This document shows, piece after piece, positions 1 to 53,869 of a stretch of DNA of 53,869 nt. The position numbers and the translations under genes are program-made. The notes beneath the pieces were generated by a model. It had not been told where the DNA came from. It was given only the letters and a program-made list of their open reading frames with translations, and ran no database searches. How positions within the stretch are numbered: the stretch's first letter is position 1; each line of letters begins with the position of its first letter. This stretch comes from Mesorhizobium sp. RMAD-H1 (GTDB lineage: Bacteria > Pseudomonadota > Alphaproteobacteria > Rhizobiales > Rhizobiaceae), in the NCBI RefSeq assembly GCF_014191375.1, contig NZ_JACHWN010000014.1, forward strand, positions 1-53,869, in the 5' to 3' direction.

Positions 1-1
1 C

Positions 2-55
2 GAAGCCGAGGAGCAGTACTACGCCATGCTGGACGAACCAGCCATGGCTGCATAA
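2..55 (+). CDS. C-terminal end of an unidentified protein
   Basis: An open frame runs in from the left edge and stops with TAA at 53-55. Only 17 residues are visible (EAEEQYYAMLDEPAMAA), too few to identify a family. It lies 39 bases before the channel gene on the same strand and in the same frame, so the two could be co-transcribed. Confidence 0.4.
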   Translation, partial: EAEEQYYAMLDEPAMAA

Positions 56-94
56 CTTAGACCAAACAGCCTCCGGCAAACCCGGCGCGGTTCA

Positions 95-637
95 ATGCCA
101 CGCTGGCTGCGGCAGCTGACGAGCATCGTCGACATCTTCATCCTCGTGACATTGCTCTTTCCGCTGTGGCTCGCCAATCTGGGGTTTCTGCGCGTTTTGC
201 GCCTGTGGTCGCTTTCGCGGAGCGCACTGTTCTGGCGCCCCCTGGTCAGGCGAGGCTACGGCCCATGGCGCGAGGTGGTGCAGTCCGCGGTTAATCTGAT
301 CACCTTTCTCTTCGTGGTGACGGGCTTCATCTACACGTTCTTTTTCCGGGAAGGCTCCGGTTTTGCGGGCTATATCGACGCTCTGTATTTCACCGTAACG
401 AGTATGACCACGACAGGTTACGGGGACATCCTTCTGCCGGGACCATGGGGCAAACTCACAGCGGTCGTGATCATGCTAGCGGGCGTCACTCTCTTCATCC
501 GCTTGGGACAGGCTATCTTCCGACCGAACAAGGTCTGGCACCCGTGCCCACAATGTGGGCTGCAGCGTCATGATCCGGATGCGGTCCACTGCAAGGCCTG
601 CGGCAACATGCTAAAGATCCCGGATTTGGATGACTAA
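95..637 (+). CDS. Small potassium-channel-like membrane protein with zinc ribbon
   Basis: Predicted inner-membrane ion channel of the two-helix pore type (Ion_trans_2). Seen: a hydrophobic N-terminal segment (residues 10-35) followed by an arginine-bearing stretch (LRVLRLWSLSR) that resembles the end of a voltage-sensor S4 helix, a transmembrane helix near 65-85, the potassium selectivity filter TTTGYGD near residue 110, and a second pore helix near 118-138. The C-terminus carries two Cys-x2-Cys pairs (CPQC and CKAC), a cytoplasmic zinc ribbon. At 180 residues it is shorter than full six-helix channels, so the voltage sensor is missing or reduced. The start is the first ATG after an in-frame stop. 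Ion selectivity is inferred from the filter; physiological role unknown. Confidence 0.85.
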   Translation: MPRWLRQLTSIVDIFILVTLLFPLWLANLGFLRVLRLWSLSRSALFWRPLVRRGYGPWREVVQSAVNLITFLFVVTGFIYTFFFREGSGFAGYIDALYFTVTSMTTTGYGDILLPGPWGKLTAVVIMLAGVTLFIRLGQAIFRPNKVWHPCPQCGLQRHDPDAVHCKACGNMLKIPDLDD

Positions 638-760
638 AGCCCACTTTGTTGGCAAATACGTGACTCAGGGTCGAATGCGGCACATGTCCGTGCAGAACTG
701 AGTCGGTGATGGAGTGAACTCCTCGCCGAATCCCAGTCCGGTCTTAGTGCATGTTTCGCG

Positions 761-880
761 ATGAAGCGTCTTCACCCCAGATTCGATGAGATTTACCTGT
801 TCGCCAACCCCAATGGTGAGGGATACATCCTCGCTGAGCTGCCGATCGCGGAACTGCTTGAGTTATACGACAACGGGTGA
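761..880 (+). CDS. Possible 39-residue protein
   Basis: A short ATG-to-TGA frame encodes an acidic 39-residue peptide (begins MKRLHPRFDE, ends LLELYDNG) in the otherwise empty stretch 638-1128. It has ordinary amino-acid composition and no membrane segment, but no strong ribosome binding site is visible and I do not recognise it. The rest of 638-1128 shows nothing else I can support. Confidence 0.25.
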   Translation: MKRLHPRFDEIYLFANPNGEGYILAELPIAELLELYDNG

Positions 881-1128
881 TGGAAACGCTCGATAAGGCC
901 GCCGGACAAAACCATGCCGGGCATTATGGAGCATTGGTACGTGCATGCCGGCTGCAAAGCTTGGGGAGTTTTGGGTTTAGCGACCCCTACAGTGTCTAGT
1001 GGAATTGCGGAGAGCACCGCGGTGACGTATCTAAGGGGATGATCAAAGGTGATATTCCTCCATTAAACAATCAGGAGCGCCGACACTACGCCGATCCCGG
1101 AAAGGCTACCCCTGACGCGGCGAAGCCC

Positions 1129-1443
1129 CTACTCTCCAATAATTTCGCTGATCTGCACGATGGGCACGATGTCCGTATAGTTGGCGACGTCCGCGGCGAT
1201 CTCCGCGCGGTGGGGACCTAACGCCTCTTGGAATATCGCCAGGGTTGGCGAGTAGACGTGGCACGCCGCGACGAACTCCGGCGCGGTCCCAGGTTCGCGA
1301 CCCTCAAGGCCCCTCTCGATCTCGTAGCGCAAGCAGGCATCGCCGAGCCGTTCCTGGATCAGTGGCATATGGCGGGTGCGGTAGTAGTCGTGATCGAACT
1401 TGGAGCCGCCATCGGCCGGATAGTAGACGCTCATCTTGATCAT
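1129..1443 (-). CDS. EthD-family protein
   Basis: A 104-residue protein of the EthD family, dimeric alpha-beta-barrel proteins first found next to ether-degrading cytochrome P450 genes. Seen: the N-terminal strand MIKMSVYYP, the typical motif DYYRTRHMPL around residues 20-29, and a second half ending in the strand IVPIVQISEIIGE. The length is normal for the family. The exact reaction is not known for most members. It stands alone, and the 200 bases upstream hold no clear promoter match that I could find. Confidence 0.85.
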   Translation of the reverse strand: MIKMSVYYPADGGSKFDHDYYRTRHMPLIQERLGDACLRYEIERGLEGREPGTAPEFVAACHVYSPTLAIFQEALGPHRAEIAADVANYTDIVPIVQISEIIGE

Positions 1444-1642
1444 GGTCGGACTCCTGCCTGAACGCCTCTGCGAGCGTCCGAGGGCCTTTCTAGATCACCG
1501 GCTCGTAAAGCCGCAACCAGATTTTGGCTGAAGCGAGTTTGACGGGAGCTTGCCGATCACCACACCTGGGGATGATCGAGACTAATTATGTCGCTCGGCG
1601 ATTTGCCGCCTATTCCAAGAAGCGCTAGGCGCCCGCAGGTAG

Positions 1643-1924
1643 TCATCGGGCCCAAACCGGAAGATAAACCGCTTCTCTCGTCCCGTCCGTCACCGTAATG
1701 CAATTCGCCTCGGAGAAATAGCCGGCCTCGACATACGCAGGCACGATGCGAAGTTCTCCACCGAGTGGCGTGCCGTTCACTGGTGCATAAACGGCGCCGC
1801 GTTTGCCATCGCTGACGACAATGGCGCCATCTTCGCGAACCTCCACGATTCTCAGGTCATTGCCTTCAAGGGTTCTGGACCGTGGCAACGATGCTGCGAA
1901 TTCTTCAGCCTCGGACATAGACAT
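1643..1924 (-). CDS. Hypothetical protein, second gene of the DUF982 operon
   Basis: A 93-residue protein I do not recognise. It begins MSMSEAEEFAASLPRS and continues as a run of short predicted beta strands (RIVEVREDGAIVVSDGKRG), suggesting a small beta-rich fold. The start codon lies inside the end of the upstream DUF982 gene (overlap about 20 bases), so the two are translationally coupled and share the EcfG-type promoter at 2165-2189. A role in general stress is inferred from that promoter only. Confidence 0.7.
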   Translation of the reverse strand: MSMSEAEEFAASLPRSRTLEGNDLRIVEVREDGAIVVSDGKRGAVYAPVNGTPLGGELRIVPAYVEAGYFSEANCITVTDGTREAVYLPVWAR

Positions 1925-2159
1925 CTACCTCCTTCGCGGCTTCTACAAGGGCCGATCGCGCGGCCTCCGCTGGCGTGTGCCCCTCAAGCACTGCCAGGCA
2001 CACCTCTAGTGCGTGAACGTATTTGGGACCGCGTCCCGATGGCCAGCGTCCAATTAGCAGCTCGGCGGCTTCTGCAGCACTCGTGACATTGCGGTACCGG
2101 CCTACCCGATCAGCCGGCAGGTCAATGGTCACCGGACTGAATTTGCCTCTGTTCATCGG
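1905..2159 (-). CDS. DUF982 family protein
   Basis: An 84-residue member of DUF982, a family largely restricted to rhizobia and relatives and of unknown function. Seen: FSPVTIDL near the start, then the conserved block SAAEAAELLIGRWP, a tyrosine-alanine-cysteine helix (YVHALEVCLAVLEG) and the C-terminal ARSALVEAAKE helix. I chose the ATG at 2159 because the family signature begins soon after it. An alternative ATG at 2183 falls inside the promoter. With the EcfG-type -10 at 2165-2167, transcription would begin at about the ATG itself, so the mRNA may be leaderless. Confidence 0.8.
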   Translation of the reverse strand, partial: PMNRGKFSPVTIDLPADRVGRYRNVTSAAEAAELLIGRWPSGRGPKYVHALEVCLAVLEGHTPAEAARSALVEAAKEVDVYVRG

Positions 2160-2164
2160 CGAAA

Positions 2165-2189
2165 AACGCCGGATCCATGGCATTGTTCC
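2165..2189 (-). promoter_or_regulatory. EcfG-type promoter of the DUF982 operon
   Basis: On the minus strand GGAAC (2189-2185), a 17-base spacer, then GTT (2167-2165). This matches the GGAAC-N16/17-GTT consensus of the alphaproteobacterial general-stress sigma factor EcfG (RpoE2). It lies directly before the DUF982 start and borders the IS21 remnant. Confidence 0.7.
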
Positions 2190-2203
2190 ATGTGCAATCA
2201 GCC

Positions 2204-2446
2204 CTGCGGATCTATCCCGGGCGATTGGTCGTTGAAGCCGAATGCGTTATCCTGTGTGAACATCCGCGGGTCATTGAGCGCAGTCACGACAAACCACCCT
2301 GGACGATTTACGACGAGCGGCATTACCTCGCGGTCATTCAACGCAAACCTGGTGCTCTGCGCAATGGTGCGCCTTTCCTGGAGTTGCCGTTGGCCTTTCG
2401 GCGACTGAAAGACCAGATGCTTCGATGCCCTGTCGGTGATCGTGAC
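2204..2446 (+). pseudogene. IS21-family transposase (IstA) fragment
   Basis: An internal piece of an IS21 IstA transposase of about 80 residues, with no start and no continuation. Seen: LRIYPGRLVVEAE, then ERSHDKPPWTIYDERHYL, then the very typical block QRKPGALRNGAPF followed by ELPLAFRRL. IstA is normally about 500 residues and is followed by the ATPase IstB; neither the rest of IstA nor IstB is here. The sequence after 2446 (to 2563) shows no recognisable coding. The remnant ends 14 bases from the EcfG -35 element of the DUF982 operon. Confidence 0.75.
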
Positions 2447-2563
2447 CCTCTCGGTGATGCTTGCTCAACGAGAAAGATGCGCGCTCCTGGCAAACTCACC
2501 CATACCTCCACGCAAGACGCTCAGCTTTTAACCCGTACAGGTTTCTGACGGACGAACTCGCCC

Positions 2564-2926
2564 TTATTGTTTCAGCGCCGAACGAAGCTTTTGCTCTAGT
2601 TCCTCAGCTTCGAAGGGCTTGCTCAAAACCGGGTACTCCTTGAAGGCGTCCGGAACGCCTACCCGCCCGTATCCTGTGCTGAACAGGATTGGTATTTCGC
2701 GCGTGCGCAGGATCTCTGCGACGGGGAAGACCGACTGTCCGTCAAGATTCACGTCGAGGAGTGCGAAATCGAGCGTTTCATGCGTTGCAGCGGTGATGGC
2801 CTCGGCCAACGTCGCGACTGATACAGCGACTTCGCAGCCGAATTCTTCGAGCATGCCTTCAATCAGCAAGGCTACCAACCCTTCATCCTCGACGACCAAT
2901 GCGCGGAGACCTGCAAGCTCATCCAT
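2564..2926 (-). CDS. Single-domain response regulator, partner of the HWE kinase
   Basis: A 120-residue CheY-like receiver with no output domain. Seen: the acidic pair in VVEDEG, phosphoacceptor Asp in FALLDVNLDG, the switch segment ILFSTGYG and the conserved Lys-Pro in VLSKPF. The FSTGYG segment resembles the FATGUY class of single-domain regulators, which in Sphingomonas and relatives feed the general stress response. The ATG at 2926 lies inside the end of the kinase gene (8-base overlap), so kinase and regulator are translationally coupled. It probably relays or drains phosphate from this kinase; the PhyR link is inference. Confidence 0.9.
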   Translation of the reverse strand: MDELAGLRALVVEDEGLVALLIEGMLEEFGCEVAVSVATLAEAITAATHETLDFALLDVNLDGQSVFPVAEILRTREIPILFSTGYGRVGVPDAFKEYPVLSKPFEAEELEQKLRSALKQ

Positions 2927-5111
2927 GCAGTGCCATCTCCCCAATCGGAATGCTCATTCGACAGAACAGCCCATCCCCTTCAAAAACCAGATCCAGTTCT
3001 CCACTGAGGTCGCGTTCGATGCAACGTTCGATCAGTCGCGTGCCAAAGCCCCGCCGCGTTGGCGCCTTCACTGGCGGACCACCGCGTTCGTGCCACGTTA
3101 GGTCTACCATTGTTGTTTGGTTCTCTGTCACGCGGATCTGCCAGCTGAGCGATAATTGGCCGCCGTCACAAGAAAGCGCGCCATATTTCGTGGCATTGGT
3201 GGCGAGTTCATTTAATGCCATTGTGAGGCTGAGTGCAGCCCGCGGATTGAGCGTGATCGTTGGTCCTTGGAATGTCACCCTGTCGGCCGAATCGGACGAC
3301 ATCGGACTTAATACTTCCCGCGCAAGAAACTCGAGCGGTGCGTCGCCCCAGTGGCGCTTCGTCAACAAATCATGCGCTCGTGCGAGTCCGAGCAATCTCT
3401 TCTCATATCGCCTAGCGAAATCCTGCAGGCTATTCGAATGCCGGGCGGTCTGCATCGCTAAAGACTGTACCGTTGCGAGCGTGTTCTTCACCCTATGATT
3501 CAACTCGTCGATAAGGGTCTTCTGGCGATTCTCAGCCTGCTTGCGATCGGTTATGTCGACGAGCATGTTAATCGCACCGACGAGCTTTCCGTTGGCATCG
3601 TGCAGCGGTGTCGGGTATGGCAAAAATGGTACAAGTGTTCCGTCGGGACGCTCAGCCACCGCCTCGACACCACGAATTGCCCGATCCTCCCGGAGTGCTA
3701 CAGCCATGGGACATTGGTCGTGTGGCAAAGGTACTCCATCGGCGGTATAGAGCCGCCATGTGACGCACCATTCGTCACCAATCTGGGGCGTACGACCGGC
3801 TAACTCTATGCAGGCCTGGTTGAAGAATGTTATGCGGCCGTTCGCGTCGGTGGTGTAGACTGCCGCCGGTAATGCCTCGAGCAGATCTCGCATGTGCTGC
3901 TCGCTTTCCCGGATGCGGTCTTCCATGAGCTTGGCTTCTGTCACGTCCTGAATCACGCGGACGCCATATCTGAATCGACCTTCATCATCGCGTACTGCCG
4001 ATGCATTAACGTCGAGGTAGACGATTGCGCCGTCGGGCTTGCGAGCCCGCTTGCGTATCCAGTAGCTGTCAAGTTCTCCTCTCACCTGGCGGGCAAAGAA
4101 CAGCGCGTCCTCGTCCCGGTCTTCTTCCAGCGTGTACTCAAAGAAGGTCATCTCCAGGAGTTGCTCGCGCGATCGGCCGAGCATCTTGCAGAGAGCGTCG
4201 TTCACGCGCAACAAGCGGCCTGTCTCATCGGACTCAGCAATGCCTACGGTCGCTGCCTCGTAAGTTGCTGCTAAACGCTCCTCGCTTTCGCGACGGGCGC
4301 GCTCCGATTCATGCAGATGCGTCACATCCATGGTGAAGCAGCGTGTGTTCAAAAATCTGCCATCCTCGAAACGGCTGTTCGACGTTATGAGCACATGCTT
4401 GATCGACCCATCCTTCGCACGCAGTCGCGCAGGATATCGATCGAGATTCTCACCGCTTGCGAGCCTTTGAAGGATGTCACCGATTACAGGCGCGTCGACA
4501 TGGAATTCTGCGATGTGGCGGCCGAGATAGTCTTCGGCCGTATACCCAAGTAGCGCCAGCTCGGCACGGTTCGCTCGTTGAATAATGCCTTCAGCGTTGA
4601 CGATATGCAAACCGATGGCGCTGTTTTCGAAAAAATCCTCCAGATCCTGGCTCTTGCGATAGACTTCCTCTTCCATCGCCTTGTGAGCGGAAATATCCTG
4701 AAAGCAGTTGATCGCGCCTTGTATGTCGCCCCGGACATCCTTCAGGGCACGAATGTTGACGAGAGCTGTGAAGCGGGTCCCATCGGGCCGCTCCATCACG
4801 ACCTCTGCGTTTCTGGTCGCCTTACCGGAGCGCACGGCGTCAGCCATTGGACAATCCTCGGGCAGCAACGGCGTGCCGTCGAGTAAGAACAGCCTATGCG
4901 ACCCGCAGAAGCGCTCCCTGGTTTCGTCCAAATTTGGGGCGCGCCCCCAAAGGGCAGCAGCTTCTGAATTGTAGCGGACGAGCCAGCCTTCGCGGTCGCA
5001 AATGTAGACGGCGCCTGGAACAGCATCCAGCGCCGTCGGGCCTGCGGCCACAAGCGCCTCGAACTCAGTAAGCCTGCCCGGCCCTCTAGGGAATTGTTCC
5101 ACGTTTGACAT
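2919..5111 (-). CDS. Multi-PAS sensor histidine kinase, HWE family
   Basis: A 730-residue soluble sensor kinase with no transmembrane segment. Domains in order: PAS at about 25-140, PAS 155-265, PAS 280-395 and PAS 405-520, then the HWE kinase core from about 530, with phosphoacceptor His539 in ELNHRVKNTLA. The ATP-binding half carries NELATNATKYGAL and the tryptophan-x-glutamate signature in LTWHERGG. HWE kinases in alphaproteobacteria often control the PhyR-NepR-EcfG stress pathway. I chose ATG 5111 (MSNVEQFPRG) over the upstream in-frame ATG at 5138. An EcfG-type promoter lies 116 bases upstream, which would make the kinase part of the regulon it may feed. Confidence 0.92.
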   Translation of the reverse strand: MSNVEQFPRGPGRLTEFEALVAAGPTALDAVPGAVYICDREGWLVRYNSEAAALWGRAPNLDETRERFCGSHRLFLLDGTPLLPEDCPMADAVRSGKATRNAEVVMERPDGTRFTALVNIRALKDVRGDIQGAINCFQDISAHKAMEEEVYRKSQDLEDFFENSAIGLHIVNAEGIIQRANRAELALLGYTAEDYLGRHIAEFHVDAPVIGDILQRLASGENLDRYPARLRAKDGSIKHVLITSNSRFEDGRFLNTRCFTMDVTHLHESERARRESEERLAATYEAATVGIAESDETGRLLRVNDALCKMLGRSREQLLEMTFFEYTLEEDRDEDALFFARQVRGELDSYWIRKRARKPDGAIVYLDVNASAVRDDEGRFRYGVRVIQDVTEAKLMEDRIRESEQHMRDLLEALPAAVYTTDANGRITFFNQACIELAGRTPQIGDEWCVTWRLYTADGVPLPHDQCPMAVALREDRAIRGVEAVAERPDGTLVPFLPYPTPLHDANGKLVGAINMLVDITDRKQAENRQKTLIDELNHRVKNTLATVQSLAMQTARHSNSLQDFARRYEKRLLGLARAHDLLTKRHWGDAPLEFLAREVLSPMSSDSADRVTFQGPTITLNPRAALSLTMALNELATNATKYGALSCDGGQLSLSWQIRVTENQTTMVDLTWHERGGPPVKAPTRRGFGTRLIERCIERDLSGELDLVFEGDGLFCRMSIPIGEMALHG

Positions 5112-5226
5112 CACTTTCCGCCTTTCATAGCGCAGCAATGCTCAGCTGGGGCGGCGAAGATTACGTCGCTTTCAAGATCAGAATCACACCCCACGCCCGC
5201 GGCTGCGCGCACCACAAGCTTTTCCA

Positions 5227-5251
5227 AACGCGGTGGCAGCGGAATCGTTCC
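5227..5251 (-). promoter_or_regulatory. EcfG-type promoter of the HWE kinase operon
   Basis: Minus strand GGAAC (5251-5247), 17-base spacer, GTTT (from 5229 down). The site sits about 115 bases upstream of the kinase start, leaving an untranslated leader of roughly 110 bases. Confidence 0.65.
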
Positions 5252-5869
5252 ACGCTAACTCACATAGGGCCGATTTTGTTTCGACCCAATGAGCATCTAC
5301 GATGACGGCGTTGGTTTTGGCTAATGTGCCGAGCGCGAGCGGGAATATCCGCCGCTAGCCCGTCGCAAAATGTTGGCCAGCTTTGTCCAGTCCTTCGACG
5401 GTGAAGGCATTTGCCGGTGGGCTTTAGCGAGATCAGTTGCAGTAGCAGCACGAACGCCTTTGCGTTCCGGACTAGCGAGCTTTGGTATTTTTATTGCGGT
5501 GTTGTGGTGGTCCATCGCGAATTCCCCGATGTTGTTGGTGCATCTGATTATGCAGGATACGCTACTGTACCACTATTACGTGAACAATACGCTGCAATTC
5601 TACGAGAATTAGAAAAATGTCGATGACAATGTCTGAACCGGTCGCGCGTGAAGCTAACACATGCGGGCCGGTTTCATTCATGGTATTCCTCGCCACTGCG
5701 ACCGCTCAACCGCAAAGGTCGCCGCTCCTTGCCCTCGCCCACATTCAATTTCAATCCCAAGTTCATGAGACGCGCAATACGACGGCAACCTTCACGCGCC
5801 ATCACGAAACCGCCGCAGCTTACGAAGCGGCGAACGGAGGCTCCCCGCTTCCTGTTTCAAGGGTGATAT
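5252..5869. other. Region without a supported gene
   Basis: Several short frames overlap here on both strands. One on the plus strand (5411-5626) ends in a plausible helix (LLREQYAAILRELEK), but its first half looks like translated noise. The part from about 5530 to 5610 is AT-richer than its surroundings, which fits foreign or decayed DNA. I find no recognisable family, repeat or promoter. Confidence 0.4.
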
Positions 5870-6055
5870 ATGAAAGACGCTTTGCTCATTTTCGCATCAG
5901 CGATGGCCGGTGCGGTGATGTCGCTTTTTGCCATCGAAGACACATTGAGCGCCGCGCCGCGCCCGGTCCAGATCGACCGTTGGGTCCAAGGAAAGCCTGC
6001 TCATCCTGCAGCCCTTCCAATGAAGGATATTGGATCTGGCGAAGCGCACGGGTAG
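5870..6055 (+). CDS. Possible small exported or membrane protein
   Basis: A 61-residue frame preceded by a good ribosome binding site (AAGGG, six bases before the ATG). Residues 4-28 form a hydrophobic segment (LLIFASAMAGAVMSLFAI) followed by SAAPRPVQ, compatible with a signal peptide or one membrane helix. The rest is unremarkable. I do not recognise a family. The neighbours (tRNA-like gene, broken DUF6196 gene) give no hint of function. Confidence 0.4.
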   Translation: MKDALLIFASAMAGAVMSLFAIEDTLSAAPRPVQIDRWVQGKPAHPAALPMKDIGSGEAHG

Positions 6056-6134
6056 GACACGCCTCATCGCGGCGGCGGAAAGCAGGCCCGTCGCGTTCGA
6101 GACCGTCATCACCTGCCGCGAGTAGCCCACGTGT

Positions 6135-6205
6135 TCGGCCTTCGCCTAATGGTAGGGCACCGCACTTCGAATGCGTCTGTCTTGGTTCGACTCCAAGTGG
6201 CAGAT
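6135..6205 (+). tRNA. tRNA-Arg(UCG)-like gene, acceptor stem imperfect
   Basis: The stretch folds as a 71-base cloverleaf. The T arm is perfect (CTTGG, loop TTCGACT, CCAAG at 6181-6197). The anticodon loop is CTTCGAA at 6165-6171 (anticodon TCG at 6167-6169) closed by four pairs. The D arm is GCC/GGC around TAATGGTAG. T8, A14, G18G19, T33, purine 37, TTC at 54-56 and A58 are all in place. The acceptor stem (6135-6141 with 6198-6204) forms five of seven pairs. CCA is not encoded. The stem mismatches may mean a decayed or mobile-element tRNA. Confidence 0.6.
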
Positions 6206-6285
6206 CCGCATTTATCCGCATGATGCGCCACGAAACAATGCGTCCACTTCGTCGGCTTCCGCGGTGAGGAATACCATGCGGCACC

Positions 6286-6715
6286 TCATGCTCCCTGGAC
6301 GAGTTTGCTAATCTCGCTAACCACATTGGCACCCAGAATAGCCGGACAACCCCAACAGTCGAATATGCCCGCCCGTCTGCTGTTTTGACAGCAGACGACA
6401 AATGCGCCGGTACCGAATTTTTCCTTGAGGTGGTTCGCTAACCAGCCAACGAATCCACTGTTGTCGTCACCTTCGGCAAAGTGAAATCGCCAGATGATGA
6501 ATAGCTCTGCTTCCTCATCGATACTTGGCACCAGTTGACTCCAGACCTCGTCATCCCGAACCAAGGCCAGGGCGTCTTGCCGCGCGCGCTGTGCGAATTG
6601 TGCGTAGCAGAATTCATCGAAGCATGTGTCCCGTCGTAACCTTCAGGTCGCACCGCGTGATCACACGCTTGAGCCGGGCATGAGCCTGGTCCGGCGTTTC
6701 TGTTGAGATGTATTT
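6286..6715 (-). pseudogene. DUF6196-like gene broken by frameshifts
   Basis: Read in three successive minus frames this matches one protein of about 140 residues: an N-terminal part (YISTETPDQAHARLKRVI, then TRCDLKV) in one frame, a short bridge (YDGTHA) in a second, and the main part from FDEFCYAQFAQRARQDALAL through FIIWRFHFAEGDDNSGFVGW to VSEISKLVQGA in a third. No ATG or GTG serves the main part, and a TAA stands directly before the N-terminal part. DUF6196 proteins are of unknown function. At least two frameshifts and a lost start make it a pseudogene, unless the sequence has errors. Confidence 0.65.
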
Positions 6716-6866
6716 TTATCTGCGTATCTGTCACTCGTTGTACCGACCCGAAGGTAAACGACCTCGAATGGAGGATTTGTCTTTTTGCCAATCCTAAGAC
6801 GAGAGTTCCTCTGATCCTGGACGCCTTACTTTCTCTACTTCCCGGTGTTTCAGAAAGGGAAAGATC

Positions 6867-7223
6867 ATGAAGCGCAGATCATATCTCGCGATGCTCGCCC
6901 TTGCGCCCTTGGTGGCAGTCGTGGCCGACTGTGATCGAGCAGGACCGCCGCACCGGAAGCGCGGTTCTGTCCATAGTGATATCGTTTATGCTTACGAGTA
7001 CTTGCCGCGCGCCGGCGGCCGCCTGTCAGGACATAGACCCTATCGAGCAGCAGCCCTGTTGACTGTCTCGCCGTCATGCCGGCCTTCGTGCTACCGCTGG
7101 GTTCCGGCTGTGATGCTCGCGAACGGGAACAAAAATGCGCGTCAAGTGTTTGTGGGCCCGGAGCATCCAGCAAGTCCAGCCACGAGAGCCCTGGGTGCCC
7201 GAATTCTTCGGTCTTTCGCCTAG
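6867..7223 (+). CDS. Possible secreted protein, doubtful
   Basis: A 118-residue frame begins with a convincing signal sequence (MKRRSYLAMLALAPLVAVVA, then DC) after a purine-rich ribosome binding site (GGGAAAG). The mature part is rich in Arg, Pro and Cys and resembles no family I know. Its second half overlaps an EcfG-type promoter at 7126-7150. It may be a real start whose body has decayed. Treat as tentative. Confidence 0.3.
   Translation: MKRRSYLAMLALAPLVAVVADCDRAGPPHRKRGSVHSDIVYAYEYLPRAGGRLSGHRPYRAAALLTVSPSCRPSCYRWVPAVMLANGNKNARQVFVGPEHPASPATRALGARILRSFA
7126..7150 (+). promoter_or_regulatory. EcfG-type promoter before a small membrane protein
   Basis: GGAAC at 7126-7130, 17-base spacer, GTT at 7148-7150 on the plus strand. 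The nearest gene downstream is the 32-residue membrane protein at 7277, about 120 bases away. Confidence 0.5.
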
Positions 7224-7276
7224 ACCCGGCGGTGGTTCTTTTGGACTCCGCCGTTCTTTTTTTGGGAGGGGCAAAA

Positions 7277-7375
7277 TTGGAAAAAATTGCTGATGTTATT
7301 TTGCGGTATTTCACGTGGATTATGGGAGCCGTATTGATCTTGTGTATGTGCTATATCGGGGTGGCAGCAGGCTGA
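7277..7375 (+). CDS. Possible 32-residue membrane protein
   Basis: A TTG start preceded by GGGAGGGG encodes a peptide beginning MEKIADVILRYF, followed by one hydrophobic helix (GAVLILCMCYIGVAAG). Small single-helix proteins are common in bacterial stress regulons. The frame stays open upstream to 7076, but that part looks like noise. Support comes from the ribosome binding site and the EcfG-type promoter at 7126-7150; no family is recognised. Confidence 0.4.
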   Translation: MEKIADVILRYFTWIMGAVLILCMCYIGVAAG

Positions 7376-7412
7376 AGACACCAACATATCGAGCAGCATC
7401 CCTCATTTATCA

Positions 7413-7437
7413 GGAACTAAACCGCAGATGTTCCGTT
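7413..7437 (+). promoter_or_regulatory. EcfG-type promoter of the 72-residue gene
   Basis: GGAAC at 7413-7417, 17-base spacer, GTT at 7435-7437. It lies 55 bases before the ATG at 7493, an ideal distance. Confidence 0.7.
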
Positions 7438-7492
7438 GTTCGCGGGCGCTTCAGATGGTGCCAGGTCGGCATCACGAACGGGAGGAACAGCC

Positions 7493-7711
7493 ATGCAAGA
7501 CAACAACGAGTCCACGTCTCCGCGGTCAACCTTTGCGAAACGAGATGACACGTTCAAAAACACAAACAATTCCGCCCGAGCTATCATAGAAGCGGAACTA
7601 CAGCTTCGCGAAGAGAAGACCAGACGTCTACGCGAAGCACGCCTCGCGAGGGAACCGGCATTGTCTCCGCCGACACCCTCCAAAAGGCGAAAGAAGCCGA
7701 TTGCACGATAA
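7493..7711 (+). CDS. Small charged protein under an EcfG-type promoter
   Basis: A 72-residue, strongly charged soluble protein. Residues 1-27 are polar (MQDNNESTSPRST), 28-52 form a likely amphipathic helix rich in Glu and Arg (AIIEAELQLREEKTRRLREA), and the tail is basic (SKRRKKPIAR). The start follows a good ribosome binding site (GGGAGGAA). An EcfG-type promoter 55 bases upstream supports it as a real stress-induced gene. The basic tail would suit nucleic-acid binding, but that is a guess. Confidence 0.7.
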   Translation: MQDNNESTSPRSTFAKRDDTFKNTNNSARAIIEAELQLREEKTRRLREARLAREPALSPPTPSKRRKKPIAR

Positions 7712-7809
7712 TCTGAGTGCCGGCGGAACGGGGGTCGCAGGTTCGATAGCGTCCAATTGGCACCAAACCGGGAATCGAGATGAGTTCAGCGCTGTTTACT
7801 TTGTGCTGC

Positions 7810-8778
7810 CTATGTCGTCCCGAAGCGCTCCCGGTATTCCCGAGGTGTAACGCCAAAGCTCCGTAAGAATGCCCGGCGCATGGTTTCTTCGGAGCCAAAG
7901 CCGCATTGCCGAGACACTTGCGAGACCGGCATGAATTGTCCAAGCATTTGGCGAGCTGCCTCGACACGCAGTTTTTCGATTGCGCGCGCGGGAGTAATCC
8001 CCGTTGCCTGGTGGTAACGTCGCGAAAAGCTGCGGGTGCTCATGTGGGCCTGCTCCGCTAGCCGTGAAAGTGAAAGATCTCCGCGCAAATTCTCCAAAAT
8101 CCAGGCGTGAAGCCTGTCAAAGCGGCTCTCGCCTCCTTGAAGGGACAATGCGGTGCTGAATTGGGCCTGCCCCCCTGGGCGCCTGAGGTAGACGACCAGA
8201 TGCCGGGCCACGGCAGTTGCGATGCTCCGTCCAAGGTCGGCTTCGACCAGGTTGAGCGTGAGGTCGATACCCGCCGTTATGCCGGCGGAGGTCCAGACAT
8301 TGCCGTCGCAAACAAAGATCGGATCCTGTTCGAGGCGCACAGATGGATAACGCGCCGCAAATTCGGCGCAACGCTCCCAGTGGGTCACCGCACGGCGGCC
8401 CTCCAGAAGACCCGCCTCAGCGAGCAGAAAGGCGCCACTGCAGACCGACGCGGTGCGTCTGGCTTCCTGCGAACGGTAGCGAATCCAGCTTAGCAAAGCA
8501 TCATCGTCGATTGCTGCGTTAACTCCTCTTCCTCCCGCAACGACCAGCGTATCAATCGGATCATCACTCGACGGCAGTTGGTGCGTCGCGATTGCCAGGC
8601 CTGCACTTGTCAGGGTGTCGGCGTGCTTTCCAACCACTGTGATCTCGTAGTGTGCCTGCATTCCCTCGGCCTTGAGAATTTCATTGGCGGTGCTGAAGAC
8701 CTGCAACGGACCCGCTACGTCGAGCAACTGGACGTCGGGAAAGGCAAGTATTTCGATGCGGGTAAGTTCGTTTGGCAT
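7810..8778 (-). CDS. GlxA-family transcriptional regulator (DJ-1/PfpI plus AraC)
   Basis: A 322-residue regulator with an N-terminal DJ-1/PfpI-like sensing domain (about 5-180, with the elbow cysteine Cys113 in SVCSGAFLLAEAG) and a C-terminal AraC-type double helix-turn-helix (about 220-318, including LAEQAHMSTRSFSRRY and FGSEETMRRAFLRSFG). I chose the ATG at 8778 (MPNELTRIEI) because the DJ-1 domain begins there; an open frame upstream to 8940 would run into the divergent gene. It faces the isocyanide hydratase gene across 77 bases and is probably its regulator. The ligand is unknown. Confidence 0.92.
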   Translation of the reverse strand: MPNELTRIEILAFPDVQLLDVAGPLQVFSTANEILKAEGMQAHYEITVVGKHADTLTSAGLAIATHQLPSSDDPIDTLVVAGGRGVNAAIDDDALLSWIRYRSQEARRTASVCSGAFLLAEAGLLEGRRAVTHWERCAEFAARYPSVRLEQDPIFVCDGNVWTSAGITAGIDLTLNLVEADLGRSIATAVARHLVVYLRRPGGQAQFSTALSLQGGESRFDRLHAWILENLRGDLSLSRLAEQAHMSTRSFSRRYHQATGITPARAIEKLRVEAARQMLGQFMPVSQVSRQCGFGSEETMRRAFLRSFGVTPREYRERFGTT

Positions 8779-8792
8779 GATCCGAGGGATGA

Positions 8793-8808
8793 TTGGCAAT
8801 CCGGCCAA
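8793..8808. promoter_or_regulatory. Inverted repeat between the divergent GlxA-like and DJ-1 genes
   Basis: TTGGC-N6-GCCAA, a perfect five-base inverted repeat in the 77-base gap between the two divergent starts (8778 and 8856). The position suits an operator for the AraC-type regulator. Assignment is inference. Confidence 0.35.
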
Positions 8809-8855
8809 GATTGGACCTGATACGTTTAGCAGTGTCAATATCAGGAGACGCCTCG

Positions 8856-9530
8856 ATGAGCTTACGTTTCGGCATTCTTGTTTTTCCCAACATCCAGCAA
8901 TTGGACTTGACGGGACCATATGAGGTATTCGCATCGGCAAAGGGAGCCGAGGTCCATCTTATCTGGAAGGACCGCAACCCAGTCATGTCCTCGACGGGCC
9001 TGCCATTGACGCCGACGGCCACGTTCGATAACCACCCGCCACTCGATATCCTCTGCATTCCGGGCGGCGGGGGCGTGAATGCGCTGCTGCTGGACGAATC
9101 GGTTCTTTCGTTCGTGCGCGAGCAAGCTCCAGCGGTCCGCTACATCACTTCAGTCTGTACAGGCGCTCTCGTTCTAGGCGCGGCCGGTCTTTTGAAGAAC
9201 AGGCGCGCCACGACGCATTGGTACTCCATGGATTTTCTTGCCCGGTTCGGCGCAACCGCCGTCGAGGACCGCATTGTCTGGGACGGAAATATCGTCACCG
9301 CGGGGGGTGTCACGTCCGGTATTGATTTTGGACTGGCACTGATCGGAGAACTCCTGGGCAAGGAGGAAGGCGAGACGGTCCAACTCTCACTCGAATATGC
9401 GCCTGCACCACCTTATAGCTCTGGGACGGTGCAGGAGGCCTCGCCGCATGTCTTAGCGATTGCCAAGGATCGTCTTTCCCGTACGCGCAAGGAGCGCGAG
9501 AGGATTCTGGCAGATTGGAAACAGGCTTAG
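8856..9530 (+). CDS. inhA: Isocyanide hydratase-like DJ-1/PfpI protein
   Basis: A 224-residue DJ-1/PfpI protein. Pseudomonas isocyanide hydratase, which turns isonitriles into N-formamides, uses Cys101, Thr102 and Asp17. The same three residues fall at the same numbers here: Asp17 in QQLDLTGPYEVF and Cys101-Thr102 in TSVCTGALVLGAAG. The block RRATTHW (near 117-122) is also typical. I chose the ATG at 8856, which gives this numbering and follows AGGAGA. It is expressed away from the GlxA-like regulator. Another DJ-1 hydratase or glyoxalase activity remains possible. Confidence 0.8.
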   Translation: MSLRFGILVFPNIQQLDLTGPYEVFASAKGAEVHLIWKDRNPVMSSTGLPLTPTATFDNHPPLDILCIPGGGGVNALLLDESVLSFVREQAPAVRYITSVCTGALVLGAAGLLKNRRATTHWYSMDFLARFGATAVEDRIVWDGNIVTAGGVTSGIDFGLALIGELLGKEEGETVQLSLEYAPAPPYSSGTVQEASPHVLAIAKDRLSRTRKERERILADWKQA

Positions 9531-10229
9531 CCTCAGGGTTTAGTGAGGATGATACCGGGCTGTGCACCTTAGCCCGTGGCCGCTGTGAATACCCACAGAA
9601 CAGTGATGCCCCAGTCGACCAGCATAGACTGGTTCCACCGCTCAAACGAGCAATGGCCAAGGGGTGTTACAAGACGCCTACTGCAACAGCCCCGTTCCAA
9701 AAATCCGAACGGGCAGCCCGATCGGGCATCTGTTCGCGTTCCGGCGCCTGGGCTTAGTGTTCGGTGCGCATTCGCATGAATGGTGCTTAGCCGTCGGAAT
9801 TTGTCCGAATTGAACAGCGCGTCAATACCCGACATCGCTGGAACAACTTCAACGGCTGATCTGGAACGACAAAAGCTCTCGCGCGCGTCGAACTGCTTCG
9901 CATTCTCGTCCTTGGCGTTCACGATCACGGCAAAGGGCGATTTTGCTGCACGCGGCGCGGTAGCCCCCGCGAGGAGACGCCGACCGTAACCTCTCGCCTT
10001 ATAGCACTGCCAGTCTGCGAGGCGGCTTAGCAAGATCGCCGGTCAACGGGTAACGCAGCAGCTTGCGGACTGTCGCGCCGGCAATTCCGGAAGCCTCACC
10101 GTCAACGACAAGAGCATTGGGATCCGGCGGTACTGTCACCCTGCAGCACGAGGGCAATGGCGCCGCCATTTTCTCTTTGACGTTCTGTCTGGGCTGAATC
10201 TGGAAATAGCGAAAAGTTCCTCCTGGCCC
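9531..10229. other. Intergenic stretch, nothing recognised
   Basis: About 700 bases between the DJ-1 gene and manganese catalase. Frames are open on both strands (the longest on the minus strand, 9569-10033) but have noise-like composition and no family features. No repeat or tRNA seen. Confidence 0.4.
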
Positions 10230-10255
10230 GGAACATTCCTCATGCGGGGCTTGTT
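10230..10255 (+). promoter_or_regulatory. Weak EcfG-like promoter candidate before manganese catalase
   Basis: GGAAC at 10230-10234 and GTT at 10253-10255, but with an 18-base spacer, one more than the other sites in the window. It lies 29 bases before the catalase ATG. Listed because the position is right and catalases are common members of the general stress regulon. Confidence 0.3.
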
Positions 10256-10283
10256 CGATTTCGTTCCCAAGGAGGACAAACCC

Positions 10284-11108
10284 ATGTTTTACACCGACAA
10301 CAAATTGCAGTTTCCAGTCCGCGTCGAAAATCCCAATCCTCTCTTCGCTCGCGCCTTACAACAGGCAATCGGAGGTGTGGAGGGCGAAATACGGGTGGCG
10401 ATGCAGTACTTCTTCCAAGCCATGGGCGCTCGTGGCGATCCAAAGTTCCGCGATCTTCTGCTGAATACCGCGGCCGAGGAGCTTGGACACATCGAGATGC
10501 TAGCGACAGCGGTAGCACTCAACCTGGAGAACGCACCGCTTTCCATGCAGGAAGATGCAGCCGCCGATCCCGTCGCCGGCGCGGTGCTTGGGGGCATCAA
10601 TTTAAAGAACCTTCTTTCGGCCGGACTTTCAGCAATGCCCGTCGATTCCGATGGGGTGCCTTTCGACATGTCTCATATCTACGCCAGCGGCAACATTGCG
10701 GCCGACATGGGAGCGAACGTCACGGCGGAGGCGACCGGGCGGATTCTTGCAGTGCGTCTCCATAACATGACGAATGACCCCGGTATGAAGGAAATGCTGC
10801 AGTTTCTTATCGCCCGAGATACCATGCACCAGAACCAGTGGCTCGCAGCCATCGAGGAACTGGGGGGCAACGAGAATGTGTACCCGATCCCCAACAGCCA
10901 TCCTCAGTCAGAAGAGAACCGCGAGTTCAGCTATGCCTTCCTCGGCTTTCAACAGGACGGCAGCGAACCGCCACAGGGTCGCTGGTCCGATGGACAATCG
11001 ATCGACGGAAATGGAACCTTCGCTTCGCGGCCGATGCAGCCGCTCGGAGAAGAGCCCTCCCTGGGGCGCGCCAGGCCGAATTCCGGGGCCCAGGCCGAGC
11101 AACTCTAG
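10284..11108 (+). CDS. Manganese catalase
   Basis: A 274-residue non-haem dimanganese catalase that decomposes hydrogen peroxide. The ligands known from Lactobacillus and Thermus enzymes are visible in a ferritin-like four-helix frame: Glu35 (GGVEGEIRVAMQY), Glu66 and His69 (AAEELGHIEM), Glu149 (VTAEATGR) and His182 (ARDTMHQNQ). The C-terminal 50 residues (QDGSEPPQGRW onward) are the usual flexible tail. The start at 10284 follows AAGGAGGA. The HIRAN gene begins 11 bases after the stop, so the two form an operon. Confidence 0.95.
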   Translation: MFYTDNKLQFPVRVENPNPLFARALQQAIGGVEGEIRVAMQYFFQAMGARGDPKFRDLLLNTAAEELGHIEMLATAVALNLENAPLSMQEDAAADPVAGAVLGGINLKNLLSAGLSAMPVDSDGVPFDMSHIYASGNIAADMGANVTAEATGRILAVRLHNMTNDPGMKEMLQFLIARDTMHQNQWLAAIEELGGNENVYPIPNSHPQSEENREFSYAFLGFQQDGSEPPQGRWSDGQSIDGNGTFASRPMQPLGEEPSLGRARPNSGAQAEQL

Positions 11109-11119
11109 GAGAGCGCACG

Positions 11120-11545
11120 ATGAAACGACGCAGTTTTATGATCGGGCTCTGCGGCGCCGCTGCCACGGGAGTGCCGAGTACAGCGGTGGGACACCGACCA
11201 CCGGACCAGCGGGAGCTATCCAAGCGGGCCTTGTTCTCGACCTATGTCACAAATGTGGACACCGTTCTTGGTCATAGGCCTTTCCCTGTGGTCCCTCCAG
11301 ATCCGGTCAGGCTTCGTAGGGTTCCGGACCGGAGCTATGACCCGCACAGCATAGCGGTCGAGACGACAGGGGGCGTGCGGCTTGGTTATGTGCCGACCAA
11401 CATCGGACGAGTTCTCGCACCGATGCTGAAGGCAGGATTGGATCTGAAGGCACACGTCATTGGAGCGCGCAATGCTCCGCGCCGAGCGATCGAAATCGAA
11501 ATTGCGATCGCGATGGAAGCCGCTGTCCAGTATCGCGAAACCTGA
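11120..11545 (+). CDS. Tat-exported HIRAN-domain protein
   Basis: A 141-residue protein starting with a twin-arginine signal (KRRSFMIGLCGAAATG) and ending in a HIRAN-like domain (about 38-130: FSTYVTNVD, then YDPHSIAVE, then VRLGYVPTNIGRVLAPML and LKAHVIGA). HIRAN domains are best known as DNA-end binding modules in HLTF/Rad5 and occur as stand-alone proteins in bacteria. An exported one is odd and argues for a different ligand in the periplasm. It follows manganese catalase by 11 bases. Domain call fairly sure; function unknown. Confidence 0.75.
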   Translation: MKRRSFMIGLCGAAATGVPSTAVGHRPPDQRELSKRALFSTYVTNVDTVLGHRPFPVVPPDPVRLRRVPDRSYDPHSIAVETTGGVRLGYVPTNIGRVLAPMLKAGLDLKAHVIGARNAPRRAIEIEIAIAMEAAVQYRET

Positions 11546-12346
11546 TCGGTCGCTATTTATGATCCGACTGGACAAAAATTCGCGCGGTGCTCCTTTTGGG
11601 TGCCGCGCTTCTACGCTAAATGAGCCATCTTAAGAAGAACCGGGTGCCGAGCTAGCACCGGCGCATAGACGATCCAGATGAGCCAGAGAGCCTGATCGCC
11701 GACACCGAGGAGCCACACATGGCGGAATTTGTCGTTGCCGGGATGGTAATGGGAAATGGTGCTGGCGCTCATTAACCACGGAAGATATGACGCGACGGTT
11801 TCTCTCATACGTGACACTTGAATTAGGAAAGCCAGAGCATCGGTCTGGCCTGTCCCTGGCCTCCTGCGCTCGATAGACAAAGCCTCAATCAAGCGCGCTG
11901 AATATCGAGAATTGCGATCCGCGTGTTGAGCGACAGCGATAATCCGAATTCTCCGATTTATTGCGAACCCCTAAAAAAAACAAAATAATTCCAGTAATAT
12001 ATGCGACAATCCAGCGCAGACAAAACTGAACAATACTTCGAGTATTACATTTTGTTGTGATTGCGGAATAGATCATTCCGCATCACACTGGGTACGCTGA
12101 CGTTCCATCAGCGCAGAGGCCCGGCCCCCGACCCGCTGCATCCACTCGGCCGGGCCTCGTCATGCTCGATTGCGGGCGTGTCAACAAGGCACTGCGTATG
12201 GTAAGCACCGCTCCACCGATCGTCCTCAGAGCGAACTTTATTGTCGAGGAACGCATTGTTGCCTACAATCGTAGGCTCCTGACAGAGGGGCGAAGGCGCT
12301 CCAGCAGACCTCACGGTCGAGCGACTAAAAGCACAGCAGAATGAAA
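11546..12346. other. Mostly empty intergenic stretch
   Basis: Holds one weak minus-strand membrane frame (11611-11808, listed separately) and an AT-rich patch near 11940-12080. I see no other gene, tRNA or promoter match. Confidence 0.4.
11611..11808 (-). CDS. Possible small membrane protein, perhaps decayed
   Basis: A 65-residue frame with LPWLMSASTI followed by HVWLLGVGDQALWLIWIVYA, resembling small phage and rhizobial membrane proteins that contain a WLVGLxNQALWLVWI-type helix. The C-terminal residues (ARHPVLLKMAHLA) do not continue the family pattern, so a late frameshift is possible. The start ATG at 11808 is a choice of convenience; no strong ribosome binding site is seen. Confidence 0.35.
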   Translation of the reverse strand: MRETVASYLPWLMSASTISHYHPGNDKFRHVWLLGVGDQALWLIWIVYAPVLARHPVLLKMAHLA

Positions 12347-12383
12347 CCGGCCTCACATTGATTTGGCGGAAATGTGAGGCCGG
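12347..12383. repeat. Palindromic repeat, copy 1
   Basis: A perfect 13-base inverted repeat (CCGGCCTCACATT at 12347-12359 and AATGTGAGGCCGG at 12371-12383) around the 11-base loop GATTTGGCGGA. A second copy in opposite orientation is at 23919-23957. Stem and loop are both shared, so this is a dispersed intergenic element rather than a chance hairpin. No T-run follows, so it is not a normal terminator. Confidence 0.7.
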
Positions 12384-13101
12384 CTACCACATTTCCATCG
12401 GCTACCCGAGGTGGCGCTTAGCAAGCTACAGAATGCCCATTACGGCTGCAACAACAAGGGATGATAACGGGCCAGGGCGCTACTTCCGGCTTCAGCATTC
12501 GCTTCCGATCGGGAGCCTCGCGACGGTCTTGCATAAATGGTCTCGCTTGGGCTGTTTCATACGCAACCGTTTTAACCGGTGAGCACCTGCGCCTCTCGCT
12601 GCTCGTGGAGCAGTACTGCGCAGGCGGGGTCCGAAGCGAGATAAGTGGTTTCGGGGAATTAAACCTTAGCACAAATGCTCACTCTTGGCCTCTGCAGATG
12701 CCTTACCCAGCCTTGCTTTTCGAAGTGGCCACGTCTCACACTCAATCGAGGAAAGCTGTCCCCTCTGTTCTCGATGACCGTCCCGCTCCTCACCGATAGA
12801 CATGTTTGCTTTCTCACCTCAAGGTCAATGACGTCGAGAGAAATGGCGCGAGTAATCATGCCACCACGGCTTTCCTGCCGTTAAGGCGTCTGGTTTGCAT
12901 TATTCTCTGCTGGACGACGAAGCGCGAAGCCGTCGCAGCGACCTCGGCAAGGTCGTCCCTCATGCTGACGTCGTTGCGCAGGATTACGGAAGCCGGGTCG
13001 ACAGGTCCTCGCAGGTGTGCGGCGCGTGAGTTCACCCCCCGCGCATGCGACGACTTGGCATATTTTCGCGCTTGATCCGCCACGGCCGCGGTCCTATTTT
13101 A
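12384..13101. other. Intergenic stretch before the SOS pair
   Basis: About 700 bases. Short minus-strand frames (for example 12856-12963, beginning MRDDLAEVAATASRFV) have protein-like starts but stop quickly and are not recognised. The right end contains the LexA box. Confidence 0.35.
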
Positions 13102-13116
13102 GAACAAAACAAGAAC
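13102..13116 (+). promoter_or_regulatory. LexA box of the radical SAM-UdgX operon
   Basis: GAAC-AAAACAA-GAAC, an exact match to the alphaproteobacterial SOS box (GAAC-N7-GAAC, equally GTTC-N7-GTTC). It ends 14 bases before the ATG of the radical SAM gene, a position where LexA would block transcription. Confidence 0.85.
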
Positions 13117-13130
13117 AATGGAGCCGATCC

Positions 13131-14360
13131 ATGCCCCTCAGCGTATTGCAGAAGTTGGAGATCCTGGCCGATGCTGCCAAATACGATGCGTCATGTGTTT
13201 CCTCCGGTGGGGAAAAACGGACGGCCGGAAAGGGCATAGGCTCGGTTACGGGTCAAGGCATCTGTCACGCCTTCACTCCAGACGGGCGCTGTGTCTCGCT
13301 GCTCAAAATCCTGCTCACGAACTTCTGTATCTACGACTGCGCGTATTGCGTGAGTCGTCGGTCAAGCAACGTGCGGCGTGCGCGTTTCAGCGTCGATGAA
13401 GTGGTCCGGCTCACACTTGACCTTTACCGCCGCAATTGCATTGAAGGCCTTTTCCTCTCCTCCGGGATAGTTCGGTCGGCCGACGAAACCACGGCCGATC
13501 TGGTGCGAGTAGCAAAAATCTTGCGGCTGGATCACGGATTCAGGGGCTATGTCCATCTGAAGATGATCCCCGGAACCTGTGCGGAGCTTCTGGACGAAGC
13601 TGGGCTTTATGCTGACCGGCTGTCAATGAATGTCGAAATGCCGGCGGAGGCAGCACTTGAACAATTGGCGCCAGAAAAGTCAGTGACGGAGATCAAGCGA
13701 GGCTTGGCGCGCACGCGCTCGCGCATCGAGGAGAGCGGTGAAGCGTCAAGCGCCGGCAGAGCGCATCCGCGGCGCTTTGCCCCCGCGGGGCAGAGCACGC
13801 AGATGGTCGTGGGCGCCGACTCATCCACCGATCTCGACATTCTGCGCTCGAGCGCCCAGCTTTACGCATCTTACGCGCTTGAGCGCGTCTACTATTCCGC
13901 CTTCAGCCCAACGGGCCACCCCTCGGCTGTGCTCTCGACGCGGCCGACTCCGCTCATCCGCGAGCACCGGCTTTATCAGACCGATTGGCTGATGCGCTTC
14001 TATGGTTTCTCGCTGCCGGAGATCGAAGAGGCGCTGACGGGCGGCATGCTTGATCTGTCGATCGATCCGAAGCTGGCCTGGGCGCTTGCCCATCGGGATC
14101 TCTTTCCAGTGGACATCAATCGAGCCAGTCGAGAACTGCTGCTGCGCGTGCCGGGGCTGGGCACGAAGGCGGTGGATCGCATAATCGCCGCGCGGCGGCA
14201 TGGCAACCTGCGACTTGCGGAACTGGCGCGGCTCGCCGGGTCCTTGAAGCGCGTGCGTCCCTTCGTGCTCGCGCCCGACTGGCAACCGGGCGCCATGCTT
14301 GATGACGATCGGCTGAGGCAGCGCCTTGTCCCGCCGCAGCAGCTTTCTTTGTCGCTGTGA
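13131..14360 (+). CDS. Putative DNA modification/repair radical SAM protein
   Basis: A 409-residue radical SAM protein of the class annotated as DNA repair or modification and genetically linked to uracil-DNA glycosylases (rSAM_link_UDG). The 4Fe-4S cluster ligands are Cys66, Cys70 and Cys73 (CxxxCxxC in NFCIYDCAYC). The C-terminal part (about 325-385) is a helix-hairpin-helix pair of the DNA-binding kind (PVDINRASRELLLRVPGLG). The start ATG at 13131 lies just after the LexA box. The next gene begins one base after this stop, so both are one transcript. Its substrate lesion is not known. Confidence 0.92.
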   Translation: MPLSVLQKLEILADAAKYDASCVSSGGEKRTAGKGIGSVTGQGICHAFTPDGRCVSLLKILLTNFCIYDCAYCVSRRSSNVRRARFSVDEVVRLTLDLYRRNCIEGLFLSSGIVRSADETTADLVRVAKILRLDHGFRGYVHLKMIPGTCAELLDEAGLYADRLSMNVEMPAEAALEQLAPEKSVTEIKRGLARTRSRIEESGEASSAGRAHPRRFAPAGQSTQMVVGADSSTDLDILRSSAQLYASYALERVYYSAFSPTGHPSAVLSTRPTPLIREHRLYQTDWLMRFYGFSLPEIEEALTGGMLDLSIDPKLAWALAHRDLFPVDINRASRELLLRVPGLGTKAVDRIIAARRHGNLRLAELARLAGSLKRVRPFVLAPDWQPGAMLDDDRLRQRLVPPQQLSLSL

Positions 14361-14361
14361 G

Positions 14362-15798
14362 ATGCTGTCGATCCCTCTTAAAGACGATTGCAGCGAGGAG
14401 GCGTTCCGTGCAGCAGCACGCCACTGCCTCGCAAAAGGCCTGGCGCCGGACCAGGTCGTCTTCAGCGCGGGCGACAGCTTGTCCCTCTTTGGCGAGGAAG
14501 CTCCGAACGTCTCGCCGGCCCCCGGCGTAGCGGTGCCGCGGAGCTATGCAAAGATGGTTACGGTGATCGTTTGCCACAGCGAGCCGGACCGTTTCGCGCT
14601 GCTCTATCGGCTCCTATGGCGCATTTGCCAGGGCGAACGTCACGTGCTCGACAACCCGGCAGACCCCGACGTTGCCAAGGCGATGCGCTATGCGAAGGCG
14701 GTGGAAAAGGACGTTTACCGCATGCAGGCCTATGTGCGTTTCGCCGAGCGTAAAATCGATGGCGCACAGGTCTTCGTTGCGTGGCACGAGCCCCGGCATC
14801 GCGTGCTTCGGTTGGTCGCGCCATTTTTCGTGGACCGGTTCAGCAATATGGATTGGCTGATCGCAACCCCACTCGGCACAGCAGCATGGCGGGGGGGCGT
14901 GCTTACCTTCGGCCCGCCGGCGGCTCGGCCTGCGAAAACAGCCGACGCAGTGCTCGATGAGCTTTGGATGACCTACTTTCGCTCCACTTTCAATCCGGCG
15001 CGGCTGCGCGTGAACGCCATGGTGGCGCAGATGCCGAAGCGGCATTGGTCGACCATGCCCGAAACGGCGCAGATTTCTGAAATGGTGCGGGAAGCCGGTG
15101 CACGCGTCGCGGAGATCGGCGCGCGCGTGGTCGAAAGGCCTCCGCGCTTCGCAGAGAGGGTCGCGGAGCGCATGGCGGATAATCAGAGGCGAGTATCGCA
15201 GCCTTTCTCACTGGATGCTCTACGTGATGAGATCCAAGCGTGCAGGCTATGTCCACTGCACGAGCCGGCGACTCAGGCCGTCCCTGGCGAGGGCATGCCC
15301 GGTGCCGAGATCATGTTCGTGGGCGAGCAGCCGGGTGATCAGGAGGACCTGACCGGCAAACCGTTCGTAGGACCGGCGGGAGTGATGTTCCAGCGGGCGC
15401 TCGCGGAAGCAGGTATCGAGCGGCAAAAGACATTCGTCACCAACGCCGTCAAGCACTTCAAATTTGAGCCGCGAGGCAAACGGCGGGTCCATATGACGCC
15501 GAGCACTGGAGAGGTGACAAAATGCCGTTTCTGGCTGAACCGAGAGATCGCCATCATCAAGCCGAAGCTCATCGTGGCACTGGGCGCCACCGCGATGCTG
15601 GGGATTACCGGCCGCAAAGTTCCCGTAACGAAAATTCGCGGGAGCGTGGTGGCGGCTGACGACCTGTCCATTCTCGTAACCGTGCATCCGTCCTATCTTC
15701 TGCGACTCCCCGACAAGGAACTCGCTTCGGCCGAATATACGCGTTTCGTCGATGATCTGCGACAGGCAAGAGTCTGGTGCGATGCACAAGTCAGATAG
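14362..15798 (+). CDS. DUF4130 - UdgX fusion: covalent uracil-DNA binding protein
   Basis: A 478-residue fusion. Residues 1-260 are DUF4130 (the small protein often encoded beside the radical SAM gene). Residues 285-478 are a UdgX-type uracil-DNA glycosylase: cluster cysteines Cys294 and Cys297 (CRLC), motif GEQPGDQEDL with GKPFVGPAG, the UdgX-specific KRRVH segment with His377, and HPSYLLR near 442-448. In Mycobacterium UdgX the KRRIH histidine becomes covalently joined to the abasic site after uracil removal, so the protein stays locked on the DNA. Ile is replaced by Val here; the histidine is kept. SOS control comes from the shared LexA box. Confidence 0.93.
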   Translation: MLSIPLKDDCSEEAFRAAARHCLAKGLAPDQVVFSAGDSLSLFGEEAPNVSPAPGVAVPRSYAKMVTVIVCHSEPDRFALLYRLLWRICQGERHVLDNPADPDVAKAMRYAKAVEKDVYRMQAYVRFAERKIDGAQVFVAWHEPRHRVLRLVAPFFVDRFSNMDWLIATPLGTAAWRGGVLTFGPPAARPAKTADAVLDELWMTYFRSTFNPARLRVNAMVAQMPKRHWSTMPETAQISEMVREAGARVAEIGARVVERPPRFAERVAERMADNQRRVSQPFSLDALRDEIQACRLCPLHEPATQAVPGEGMPGAEIMFVGEQPGDQEDLTGKPFVGPAGVMFQRALAEAGIERQKTFVTNAVKHFKFEPRGKRRVHMTPSTGEVTKCRFWLNREIAIIKPKLIVALGATAMLGITGRKVPVTKIRGSVVAADDLSILVTVHPSYLLRLPDKELASAEYTRFVDDLRQARVWCDAQVR

Positions 15799-15890
15799 GA
15801 GGCCAAGGTAAACTGCATGACCGGCGCGATGCGGATTGGCACATGATGCGCCAAGTCAAACCTCTTACGAGCCAAAACATTCCAAGTGGA

Positions 15891-15921
15891 GGCGGTCCAG
15901 GCAAATGCTGGACCGCCGTTT
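15891..15921 (+). terminator. Rho-independent terminator after the UdgX operon
   Basis: A perfect 10-base stem (GGCGGTCCAG / CTGGACCGCC) with loop GCAAATG, followed by GTTTT. It lies 93 bases past the UdgX stop and also separates that operon from the convergent DUF378 gene. Confidence 0.85.
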
Positions 15922-15928
15922 TCTCTGA

Positions 15929-16159
15929 TCACCGGACACCCCGCTGGGCAGCCGATTCTCCATCTGAGAAGCTTTGAACGAGCGGAATAAGCTGCCAGAC
16001 GGCTGAAAGCCCGACAAGGATATAGACGACCCGGGCAAGCGCAGACTGCTGCCCCCCAAAGATTGCTGCAACCAAGTCGAATTGAAAGAGCCCAACTAGT
16101 CCCCAATTGAGGCCGCCAATAATGACGAGAAGCAGGGTAATGATATTGAGCGCGCGCAT
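15929..16159 (-). CDS. DUF378 family small membrane protein
   Basis: A 76-residue membrane protein of the DUF378 family, function unknown. Seen: LNIITLLLVIIGGLNWGLVG, the hallmark GGLNWGLVG motif at residues 14-22, then a second helix ALARVVYILVGLSAVW (about 40-56). I chose the ATG at 16159, preceded by AAAGGACC. An EcfG-type promoter ends 36 bases upstream, so it probably belongs to the general stress regulon. Confidence 0.9.
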   Translation of the reverse strand: MRALNIITLLLVIIGGLNWGLVGLFQFDLVAAIFGGQQSALARVVYILVGLSAVWQLIPLVQSFSDGESAAQRGVR

Positions 16160-16194
16160 GGTTTGGTCCTTTCTCACAAGATATGCGTGCGCGT

Positions 16195-16219
16195 AACTGC
16201 TAATGATGTGAATTGTTCC
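16195..16219 (-). promoter_or_regulatory. EcfG-type promoter of the DUF378 gene
   Basis: Minus strand GGAAC (16219-16215), 17-base spacer, GTTA (from 16197 down), 36 bases before the ATG at 16159. Confidence 0.7.
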
Positions 16220-16296
16220 GCGCGGTCGTACGCGGCAGCATTTATCCATCCGCGCCGCGATGGGGACGGATTTCATTCGAAGAAACCGCCGCCGCC

Positions 16297-17928
16297 CTAA
16301 CCATCCAGTAGTGTTCTGACCTTTGCAGCAAGTTGCTCCAGCGAGGCGGGCTTTTGCAGCAGATTGACGCCAGGGTCGAGCAAACGATTGTGCACAACAG
16401 CATCCCGTGTATAGCCGGTCGTGAATAGGACTTTCAAGTCTGGCCGTCGCTCAAGCGCCGCCTCGGCAAGACGGAGGCCGTTAATATCCGGCATCACCAC
16501 ATCCGTAAAAAGGAGGCCGATTGCGGGTACAGCGGAGAGAGCACCCAGTGCCTCTTCTCCTCCTCGCGCCTCGACCACGCGGTAGCCGAGGTCGCGCAGC
16601 ATCTGGGCCGTAAGCGTCAACACCTGCTCGTCATCCTCCACGACCAGCACCGTTTCTGAGCCGTTCCCACGGACGGGGATTTGTGCTTCCGAATGGTTTC
16701 GCGCCTCGGGTGCACCGGAATATCGAGGCAGATAGATTGTTATGGACGTGCCTCGACCGAGCACGGAATTGACCGTTATGTGGCCTTCAGACTGCTTCAC
16801 GAAGCCGAAAACCTGGCTAAGTCCCAGCCCGGTGCCCCTTCCGGGTTCTTTGGTGGTGAAGAACGGATCGAACGCCTTGGCCATGACCTCAGGTGACATG
16901 CCGGCACCCGTGTCGGTGACGGCGACCATCACATATTGTCCCGGCTTTACGTCGTGCTCTGCGCCGTAGGCCTCGTCCAGGTGGGAATTGGCGGTCTCGA
17001 TCACCAGCCGGCCACCGTGAGGCATGGCGTCACGCGCGTTGATTGCCAAGTTGAGGACGACATTTTCCAGCACATTCTTGTCGGCCAAAACCTGCCAAAG
17101 GTCCTTAGCAAGCACCGTCTCCAGCCGAACCATCTCGCCCAGCGTGTGGTGCAGCAGGTCAGACATACCGGCTACCATCTGGTTGGCGCAAATGGGCTCG
17201 GGAGCGAGCGCCTGCTGGCGAGAGAACGCAAGCAAACGTTGGGTCAGCGCCGCTGCACGACCGGCTCCGTCCTTGGCCGCTGCGATGAAATAGGAAACAT
17301 CCTCGCCCTTCGCGAGACGACGTTCAAGAAGATTGAGCGCCGAAAAGACGACCGCAAGCATATTGTTGAAGTCATGGGCTATGCCACCTGTTAGCTGACC
17401 GACGGCTTCCATTTTCTGGGCCTGCCGCAACGCCGCTTCCGATTTCATCCGGGCCTCGACAGCCTCCGCGACGCGCTCCTCGAGCGTGCGGTTGAGGTCC
17501 TGAAGCTCGGCATTGGCCTTCTCGGCACAACGGCGGGCTTCAAGCAGTTCGCGTTCGTATCGACGTCGGTCGGACGCGTTGAAGATTGTGATGCGGACGA
17601 AGCTCAGCGCGCCCTTTTCATCGCGGCGTTCAACGGCATTGACGAGTACCGGAAGCTTACTGCCGTCGGCACGCACTAGATCGAGGGCCACCTCATGGAA
17701 AAAACCCTGCATGCGCATGAGGGGTGCGAAATGAGTTTCATAGTACATTTTTCCGGCGATGTTCAGGAAGTCCTGAAAGCGCCGCCCGATGAGGTCGGAT
17801 CGCGCGCAGCCGAGCCAATCGGCGAAGATGCGATTGGCCATTATGATATGTCCGCCTGGTCCCGTTGAGACATAGCCGCACGGAGCGTTGTCGAATAGAT
17901 CCTCAAGGTCCTCGATCAGCTGGTTCAT
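16297..17928 (-). CDS. PAS hybrid histidine kinase paired with an RsbQ-like hydrolase
   Basis: A 543-residue soluble hybrid kinase. Domains: PAS (about 5-125), coiled coil (128-165, rich in Glu and Arg), HisKA with His185 in GGIAHDFNNM, ATPase (about 290-410, with NLAINARDAM and GTGLGLSQVFGFV), and a C-terminal receiver (about 425-543) with phosphoacceptor Asp in LLFTDVVMPD. The ATG overlaps the stop of the upstream hydrolase gene (ATGA), so the two are translationally coupled. In Bacillus, RsbQ hydrolase makes a ligand for the PAS domain of the phosphatase RsbP; here the output would be a kinase. Confidence 0.92.
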   Translation of the reverse strand: MNQLIEDLEDLFDNAPCGYVSTGPGGHIIMANRIFADWLGCARSDLIGRRFQDFLNIAGKMYYETHFAPLMRMQGFFHEVALDLVRADGSKLPVLVNAVERRDEKGALSFVRITIFNASDRRRYERELLEARRCAEKANAELQDLNRTLEERVAEAVEARMKSEAALRQAQKMEAVGQLTGGIAHDFNNMLAVVFSALNLLERRLAKGEDVSYFIAAAKDGAGRAAALTQRLLAFSRQQALAPEPICANQMVAGMSDLLHHTLGEMVRLETVLAKDLWQVLADKNVLENVVLNLAINARDAMPHGGRLVIETANSHLDEAYGAEHDVKPGQYVMVAVTDTGAGMSPEVMAKAFDPFFTTKEPGRGTGLGLSQVFGFVKQSEGHITVNSVLGRGTSITIYLPRYSGAPEARNHSEAQIPVRGNGSETVLVVEDDEQVLTLTAQMLRDLGYRVVEARGGEEALGALSAVPAIGLLFTDVVMPDINGLRLAEAALERRPDLKVLFTTGYTRDAVVHNRLLDPGVNLLQKPASLEQLAAKVRTLLDG

Positions 17929-18749
17929 GGCCCTACATTCTGCGCGGTCGATCTCTCTCCTGCGAGAAAGATCTTCATCGCCAAGACTGTTTCGTCGGGC
18001 GCGCTGAGATTGGGGCAATGGCCAGTGGCGTTGAGGAGGACGAACGCGCTGTTGGAAACACGCTGGTGAACATAGGCGCCCACGGCCGGCGGGGCGATCA
18101 CATCCTCGTGACACTGCAGCACGAGGGCGCGGGCGGTAACGCGATCAAGGTCGGCGCGGTTGTCGGAAAGGAAGGTGACCCGGGCGAAGCGCTTGGCAAT
18201 TTCCGGGTCCGTCATGCAGAAAGAGTTGGCAAGCTCCTGGCCGAGTTCCGGCCGGTCGGGATTGCCCATGATCACAGGGGCCATTGCCTGCGACCATCCC
18301 ATATGATTGTCGTCGAGGAACTCGAGGAGTTCATAGACCTGCGCTTCGCTAAATCCACCGGTATAGTCGTCGTCGTCGATATAGCGAGGCGATGGGCCAA
18401 TCATGATGAGCTCGTCGAAGAGCTCAGGTCCCTGAATGGAAGCAATCGCTCCGATCATTGCGCTGACTGAATGGCCGACGAAAATGCTATGGGTAAGGTC
18501 AAGTTCGCGGCAGATCGCGACCACGTCGTCGGCATAGCCCTCGAGGGAGGCATACTTGCCGATATCGTAGGCTCTCAGATCGGAACCGCCGCAACCGACG
18601 TGGTCGAACAAGACAATGCGGTACTCTTCGGCAAAGGCAGGCCAGACAAAGCGCCACATGTTCTGATCGCAACCGAAGCCATGGGCGAAAACCATCGCCC
18701 TGCCCCCGGAACCCACTACCCTTACATTGTTTCGCCTCAATACATTCAA
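17925..18749 (-). CDS. RsbQ-like alpha/beta hydrolase
   Basis: A 274-residue alpha/beta hydrolase of the RsbQ/KAI2-like group. The catalytic triad is visible as Ser94 (GHSVSAMIG), Asp217 (CHEDVIAP) and His244 (ATGHCPNLS), within three residues of the positions in Bacillus RsbQ. The oxyanion region is FAHGFGCDQNMW. RsbQ processes an unknown small hydrophobic molecule and signals to a PAS domain. The downstream PAS kinase overlaps by four bases, preserving this partnership in a two-component setting. Start at ATG 18749 (MNVLRRNN); an in-frame extension upstream lacks family features. Confidence 0.92.
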   Translation of the reverse strand: MNVLRRNNVRVVGSGGRAMVFAHGFGCDQNMWRFVWPAFAEEYRIVLFDHVGCGGSDLRAYDIGKYASLEGYADDVVAICRELDLTHSIFVGHSVSAMIGAIASIQGPELFDELIMIGPSPRYIDDDDYTGGFSEAQVYELLEFLDDNHMGWSQAMAPVIMGNPDRPELGQELANSFCMTDPEIAKRFARVTFLSDNRADLDRVTARALVLQCHEDVIAPPAVGAYVHQRVSNSAFVLLNATGHCPNLSAPDETVLAMKIFLAGERSTAQNVGP

Positions 18750-19426
18750 AACGCAAACTCCGCTTCATGTGCTAGAGACCAGCTGCTGGAGATGGGTCTC
18801 ACTGGCGACAGATATAGGGAGAATGCACACGGCGTCGAATCGATGCCCCATCGCGTTAGCGTCGAGCTCGGTGGAAATGCGCATGCGAAGCGACAGGAAG
18901 GCATGGGCTGGCCTGCTTGCCCATGTAGTACCGATTGCAGTTGTAGATGAAGTCCTGCCGCATCGACGGGAGAATCCGCGCAGCGTCCACCGATACCCGG
19001 TTCTTTACAGGTCGAGGGCACTTCGTGAGAGCGACCGCCGGCGACCTATGAAGCAGCATGGGATTGATGGAAGCAGATTCAAGCGAACGCCAGCTGTGCC
19101 CAATCGACGCCTTTTGCATGATGCTGATCGTTCCCGCCAGGTAATCCTGTCCACGACCTTTGTCTATTACCCGCGGGAAATTGCCGCGCTCTGTGAATGG
19201 CGAACCCGCAGAGAACGCGACAGCCCCCTGCTCCGATAGCGGGCAAACTGGCCCCACTGTTTTCCTCCATATTGTGGCCATCGGACGTAGCCGACTGGGG
19301 CAGGTGCTTTGCTAAGCTCTCATTCATCGGTGTCGTTCGCACATCCCCTCAAGTCAGACATTCTTCGCCATCTGGCGCAACGCTTTGCCGATCCGCGAGT
19401 TAGATCTTCAGCAAACAGGTACACTC
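18750..19426. other. Intergenic stretch, nothing recognised
   Basis: About 680 bases between the divergent hydrolase and transporter genes. Overlapping frames on both strands show no family features or ribosome binding sites. No EcfG- or LexA-type site found by eye. Confidence 0.4.
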
Positions 19427-20590
19427 ATGCAAGAAGCAGAGCGCGACGAAGCGGCGGCGTTCCATGGACGTTCAATCGAGCCGCCGCAGGTCATTGTCGT
19501 TGATAGCAGCCTGAAGACGCTAGGAATCGGCACCTTCCTGATCATTCTGGTCGTGGCGCTGTATTTCGGGCGTGATTTCCTTTTGCCAGTCGTGCTTGCC
19601 TTCCTCCTCGCTCTCGTTCTCGGCCCCGTGGTTCGATCTCTCGCCCGGCGAGGTGCGCCTGAATGGGCTACCGCGATACTGCTCGTAGTTGTACTCTCTG
19701 CCGTCATCGCATCCGCTCTTTACTCCTTGAGCGGTCCGGTTTCCCGATGGATCGAGGACGCGCCGCGAATCGGCCGCGAAGTGCAGGACCGAATTGCGAT
19801 GCTGCGCCGCCCGGTTGATGCGGTGGTGGATGCGTCCAAGCAAGTCGAGCAACTCGCTGAATCCGAGGATCAAGAAACGCAGCGTGTCGTCCTAAGCGAG
19901 CCGGGCCTCATCAGCCGCGCTGCCAGCGGGGTGCCTGAGGTCGCCGCGCAGATCGGGGTCACTCTTATTCTTCTGCTTTTCCTGCTTTCCTCCGGGGACA
20001 TGTTCTATGAAAAACTCGTAAAATCTCTACCCACGCTCTCGGACAAGAAGCGTGGATTGCGAATTGCGCGGACGGTCGAGCGGGAGGTTTCGCGTTATCT
20101 TTTCACCATCTCGCTGATCAATGTCGGCCTTGGTGCCGCTATCGCGGCGGGCATGTTTGCGATCGACATGCCCAATCCCGTGCTCTGGGGCGTGCTAGCC
20201 GCGCTACTAAACTTCATCCCTTATCTCGGGGCCTTGCTCGGCATCGTGCTTGTCGGTCTGGTCTCGCTGGTCTCCTTCGATGCGATCGGAGCGGCACTGC
20301 TTGCGCCGCTCATCTATCTTGCCTGCACCACCCTCGAGGGACAGTTGGTCACACCGCTGGTCATCGGCCGCCGGCTTGAGATGAACCCTGTCGTGATCTT
20401 TCTTGCGATCGCATTCTGGGGTTGGCTATGGGGGATAGTCGGCGCGCTGATCGCTGTTCCGCTTCTTGTCATCCTCAAGGTGTTCGCGGATCATGTTGAG
20501 GGCCTCGGGGGGGTGGCAGAATTTCTGGCTGGGCGCGATGTGCCACAGCCGCAGGAAGACGAGGAAAGCGACCCACCCCAATCCTCCTAG
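19427..20590 (+). CDS. AI-2E family transporter
   Basis: A 387-residue inner-membrane protein of the AI-2E (PerM/TqsA) family. Two N-terminal helices (about 35-90), a soluble segment (about 110-170), then the family core with MFYEKLVKSLP, the helix pair around LINVGLGAAIAAGMF, NPVLWGVLAALLNFIPYLGALLG near 265-287 and the C-terminal pore region FWGWLWGIVGALIAVPLLVILK. Members export diverse small molecules or act as ion antiporters, and the name AI-2 exporter holds for few of them. I chose the ATG at 19427; a TTG at 19385 is possible. Substrate unknown. Confidence 0.9.
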   Translation: MQEAERDEAAAFHGRSIEPPQVIVVDSSLKTLGIGTFLIILVVALYFGRDFLLPVVLAFLLALVLGPVVRSLARRGAPEWATAILLVVVLSAVIASALYSLSGPVSRWIEDAPRIGREVQDRIAMLRRPVDAVVDASKQVEQLAESEDQETQRVVLSEPGLISRAASGVPEVAAQIGVTLILLLFLLSSGDMFYEKLVKSLPTLSDKKRGLRIARTVEREVSRYLFTISLINVGLGAAIAAGMFAIDMPNPVLWGVLAALLNFIPYLGALLGIVLVGLVSLVSFDAIGAALLAPLIYLACTTLEGQLVTPLVIGRRLEMNPVVIFLAIAFWGWLWGIVGALIAVPLLVILKVFADHVEGLGGVAEFLAGRDVPQPQEDEESDPPQSS

Positions 20591-20639
20591 GTTCCCGCGG
20601 CCAGCGGTGCTATGCTTGCGATCCGCTTAATCCAAATCG

Positions 20640-21735
20640 CCCTTCGAAAGGGTTCCCGAGAAAAATCAAATTCATTCTCGTTGCTTGCGGATGCCTGCTC
20701 ATCGTCCTGACGTTGCTGTCGTTCGTGAAAAGTGCGAAACGGTGGATTCGCGCAGCGGATTCTCCGCGCCTTCAGATCGCTGGCGCGATTGCGGTTTTGA
20801 TAGGCGCCTACCTGTTCTTCCATGGAGCGGAGGGCACATGGGACGCCATTTTCCTGATCACACTCGCAGGCGCGCTCGGATGGCAGTGTTTCCGAAGATT
20901 TCCTTACACGATCATGGCGCCTCGGGAGGTTCTGAAGGCCGCTGGCACTGGAGACCCCGCAAACTCGATCCGCCTGTTGATCGCAAATGTTTTGATGGAG
21001 AACCGGGACGCCGACAGATTCCTGGCTCTTGTGCAGGCAACTCGACCAGATATCATCCTGGCTGTGGAGACTGATGCCTAGTGGGATAAGCGTTTGTGGG
21101 ACTTGGACCGCGACTGTCCGCACTCGATCAGGCAACCGCAAGAAAATCACTACGGCATGCACCTCTTTTCCAAGCTAGAAATGGCATCGCCCGAGGTGCG
21201 CTTTCTAGTGGAAGAGGACTTGCCCTCCGTCCGCGCTTCCGTGCGCTTGCGATCCGGACAGTGGATCGCATTCTTCGGCGTGCACCCGCGACCGCCGGAG
21301 CGGCGAACCGACACAGAGGAGCGGACGCCGAAATCCTGATCGTCGGCAGACAAGTAAAGGCGCAGAACCAACCAGCAATCGATGCGGGCGATCTCGATGA
21401 TGTCGCGTGGTCACATACGACTCGTCTTTTCCAGCGCATCAGTGGCACTCTGGATCCGACGCGGGCGCGGCATGTTCAGGACCTTCCAGGCCCGATATCC
21501 GCTGTTTAGATGGCCTCTTGATCATATTTTCCACCATGCCCCTTACACGCTGGTCCACCTGTAGCGCCTGCGCGACATCGGCTCAGACCACTTGCCGGTC
21601 CTGGCAGAGCTGAATCACAGACCTAGCGCGGTGGGGGGCAGGAAGCACTGGACCCCGACCAGCGCGACCAAGCGGAAGCTCAAGAAGAGATCGCCGAGGG
21701 CAAATCTGCAGACTAGGCGATTTGCGGCTTTTGAA
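20640..21735 (+). pseudogene. Endonuclease/exonuclease/phosphatase family gene, broken
   Basis: Three frames together give one protein of about 350 residues. N-terminal membrane helices (LLIVLTLLSFVKSAKRW, AGAIAVLIGAYLFF) are followed by the catalytic start (RLLIANVLMENRDADRF, RPDIILAVETDA), which ends at TAG 21079-21081. The same frame resumes with WDKRLWDLDRD to GVHPRPPE, shifts to DAEILIVGRQV and AGDLDDVAWS, then shifts to RWPLDHIFHH and, past another stop, RDIGSDHLPVLAEL. Active-site pieces (GDLDDV, SDHLPV) remain. One or two stops and two frameshifts make it a pseudogene. Confidence 0.85.
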
Positions 21736-21756
21736 CAGTAGCGGCCAGAATGCACC

Positions 21757-21781
21757 GGAACCAAAGGGCTCACCGGCCGTT
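21757..21781 (+). promoter_or_regulatory. EcfG-type promoter of the GH13 enzyme
   Basis: GGAAC at 21757-21761, 17-base spacer, GTTT from 21779. It lies 60 bases before the ATG at 21842. Confidence 0.7.
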
Positions 21782-21841
21782 TGAATACGCCCTTTCCGGC
21801 GAGGGTTCTCCGACATCATGTCGGCGCCACGGAGGTATTCC

Positions 21842-23641
21842 ATGCCCAAGCTAACAATCCGAGACGGGATGGGCGCCATCGTTCACGAGGATGGCGTCGC
21901 ATTTCGGGTATGGGCGCCACATGCCGACGCGGTCGTTGTTGCGGGCTCGTTCAATGGCTGGTCGGACGACGAGGTCCCGATGGCAGATGAGGGGGGTGGG
22001 ATCTGGTATGCCGATGTGCGCGGAGCAAAACCCGGCGACGAATATCGTTTCCTGATCCGCAATGGTGAGCAGGTCCTGTCGCGCATCGATCCATATGCCC
22101 GGGCAGTAACGAGCTCAGTGGGCAACGGAATTGTCGTGGCGCCAGGCGACAGTTGGCACGATGTGGACTTCCGGACACCGCCCTGGAATGAGCTGGTCAT
22201 CTATGAAATGCATATAGGTACGTTTCATCGCCCGAGCGAAGAACAGCCGGGAACGTTCGAAGATGCGAGCGAAAAACTCGCTCATTTGAAGCGACTGGGC
22301 GTGAACGCTGTGCAGATCATGCCGGCGATGGAATTCGCGGGCGACGTCTCGTGGGGCTATAATCCTGCCCATATCTATGCCGTCGAGAGTGCCTATGGCG
22401 GGCCTGACGGGTTCAAGGCCTTCATCAAGGCGGCGCACCAGCACGGAATCGCCGTGATCCTGGACGTCGTGTACAACCATTTTGGCCCGAGCGACCTTGA
22501 TCTCTGGCAGTTCGACGGCTGGAGCGAAAACGACAAGGGCGGGATCTATTTTTACAACGATTGGCGCAGCGAAACGCCCTGGGGGGAGACCCGTCCCGAT
22601 TACGGACGTGGCGAAGTCCGCCAGTTCATCCGGGACAATGCACTGTTCTGGCTCGACGAATACCACCTCGACGGGCTACGCTTCGACATGACGCTCTATA
22701 TCCGCAACGTGCGTGGAAACGAGGCAGAGGAAGGCGACGCCCTTCCCGAAGGGTGGAGCCTGCTGCAGTGGATCAATGGCGAGATCCGGGAACGGTTCCC
22801 GGGCCGCATCGCGATTGCCGAGGACCTGCGGAACAAGGCGGAAATCACGGGAGCGGTCGATCACGGCGGAGCCGGTTTCGGTGCCCAATGGGACGCAGAG
22901 TTTGTCCATCCCATCCGCCAGGTGCTGATCGCTGCTGACGACGAGGCGCGCCACATGGCGACAGTCGCTCACGCGCTCGCACATTCCTATAATGAGGATC
23001 CGTTCCAGCGGATCATCTACACCGAATCTCATGATGAGGTGGCCAATGGGCGGGCACGCGTCCCGCATGAGATCGCCCCCGGCGACTCATCCCATTGGGC
23101 GGCACAGAAGCGCTCCACTCTGGGGGCGGCACTTATGTTCACCGCGCCGGGCATTCCAATGCTTTTTCAGGGTCAGGAGTTCCTGCAAGGCGACTGGTTT
23201 CAGGACACCGTGCCGCTCGACTGGGATCAGAGCGACGAATTCAGCGGCATCGTCCGGCTCTATCGCGACCTTATTCGCCTTCGCCTGAACCGCTCTGCCC
23301 TCACCCGCGGTCTGCTGGCACGCAACATTACAATCCATCATGTCGATGAGAATCGGAAACTCCTCGCCTTCCATCGATCGGCGGAAAGTGGCCCGCGGGA
23401 CGACGTTATCGTCGTCGCGAGTTTCAGCCACGCGCCGCAAGAGGCCCATCGCATCGGCTTTCCCCGCCAAGGCGTGTGGAAACTCCGCCTGAATACTGAT
23501 TGGGCTGGCTATAGCGCCGATTTCGGCAATTTCTCCAGCCAGGATGCCATTGCTGAACTCGGCGAATGCGACGGAATGGCATGTTCAGGCGAGGTCTCGG
23601 TCGGGCCCTACAGCGCCCTGATTTTTTCACAGGACGAGTAG
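21842..23641 (+). CDS. GH13 alpha-glucan enzyme, branching-enzyme or trehalohydrolase type
   Basis: A 599-residue cytoplasmic GH13 enzyme. An N-terminal CBM48/E-set domain (about 10-100, with AFRVWAPHADAVVVAGSFN) is followed by the (beta/alpha)8 barrel (about 120-480): DVVYNHFGP, the nucleophile Asp in GLRFDMT, the acid Glu in IAIAEDL and the third acid in TESHDE. A C-terminal all-beta domain closes the protein. Length suits malto-oligosyltrehalose trehalohydrolase (about 590), while the C-terminal domain resembles branching enzymes; I cannot separate them. No treY or glycogen gene is nearby. The start follows GGAGG. An EcfG-type promoter suggests a stress role such as trehalose or glycogen metabolism. 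Confidence 0.88.
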   Translation: MPKLTIRDGMGAIVHEDGVAFRVWAPHADAVVVAGSFNGWSDDEVPMADEGGGIWYADVRGAKPGDEYRFLIRNGEQVLSRIDPYARAVTSSVGNGIVVAPGDSWHDVDFRTPPWNELVIYEMHIGTFHRPSEEQPGTFEDASEKLAHLKRLGVNAVQIMPAMEFAGDVSWGYNPAHIYAVESAYGGPDGFKAFIKAAHQHGIAVILDVVYNHFGPSDLDLWQFDGWSENDKGGIYFYNDWRSETPWGETRPDYGRGEVRQFIRDNALFWLDEYHLDGLRFDMTLYIRNVRGNEAEEGDALPEGWSLLQWINGEIRERFPGRIAIAEDLRNKAEITGAVDHGGAGFGAQWDAEFVHPIRQVLIAADDEARHMATVAHALAHSYNEDPFQRIIYTESHDEVANGRARVPHEIAPGDSSHWAAQKRSTLGAALMFTAPGIPMLFQGQEFLQGDWFQDTVPLDWDQSDEFSGIVRLYRDLIRLRLNRSALTRGLLARNITIHHVDENRKLLAFHRSAESGPRDDVIVVASFSHAPQEAHRIGFPRQGVWKLRLNTDWAGYSADFGNFSSQDAIAELGECDGMACSGEVSVGPYSALIFSQDE

Positions 23642-24364
23642 TAGCCAGGCCGAAATAAGTGGCGCGGTCTCAGTCGCGTGCGGTTTGATAACGTCAGTCG
23701 CGACCTTGTTTGAGCGGCCCCTCGGTCCCCGATTAAATACTCATATCAAAAATGGCGCAGCCATCAGTGATAGCGTTCCGCGAACACCTCCGCGTAAGCG
23801 TGTGAGGCGCATTTACGGCCAAGAATAGCGTCGCCCCGTTCCGATCATCGCCTTGCAATCGTTACGGGCGTTCTGTTATTTTCTCCCGCCACCACTGATT
23901 GCCGTTGAACAGGTGGCGGCCGGCTTCACATGTTCCGCTAACACCATGTGAGGCCGGCTTCGGTTGTTCGACCGCGAAGGTCGATGCAACTCTGTCTTCG
24001 CCTTCTGCAGGATGTCCAAAAGCGTATTTGCCGTTCGAAACGATACGGGTCGTCACCGGATCGATTTCGCCATCGATAGCTATTGGGGAACAGTCAGTCA
24101 CTGAGCGCATTGAGCAGCTTGTTCCTATACTCTTAAATCGCCTTGGATATCTCGGATCCTTTCTGGTTTGGTTCGTCGCAACGCTTGTATCCTGGCACTG
24201 TTGGGGATCCAATGAGGAGGAGGTTTGCCGCGTACAAACGGGCGCTGCGGGCCGGGCGGGACAGGTGCTCGTCTGCCGATGCGTTGGCCAGGTGAAGAAA
24301 CCGGGAAAATCCACCTGTTCACCATACCGCCGTGCCCGGTTGACGCGGCCCGCAGCTTGGCCAA
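23642..24364. other. Intergenic stretch with one palindromic repeat
   Basis: About 720 bases. It holds copy 2 of the palindromic repeat (listed separately). A long minus-strand frame (23862-24623) has a short protein-like patch (SIAIDGEIDP-type) but is mostly noise-like, and I cannot assign it. An EcfG-type promoter at its right edge points into this stretch. Confidence 0.4.
23919..23957. repeat. Palindromic repeat, copy 2
   Basis: GCCGGCTTCACATG and CATGTGAGGCCGGC form a 14-base inverted repeat with one mismatch, around the loop TTCCGCTAACAC. Read on the minus strand it aligns with copy 1 (12347-12383) in both stem and loop (TTCCGC shared). Confidence 0.65.
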
Positions 24365-24389
24365 AACGAATTCGGTGCAGTTCGGTTCC
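24365..24389 (-). promoter_or_regulatory. EcfG-type promoter without an assigned gene
   Basis: Minus strand GGAAC (24389-24385), 17-base spacer, GTTTT (from 24367 down). It points toward 24355-23960, where I find no convincing gene; a small ORF (24125-24313, beginning MVNRWIFPV) or a small RNA could be the target. Confidence 0.45.
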
Positions 24390-24421
24390 TCTACGGTGGC
24401 TACTCGACTGAAATCGAACCG

Positions 24422-24589
24422 TCACGATTCGATCGGCGAAGTCAGGCGGCCCTGTTTTCCTTGATGCGAGTGGAACAGATCGCCGCCATGGCGCTGATAG
24501 CAAAAGTACATCGAGATGCAGAAGGTTAGAACGCCTGCAGCAACCATAAAGGAAAGTAACTCGACCAGCGTGAAGCAGCGATTTACCAC
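24422..24589 (-). CDS. Possible small membrane protein
   Basis: A GTG-started 55-residue frame with one hydrophobic helix (LVELLSFMVAAGVLTFCISM, then YFCYQ) and a polar tail (HGGDLFHSHQGKQG). An internal ATG at 24547 would give 41 residues. No family recognised and no strong ribosome binding site; listed because the helix is well formed. Confidence 0.3.
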   Translation of the reverse strand: MVNRCFTLVELLSFMVAAGVLTFCISMYFCYQRHGGDLFHSHQGKQGRLTSPIES

Positions 24590-24746
24590 TCTTAATCTCT
24601 ACATTAGTGGGAATTAAGTGCACTTCGGAGCGCGACGATCAAATAATGTCGGCACATCTACCCTGTCAAAGAAATTGTTTATCCAAAGACGACTTGCCGC
24701 AGGTGGACTGAGGGGATATCGCTTGATGGTCTCACCTAGCTCATCT

Positions 24747-25286
24747 CTATGCGATTCTTGAAGAGGTGGGGCCCGGGGACGTCTTGTTTGCCGTCGAGCA
24801 CAAGGCTGAGAGTGCTGCAGTTTCGGCTCTGATCCGGACGAAGAGGAGGATGGCGTTCACGATCGTGAACAACAGTGCATAATACGGCAATGAGAAGACC
24901 AGCGGCAGGACGGCTATCTCGCCCACAACAACCAGGTAATTCGGGTGTGAGAAAATCCGATAGGGACCGCTTCTCACGAGCGGTGCGCCCGGCAAAACGA
25001 TGATGCGGGTCGTCCATCGGCGGCCTAGCGTTACGAGCACCCAGATTCTCATAACCTGCAACGCGCCGAAACATCCAAGCCACCAAGGGTTGATTGGCCG
25101 GCTCCAGGCAAGCAGCCATAGCCCCGCAAGCCAAGAGGCATGGACCAGCACCAGAAACGGGTAATGTGCAGGTGCGTGCTCATATCCACCCAGCGCTAAC
25201 AGCCGGGCCGTGTTGCGGCGAGAAAACCACAGTTCGATCAGCCGCTGCGCTGTTATGAACGCGAGGATCAGGCTGGAGGCGGTCAC
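24747..25286 (-). CDS. Isoprenylcysteine carboxyl methyltransferase-family protein
   Basis: A 179-residue membrane methyltransferase of the ICMT family. Hydrophobic helices at about 5-20, 43-60 and 70-90 precede the signature RSGPYRIFSHPNYLVVVGE (about 105-123), which binds S-adenosylmethionine. The start is GTG, overlapping the stop of the polyketide synthase gene (GTGA). In Bacillus (BpsB) and Streptomyces (SrsB) the same pairing methylates alkylpyrones or alkylresorcinols made by a type III synthase, so this enzyme probably O-methylates the product of its neighbour. The last 20 residues look atypical. Confidence 0.88.
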   Translation of the reverse strand: MTASSLILAFITAQRLIELWFSRRNTARLLALGGYEHAPAHYPFLVLVHASWLAGLWLLAWSRPINPWWLGCFGALQVMRIWVLVTLGRRWTTRIIVLPGAPLVRSGPYRIFSHPNYLVVVGEIAVLPLVFSLPYYALLFTIVNAILLFVRIRAETAALSALCSTANKTSPGPTSSRIA

Positions 25287-26338
25287 GTCGCTCTCGCAAG
25301 GGTTACGCAGCTTGCGGTGAAGCCAGGACCTAGCGCGAGCACTGCCGCATTTCGTGGCAACCCTGCCCGCAAGGCCTGCGCTAGCACGAACAGCGCTGTA
25401 GGAGCTGACATGTTGCCGAAATCGCGCAGCACTGCTCGTTCGTGGTCAAGCGCCCCTTTCGGGAGAGCCAGTGCTTGCTCAATGGATGTGACCACCTTTG
25501 CTCCGCCCGGATGACACAGGAGGCGATCAATGTGTTGCGGGTCGGTTCCGGTTTTGCTCAAGATGGCGGAGAGTGCGCCGGCCAGGTGATGCTCGGCAAA
25601 CGGAGGTATTGCACGGTCGAATATCACGCCGAAGCCTTGCGCCTCGACCTCCCAGCCCATTATGCCCAGCGTGCCCGGCCACATATGTTCGCCGCTCCCG
25701 GTCACCTCGGCGATGCCTTCTTCCCCCACCCTGACGATACAGGCTGCCGCGCCATCCCCAAAAAGAGCCGTCGCGACCAAATTGGCCTTCGTCACTTTAT
25801 CCAGACGAAACGCGAGCGTACAGACTTCCACCACAACCAGCAGCACAGTGCTGCCAGGCATCGCTTCTGCCAGTCGTGAGGCGATGGCCAGGCCCGTAAT
25901 GCCACCGGCGCAACCGAGTCCGAAGATCGGCACCCGTTTCACATCTGGCCGGAAGCCGATAGTGTCTGCAACTCTTGCCTCTAGACTGGGGGTCGAAATC
26001 CCGGTGGAGGATACTGTTACCACGGTATCAATATCCGCCGCCGTTAGCGCGCCCGCATTGAGTGCCTTGCGCGCCGCAGCGACGAAAAGATCGGCGCCTG
26101 CGTCCAGGTAGACGGCTGTTCTTTCCGGCCAGCCCTTCTCCTCAAGATACCATTCAATTGGGCAAACCCCATAGCGCCGCTCGATACCGGCTGTATCGAA
26201 GACGCGTCCGAGCCGATCGAAGTCCTGAAAACGGCGACCGAATACGTTTCGCGCTACGGCAGCGACCTCGTTCTGTGGAAGGACGTGCGGCGGCAGGGCG
26301 GTGGCAAGCGAGACGAGCTTGGCTGATCGAGGGCTCAT
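25283..26338 (-). CDS. Type III polyketide synthase
   Basis: A 351-residue chalcone synthase-like enzyme that extends an acyl-CoA starter with malonyl-CoA and cyclises the chain. The catalytic triad is Cys143 (FGLGCAGG), His276 (LLCHPGGAK) and Asn309 (DFGNMSAPT). The bacterial form fits alkylpyrone or alkylresorcinol synthases, whose lipids coat cysts or membranes. I chose ATG 26338 (MSPRSAKLVS); ATG 26350 is an alternative. The methyltransferase gene overlaps its stop. An EcfG-type promoter lies 36 bases upstream, so a stress-induced lipid is likely. The usual third gene (oxidoreductase) is not adjacent. Confidence 0.93.
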   Translation of the reverse strand: MSPRSAKLVSLATALPPHVLPQNEVAAVARNVFGRRFQDFDRLGRVFDTAGIERRYGVCPIEWYLEEKGWPERTAVYLDAGADLFVAAARKALNAGALTAADIDTVVTVSSTGISTPSLEARVADTIGFRPDVKRVPIFGLGCAGGITGLAIASRLAEAMPGSTVLLVVVEVCTLAFRLDKVTKANLVATALFGDGAAACIVRVGEEGIAEVTGSGEHMWPGTLGIMGWEVEAQGFGVIFDRAIPPFAEHHLAGALSAILSKTGTDPQHIDRLLCHPGGAKVVTSIEQALALPKGALDHERAVLRDFGNMSAPTALFVLAQALRAGLPRNAAVLALGPGFTASCVTLARAT

Positions 26339-26373
26339 ATGAGAGTCCATTCTTTGAATCAACAACACACTTC

Positions 26374-26398
26374 AACACATTGCGACGCCGCCCGTTCC
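26374..26398 (-). promoter_or_regulatory. EcfG-type promoter of the type III PKS operon
   Basis: Minus strand GGAAC (26398-26394), 17-base spacer, GTT (26376-26374). Back to back with the EcfG-type promoter of the DUF892 gene, 49 bases away. Confidence 0.7.
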
Positions 26399-26446
26399 CT
26401 AAGCGAAGCAGATTGAGCATCGAATTCATTGCGCGGGCGGCACGGT

Positions 26447-26471
26447 GGAACAATCGGCGGGACTAAAGGTT
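26447..26471 (+). promoter_or_regulatory. EcfG-type promoter of the DUF892 gene
   Basis: GGAAC at 26447-26451, 17-base spacer, GTTT from 26469; 32 bases before the ATG at 26503. Confidence 0.75.
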
Positions 26472-26502
26472 TGCTGGATGAGTGGCAGATAGGGAGTTAA
26501 CC

Positions 26503-27012
26503 ATGACCAATCCAACAGACCATCTAATCGCATGGCTCAAGGACGCGCATGCCGCAGAAGAACAGGCCATAACCATGCTAAGCAATCTAGCACAAAGGAT
26601 CGAAAATTACCCAGATCTAAAGGCGCGCGTCGAACAGCACGTCAACGAGACTGAGCGGCAGGCCGAGCGTGTCCGCGAATGCCTGCGCAGGCTTGGAAGC
26701 GATTCCTCAACACTCAAGGATACGGGAACGAAGCTGATGGGCCTCGGACAGGCTCTCAGCGGAATTTTCACCAGCGACGAGGTAATTAAGGGCGTGCTCG
26801 CAAGCTATACATTCGAGCAAATGGAAATCGCGAGCTATAAGATCCTCATCGCAGCCGCACGCCATCTCGGAGACACCGAAACGGCTCGAGTGTGCGAGGA
26901 AATCCTCCAGGAAGAAATCGCGATGGCTAAATGGTTGGAAGAAAACCTGGAAAGACTTACCGACAGATTTCTGGACCTTGACGCTAAACCGGGCCAAACT
27001 GCTAAGCATTAG
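26503..27012 (+). CDS. DUF892 (YciE/YciF-like) ferritin-like protein
   Basis: A 169-residue ferritin-like four-helix protein of the YciE/YciF (DUF892) family, strongly stress-induced in enterobacteria and rhizobia. Likely metal-ligand motifs are HAAEEQAI (about 13-20), the central VEQHVNETERQAER, and the repeat-like pair FEQMEIASYK (about 105-114) and EEILQEEIAMAKW. It may store or oxidise iron or protect against oxidants; the biochemical role is not settled. The start follows AGGGAG. The promoter is EcfG-type. Confidence 0.9.
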   Translation: MTNPTDHLIAWLKDAHAAEEQAITMLSNLAQRIENYPDLKARVEQHVNETERQAERVRECLRRLGSDSSTLKDTGTKLMGLGQALSGIFTSDEVIKGVLASYTFEQMEIASYKILIAAARHLGDTETARVCEEILQEEIAMAKWLEENLERLTDRFLDLDAKPGQTAKH

Positions 27013-27168
27013 ATAGACTAATGACAGAAATACCCGGTCCAAAAGGTTTTCCCAGCCAACTTTCATGAAATCCATATTCGGGACGAACCCGCGAATGATG
27101 TAGCAACACGAATGCACGATGTGCCTGAACACTAAGAAAATATGAGACTTATCAGGCCGGCGACTTCA

Positions 27169-27640
27169 TCACTCTTCCTGGTGCGCCGGCCGTCTTGTCG
27201 CGAGATCGAAGGCATCGCCTGAACCGAGCACATGCACCTTCAGGTCAGATGGACAGCGCCTGATCGGCGGCGGCTTCGGCAATGTTGGAGTGGGGAACGT
27301 CTCCTCCGTCGACCAGGTAGACCGCACCGCTGCAGATAACCTTGAACTTTGCGCCTTCCACGATGATGGCCGTGTTCTCATCGATTCCTATTCCAGGCAC
27401 ACGAGGATTCTGCGAGACAGTACCCGATCAGCCGGTCAATGCGACCCCGCTGCGCAAAGTGCTGGTCGATGATGACATTTGGAAGAAGTCCGAGGCCGGG
27501 TGCCACGCCAATCCTGAAAGAGGTGGCGCTCGGCCCACGTACCAGCAAGGTCTCGCTCATGACCGACGCGCCTGCCGACGTTCCGGCTATCAGGCCGCCC
27601 GACCCGATAGATTGCTTGGAACGCGTTCATAGATGGGGAA
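27169..27640 (-). pseudogene. Cyanophycinase remnant
   Basis: Three minus frames combine into the C-terminal two thirds of a cyanophycinase (CphB), the serine peptidase that degrades cyanophycin to beta-Asp-Arg. Seen: NAFQAIYRV, then after a frameshift GGLIAGTSAGASVMSETLLV with the nucleophile serine of GTSAG, APGLGLLPNVIIDQHFAQRG, then VSQNPRVPGIGIDENTAIIV in another frame, GGDVPHSNIAEAAADQALSI, a stop, and the C-terminus DLKVHVLGSGDAFDLATRR. The N-terminal third is missing. At least three lesions make it non-functional. Confidence 0.85.
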
Positions 27641-27785
27641 GCAAGCCGGTAAGCTTTTCGGTGAATCCAGGAAGGCGATGAGTTGGCCAGTTTTCCAGTT
27701 CCCCCAGATCGAGTTGAACCCGCACCATCGGTTGATTGCTGAAGACTTGCGGGCCTCGGTACACGACTGTCTCGCAGATGCGCAT
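27627..27785 (-). pseudogene. Cyanophycin synthetase N-terminal fragment
   Basis: A 52-residue frame matches only the extreme N-terminus of cyanophycin synthetase (CphA): MRICETVVYRGPQVF, RVQLDLGELENWPTHRLPG and FTEKLTGLLP. CphA is about 900 residues; everything after residue 50 is gone and the reading runs straight into the cyanophycinase remnant. The synthetase normally follows the peptidase gene, so order and extent imply a deletion or rearrangement. A weak EcfG-like site (27850-27875, 18-base spacer) lies upstream. Confidence 0.8.
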
Positions 27786-27998
27786 TGGCTGCAAATTTCG
27801 ATCAGGACATTCACCTTCGGCATTGTTCATTTGGTGGATCTCCGCTGCCAACATCTCGCCGAGCAGATTGGTTCCGCCATCAAGGGAGAATCTTCGGGTC
27901 GCACGGCCCGTCAGGCGCTTCGCCCACGGGGATCCTCGATCTCCGCCGGTTGAGGCTCGCTGGCGGAAGGGATCTTGGGGACGCGAACCCGCCAACGT

Positions 27999-30214
<2,216 letters not shown>

Positions 30215-30592
30215 CCGGCAATCCCGCGTGATTTCGGCTCCTCACGAGGCATGTCTGTCTCAAAGTCTCGAGCAAGACGTAACACCGGAACCGCCATTCC
30301 ACGGCTATAGTCGGACGTTCGCCTCGGTGAGAACGACATTGCCTATCCGATCGAAAGCCGCCTTATCTTGGATTTCACTCCGCGGCTCCATGACGTCATG
30401 GCGAAGATGAGCTAGCTTTTTGGAATCGCGAATCCGCCTTCTCTCTCGGTTGTTCCAGCACCGCAATATTTATGCCTGGAACTGAAAGAAATCAGCACCT
30501 CCGACAGGATGTGACGCGCCGTGTTCACTGCTTTCAGCGAAGCTGTTCGCGAAGTCACCTTTTAACTCCTTCTCTCCAACGCCACGGCACCC
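30215..30592. other. Intergenic stretch, nothing recognised
   Basis: About 380 bases between the convergent ctaD and FAD oxidoreductase genes. No clear terminator hairpin with a T-run, no gene. Confidence 0.45.
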
Positions 30593-31930
30593 TCACCCGT
30601 TCAGCCGCCTGGTCACCACCGCGGCCGCGTGCTCCCCGGAAATGACGGCGCCCTCCATGGTCGTGAGATAATTCTGGCGGGTATAGTCGCCCGCAAGCGT
30701 CAGCCCTGCAATCGGAGTCTCCTGCGGCGGCCGCAGCGCTTCCATTCCGGGCGTCAGCGAATAAAAGTCGTGAGGTAGTGTAACCACGCGGTAGTCGCGT
30801 ACGATGTTTTTCAACTCGAAGCCAAGTCGTGGTGCGTCCCGGCATACTTCCTCCAGGATCTCTTCGGGGCGTTGTAGTAGGCGCAGTTCGGCTTGCGAGA
30901 GGATGATCGAAAGCCGGCCGGGAACATGCGTGAACGTGGTGCGGCTCTGCTCGGTGAATGCGCTGAGGCTGGTGCCGGGCCCGAATGTTCCGCGATCGAC
31001 CGGGAGCGCGGGTCGCTCGAGCTCAAGTTGCAAGGTCGCGGAGGGCATGGTCTTCAGCGACAGCATGCCTTCATTCCAGGATTGGATGCCGAACGCTTTT
31101 CTGACGAGTTCCTGGGCGGGAGCAAGCGAGGTAGCCAGGACAACTTCCTTCGCAGTAATCTCGCGGTCTCTAACCGTAATCCCCACGACACGGTCTCCCC
31201 GCACGACAAGCGAGGTTACTGTCGCCGCGGTCTGGACAGTTCCGCCGAGTGCGCGGATGCGTTCTGCAATGGGGTCGGCCATTACTTCGGTCATGCCGCC
31301 GGAAAAGGCGGCGACACCTGAGCGAAGAGCACGCTTTGCACCCTGCGCAAGGAGCGCAAAGAGGACATAGGCTGAGTAGCGCTCCGGCGGATAGAAGAAG
31401 AGCCCCTCCGTAAGCGGTACCAGAATGCGCTCGATCGTGCGGTCACTGACCCGCTTGCTTTTGGCGAAATCGCGGACCGTGTGCCGGTCGAGCACCGTCG
31501 ATCCGCTCGCAGCGTAATGGAGGAGACCGGCGGCGAAGAACGCGCCGAGCCTTGCCCGCTCGCCGGGCGTGCAGAGCTTTCCCGGGCCGGCCACATTCCA
31601 GATTGTGCGAAAGGGTCGCCGCAACGGCGAGGCGCCGTAAAGCGCCGATGGACCGTCGGGCACGCGGATTTCGACCTCGTCCTCCCAGATAAGAGCTTTG
31701 GAAAGGTCGATTCCGGCGTCCTGCATGAGCCTAGGCAGGGCGGAATAGATACCGATATAGCGGTGGAGGCCAGATTCGACCTTCATGCCTCTTTCGTCCC
31801 ACGAGGCGGTGCGCCCGCCGACGTAGGGCCTCGCCTCTGTCACATGCACCCGTACACCAGCGCTCGCCAGACGATACCCGGCTGTCAAGCCGGCCAGACC
31901 CGCCCCCACGACGACGACTTCGTTCATCAT
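30593..31930 (-). CDS. FAD-dependent oxidoreductase of the phytoene desaturase/HpnE type
   Basis: A 445-residue flavoprotein of the amine oxidase/phytoene desaturase superfamily. The FAD-binding fold opens the protein: VVVVGAGLAGLTAGYRLASA with the GxGxxG glycines at 9, 11 and 14, then TEARPYVGGRTAS. The C-terminal FAD motif is LTLAGDYTRQNYLTTMEGAV. Closest known types are hydroxysqualene dehydroxylase (HpnE, hopanoid synthesis) and carotenoid desaturases. No hopanoid or carotenoid gene is adjacent. It could oxidise the type III PKS product, since such oxidoreductases often accompany those synthases, but it lies 4 kb away. Start at the first of two ATGs, after GGAGGAGG. Confidence 0.85.
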   Translation of the reverse strand: MMNEVVVVGAGLAGLTAGYRLASAGVRVHVTEARPYVGGRTASWDERGMKVESGLHRYIGIYSALPRLMQDAGIDLSKALIWEDEVEIRVPDGPSALYGASPLRRPFRTIWNVAGPGKLCTPGERARLGAFFAAGLLHYAASGSTVLDRHTVRDFAKSKRVSDRTIERILVPLTEGLFFYPPERYSAYVLFALLAQGAKRALRSGVAAFSGGMTEVMADPIAERIRALGGTVQTAATVTSLVVRGDRVVGITVRDREITAKEVVLATSLAPAQELVRKAFGIQSWNEGMLSLKTMPSATLQLELERPALPVDRGTFGPGTSLSAFTEQSRTTFTHVPGRLSIILSQAELRLLQRPEEILEEVCRDAPRLGFELKNIVRDYRVVTLPHDFYSLTPGMEALRPPQETPIAGLTLAGDYTRQNYLTTMEGAVISGEHAAAVVTRRLNG

Positions 31931-32036
31931 CCTCCTCCGGCGCGCGCAGTTGTGCGGTAATTTGCAGTAGTGTCCTTCCCCCTCAACACCCCAGCGCAGT
32001 CAAATTCAGAACCGCTATTGGTGATCCATGACGTCA

Positions 32037-33206
32037 TCAGGGAACGAATACGGCTCGTACACAGCCGTCCTCCTTATGCTTGAACATGGCGTAGCCGCGC
32101 GGCGATTCCTCGAGTGAGAAGCGGTGGGTCACAAGGAACGACGGGTTCAGTTCGCCTTTCTCGGCATGCTCCAACAGCCGGCCCATATAGGCCTGTCCAT
32201 GTTGCTGAGCGGTACGGACCGTGAGGCCCTTATTCATGATCACACCGACCGGGAATTTGTCCATGATGCCATAAACCCCGAGAATGGATAGCGTTCCACC
32301 CTTGCGGCACGCTCGAATAGCCTCCCGGAGCGCCTGCCCGCGGTCAGAGTGTAGGTACATGAACTGCTTTATCCGGTCGTAGGCATATTGCAGGCCGGTG
32401 CCGTGGGCTTCCATTCCCACCGCGTCGATGCAGGCGTCAGGACCCCGCCCGCCAGTCATTTCCTGTAGAACTTCGATGACGCTGTCGATTTCCTCGTAAT
32501 TAATCGTTTCGGAGCCGACGTGCTCGCGCGCCATGCGCAAGCGCTCAGGAAATCGATCGATACCGATCACCCGTTCTGCCCCCATCAGGAAGGCGCTTTT
32601 CTGCGCCATCAACCCGACGCCACCGCACCCCCACACCGCGACGACATCACCGGGTTGGATGTTGCAGAAATCAGCACCCATATAGCCGGTAGGTGCGGCA
32701 TCGGAAAAGAACAGAACTTGCTCGTCGGTCAGACCGTCCGGGGCCTTGAAGCAATCATTGTCGGCAAATGGCACGCGGACATATTGCGCGTGCGCTCCGG
32801 CATAGCCCCCGAACGCGTGGGTGTATCCATAAATACCTGCCGTGGGATATCCCAGGACGGCCTCCTGAAGCTCAGGCTTGGGGTTGGTATTGTCGCAGAG
32901 TGAATGGAGATTGTGCTGGCAATACCAGCATTGGCCACAGGTGATGAACGACGGCACCACCACCCGGTCGCCTTTCTTCACCCGCTTGACCTCTGGTCCG
33001 ACTTCCTCGACCACACCCATGAACTCGTGACCGAGCACGTCTCCGGATCTCATGGTCGGGATATAGCCGTCTATCAAATGCAGGTCAGAGCCGCATGTCG
33101 TCGACATGGTCACTCGCAGGATAGCATCGTGCGGGTTCACAATCTCGGGGTCCCTGACGCTCTCGACACGCAGATCATTGATCCCATTCCAGACTAGGGC
33201 TCGCAT
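32037..33206 (-). CDS. Zinc-dependent alcohol dehydrogenase, formaldehyde-dehydrogenase-like
   Basis: A 389-residue medium-chain dehydrogenase. Catalytic zinc ligands are Cys38 (STTCGSD) and His60-Glu61 (LGHEFMG). The structural zinc is held by Cys90, Cys93, Cys96 and Cys104 (CGQCWYCQ, then SLC). The NAD-binding motif is VWGCGGVGLMAQ. An insertion after the coenzyme domain (MEAHGTGLQYAYDRIKQF) is shared with glutathione-independent formaldehyde dehydrogenases and related plasmid-borne stress enzymes. Its start lies 21 bases after the SPW-repeat gene, so both share the EcfG-type promoter at 33643-33667. Natural substrate unknown. Confidence 0.9.
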   Translation of the reverse strand: MRALVWNGINDLRVESVRDPEIVNPHDAILRVTMSTTCGSDLHLIDGYIPTMRSGDVLGHEFMGVVEEVGPEVKRVKKGDRVVVPSFITCGQCWYCQHNLHSLCDNTNPKPELQEAVLGYPTAGIYGYTHAFGGYAGAHAQYVRVPFADNDCFKAPDGLTDEQVLFFSDAAPTGYMGADFCNIQPGDVVAVWGCGGVGLMAQKSAFLMGAERVIGIDRFPERLRMAREHVGSETINYEEIDSVIEVLQEMTGGRGPDACIDAVGMEAHGTGLQYAYDRIKQFMYLHSDRGQALREAIRACRKGGTLSILGVYGIMDKFPVGVIMNKGLTVRTAQQHGQAYMGRLLEHAEKGELNPSFLVTHRFSLEESPRGYAMFKHKEDGCVRAVFVP

Positions 33207-33227
33207 GAGCCGTCTCCTTGTCAGCGT

Positions 33228-33611
33228 TTATCGTCCTGAGGCCACATCCCATTCGTTCCGAGGCTCGTTGGCACGCCTGTAGGTGAGGCAGGCGACGACA
33301 ATCTCCATCGCTCCTACCGTCACGTGGGGCCAGATGAGGCGATCAGCAAACCCAAACAGCCACGGTGAGGCGAGCAGCAAAATGCCTCCACCGAAGTCCA
33401 GAACGAGGTGCAACCGCATTGGAATCACATGAAGAATCCCCCACTCGTAGCTAGTGAGCAGGCTGTAGAGGATGATGCCGGCTCCCATTGCTACCGGAAC
33501 CCATTGCGCGGCGCTTCCATCGGCGAATCCGAACAGCCATGGTGCGAGGATCAGGAGTGCCGCCGTCAGATAGTCAAGAATTCCGTGCAATCTGGTTGGG
33601 ATAATCTGCAT
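33228..33611 (-). CDS. SPW-repeat membrane protein
   Basis: A 127-residue membrane protein with two SPW-type repeats: LHGILDYLTAALLILAPWLF (about 8-27) and LHLVLDFGGGILLLASPWLF (about 67-86), each followed by GFAD and another helix, four membrane segments in all. The family is of unknown function but often linked to stress genes in rhizobia. It heads an operon with the dehydrogenase and has an EcfG-type promoter 32 bases upstream. Confidence 0.92.
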   Translation of the reverse strand: MQIIPTRLHGILDYLTAALLILAPWLFGFADGSAAQWVPVAMGAGIILYSLLTSYEWGILHVIPMRLHLVLDFGGGILLLASPWLFGFADRLIWPHVTVGAMEIVVACLTYRRANEPRNEWDVASGR

Positions 33612-33642
33612 CTATCCAACTCCGTTTTGCTTCCTGCCTCCG

Positions 33643-33667
33643 AACCCCCACCTGGAGCGGAAGTTCC
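33643..33667 (-). promoter_or_regulatory. EcfG-type promoter of the SPW-dehydrogenase operon
   Basis: Minus strand GGAAC (33667-33663), 17-base spacer, GTT (33645-33643). Confidence 0.75.
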
Positions 33668-34067
33668 GAGGGACGGCAACCTTAGAGAGATCGGGACCCG
33701 CCCCTTTTGTATGGCAATTGCGATTGTGGCCCGAGCGGCTGCTATGCTGACGCTCGGCGTAGCCAAGCGCTTGGCGTTCACGCTTACGGCTCGCAAGCCA
33801 CATGATGAAAGGACGGTACCCTCAATCGCAAACGGGCCCTACGCCACCGGGTGTTGCACCCTCCCCGCAAGGTCGTGATCACAAGCGCCAGCACAGCACG
33901 GCGTGCGACGTAATTCCCACATTCTGGCCAGCCCCAATCTGCTTGCGTTTCAGAGTCAGCCCGTCTGCCCACAGGATAGACGATTGACGCGGTGGAGCTC
34001 GCCGCAAGGTAGAGGTTGCCGCTTTGTATCTTCGTGTTGAGCAGACAATGCCTTGTCCGTCCGAGAT
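33668..34067. other. Intergenic stretch, nothing recognised
   Basis: About 400 bases between dnaE2's end and the SPW promoter. Short overlapping frames only; no clear terminator. Confidence 0.4.
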
Positions 34068-37000
34068 CTATCGGAAATCCCGCGTCTTCGTCTTGATGCT
34101 GTCAATATGCCGGTATGGATCGACAAGATTTCTGGCCTTGGGCAGGTCGCGCGGATCGGATCCGGGAGAACCACGATGGAATTCGTCTCCGCGTCCATGC
34201 GGCAGCGGAAACCCGGCCTGGCGCGAGGCAATGCTGGCCAGTTCGCCAGAAAAATCGGTGAGTTCGTGGGCAACGATGTGCACAACGTCGCCCTCGCGCT
34301 GCACCCTGCCTTTCACCCCAAGCATGCTCGCGCCCAGCACGACGCGCCGGAACTTTTCGAAGACCTTGGACCAGACCACCAGATTGGCGATCGCTGTTTC
34401 ATCTTCCAGCGTGATGAACATGACGCCTTTGGCGCTGCCCGGGCGCTGACGCACGAGCACGAGGCCGGCGACGTGAACGAAACGTCTGTCGGGGGATGCG
34501 ACAGCCTCGGCACAGGTCATGATGCGCCGGCGGGCCAGGTCTGAGCGGAGAAAGGAGACCGGGTGCTGCCGCAGGGTCAGACAGGTGTGGCTGTAGTCCT
34601 CTACCACCTCCCTCCCGGCCGTCATCGGTCGCAAGGACACGTTGGGCTCCACCTGCTCTGGCACCACGGAGATTTCCCGCGCGGCCGCGGCGGCAAAGAG
34701 CGGTAGCGGTTCGTCGCGAAGCGCCTTGATGTCCCAGAGCGCCTCGCGCCGCGCAAGCGCGAGAGCCGGGCGGAAGGCATCGGCTTCGGCCAGCTCGACC
34801 AGGGCAGAGGCCGGAATAGAGGCCCGGCGCCAAAGATCGTCCACCGAGGTGAAGGGCCGATCTGCCCGGCAGGAGATCAGGCGCGCCGCCTCGGCATTGC
34901 CGAGGCCTTTGACCAAGCGCAGGCCGAGCCGGACGGCGAACTGCCCATCCTCGCCGGTTGGCTCCAGTGTGCAGTCCCAACGCGAGGCATTGATGCAGAT
35001 CGGCCGGATCTCGACATCGTGCTCGCGCGCGTCGCGCACGATCTGCGCCGGCGCATAGAAGCCCATGGGCTGAGCGTTGAGGAGCGCGCAGCAGAAAACC
35101 TCTGGATGCCAGCATTTCATCCAGGCCGAGGCATAGGCAATAAGGGCAAAGCTCGCGGCATGGCTTTCCGGGAAGCCATAGGAGCCGAAACCTTCGAGTT
35201 GCCTGAATGTGCGTTCGGCGAAGTCGCGGTCATAACCATTGGCCACCATGCCCTCGATCAGCTTCGTACCGAATTTCGAGACGCCGCCGGTGTGCTTGAA
35301 GGTCGCCATGGCGCGGCGCAGCTGATCGGCCTCGCCGGCGGTAAATCCAGCGCATTCGATGGCAACCCGCATGGCCTGCTCCTGAAACAGCGGCACACCC
35401 AAAGTCTTCCCGAGCACCGCCTCAAGCTCGGGCTTTGGAAAGGTCACCTCCTCCTTGCCTTCACGCCGGCGCAGATAGGGATGGACCATATCGCCCTGAA
35501 TTGGCCCAGGGCGCACGATCGCCACTTCGATTACAAGATCGTAGAAGGTCCGCGGCTTGATGCGCGGCAGCATAGCCATCTGGGCGCGGCTCTCGATCTG
35601 GAAAGTGCCAAGCGTATCGGCCCGGCGGATCATCGCATAGGTGCGTGGGTCCTCGGCCGGGATGGTGGCGAGATCGAGCCTGATATCCTTATGCTCGGCT
35701 AAAAGATCGAAGGCGCGGCGCATGCAGGAAAGCATCCCGAGGCCCAGCACATCGATCTTCATGAACTTCAGGACATCGATGTCGTCCTTGTCCCACTCGA
35801 TGACCTGGCGGTCTTCCATGGCGGCCGGCTCGATGGGCACCAGTTCATCGAGCCGGTCGCGCGTCAGCACGAAGCCGCCGGGGTGCTGCGAGAGATGGCG
35901 AGGGGTGCCAACGAGTTGATGTGCGAGCTCGAGCGTAAGCCGAAGCCGACGGTCGTCCATATTGAGGTTGAGGCCCTCGGCATGCTTTTGTTCGATGCCT
36001 TCGGACCACCCCCAGACCTGCGACGACAGGGTCTTGGTCAGATCCTCGGGAAGGCCGAGAGCCTTGCCTATGTCACGCAACGCACCCTTGGCCCGGTAGC
36101 GGATGACGGTCGAACAGAGCGCGGCACGCTCACGGCCATAGGTCTGATAGACCCACTGAATGACCTCCTCGCGCCGCTCATGCTCGAAATCGACGTCGAT
36201 GTCGGGCGGCTCGCGCCGTTCCTCGGAGACAAAGCGCTCGAATAGCAGGTCGTTGCGGTCGGGATCGACCGAGGTGACACCGAGCACGAAGCAGACGGCC
36301 GAGTTAGCCGCTGATCCCCTACCCTGGCATAGAATGCCCTTGGAGCGCGCGAAGCGAACGATTGCATTTACCGTGAGGAAGTATGGCGCATAATCGAGCT
36401 TCTCGATTAACGCCAGCTCGTGACGGAGATTGGCGCGAACCTTGTCCGGCAGGCCCTCGGGATAGCGCTCGGCCGCCCCCTCCCAGGTGAGCTTCTCGAG
36501 AGCCTGTTGCGGCGTCAGTTCGGGATAGAGCTTTTCTTCCGGATATTGATAGGCGAGCTCATCGAGGCGGAAGGTGCAGCGCTCCATGATCTCGACCGTG
36601 CGGGCCAATGCTTCCGGATAGCGGGAAAACAGCCGGTGCATTTCCTCCGGAGGCTTCAGATAGCGATCGGCAAAGCGCTCACGCCGATGGCCAAGTTCGT
36701 CTATCGTGACATTGTGCCGGATCGCGGTGACTACGTCCTGCATCATTTGCCGGGCCGGTTCATGGAACAGGACGTCGTTGGTGACGACGCTTGCCACCCG
36801 GGCGGCGGCCGCCATGTTCGACAGCTCCAGGAGCCGGAGCTGGTCGTTGGGCCGGCGGCGCAGGGTGAGTGCCATATAGGCGCGGTCGCCGAACGTTTCC
36901 CGCAAGCGCCGTAGCTGCAGTGCACAGATATCGTCAGCGGCATCGGGGACGAGAATGGCGAGAAGACCCTCGCCGTAGGCAACGACATCGCCCCATTCGA

Positions 37001-37325
37001 GATGGCACTTGCCCTTGCCGGCGCGCCTCTTGCCGAGCGAGAGCAGCCGGCAGAGCCGCGCATAGGCGGCGCGGTCTGTTGGATAGACCAGAACCGACAT
37101 GCCGTCGGCAAGATCGAGACGGCAGCCGACCACGAGGCGGATTCCGGTCGTCCTGGCCGCCTCATTGGCCCTGACGATACCGGCGAGAGAATTGCGGTCG
37201 ACGATGCCCAGCGCCTCGATGCCCATCAGGGAGGCCTGCGCGAATAGCTCCTCGCAACTGCTCGCACCCCGCAGGAATGAGAAGTGGCTCGTCACCTGCA
37301 GTTCGGCATAGCGCGGCCCGTTCAT
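34068..37325 (-). CDS. dnaE2: Error-prone DNA polymerase DnaE2
   Basis: A 1085-residue C-family polymerase, the catalytic subunit of the SOS mutasome. Order: PHP domain (about 5-200), polymerase palm with the catalytic aspartates Asp377 and Asp379 in [13 protein letters not shown] and a third in [10 protein letters not shown], fingers ([20 protein letters not shown]), tandem helix-hairpin-helix ([13 protein letters not shown]) and an OB fold ([19 protein letters not shown]). Length is normal. The start ATG overlaps the imuB stop by four bases. It works with ImuA and ImuB in mutagenic translesion synthesis, so imuA-imuB-dnaE2 are one LexA-controlled transcript. Confidence 0.97.
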
Positions 37326-38845
37326 CCGAATATCCCGTGCAGAAACCATTGCTGCGAGCCGCTTTCGGTATGCTCTCCGTCGCCGGAGCGAAACAGCCAA
37401 TAGCGCTCGCCGGTCTCATCTTCGACCCGGAAGTAATCGCGGACTGTCGTCATCTCGGCGTCACGCTTCCACCATTCGCCGCGGATGCGCTCGGGGCCGT
37501 CGGCGCGACGGACGCGCCGGCGCACGCCGCGCCAGGTGAACCAGACGGGTGGGTTGTCGGGCAGCAGCGCCATGGTCTCGATGGGTTCGGGCCGGGCGAG
37601 CAGCCGCGGCGGGCGTGGCCAGTCACCCTCCCAGGTGGCACCGGTCTCCTGTGCCAATGCCGGAACACGCGCCACCGACCGTTCCGGCACGTCGCTTTGG
37701 AGCGGTGCGAAGCGGCAGAGCCGGTTCTCGCCGACGCGGTTGGCCAGTACATCGATCAGGTCGGAGACATCCGGCTGCGATGCCTCGACCAGCGAGGAAA
37801 TCGTCTGCCTGTCCCTGAGCGGTTCGGACTGAACGGCGACGAGTAGCATGATCTCGATCCCGAATCCGGGATCGATCGTTTCGATCTTGTCGCAAAGGAG
37901 CCGGGTAAGCCTTTTGGGATCGCGGACCGGCCGGGCAGTTCCGACCCGGATCACCTGCAGCGTATTGTCGACCCGATGGCACAGGAGATCGAGCCGGCGT
38001 GCGCCGAGGCCTCGCATTTCGAGTTCCGCGCAAAGGGCCTCGACCAATCGGGCCGCGTAACGGGCGATGGTTTCGGCGGCGCCGATCGGTTCGCCGAAGA
38101 CGCGGCGAACCTCGACCAGTTCGGGCGAGCGGACCGGGTCGATCGGTTCGGCAAGAATACCGGTCGCCTGATCGAGGCGCCGGCCGATCTCCGGACCGAA
38201 ACGCAACGCCAGGGGTGCGCGGGGTTGATCCATCAGGTCCCCGATCGTTTCGAAACCGAGCGTGCGCAGACCGGCAATGGTATCGGGGGCGAGCCGGAGC
38301 GCGGCCAGCGGCAGGGGTTTGAGCATCAACATGGTTTCCCCCGGCGGTACGACCAGCGTCTGCCGGCCGAGGAAGCGGGCCGCTGCATGGGCGGCGCCCC
38401 AAGTGTCTGCGATCGCCGCTCGCACCTCGATACCGGAGGCCGAGAAGCGCTGGACGATGGCGGCGAGCATCGTGGCCTCGCCGCCATACAGATGATCAGC
38501 GCCCGTCGTGTCCATCACGAGCCCGTCCGGGGCATCGGCCATCACAACGGGCGAGACGCGCTGCAGTGCCCAGAGCGCCAGTTTATCGAGACCCGCCGCG
38601 TCAGCTGCCGGATCGGCGTCCATGACGACGAGACCGGGGATGAGCGCCTGAGCCTTGGTGACGATCATGCCCGGGCTGACGCCGAGGGCTTGCGCCTTTT
38701 CATCGAGAGTTGTGACAACTCTGCGCCGGCCGATGCGGCCGGCCAGGACGAGCGGCGCCTCAGACGGAGGCGATCCGCCGCCCGACTTCCTTTTGAGGCG
38801 GTCGATGGGCCACCTTGGCAGGAAGAGCGATACGACCCTTTGCAT
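37322..38845 (-). CDS. imuB: ImuB, Y-family polymerase-like mutasome protein
   Basis: A 507-residue Y-family-like protein that lacks the catalytic acidic residues of active polymerases and links DnaE2 to the beta clamp. Seen: start [17 protein letters not shown] (the usual ImuB opening, which decided the start at 38845), palm-like segment [16 protein letters not shown], helix-hairpin-helix-like segment [19 protein letters not shown], and C-terminal [14 protein letters not shown] with the family-typical end WFLHGIFG. Its start lies inside the end of imuA and its stop overlaps dnaE2. Confidence 0.95.
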
Positions 38846-39521
38846 CGCAGGCCTCCACTTCGAAATCTGCACTTTCTCCGGCCCTGGCCCGGATCAACTC
38901 GACAAGCCAGCGGGCGCGACCAACGCCGGGTACCGGCAATGGGGTGGACGGGAGGGCCGAGACGCGCCAGCGTGTGACGCTGGCCGTGGGCTGCCCGAAA
39001 TCGCCCGCTTCGCTCTGGCGGCGCCAGCGGCGCAGGGCGATACCGATCGTGTCAGTACCCTCCGCCGCAAGCTGCAGCCGGCGCGATGCCGTCATTGACA
39101 AGCGCGCGGTCTCGGCCACCACGGCGCCAGGGCCGCCGTGGCGCAGTCCTTCCTCGAAACAGGCAAGCAGTGCCTTTTCATCGCCTGCCTCGACATGGAT
39201 GAGGCGGTCCGGCGCGAGGCCCACCTGGGCAAGCGCAGGCGCAAAGAGATCGGCACAGGTCACGATCCAGAGTATCTTCCCTTGCGTTCGGGCGGCGATC
39301 CCCGCGGCAAAGAGCGCCGCTGCTGCACCATCCACCGCGCCGTTGCCGCCTCCTGCGACCTCGTGCAGAGCTCCAAGCGCCAGCCCTCCTCCCCGAAGCC
39401 TGCGGTCGATCTCAGCCACGCCAAACGGCAGGACGCTTTTGGCACGCCGGGCACCACTTTCAAGGTGCGCGATGCGCTCCTGAAGCTCAGCGATAACTGA
39501 ATTTGCCGCGCGATCGGGCAT
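38760..39521 (-). CDS. imuA: ImuA, RecA-like mutasome protein
   Basis: A 253-residue RecA-fold protein, first gene of the mutasome operon. Seen: a short N-terminal coiled region (AELQERIAHLES), the ATPase-like core beginning LPFGVAEIDRRLRGGGLALG, and the conserved alphaproteobacterial C-terminal part (WRVSALPSTP, then RWLVELIRARAGESADFEVE). The loop after GALHEVAGG replaces a classic Walker A. The ATG at 39521 lies 50 bases from the LexA box. It overlaps imuB by about 86 bases. Confidence 0.95.
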   Translation of the reverse strand: MPDRAANSVIAELQERIAHLESGARRAKSVLPFGVAEIDRRLRGGGLALGALHEVAGGGNGAVDGAAAALFAAGIAARTQGKILWIVTCADLFAPALAQVGLAPDRLIHVEAGDEKALLACFEEGLRHGGPGAVVAETARLSMTASRRLQLAAEGTDTIGIALRRWRRQSEAGDFGQPTASVTRWRVSALPSTPLPVPGVGRARWLVELIRARAGESADFEVEACDAKGRIALPAKVAHRPPQKEVGRRIASV

Positions 39522-39571
39522 TGGGAATCCAGGTTTTCCGAGGGCTATGCAACGCGCCTATGCGCTGTTAT

Positions 39572-39586
39572 GTTCCTTATTTGTTC
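39572..39586. promoter_or_regulatory. LexA box between imuA and the helicase gene
   Basis: GTTC-CTTATTT-GTTC, an exact alphaproteobacterial SOS box. It stands 50 bases from the imuA start and about 126 bases from the helicase start, so it certainly suits the mutasome and may also control the divergent helicase-SRAP-dinB' transcript. Confidence 0.88.
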
Positions 39587-39712
39587 CGTTTCCGGTAATG
39601 AGTCAATCGGGAAGAGGCGAGAGTCTTCTGGAGGCGGATGAGGCGGTAGCGCAAGAATGCCACGGGATCGGGCGATTATTGTTGTTTTGCAGACGCATAG
39701 GAGCGGGACGGA

Positions 39713-41782
39713 ATGAAAGGGGCGCATCTGGAAAAATTAAACGAGGGGCAACGGGCCGCGGTCGTCCACGGCATCGGCTTTCCTGGTGGCCAGATCGGCG
39801 GCCCGCTGCTGATCATCGCGGGCGCCGGGTCCGGCAAGACCAATACGCTCGCCCACCGTGTCGCGCAGCTCATCATTTCCGGCGCCGATCCACGGCGCAT
39901 GTTGTTGATGACCTTTTCCCGGCGCGCCGCCTCGGAAATGGGCAAACGGGTGGAGCGGATCTGTGCAAAGGTACTCGGTGACAAGGCCGGCATCCTGACG
40001 GACGCGCTCGCCTGGTCGGGCACATTCCATGGGATCGGTGCGCGCGTTCTGCGCGAATACGCAATTGAGCTGGGTCTCGATCCGCAATTTACGATCCATG
40101 ATCGCGAGGACTCGGCCGACCTCATGAACCTCATTCGGCACGATCTCGGCTTCTCCAAAATGGAAAGCCGGTTTCCGTCCAAGGGAACGTGCATTTCCAT
40201 CTATTCCCGCACAGTCAATGCCCAGGCGCCGCTGGAGGAAATCCTGCGCGCCCACTTTCCCTGGTGTGCCGCTTGGCAAAACGAGCTGCGCACGCTTTTC
40301 GCATCTTACGTTGAGGCCAAGCAAATCCAGAATGTGCTCGATTACGACGATCTGCTGCTTTACTGGGCCCAGACGATGGGCGATGCGACAATGGCGGAGG
40401 AGATTGGCGGCCGCTGGGACCACGTTCTGGTCGACGAATACCAGGATACGAACCGTCTGCAGGCGACGATCCTGACCGGATTGAAGCCCGATGGTCGGGG
40501 CCTGACCGTGGTTGGCGACGACGCGCAGGCAATCTATTCCTTCCGGGCGGCGACGGTCCGCAACATCCTGGACTTCCCGCAGACATTTTCGCCGGCGGCC
40601 GATATCATCACGCTCGATCGCAACTATCGCTCCACCCAGCCGATCCTTGCCGCCGCCAATGGCGTGATTGGTCTTGCCCGCAACCGTTTCACCAAGAACC
40701 TGTGGACCGACCGGGCCTCGAACGAGCGCCCGCGCCTCATCACTGTGCGCGACGAGGCCGAGCAGGCCAGGTTCGTCGCCGACGAGGTGCTGGAGAACCG
40801 CGAGACCGGCATGCGGCTCAAGGATCAGGCCGTGTTGTTCCGGGCGAGCCACCATAGTGGTCCGCTCGAAGTGGAACTCACCCGCCGCAACATTCCCTTC
40901 GTCAAATTCGGCGGGCTCAAATTCCTCGACAGTGCCCATGTGAAGGATATGCTGGCCGCGCTGCGTTTTGCGCAGAATATGCGCGACCGTGTTGCCGGCT
41001 TTCGCCTGATGCAGTTGCTGCCAGGCGTCGGGCCGGCCACGGCCCAAACCGCGCTTGATGCCGTTGCCGAGAGTGCCGAGCCGATTGACACGCTCGAACG
41101 CCTCCCCTGCCCTGCCCGCGCGGCGGCCGACTGGCCGGGGTTCGTCGCGCTTGTCGCGGGACTGCGTAGCGGCTCCTCTGGATGGCCGGCGGAGATCGGA
41201 CAGGTGCGGGCATGGTACGAACCCTATCTGGAACGGATTCATGAGGATTTCGAGATGCGCCGGGCCGATCTGCTCCAGCTCGAGGACATCGCCGCCAGTT
41301 ACCCCTCCCGCGAGCGTTTCCTCACCGAGCTGACGCTCGATCCGCCGGATGCGACCTCGGGCCAGGCGGGTGTGCCGCTGCTCGATGAAGACTATCTGAT
41401 CCTGTCGACCATCCATTCGGCAAAGGGGCAGGAATGGCGCTCGGTCTTCGTGCTCAACACAGTGGACGGGTGTATTCCATCTGATCTCGGCGTCGGCACA
41501 TCGGACGATATAGAGGAGGAACGGCGCCTGCTTTATGTCGCCATGACCCGGGCCAAGGACAGCCTCGACCTCATCGTGCCTCAGCGCTTCTTCACCCATG
41601 GCCAGTCTTCGACCGGCGATCGGCATGTCTACGCCTCGCGGACGCGGTTTATTCCGGCTAGTCTGCTGAAGCTGTTTGAATGCCGCGCCTGGCCCGTTGT
41701 TTCACCGGGAGCGGCACCCAATATCGGACCACGACAGGTTCGCCTCGATGTCGGCGCCAAGATGCGCGGCATGTGGCGGTAA
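39713..41782 (+). CDS. UvrD/Rep-type superfamily 1 DNA helicase
   Basis: A 689-residue SF1A helicase. Motif I (AGAGSGKT, residues 36-43), Ia (MLLMTFSRRAASEM), motif II (VDEYQDTN, about 241), motif III (VGDDAQAIYSF), motif IV (LDRNYRST), motif V (STIHSAKGQEW) and motif VI (ERRLLYVAMTRAK) are all present. It should unwind DNA 3' to 5'. The protein differs from the housekeeping UvrD in its shorter length and C-terminus. The start follows AGGAGCGGG. The SRAP gene starts 13 bases after the stop. Position next to the LexA box suggests SOS induction. Confidence 0.93.
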   Translation: MKGAHLEKLNEGQRAAVVHGIGFPGGQIGGPLLIIAGAGSGKTNTLAHRVAQLIISGADPRRMLLMTFSRRAASEMGKRVERICAKVLGDKAGILTDALAWSGTFHGIGARVLREYAIELGLDPQFTIHDREDSADLMNLIRHDLGFSKMESRFPSKGTCISIYSRTVNAQAPLEEILRAHFPWCAAWQNELRTLFASYVEAKQIQNVLDYDDLLLYWAQTMGDATMAEEIGGRWDHVLVDEYQDTNRLQATILTGLKPDGRGLTVVGDDAQAIYSFRAATVRNILDFPQTFSPAADIITLDRNYRSTQPILAAANGVIGLARNRFTKNLWTDRASNERPRLITVRDEAEQARFVADEVLENRETGMRLKDQAVLFRASHHSGPLEVELTRRNIPFVKFGGLKFLDSAHVKDMLAALRFAQNMRDRVAGFRLMQLLPGVGPATAQTALDAVAESAEPIDTLERLPCPARAAADWPGFVALVAGLRSGSSGWPAEIGQVRAWYEPYLERIHEDFEMRRADLLQLEDIAASYPSRERFLTELTLDPPDATSGQAGVPLLDEDYLILSTIHSAKGQEWRSVFVLNTVDGCIPSDLGVGTSDDIEEERRLLYVAMTRAKDSLDLIVPQRFFTHGQSSTGDRHVYASRTRFIPASLLKLFECRAWPVVSPGAAPNIGPRQVRLDVGAKMRGMWR

Positions 41783-41795
41783 AAGGAAGTCGAGA

Positions 41796-42467
41796 ATGTG
41801 CAATCTTTACAATCTCACGACGACGCGCGATGCGGTGATCGAGTTCACCAAGGCATTCACCGACAAGGCCGGCTGGAACAAGCCGTCCCTCGACGTCTAC
41901 CCCAATACGCTGGCGCCGATTGTCCGGGTCGGCGCGGACGGCAAGCGCGAAATCGTCAGCGCAACGTGGGGCATGCCCACGCCTCCGGCCTTTATCAAAG
42001 GCAACTATGACCCCGGCGTTACGAACATTAGAAACGTCAATTCGCCTCACTGGCGGCGCTGGCTCGGCCCGACGAGCCGGTGTGTCGTGCCGGTCACGTC
42101 ATTTGCGGAGCCCGATCCGGCCAGCAAGGTTCCGGACGGACGCGTTCCGAATGTCTGGTTTGCGCGCAACGCCGACCGGCCACTCATGTTGTTTGCCGGG
42201 TTCTGGACACCGTGGAAGGGTGTCAGAAAAGTCCGCGATGGAGAACGCGAGTTTGAACTCTACGGTTTCCTGACCACTTCACCGAACGAGATCGTCAGTC
42301 CGATCCATCAAAAGGCGATGCCGGCGATCCTGACCACGCCCGAAGAGGTCGATCTTTGGCTGACTGGTGATTGGGATGAGGTTAAACACCTCCAGCGGCC
42401 GCTTCCCGGAAACATGCTCGTCGTGGTCGAGCCCCCGGTCGAGCGCGGAGAAAATCTCCTGCTGTAA
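41796..42467 (+). CDS. SRAP (HMCES/YedK-like) abasic-site binding protein
   Basis: A 223-residue SRAP domain protein. After removal of Met1 the catalytic Cys2 (MCNLYN) forms a thiazolidine cross-link with abasic sites in single-stranded DNA, shielding them from mutagenic bypass or breakage. Other family residues are visible: Asn77 in TNIRN, Glu105 in SFAEPD and His171 in SPIHQKAMP. It lies in one operon with the helicase and a truncated dinB, facing the mutasome. In E. coli YedK loss alters survival of abasic-site damage. Confidence 0.94.
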
Positions 42468-42498
42468 TCGAAGCCATAGGTGTATTGCAGAGCTGTGC

Positions 42499-42705
42499 AT
42501 GACCGACGACCATGTCCATGCTGATGACAGCGGCAGCGGACCACAGGAGATTGGCACTCCGGTTCGAAAGATCATCCATGTCGATATGGATGCGTTTTAT
42601 GCCTCGGTCGAGCAACGCGACAATCCGGAACTGCGGGGCAAACCCGTCGCGGTCGGCGGTTCCGCGGCGCGCGGTGTCCTCTCTATCTATCGCGCAGCTT
42701 TCTGA
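42499..42705 (+). pseudogene. dinB: Truncated dinB (DNA polymerase IV), first 60 codons
   Basis: A 68-residue frame carries only the start of a Y-family polymerase: [20 protein letters not shown] with the catalytic Asp of HVDMDAF, then [15 protein letters not shown]. It then breaks to an unrelated SIYRAAF and stops. DinB proteins are 350-430 residues, so the palm is incomplete and the fragment cannot polymerise. The break at about 42685 marks the junction between the SOS cassette and the catabolic region, probably a recombination point. Confidence 0.88.
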
Positions 42706-42715
42706 CGGAGCGCAT

Positions 42716-43656
42716 CTACCTGCCGCGACTGAGAAGCCAGCGGGCTGTGTCGGCATCCGTGACCAATGCGGTTGCTAGCTTTCCACGCAATGACGCGGCG
42801 ATGACGCGCCGTTTGTGGGTGCCTCCCGAGGCGATGATGCGGGTTTCGACTTTCCTGTAATCTTCGAGATCGGGCGATATCACCTGACCGTTAAGAGGAT
42901 GCCGGACCGGCTGACCTTCCTCGTCAATATAACGGCCGAGCAAATCACCGACCGCGCCGGACGCCGCCAACTCGCGGATGTCCGCGCCGGCTGGAAGACC
43001 ATATTTCACCTGCAGCGATTTTGCAGTTGCGTCCCCTACGCTCAGGACCGAGAGATCGACCGATGCGGCCTTTTCGAGAAGCTCCCGGAAGACGGGCTGC
43101 GCGACGATCAGGCTCGCGAGCCCTCGCTGTCGGCATAAATCGGCGCTGCGAAATAATGGCACTTGGCGCCCAGCAGCTCAGCGAAGTTGCGGACGATATC
43201 GAAGGTATTGATTTCTGCACCGCGCGTGAGGCCTCCCATCATGGAGCAGACTTCGAGATGCGGCATCTGCCTGCGCGTCATATGCTGGACGGTCTGACGC
43301 AAGGTGGCGCCCCACCCAACGCCGATCGATCGTGGCTGGCGCACTTCGATGATGCGATCGAGAAAGGCCGCGGCAGCGCGCCCCAGCACGGCGTGCAGCA
43401 ACCCCTGATCCTCGGGTGTTGATACCACCGCCGCATCATCGAGCCCGAAAGCCTCGCACAGTGCCCCCTCCAATTCAACGTTTTCGGCAAGAGGAGACGT
43501 GAACGTCACCCGCACGAGACCGGTCGCAGACGCCGCGGACAAGAGCTCATTTACCCGCCGCCGCGTGAGATTCATCCGCTCCGCGATCTGCGCCTGCGTC
43601 AGCCCCTCCACATGGTAGAGCCAGGCCGCCTTCACCATCAGTTCGTTCATATCCAC
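42716..43656 (-). pseudogene. SorC/DeoR-type sugar-binding transcriptional regulator, frameshifted
   Basis: The N-terminal part (residues 1-182) has a helix-turn-helix (LTQAQIAERMNLTRRRVNELL) and the sugar-phosphate-binding domain start (GVGWGATLRQTV, VCSMMGGLTRG). Reading ends at TGA about 43108. The next frame continues exactly where the family should (LASLIVAQPVFRELLEKA to DTARWLLSRGR). A single missing G in the run before CTCGCGAGC (about 43118) explains it. Whole length is about 313 residues, as expected. It is divergent from the importer operon and presumably its sugar-phosphate-sensing regulator. A sequencing error is possible. Confidence 0.85.
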
Positions 43657-43668
43657 AGTCCGTCATCC

Positions 43669-43694
43669 CAAATGTCACATCAGCGTTACATTTG
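43669..43694. promoter_or_regulatory. Candidate operator between the SorC-type regulator and the importer operon
   Basis: CAAATGT and ACATTTG form a perfect seven-base inverted repeat with a 12-base spacer, just upstream of the regulator ATG (43656) and within the only divergent promoter region. TACC-N5-GGTA follows directly. Suitable for a SorC/DeoR-type tetramer; assignment is inference. Confidence 0.4.
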
Positions 43695-43814
43695 TACCAT
43701 ATCGGTATCCCAACGCTACTTCTCATACGGGGAAGCGCACCGCAATTCCCCTTCCGCCAGTGGTTGCAATGCTCCACAGGCCGGTAGGCCAACAGGCAAG
43801 AGTGCAGGTTATCC

Positions 43815-44525
43815 ATGGTTCCAGAGTTGCTGATCTTCGATTGCGACGGCGTGCTGATCGATAGCGAGCCTATCGCGTCACGGGTCCTGCAGGAGGCGCT
43901 GTTGTCGGCAGGGGTGCCGATTTCGGCGGAGGATGTCCATACCCGCTTTACCGGGTTCGCCGAAGCGGATGTCCGCCGCATCTGCCGGGACGAGCTCGGC
44001 ATCAATGACCCCGACTCGGTTTTTCACGAGGCGGGCGCGCGCCTTTATGGCGAGTTTGCGCGCTCGCTGACCCTTACGCCCGGTATCGCTGAACTGATTG
44101 GGGCGTTGCCCGCCCGCAAATGCGTCGCTTCCAACAGTGGCATGGACCGCTTGCGCAAGAGCCTCGGCCTGTTTGACCTGTGGAACGCGTTTGCCCCAGA
44201 CATCTTCAGCGCTGATATGGTCGCGAAGCCCAAGCCGGCACCCGATCTCTTCCTTCTGTGCGCCTCCAGGCTCGATGCGCAACCAGCGCGCTGCGTGGTG
44301 ATCGATGACAGTCCGCACGGCATATCGGGCGCGGTCGCGGCTGGGATGACGGCCATCGGCTTCGTCGATCCGTCCGACCCACGCAAAGGGCGCGCGGCAG
44401 TGCTGGAAGCTGCGGGCGCAACGAGGGTGGCAACCGGAGCCGAGCAGCTTTCCAAGATTCTGCATAGGCTTTTCCGCCAAGCGGGTGCGGCGGACGACGA
44501 GCCGAGGGTTCTCGCAACGGTCTGA
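43815..44525 (+). CDS. HAD-superfamily sugar-phosphate phosphatase
   Basis: A 236-residue HAD subfamily IA hydrolase. Motif I is FDCDGVLIDSE (nucleophile Asp in DCD, residues 9-11), motif II is ASNSG, the motif III lysine lies in KPKPAPDLF and motif IV is VVIDDSPHG. The cap is alpha-helical, as in phosphoglycolate and hexose-phosphate phosphatases or beta-phosphoglucomutase. As first gene of an operon with an importer and a phosphodiesterase it likely dephosphorylates a sugar phosphate released from the imported compound, the step done by AccG in the agrocinopine pathway. Substrate is inferred. Confidence 0.9.
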   Translation: MVPELLIFDCDGVLIDSEPIASRVLQEALLSAGVPISAEDVHTRFTGFAEADVRRICRDELGINDPDSVFHEAGARLYGEFARSLTLTPGIAELIGALPARKCVASNSGMDRLRKSLGLFDLWNAFAPDIFSADMVAKPKPAPDLFLLCASRLDAQPARCVVIDDSPHGISGAVAAGMTAIGFVDPSDPRKGRAAVLEAAGATRVATGAEQLSKILHRLFRQAGAADDEPRVLATV

Positions 44526-44652
44526 AATCATTCTGCCGCGAGGAGACGCGGCGGGTGTCATCGCAATTCACCAACCCATGACGAAACCGACGTTTCGGGT
44601 CGCGGAACTGCGCGCGCGTTTTCGGCGGTCCGCAAAGAAGGAGAGGAATTAA

Positions 44653-46287
44653 ATGTTGCCCATTACACGACGTAGTGCTCTTGGTCTTCTGGGCGCGGGC
44701 GCAGGCAGCCTCATCCTGCCGCGCATGGCCTTTTCCCAGGGCAATCGCCCTTCCGTTACCATTGCGGTGCAGAAGATAACCAACAACAACACGCTCGACG
44801 TCTGGAACGAGCAGTCAAATGTCGGGGAACGCATTTTCTTCCCAAACCTCTGGGAAGGCCTGATCCTGCGCGACTGGATGGGCAATCAGGGTCCGGTTCC
44901 GGGCCTTGCGACCGAGTGGAAGCGCATCGACGCCAAGACGCTGGAACTCAAGCTGCGCCAAGGGGTCAAATTCCACAATGGCGACGAACTGACCGCCGAC
45001 GATGTGGTCTTCAGCTTCTCCCGCGAGCGTGTTTTCGGCAATACGGAGCCCGCCGGCGGCAAGACCGTCTTCGAAGCAGACCATAAGCCCACCACCGCCA
45101 AGGAACTACCTGCGACGGTCCCTGGCGTTGGCCGCCGTCTCTGGCCGTCGCTCGCCGGCATCGAGGCCGTCGACAAATATACGGTCCGCCTGCACAATGC
45201 GACGCCTGACGTCACGCTGGAAGGCCGGCTTTATTCCGGCGGCAGCCAGATTGCGAACCGCCGCGCCTGGGATGAGGCGGCGAGCTACAACGACTGGGCC
45301 CGCAAGCCGATCACCACCGGTCCCTATATGGTCGGCGAATACAAGCCGGACGTCTCGCTCACGCTCGTGGCCTTCGACGAATATTGGGGCGGGCGCCCGC
45401 CGCTTGAGGAGATCCGCTTCGTCGAGGTTCCCGAAGTTGCCTCGCGCGTCAATGGGCTGCTTTCCGGCGAATATGATTTCGCCTGCGACCTGCCGCCGGA
45501 CCAGATCAAGGCGGTGCAATCGACACCGGGCTTTGAAGTTCAAAACTCGACCATCTGGAACCACCGCGTCTCGGTTTTCAACACCCAGAACGATATCCTC
45601 GCCGATCCCCTGGTGCGTCGCGCCATGACGCATTCCATCGACCGCAAGGCGATTGTCGAGGCGCTCTGGGCGGGGCAAACCACCATTCCCGCCGGCCTGC
45701 AATTCGAATCCTACAGGACCTCGGACATGTTCATCGAAGGGTGGACCCCACCGGAATATAACCCCGAGCTTGCCCGCGACCTCCTCAATAAGGCCAATTA
45801 CAAAGGCGATCCCATCCCCTACCGCCTGCTCAACAATTACTACACCAACCAGACGCCGAACGCGCAGATCATGGTCGAGATGTGGAAGCAGGTCGGTCTC
45901 AATGTCGAGATCCAGATGAAGGAGAACTGGGGCCAGATCCACGATCCGTCCGGCGTGAAGGGCGTACGCGACTGGTCAGCCGGCAATACTATCAACGACC
46001 CGATCACTCCGATGGTGGTGCAGTTCGGCCCCAATGGGGAAGTCCAGCAGAAGAAAGATTGGACGAATGCGGAGATGAACCGGCTTTCGGTGGTGATGGA
46101 AACCTCGACCGATCGTGCCGAGCGCAAGAAGGCCTTCGCCCGCATGCTTGAGATCGCAGAGCGCGAGGACCCGGTCTATCAGGTCCTCCACCAGAACGCC
46201 GTGTTCACCGGCATGAAATCCTCGCTCAAATGGAAGGCCGCCCCGGCCTTTGCGATGGATTTCCGCGCGTCCAACTGGACGATCTGA
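44653..46287 (+). CDS. Opp/Dpp-family periplasmic substrate-binding protein, Tat-exported
   Basis: A 544-residue solute-binding protein of SBP_bac_5 (cluster C, peptide/opine/oligosaccharide type). A twin-arginine signal leads (TRRSALGLLGAGAGSLIL). The family hallmark WEGLILRD is near residue 66, followed by LELKLRQGVKFHNGDELTADDVVFS. The start follows AAGGAGAGG. This cluster binds peptides but also agrocinopines (AccA) and oligosaccharides. The rest of the operon (phosphodiesterase, phosphatase, isomerase) points to a phosphorylated sugar rather than a peptide. The ligand itself cannot be read from sequence. Confidence 0.93.
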   Translation: MLPITRRSALGLLGAGAGSLILPRMAFSQGNRPSVTIAVQKITNNNTLDVWNEQSNVGERIFFPNLWEGLILRDWMGNQGPVPGLATEWKRIDAKTLELKLRQGVKFHNGDELTADDVVFSFSRERVFGNTEPAGGKTVFEADHKPTTAKELPATVPGVGRRLWPSLAGIEAVDKYTVRLHNATPDVTLEGRLYSGGSQIANRRAWDEAASYNDWARKPITTGPYMVGEYKPDVSLTLVAFDEYWGGRPPLEEIRFVEVPEVASRVNGLLSGEYDFACDLPPDQIKAVQSTPGFEVQNSTIWNHRVSVFNTQNDILADPLVRRAMTHSIDRKAIVEALWAGQTTIPAGLQFESYRTSDMFIEGWTPPEYNPELARDLLNKANYKGDPIPYRLLNNYYTNQTPNAQIMVEMWKQVGLNVEIQMKENWGQIHDPSGVKGVRDWSAGNTINDPITPMVVQFGPNGEVQQKKDWTNAEMNRLSVVMETSTDRAERKKAFARMLEIAEREDPVYQVLHQNAVFTGMKSSLKWKAAPAFAMDFRASNWTI

Positions 46288-46362
46288 CCCATGGTGGCGG
46301 CGCCCTGTCCCGCGCCGCCCCGTCGCCTGAACCGATGCCGGATAATCCGGGAGGCGTCTTAC

Positions 46363-47373
46363 ATGATGGCATCCAGCTTTGTGGAACTGCGTGAACTCAG
46401 GGTATCCTTCGACGGGGTCGAGGTGCTGCACGGCATCGATCTCGATATCGCACCCGGCGAAGCGCTCGGCCTGGTCGGCGAATCCGGCTGCGGCAAGTCG
46501 GTGACATGGCTCGCCGCGCTCGGGCTTCTGCCGGGCAAGGCGAGCGTCACTGGGTCCGTCCTGGTCGAAGGCCTCGAGATGTGCAATGCTGGACGCGGCG
46601 CACTCGAGAAGGTCCGCGGCGGCAAAATCGCGATGATCTTCCAGGACCCGTCCAGTTCGCTCAATCCCGTCCTGCGCATAGGTAAGCAGATCACCGAGGC
46701 GCTTGCCATCCATCGTGGGCTCAGGGGTGCGGCGGCCCGGGCCGAGGCACTCCGGCTGATGGACATGGTCGGCATCCCTGATGCACGGCGCCGTTTCGAC
46801 CTTTTTCCGCACGAATTCTCCGGCGGCCAATGCCAGCGGCTGATGATCGCGATGGCATTGGCCGGAGAGCCCGACCTGCTGATTGCCGACGAGCCTACGA
46901 CGGCGCTCGACGCGACGATCCAGGCGCAGATCCTCGACCTCCTCAACCGCCTGCGGGAAGAAACCGGCATGGCCTTGGTGTTCATCAGCCATGATCTCGG
47001 CGCCGTTTCGCAAATCTGCGAGCGCGTCTGCGTCATGTATGCCGGGCGCATCGTCGAGGAAGCGCCAGTCGGGGAATTGTTTTCGCACCCACGCCACCCC
47101 TATACGCGCGGGCTTTTCGACGCGATTCCAGCGCTGGACGGCCCTCGCAACCGCCTCATACCAATCCCCGGCACTGTCCCGAATCCTCGTCATCTCCCCT
47201 TGGGCTGCGCCTTTTCCCCTCGTTGCCCCCATGCCGGGGAGGAATGCACCCGCCTGTTGCCCCGCCTGGTGACCGGGAATGACGGCCGGCGGCTGGCCTG
47301 CCACCGCCCTGTCTCGGCTCCTCCCTCTCGATCGGCGGACCTCGATCCTGCGCGAATTCTGGAAACGGTATAG
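46363..47373 (+). CDS. ABC transporter ATPase, DppD/OppD type
   Basis: A 336-residue importer ATPase. Walker A GESGCGKS (about 38-45), Q-loop IFQDPSSSLNP, signature FSGGQCQRL, Walker B LLIADEPTTALD and the switch histidine in FISHDLG are present. The C-terminal extension with three cysteines (CAFSPRCPHAGEEC) is the oligopeptide-transporter 4Fe-4S-like motif. One of a pair of different ATPases forming the importer motor. The start ATG follows GGGAGGCG. Confidence 0.95.
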   Translation: MMASSFVELRELRVSFDGVEVLHGIDLDIAPGEALGLVGESGCGKSVTWLAALGLLPGKASVTGSVLVEGLEMCNAGRGALEKVRGGKIAMIFQDPSSSLNPVLRIGKQITEALAIHRGLRGAAARAEALRLMDMVGIPDARRRFDLFPHEFSGGQCQRLMIAMALAGEPDLLIADEPTTALDATIQAQILDLLNRLREETGMALVFISHDLGAVSQICERVCVMYAGRIVEEAPVGELFSHPRHPYTRGLFDAIPALDGPRNRLIPIPGTVPNPRHLPLGCAFSPRCPHAGEECTRLLPRLVTGNDGRRLACHRPVSAPPSRSADLDPARILETV

Positions 47374-48359
47374 TGATCAAACCAGTTCTCGAAGCGACCG
47401 GCCTCACCCGGATCTACCAGTCGAAACAGGGCCTGTTCGGCAAGACGACGCGGATCCGCGCGGTGGACGGCGTCACGCAGAAAATCATGCCCGGCGAAGT
47501 CGTCGGCATCGTCGGCGAATCCGGCTCGGGAAAATCGACGTTGGGCCGCATGCTGCTCGGCATCGACCCGGCGCAAGGCGGCGAGGTCTTGTTCGAGGGC
47601 AAGCCGATGCCGGCGCCCGGCACCTCGGAATGGCGGCGGCTGCGGGCAAAGATGCAGCTCGTCTTTCAGGACCCGCTGGCTGCGCTCGACCGGCGGCTAA
47701 CCATTGCCACCCAGATCCGCGAGCCGCTGGATATCCACGGACTCATCCCCGGGGAACACCGGCAGGCCCGTGTCGAGGAACTGATGGCCGCGGTCGGCCT
47801 GCGCAAGGATCAGGCGGAGCGCTACCCGCATGAGCTTTCCGGCGGACAGCGTCAGCGGGTGGTGATCGCACGGGCGCTCGCCTCCGGGCCCCGGCTTCTT
47901 GTCTGCGACGAGCCGGTTTCGGCGCTCGACGTCTCGATCCAGGCCCAGATCGTCAACATGTTGCGCGACCTGCAGGAGCAAAACGGCATCGCCATGGTGT
48001 TCATCAGCCATGATCTGAAGGTGGTCCGCAACATCGCAGACCGGGTCTTGGTCATGTACCTGGGCCGCATCGTCGAGGAAGCCTCATCGGACGTTATTTT
48101 CCACTCGCCCCGGCATCCATATACACAGGCGCTGGTGTCGAGCGTTCCCGTGCCGGGAAAGCCGCTCGAGGGCCGGATGATCCTGCAGGGCGAACCGCCC
48201 AACCCCGCGAAGCGCCCCGGCGGCTGTGTCTTCCATCCCCGCTGCCCGCTTGCCTCCGATATCTGCCGGACAACGGTCCCTGTTCTTCGGCCCGTCGAAC
48301 CGCAGAGGCTTGCGGCCTGCCATCTGCTGGCGGGCGAGGCGCAACCCATCGCAGCATAG
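47373..48359 (+). CDS. ABC transporter ATPase, DppF/OppF type
   Basis: A 328-residue ATPase, partner of the preceding one. The start is GTG overlapping the previous stop by one base (TAGTG). Walker A GESGSGKST, Q-loop VFQDPLAALD, signature LSGGQRQRV, Walker B LLVCDEPVSALD and switch histidine ISHDLK are intact. The C-terminal cysteine motif (CVFHPRCPLASDIC) is shared with OppF. Confidence 0.95.
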   Translation: MIKPVLEATGLTRIYQSKQGLFGKTTRIRAVDGVTQKIMPGEVVGIVGESGSGKSTLGRMLLGIDPAQGGEVLFEGKPMPAPGTSEWRRLRAKMQLVFQDPLAALDRRLTIATQIREPLDIHGLIPGEHRQARVEELMAAVGLRKDQAERYPHELSGGQRQRVVIARALASGPRLLVCDEPVSALDVSIQAQIVNMLRDLQEQNGIAMVFISHDLKVVRNIADRVLVMYLGRIVEEASSDVIFHSPRHPYTQALVSSVPVPGKPLEGRMILQGEPPNPAKRPGGCVFHPRCPLASDICRTTVPVLRPVEPQRLAACHLLAGEAQPIAA

Positions 48360-48371
48360 CGAGGACCTGCC

Positions 48372-49298
48372 ATGCTCCATTTCTTCCTCACGCGACTGCT
48401 CCGGGCCGTGCTCACCATCCTCGCCGTCGTCACCTTCGCCTTTGTCGTTTTGCGCATGTCGGGCGATCCGGCGCAGGTTCTGCTGGGACCGGACGTGCCG
48501 CAGGAGGCGGTCGACGCCTTCCGCAAGCGCTGGGGCCTCGACCAGCCGCTATGGGTGCAATATCTCGCCTATATCCAGTCGCTGCTGTCGGGCGATTTCG
48601 GCGTCTCGATGCGCGACAAGACCCCGGCGCTGCAACTCGTTCTGGAACGCGTTCCGGCAACGCTGCAACTGACCGTGCCGGCGCTCATCCTGAAACTGCT
48701 GATCGGCATACCCGTCGGCGTTTATGCAGCGCTCAACCGGCAAAGCTTTGCCGACCGGGGCGTGATCCTCCTTGCTGTCCTCGGCTTCACCATTCCCTCC
48801 TTCGTCATGGGCCTCATACTGGTGCTGATCTTCTCCATCATCCTTGGCGTCCTCCCATCGGGCGGTCAGGACACATGGATGCACGGCATCCTGCCAACGC
48901 TCACCATGAGCATCGGCGGCATCGGCATCCTCGCCCGCTTCTCCCGCAGCGCCATGATCGAAGTGCTGGGCCAGCCCTATATCCGCACCGCCTCCGCCAA
49001 GGGCCTGAAATGGCCTGACGTCGTCTGGGGCCACGCGCTTCCCAACGCCTCCATTCCCATCGTCACCATTGTCGGCTTCATGGTCGGGACGTTGATCGCC
49101 GGGGCGGTCGTGGTGGAGTCGATTTTCTCCTGGCCCGGCATCGGCCGCCTGCTGGTGGTTTCCGTCACCAATCGCGATCTCGCCGTGGTGCAATGCATCC
49201 TGCTGGTGATCGCCGCCACCATGGTGATCTCCAATCTCATCGTAGACCTGCTCTATGGCTGGCTCGACCCGCGTCTGCGCGCGCAAACGGCACATTGA
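48372..49298 (+). CDS. ABC transporter permease, DppB/OppB type
   Basis: A 308-residue inner-membrane permease with six helices. Typical DppB start (FFLTRLLRAVLTILAVVTFAF), LLGPDVPQEAVDAFRKRWGL periplasmic segment, and the cytoplasmic EAA loop (RTASAKGLKWPDVVWGHALPN, about 204-224) that contacts the ATPases. Follows the second ATPase by 12 bases. Confidence 0.95.
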   Translation: MLHFFLTRLLRAVLTILAVVTFAFVVLRMSGDPAQVLLGPDVPQEAVDAFRKRWGLDQPLWVQYLAYIQSLLSGDFGVSMRDKTPALQLVLERVPATLQLTVPALILKLLIGIPVGVYAALNRQSFADRGVILLAVLGFTIPSFVMGLILVLIFSIILGVLPSGGQDTWMHGILPTLTMSIGGIGILARFSRSAMIEVLGQPYIRTASAKGLKWPDVVWGHALPNASIPIVTIVGFMVGTLIAGAVVVESIFSWPGIGRLLVVSVTNRDLAVVQCILLVIAATMVISNLIVDLLYGWLDPRLRAQTAH

Positions 49299-49310
49299 GG
49301 GAGAAAACCA

Positions 49311-50192
49311 ATGTCATCCTCCCCTCTCGCCCCCACGATGCCCCCTCGCAAGGGATATCTTGCCGCCATCTCCGCCCTTCGCAGCAAGGTTCCGCTTTCT
49401 GTGAGCCTCGGCATGGCTTGGCTCGCGGCCATGGTGCTGATCGCGGTCTTGGCGCATCTCATCATGCCCTACGGGATCACCGCCATGGACCTCACCAACC
49501 GTCTGGCCGGCCCCGGCAATGCGCGGCATTGGCTGGGCACGGACGAACTGGGGCGCGATGTCCTCTCAAGATTGCTCCAATCGATCCGGGTGTCGCTCGT
49601 CATCGCCTTCGGCGCCACCATCATTTCCGCCGTTGTCGGCACGGCGCTCGGCTTTCTGGCCGCCAGGTTCCGGGGATCTGTGGAATCCCTCGTCCTTGTT
49701 CTCGCCGATTTCCAGGCGGCGCTGCCGTTCCTCATCATGTCGCTCGCAGTGCTGGCCTTCTTCGGCTCGTCCATGCCGCTGCTCGTCTGCCTCATGGGCT
49801 TCTACGGCTGGGAGCGCTACGCCCGTATCGCGCGCGGGCTTGCCATCTCCGCCAGCGCGCAGGGCTATGCTGCCGCCGTGGTCCAGCTCGGTGCCTCGCC
49901 CATGCGGGTCTATTTCCGGCACATCCTGCCCAACGTCGCATCGACGCTCATCGTTTCCATGACGCTGACCTTCCCTGAGATTATTCTCATGGAAAGCGGC
50001 CTGTCGTTCCTCGGCCTCGGCGTCCAGCCGCCGGAGACGAGCCTCGGCAACATGGTCGGCTTCGGGCGGGAATATCTTACGACCGCGCCGTGGATCATGC
50101 TCGCCCCAGCGTTTGTCATCATGGTCACCACGCTCTCCATTTCGATCGTCGGGGACTGGCTGCGTGACAGGCTCGATCCCACGGTTCGCTGA
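49311..50192 (+). CDS. ABC transporter permease, DppC/OppC type
   Basis: A 293-residue permease, second half of the channel. Features: the LGTDELGRDVLSRLLQSIRVS segment characteristic of DppC (about 71-91), six helices, and an EAA loop AAAVVQLGASPMRVYFRHILP. An N-terminal extension of about 35 residues (MSSSPLAPTMPP) precedes the first helix. Twelve bases separate it from the first permease gene. Confidence 0.95.
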   Translation: MSSSPLAPTMPPRKGYLAAISALRSKVPLSVSLGMAWLAAMVLIAVLAHLIMPYGITAMDLTNRLAGPGNARHWLGTDELGRDVLSRLLQSIRVSLVIAFGATIISAVVGTALGFLAARFRGSVESLVLVLADFQAALPFLIMSLAVLAFFGSSMPLLVCLMGFYGWERYARIARGLAISASAQGYAAAVVQLGASPMRVYFRHILPNVASTLIVSMTLTFPEIILMESGLSFLGLGVQPPETSLGNMVGFGREYLTTAPWIMLAPAFVIMVTTLSISIVGDWLRDRLDPTVR

Positions 50193-50218
50193 AAACCCAC
50201 AAGCAAGGCAACAGACCG

Positions 50219-50968
50219 ATGACTTCGATCACCGGACATCGCGGCGCCCGCAACCTCTGGCCTGAAAATTCGCTCACCGGCTTCCGCAACGTGCTCGCGC
50301 TCGATGTCGATGCCGTGGAATTCGACGTTCATCTGACCGAGGCGGGCGAACTCGTCGTCATCCACGACGCCACGCTCGACCGGACCGTGGAGGGAACCGG
50401 CCCGGTACGGGAAGTCACCCCGCAAATGCGCTCGGCGCTGCGGCTGAAAGAAAGCGATGAGGGCATACCGACCTTGGGCGAGGTGCTTTCGGTGCTCACA
50501 TCAGCCGAGAACAAGCAGTTGCATATCGAGATCAAATCCGACGCGGAGGGCAAACCTTACCCCGGCATCGTGGAGAAGGTCATCGCCGAAATTGCCGGTC
50601 GCGGGCTGGAGAACCGGTGCCACCTGACGTCCTTCGATGTTCCAATTTTGGAGGAATGCCGCCGTCAGGCATCCGGAATCGCGCGGCTCATCTCCGTCAA
50701 CCGCGATTGGGCCGACCGTCAGGGCGGGCTCCATGCCTTTCTGACGCGTGTCCGAGACCTCGTCGAAATCGTCGCCATCCATCATGAATTGATGGACGCG
50801 GAATGGGCGTCAATCACCGCCTCGCTGCCGCTTTCCCGCCTCTGTGTCTGGACGCTGAACGACGCGGCCCTGATCGAAAAGTGGCTCGCCCGCGGCATCG
50901 GGCATCTAACGACCGACCGCCCGGACCTCGCCCTGCAATTGCGCGCGAAGCGACTGGCTCTCGCGTAA
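50219..50968 (+). CDS. Glycerophosphodiester phosphodiesterase-family protein
   Basis: A 249-residue GDPD (UgpQ-like) TIM-barrel phosphodiesterase with no signal peptide, so it acts in the cytoplasm on imported substrate. Active-site residues: His7-Arg8 (GHRGA), Glu17-Asn18 (PENS), Glu34 and Asp36 (VEFDVHL), His49 (VIHDATLDR). It would cleave a phosphodiester into an alcohol and a phosphate monoester. AccF, the agrocinopine phosphodiesterase, belongs to the same family. Substrate choice is inferred from operon content. Confidence 0.93.
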   Translation: MTSITGHRGARNLWPENSLTGFRNVLALDVDAVEFDVHLTEAGELVVIHDATLDRTVEGTGPVREVTPQMRSALRLKESDEGIPTLGEVLSVLTSAENKQLHIEIKSDAEGKPYPGIVEKVIAEIAGRGLENRCHLTSFDVPILEECRRQASGIARLISVNRDWADRQGGLHAFLTRVRDLVEIVAIHHELMDAEWASITASLPLSRLCVWTLNDAALIEKWLARGIGHLTTDRPDLALQLRAKRLALA

Positions 50969-50996
50969 ACCGATTTCATCGTTCAGGAGAAAGACA

Positions 50997-51905
50997 ATGG
51001 GCAATATCATCGGGACAGGCTTCAATTCCGGCTCGATCGACGGGGAACTGGAAAGCCTCGAAAGCGATCTTCGGCGGCTTGCGGGCCTTGGCGCCGACAC
51101 TGTCGAACTCGCCCTGACCAGCATCGACCTCATCGCCGGCGGCCGCATCATAAAAGAGCGCGCGGACCGGCTGGCAGCGCTGACCGGACAATTCGATTTC
51201 CGTTACACGGTCCATGGGCTCGTCTCCTCCAATTTCATGGACCCGGAGACCTGCCGCTACCAACTCGAGGCCGCCAAGGCGCTCGTCCAGCTCTGCGACC
51301 GGATCGGCGCGCGCATTCTCGTCCAGCATGGCGGCTTCCTGCGCGCCGACCAGCTATCCGACCGCGCCGGGGCGGACGAGCGCGAACGGGAAGCATTGCT
51401 GGAGCTCGCCGAGTTCGCACGTCCTTACGGCGTGCGCATCGCGCTGGAGAATATCTTCACCACCGAGCCCGGCCAATACCGCCAGACGCCGGCCGAAATC
51501 GCCGGCACAGTCCGGGCCCTCAACCATCCCAACGTCGTGGCGCTGATCGATTTCAGCCACGCCTATATCGAATCAACCTATCGCGGCCTCGATTTCCGCG
51601 AGCAGTTGCGCGCCATGGCGCCGGTGGCCGGTCATTTGCACGTCCACGATTCCTTTGGCCGTCCGCAAGGCTTCTACACGGGCTATTTTCTCCAGGAGAA
51701 TACGGCGATGGGCATCGGCGACCTGCATATGCCGCTCGGCTGGGGCGACATCGACTGGGAAAGCATATTCAGCGAACTGGAATTCCTGCCGAGAACCGTC
51801 CTCATGATGGAGATCGGCCGGCGTTACCGGCACGAGCAGCCCGAGAGCCTTGAAATGGCCCGCCGGTTGATCGCTCTGAACGATCGATCGCTGGCCGCGG
51901 ATTGA
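50997..51905 (+). CDS. Sugar phosphate isomerase/epimerase, TIM barrel
   Basis: A 302-residue protein of the xylose isomerase-like TIM barrel superfamily (AP endonuclease 2 fold). Metal-binding positions appear as Glu in IALENIF, His-containing LVQHGGF and IDFSHAYIE, HLHVHDSFGRP and the late MMEIGRRY. Members isomerise or epimerise sugars and sugar acids. It closes the operon and should process the sugar released by the phosphodiesterase and phosphatase. The start follows CAGGAG. The IS256 end begins just after its stop, so the operon may once have been longer. Confidence 0.88.
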   Translation: MGNIIGTGFNSGSIDGELESLESDLRRLAGLGADTVELALTSIDLIAGGRIIKERADRLAALTGQFDFRYTVHGLVSSNFMDPETCRYQLEAAKALVQLCDRIGARILVQHGGFLRADQLSDRAGADEREREALLELAEFARPYGVRIALENIFTTEPGQYRQTPAEIAGTVRALNHPNVVALIDFSHAYIESTYRGLDFREQLRAMAPVAGHLHVHDSFGRPQGFYTGYFLQENTAMGIGDLHMPLGWGDIDWESIFSELEFLPRTVLMMEIGRRYRHEQPESLEMARRLIALNDRSLAAD

Positions 51906-51906
51906 A

Positions 51907-52093
51907 ATGGGGCCTGTCTAGAATTTTGTGGAGTGTGCCGGTGTAGTTCCTTATGCAATCAACCAGTCGCCAAAGACGATGTCGAACTGGATTGTGGCCT
52001 CGCTCCATTGGGGTGGTGGTCGTTTCCAATCACCGGCTGCGCGATTGAGATCAAGTATATTGGCTTGAGCGCCGCTTCGTGGGAGCGGCATTC
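51907..52093 (-). mobile_element. IS256-family insertion sequence remnant, right end
   Basis: The outer end resembles an IS256 terminal repeat (GGGGCCTGTCTAGAATTTTG at 51909-51928, continuing GGAGTG). Inside it the minus strand encodes the transposase C-terminus: SHEAALKPIYL in one frame, then after a one-base shift LDLNRAAGDWKRPPPQWSEA and TIQFDIVFGDWLIA with stop at 51951-51953. This is the usual IS256 transposase ending. The rest of the transposase and the other terminal repeat are absent. Confidence 0.75.
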
Positions 52094-52239
52094 TCACCTA
52101 TAGCCGCCGGCAGCGGCATATCGATGCTCTACGCGCCCCGCCTTGTCTCACTTTCCGAAATCCTTGTCGCATGCCGCGCTTTGGCTGGGGACAAAACGAG
52201 CTAAGTGCATGGCCGTACTCGGCCTCAGCCCAGGTCCGG

Positions 52240-52580
52240 CATGCCGGTACGAATGGATCCGGGCTCTTTGAATACCGGCTGCGCATGACATCCACAGCCC
52301 GGATAGTCAATGCGCCGACAGTTCCGGTCGGGTTATAGTCGGTGTTCTGCGGAAAGCCGAAGCACTGGCGGTAAAGACTGTCGCCTCTTAGCGCGGTGTG
52401 CGACAGGCGTGTTTCTAGATTGGCACGGCGCTGTATGCCGGCCAAGGCGACCTCGACGCGCATTGCAAAAACCGTGTCCGGTTCAAGAGTGATCGTCCTT
52501 TGGTCCGGCAGATCGTCGGGCTCTGTGATATTCTTGCGTGCAAGATAATGATGCTTAGGAATGACAACAATTGCCGGCAC
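52240..52580 (-). pseudogene. LysR-type regulator fragment, effector domain
   Basis: A frame without a DNA-binding domain reads as the effector-binding half of a LysR regulator: IVVIPKHHYLARK, DDLPDQRTITLEPDTVFAMR and LETRLSHTAL, then after a disturbed patch TVGALTIRAVDV. The N-terminal helix-turn-helix and the true end are missing. It points away from the RbsB-like remnant next door, as in regulator-binding-protein pairs such as gbpR-chvE; both lost their facing N-terminal ends, consistent with one deletion between them. Confidence 0.6.
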
Positions 52581-52640
52581 TGCATTCGTCGATCACCAGG
52601 CGGCTCGGCCCAATGCAGTCATGATCTCCGCTGATATGCC

Positions 52641-53345
52641 ACGCGGAGCAGGCTGAAAAGGCGGTCGAGGCCGCCTTCCCGAACATCAACGTGGTGCTAT
52701 CGACGGCATCATCGGCCACCGCACAGGTCTCCGCGCTCGAAGATCTTTCGGCCACCCGCAAGCTCGACGCGCTGGTTATCCTGCCTTTCACTTCCGAAGA
52801 GCTGACCGGCCCCGTCGATCAGATCAAGCAGAACGGTACCTTCGTGACCGTGGTCGTCTGTGGCCTCACCGATCCGACCATTCAGGATCTCTATGTCGCA
52901 GGCGACAACATCGCCGTTGGCGCCAATACGGCGCGCTGACTTGCCGGCAAGCTTGGTGGAGAAGGCGAGATCGTCGTGCTGCGTGGCATCCCAACCGTCA
53001 TCGACAATGAACGCATCAAAGGGTTCTCGGACGTCATCAACAAGACGAACATCAAGATCCTCGACATGCAGTATGCCAACTGAAACCAGGAAGAAGCCTT
53101 CAAGCTGATGCAGGATTATCTTGCGAAGTATCCGAAGATCGATGCCGTCTGGGCGAACGACGACGACATGCTGCTTGGCGTCGTGCGGGCGCAAGGACAT
53201 CAAGTATGCACTCGGCGGCAACGGCATAAAGCAGGTCACCGAGATGGTAAAGGAAGGCAACGAACGCACACCGATCTCGACGCCCTATCCGCCGTCAATG
53301 ATCAATCGGCGATCTACATGACGGCGGCACAGTTCGGCGGGGAGG
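52641..53345 (+). pseudogene. RbsB-like periplasmic sugar-binding protein, broken
   Basis: A type 1 periplasmic binding protein (Peripla_BP_4) without its signal peptide. Segments: AEQAEKAVEAAFPNINVVLS, LDALVILPFTSEELTGPVDQ, VAGDNIAVGANTAR then TGA at 52937-52939; LAGKLGGEGEIVVLRGIPTV, INKTNIKILDMQYAN then TGA at 53081-53083; [20 protein letters not shown]; after a frameshift near 53195, [20 protein letters not shown] and [15 protein letters not shown]. Two stops, one frameshift and a missing N-terminus show decay. It was probably part of a ribose- or xylose-type importer. Confidence 0.85.
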
Positions 53346-53690
53346 CGCCAATGCGCGGCTCCGGAGACCGCCTCGAAAAACCAGTGAAATCCTTGATGGT
53401 CCGAATATGGACCTCCTGAGCCTTGTGGCCCAATCCACGGCTACGCATGTCTTCGATCATGCGCGCACCGGGGTGGTCCTCTCCTCCTTCATAGGAGCCT
53501 CCTGTCCAAATTGAGAACACCTCAATCGTCAGGCCAGGAACGAAGATCACAAAGAACCACGCTCGATCAGCAGGCGCACCGCTTGTCCCATGCGCCATTG
53601 CTGCGCGAGCGGCTTAGTCCCGCCACCGAACCAACACCTTTAGCCTCCGCTATACTTTTCTTCTGAACGCTGCACTTCTCCGCTGAAATT
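53346..53690. other. Decayed DNA, nothing recognised
   Basis: After the RbsB-like remnant a few residues ([13 protein letters not shown]) continue the binding protein, then similarity ends near 53370. Frames on both strands look like noise. Confidence 0.4.
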
Positions 53691-53694
53691 GACC

Positions 53695-53723
53695 CCCCGC
53701 CGCCTCGCGGCGCGGGGCTTTTT
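53695..53723 (+). terminator. Rho-independent terminator-like hairpin
   Basis: CCCCGCCGC and GCGGCGCGGGG pair (one bulged base) around a CTC loop and are followed by CTTTTTGCG. A strong hairpin with a T-run on the plus strand. The gene it served is not visible; the last 146 bases of the window hold no gene I can support. Confidence 0.6.
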
Positions 53724-53869
53724 GCGTTGGAGGCCTTTTAGCGACAGCCTTCGGGCGTGCTGGCGGATGTTCCTCCGGTAGTCGTGCCCTGTCCATCGGG
53801 GCAATCTACGCGCCCGCTTTTGTCGGGCGTGGTCTGGCTATTATCCCCTGCACCATTTGAGTTGGCGTC

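Follow-up and report, generated by a model that had tools for sequence, protein, structure and literature searches.

Gene content of the two units

The window, that is, the whole stretch of DNA analysed (53,869 nucleotides from Mesorhizobium sp. RMAD-H1), carries two gene groups. Unit A is a radical SAM-DUF4130-UdgX operon. Its first gene (13131..14360, + strand) encodes a radical SAM protein with an HhH motif, which matches TIGR03916 (rSAM_link_UDG) at 536 bits (cut-off 343.5) and for which no sequence relative was found in the PDB at 0.01. One base past its stop codon lies the ATG of a second gene (14362..15798, +), assigned by profile matches and motifs to a DUF4130-UdgX fusion (TIGR03915+TIGR03914); the UdgX part scores 304.8 bits against TIGR03914, over the curated cut-off of 189.95. 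The DUF4130 part gave a good structural model (pLDDT 85), and no convincing solved relative of its fold appeared among the Foldseek matches listed, the best of the 50 being of DHH/RecJ type (E ~0.003, TM <0.35); a sequence search of the PDB gave it no relative at E <0.07. The control genome Caulobacter vibrioides also gave matches to TIGR03916 and TIGR03914, not necessarily at scores over the cut-offs.

Motif A of this UdgX reads GEQPG and its loop GKRRVH, which aligns with the KRRIH of solved UdgX and keeps the R107/H109 signature. GEQPG, KRR[IV]H and R107 with H109 are shared with the Mycobacterium smegmatis UdgX (PDB 6ail, 6iod), going by the available part of PMC10359453; the window protein differs in being fused behind DUF4130 and in belonging to an operon with a radical SAM gene and a LexA-type box. 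Motif B, HPSYLLR, has Y at the S/A position of HPS(S/A)(L/V)(L/V)R, where the same partial source gives S or A. Among 119 UdgX entries, in which certain genomes are entered more than once, GEQP is kept in 119/119 and KRRxH in 98, the remaining 21 keeping R-x-H. An earlier note on this DNA had proposed that UdgX captures uracil sites through the KRRVH histidine; the residue is indeed present and aligned with that of the solved protein, consistent with such a role. The genome has a second UdgX-family match over the cut-off. Three genomes keep the box, radical SAM and DUF4130 with no UdgX over the cut-off, and UdgX is thus not indispensable to the operon.

Unit B consists of two divergent arms. 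On the reverse strand lies a three-gene cassette, imuA-imuB-dnaE2, whose membership in the mutasome family rests on this composition and on a DnaE2 over its cut-off. It encodes an ImuA-like protein (38760..39521, -; 72.3 bits against NF033429, under the curated cut-off of 150, as is the genome's other ImuA-like protein at 42.4 bits), an ImuB-type Y-family protein (37322..38872, -; IMS, DUF6504) and, by profile match, an error-prone DnaE2 polymerase of a type often found on plasmids (34068..37343, -, start codon not settled; 1411 bits against NF004225, cut-off 939). A second mutasome cassette is found elsewhere in the genome. The forward arm comprises a UvrD/PcrA-like helicase gene (39713..41782, +; profile match), a gene for a SRAP-domain protein of a divergent subfamily (41796..42467, +; PF02586 at 79.6 bits, gathering score 27.1) and a truncated dinB remnant that keeps the beginning of the gene, recognized by alignment to relatives (42499..42705, +). 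Positions 42508-42684 of this remnant align to residues 8-62 of a 375-aa relative, and many relatives have a longer dinB after SRAP.

The SRAP protein begins with Met-Cys, and C2, N81, E111 and H168 (first-row numbering) are invariant in 14 rows. Mapped to YedK by order and motif, they give the same succession of N-terminal Cys and conserved Asn, Glu and His as in E. coli YedK and human HMCES, according to the available text of PMC9436759. The abasic-site capture through Cys2 put forward in the earlier note is compatible with this alignment, and both UdgX and SRAP retain the residues that self-crosslinking requires. The window SRAP shares ~25% identity with the other SRAP of the genome. That other protein matches YedK chains, whereas the only match of the window SRAP among solved structures is 2aeg. 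Further SRAP-like genes are present in the genome. In 80 related SRAP loci the mutasome/SRAP cluster is frequent: a box lies no more than 600 bp from the start of the operon in 54/80, a divergent imuA is found in 42/80, a helicase gene directly upstream in 37/80 and a dinB match, in some cases partial, downstream in 58/80.

LexA-type boxes at both units

Each unit carries a LexA-type direct repeat. The first, GAACAAAACAAGAAC (13102..13116, +), recognized by pattern match and conservation, ends 14 bases upstream of the radical SAM gene. The second, GAACAAATAAGGAAC (39572..39586, -), separates imuA from the divergently transcribed helicase gene, with imuA-imuB-dnaE2 on one side and helicase-SRAP on the other. 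Counting the bare pattern GAACN7GAAC in the window gave 4 occurrences for 1.67 expected from shuffling, which is weak evidence and not significant alone; two of these occurrences, at 19202 and 19459, look fortuitous and were set aside. We therefore replaced these window statistics by a genome-wide search for the strict form GAACAWN5GAAC, which returned 26 sites against 1 for the reversed control. These include both window boxes, sites near recA, lexA, ssb, uvrA and dinB, and others near the second imuA-like gene and a comM-like gene; among the rest, some fall in frames or beside unrelated genes.

Conservation was assessed over 90 genomes and 5 plasmid records. A box was present within 80 bp upstream of the radical SAM gene in 41/41 genomes read from the window's own family (67 positive), in 42/42 read from a second family (81 positive), in 7/7 other genomes of the class and in 5/5 plasmid records, for a chance expectation of about 0.002 per locus on either strand. 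The spacer is GC-rich in 2 of the best 30 own-family loci. A box also stands at the matching place in many relatives of the unit B locus. Both units thus have the marks of the alphaproteobacterial LexA regulon, namely GTTCN7GTTC/GAACN7GAAC near the gene start, kept before the corresponding genes of relatives. A chance origin of one box or of both, leaving the units without LexA control, would agree with the bare-pattern count, but the genome-wide enrichment of the strict form and the recurrence of the boxes at the same place in relatives make this highly improbable. Since both boxes are conserved, shared SOS control of the two units through predicted LexA boxes is strongly supported, and both were placed correctly in the earlier note. 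What the two units share is a place in a regulon that takes in many further genes; the arrangement is not private to them. Promoter scans returned no promoter-like site at either box and one terminator-like site near the first.

Distribution and linkage across genomes and plasmids

In the window's own family, DnaE2 over the cut-off occurs in 67/67 genomes with the radical SAM gene, versus 69/84 of those without it, an association that is weaker in genomes above 3 Mb (p = 0.03). One genome (G066) was counted as over the cut-off on its E-value, in line with the overall DnaE2 tally. The mere presence of a SRAP gene is useless as a co-occurrence signal, 145/151 genomes being positive. When the search is confined to window-type SRAP (a match at E <= 1e-20, partial in some cases), radical SAM and SRAP are associated with an odds ratio of 3.56 (p = 0.0005), adjusted for genome size and not corrected for phylogeny. 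Of the radical-SAM genomes, 28/67 have no window-type SRAP.

The joint 29-kb stretch singled out in the earlier note is present in the window, and across the family it is not conserved as a unit. Pairing radical SAM and dnaE2 positions by eye, we found unit A within 25 kb of dnaE2 in at least 4/67 genomes, two of them of one genus, for a chance expectation of 0.7-1.5 cases (Poisson, 0.007-0.06 for four and 0.04-0.19 for three). Among the radical-SAM genomes with no listed dnaE2, three (G059, G113, G067) gave no hit within ~20 kb on each side of the radical SAM gene, and another (G116) gave none within 15 kb. Being near chance, own-family linkage was rejected as proof of function. In a quick tree, the window radical SAM splits from 37/38 other own-family rows on a long and unsafe branch, and the window sequence (L049) and one other (L402) may be joined falsely. 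Because of this odd branch, and because the gene is absent from the two genomes of the same genus in the sample, the window radical SAM was probably acquired separately.

The second family belongs to the same class, and its best plasmid match (Novosphingobium, 76%) suggests Sphingomonadaceae. In 16 of its 42 loci read, the operon of radical SAM, DUF4130 and UdgX lies between imuB and dnaE2 and keeps a box of its own; the interval from imuB to radical SAM is 106-3351 bp and may hold other genes. This embedded layout is confined to one radical-SAM subclade (branch support 85 in the quick tree) and may therefore stem from one event. No window-type SRAP match lies within the 20 kb read around these 16 loci. 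A Paracoccus plasmid (L403) repeats the joint layout of the window, with unit A 10 kb from a SRAP-box-imuABC cluster. Plasmids of Phaeobacter, Leisingera, Paracoccus denitrificans and Azospirillum also carry radical SAM-UdgX operons, with no mutasome or SRAP gene annotated within 10-12 kb of them in a gene table that is incomplete.

Proposed working and relation to described systems

From the gene content, boxes, conservation, residues and gene order observed here, we consider it likely that the window holds two separate SOS units of a single LexA regulon, carried by a probably acquired segment, and that unit A acts in support of the mutasome. DNA damage would take LexA off both boxes, inducing unit A together with unit B, in which the plasmid-type imuA-imuB-dnaE2 would have its control region in common with the divergent helicase-SRAP-(dinB) arm, dinB now being a stub. 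ImuA, ImuB and DnaE2 would copy past lesions. With the two covalent chemistries taken from published work, and assuming that these particular proteins crosslink likewise, the N-terminal cysteine of SRAP would bond to single-stranded abasic sites where copying has stalled, and UdgX would remove uracil, its loop histidine bonding the just-bared sugar and leaving no free abasic site. Radical SAM and DUF4130 might handle these lesions or products in some further step.

Two other readings bear on this scheme. The units may simply be independent members of the SOS regulon, dealing with different lesions without coupling, that met by chance on an acquired segment. This is conceivable but not the reading we favour: it fits the rare own-family linkage, the probable separate acquisition of the window radical SAM (unsafe branch; absence from two same-genus genomes) and the plasmid operons with no mutasome or SRAP annotated nearby in the incomplete table, whereas the operon inside the imuAB-dnaE2 cluster in the second family and the return of the joint layout on another family's plasmid argue against it. 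UdgX and SRAP might instead form a dedicated pair of covalent traps for uracil and abasic sites, which we regard as unlikely. The joint loci in the window and on the Paracoccus plasmid and the odds ratio point to such a pair, but UdgX bonds the sugar as uracil leaves, so that no free abasic site is left for SRAP (PMC10359453, in its available part), the embedded loci have no window-type SRAP match within the 20 kb read, 28/67 own-family radical-SAM genomes lack this SRAP type, and the association ignores phylogeny.

As a partner of the UdgX operon, the ImuA-ImuB-DnaE2 mutasome has better support than SRAP, and it is plausible that UdgX and the mutasome are linked. For a specific partnership of UdgX with SRAP the support is weak, since it draws on an odds ratio uncorrected for phylogeny and on two joint loci. 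The coordinated SOS set for uracil and abasic lesions imagined in the earlier note is supported in part: strongly for the shared predicted control, weakly for the specific pairing of UdgX with SRAP. Tentatively, the UdgX operon could be mutasome-embedded in one lineage and elsewhere, as in the window, share the same acquired segment, with SRAP as a second covalent cap.

Most of the observation is known piecewise. We take COG4277 to be the radical-SAM/HhH protein. A LexA-controlled UDG-COG4277 operon (COG1573-COG4277) has been described in Bacteroidetes and, by citation, in Verrucomicrobia and Alphaproteobacteria; the predicted regulons there also contain SRAP and imuAB-dnaE2 (PMC8565304). Unit A is similar: a LexA-type box precedes two genes, one of them for a member of the UDG superfamily; the available part of that account, unlike the window, names no UdgX, covalent capture, DUF4130 or placement in a mutasome. 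Novelty, which the earlier note had raised, does not extend to such an operon or to SRAP beside the mutasome (partial texts of PMC8565304 and PMC3765255); the embedded operon and the Paracoccus joint layout were not found in the literature searched, and the repeated location of the UdgX operon next to this error-prone copying apparatus may be novel. UdgX and LexA were never named together in that literature, and the two UdgX papers searched for the term SOS do not mention it. A box before each examined copy, together with the operon inside the mutasome, would place UdgX in a context that can be put to the test, error-prone SOS bypass, and would bear on why bacteria make DNA-bonding proteins while switching on mutagenic copying.

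The accessible text of PMC3765255 (2013) holds no statement placing a UdgX operon between imuB and dnaE2. It does report SRAP-ImuA/ImuB/DnaE2, SRAP-DinB and SRAP-helicase neighbourhoods, with autoproteolysis as the proposed SRAP function, and the legend of its Figure 1 associates DUF4130 with SplB-like radical SAM proteins and uracil DNA glycosylases. Unit B is like these neighbourhoods in its SOS context and in having a mutasome, a superfamily-I helicase and DinB beside SRAP; the helicase is RecD-related in that source and UvrD/PcrA-like in the window.

Two boxed units and their predicted capture residues

The window, the entire contig G000:C14 (53,869 bases), contains two direct repeats of LexA-box type. 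The first, GAACAAAACAAGAAC (13102-13116), ends 14 bases upstream of a radical SAM gene (start 13131; TIGR03916, 536 bits), the only such match in this genome. A single base separates the stop codon of this gene from the start codon (ATG) of a DUF4130-UdgX fusion, which scores over cut-off for both TIGR03915 and TIGR03914. A second UdgX-family match over cut-off lies elsewhere in the genome (G000:C5:68947-69534). The second repeat (39572-39586) is flanked by imuA at 50 bp and by a UvrD-like helicase gene at 126 bp; imuA-imuB-dnaE2 run leftward from it and helicase-SRAP rightward, with a 13 bp gap between helicase and SRAP. Behind SRAP stands a dinB remnant (42499-42705), the first part of the gene only; many relatives have a longer dinB at this place, while a few likewise show no more than partial matches. 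A SorC/DeoR-type regulator at 42716-43656 is broken into two reading frames that overlap (43656-43108 and 43162-42716); its sugar-binding domain is matched in part by each frame.

Inside the window alone, GAACN7GAAC is not significantly enriched (4 against 1.67 expected). Genome-wide, the pattern was counted 136 times and its reversed control 69 times; a stricter form, with A and then A/T following the first half-site, has 26 occurrences, its control 1. Genes adjoining the 26 strict boxes include recA, lexA, ssb, uvrA, an intact dinB, a second imuA-like gene and a comM-like gene. Part of the strict boxes lie within reading frames or beside unrelated genes, hence not all 26 need be functional. 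The strict pattern and its proximity to SOS genes bear out the earlier note's two LexA-type boxes as predicted sites. Further LexA-type boxes lie near genes for a 2'-5' RNA ligase/LigT-like protein, a family-2 glycosyltransferase and an HhH-GPD glycosylase (L012, L015, L046). A strong box, GAACAAAATAAGAAC (L038, 1501-1515), has only short open frames found nearby and possibly serves a small SOS gene. At G000:C4:142004-147564 (L113, L039, L196) the genome has another imuA-imuB-dnaE2 cassette, which carries a box too.

The residues proposed to capture DNA, the KRRVH histidine of UdgX and Cys2 of SRAP, are both present, so that crosslinking is predicted. The window UdgX aligns to the solved UdgX (E 2.5e-49) with GEQPG, TNAVKHF, GKRRVH and HPSYLLR. 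Among 119 UdgX entries, which include repeats of some genomes, GEQP is found in all. The loop reads KRRxH in 98; in the remaining 21, its first position, its second or both are changed, while R-x-H is kept. In SRAP, Cys2 and the Asn, Glu and His are invariant across 14 aligned rows, one of them the same genome's other SRAP, which matches YedK chains. The covalent chemistry is taken from the accessible parts of PMC10359453 and PMC9436759. According to the former, UdgX bonds to the sugar while uracil departs; it would therefore leave SRAP no free abasic site.

Conservation of the two units

We found a box within 80 bp upstream of the radical SAM gene in 30/30 best-scoring loci of the window genome's own family, on the gene's strand in each. 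In later counts, where the strand was not required, it was present in 18 of 19 further entries (the exception starts inside the gene, its box being in the neighbouring piece), 10/10 class-level loci, 30/30 and 10/10 loci from a second family within the class, and 5/5 plasmid records. When repeats of a genome are merged, every genome read has the box: 41 from the own family, where 67 are positive, 42 from the second family, where 81 are, and 7 others. By chance, about 0.0011 would be expected on each strand of an 85-bp stretch. On an Azospirillum plasmid, radical SAM and UdgX are separated by a TnpB-family gene (L402, 11249-12391). Four loci (L309, L310, L312, L397) carry boxed radical SAM-DUF4130 operons without UdgX alongside.

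Searched with the SRAP protein, genome contigs gave 150 confirmed stretches, the best 80 of which were kept. By title these are mostly Rhizobiales, with one cyanobacterial name and several metagenome bins; some are truncated at a contig edge, and certain genomes contribute more than one locus. Among these best 80, a helicase lies directly upstream of SRAP in 37, a divergent imuA is present in 42, a box lies within 600 bp of the operon start in 54, and a dinB match, partial in some, directly follows SRAP in 58. A Nitratireductor rhodophyticola plasmid has annotated dnaE2, a Y-family protein and a 'damage-inducible protein' in the imuA position, then SRAP and dinB; 711 plasmid records match the window DnaE2. 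Further window-type SRAP genes (L177-L190, L197, L200) are without this helicase; in many, a LexA-type box stands several hundred bases upstream and, where looked at, is separated from SRAP by a different gene.

Linkage and co-occurrence of UdgX operon and mutasome

The radical SAM gene scores over cut-off in 67/151 own-family genomes. Among the matches listed, read by eye, it lies within 25 kb of dnaE2 in at least 4 of the 67 (the window, G094, and G048 and G141 of one genus), against about 0.7 to 1.5 genomes expected by chance. The joint stretch described in the earlier note is thus scarce in its own family, but it recurs on Paracoccus aminovorans plasmid p_IV, where a 19-kb stretch holds SRAP, a box, imuA-imuB-dnaE2 (window type; 69, 61 and 72% identical) and a radical SAM-DUF4130-UdgX operon with a box of its own.

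In the second family (radical SAM over cut-off in 81/119 genomes), 42 of the 81 were read over 20 kb (30 best-scoring, 10 picked, 2 from the class sample). In 16 of these, imuA, imuB, radical SAM, (DUF4130), UdgX and dnaE2 follow in order on one strand, with one box ahead of imuA and another ahead of radical SAM. The gap from the imuB match to the radical SAM match measures 106-3351 bp, and that from the UdgX match to the dnaE2 match 107-761 bp. In L308, the only embedded locus with its frames listed, imuB and radical SAM are separated by further open frames, which makes the arrangement a cluster and not a single operon. The 16 embedded loci all belong to a 27-row radical-SAM subclade (support 85) together with 11 rows lacking the layout; a single origin with later losses is therefore possible.

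Co-occurrence was assessed with radical SAM as marker. Window-type SRAP (E <= 1e-20) is present in 39/67 own-family genomes with radical SAM and 23/84 without (odds ratio 3.56 adjusted for genome size, p = 0.0005), and DnaE2 in 67/67 and 69/84 (p = 0.0001; p = 0.03 among genomes above 3 Mb), all statistics ignoring kinship; 28 of the 67, however, lack window-type SRAP. Three genomes (G312, G325, G446) have box, radical SAM and DUF4130 with no UdgX match over cut-off anywhere, and at four plasmid loci of the radical SAM operon, an incomplete gene table lists no mutasome within 10-12 kb. Both count against the association. The pairing of two covalent traps is attractive and weakly supported.

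Earlier descriptions and probable origin of the segment

The observation is sound, and its parts are mostly known already. According to the accessible part of PMC8565304, a UDG-COG4277 operon of Bacteroidetes is under LexA-type control, SOS regulation of such a system was reported earlier for Verrucomicrobia and Alphaproteobacteria, and SRAP and imuA-imuB-dnaE2 belong to the predicted regulon; the accessible part of PMC3765255 has SRAP adjoining ImuA/ImuB/DnaE2, DinB and a helicase, and a figure legend naming DUF4130 with radical SAM and UDG. In the main text of PMC12926913, on DnaE2 modules, as far as accessible, radical SAM, uracil and UdgX are all absent. In the literature searched, which includes few subscription papers, neither UdgX together with LexA nor a mutasome-embedded UdgX operon was found; UdgX is co-mentioned with SRAP, HMCES or YedK, in part only within a reference list. 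Of the suggestion that the arrangement may not have been described, what appears new is that the UdgX operon repeatedly lies close to the mutasome genes, mostly at loci other than those of the window. Because of that scope, the novelty of the embedded layout is provisional.

The radical SAM gene is absent from both same-genus genomes in the sample. In the tree, the long branch of the window protein, which the program flags as unsafe, stands apart from 37 of the 38 other own-family rows. We infer that the segment was probably acquired, perhaps on a plasmid.
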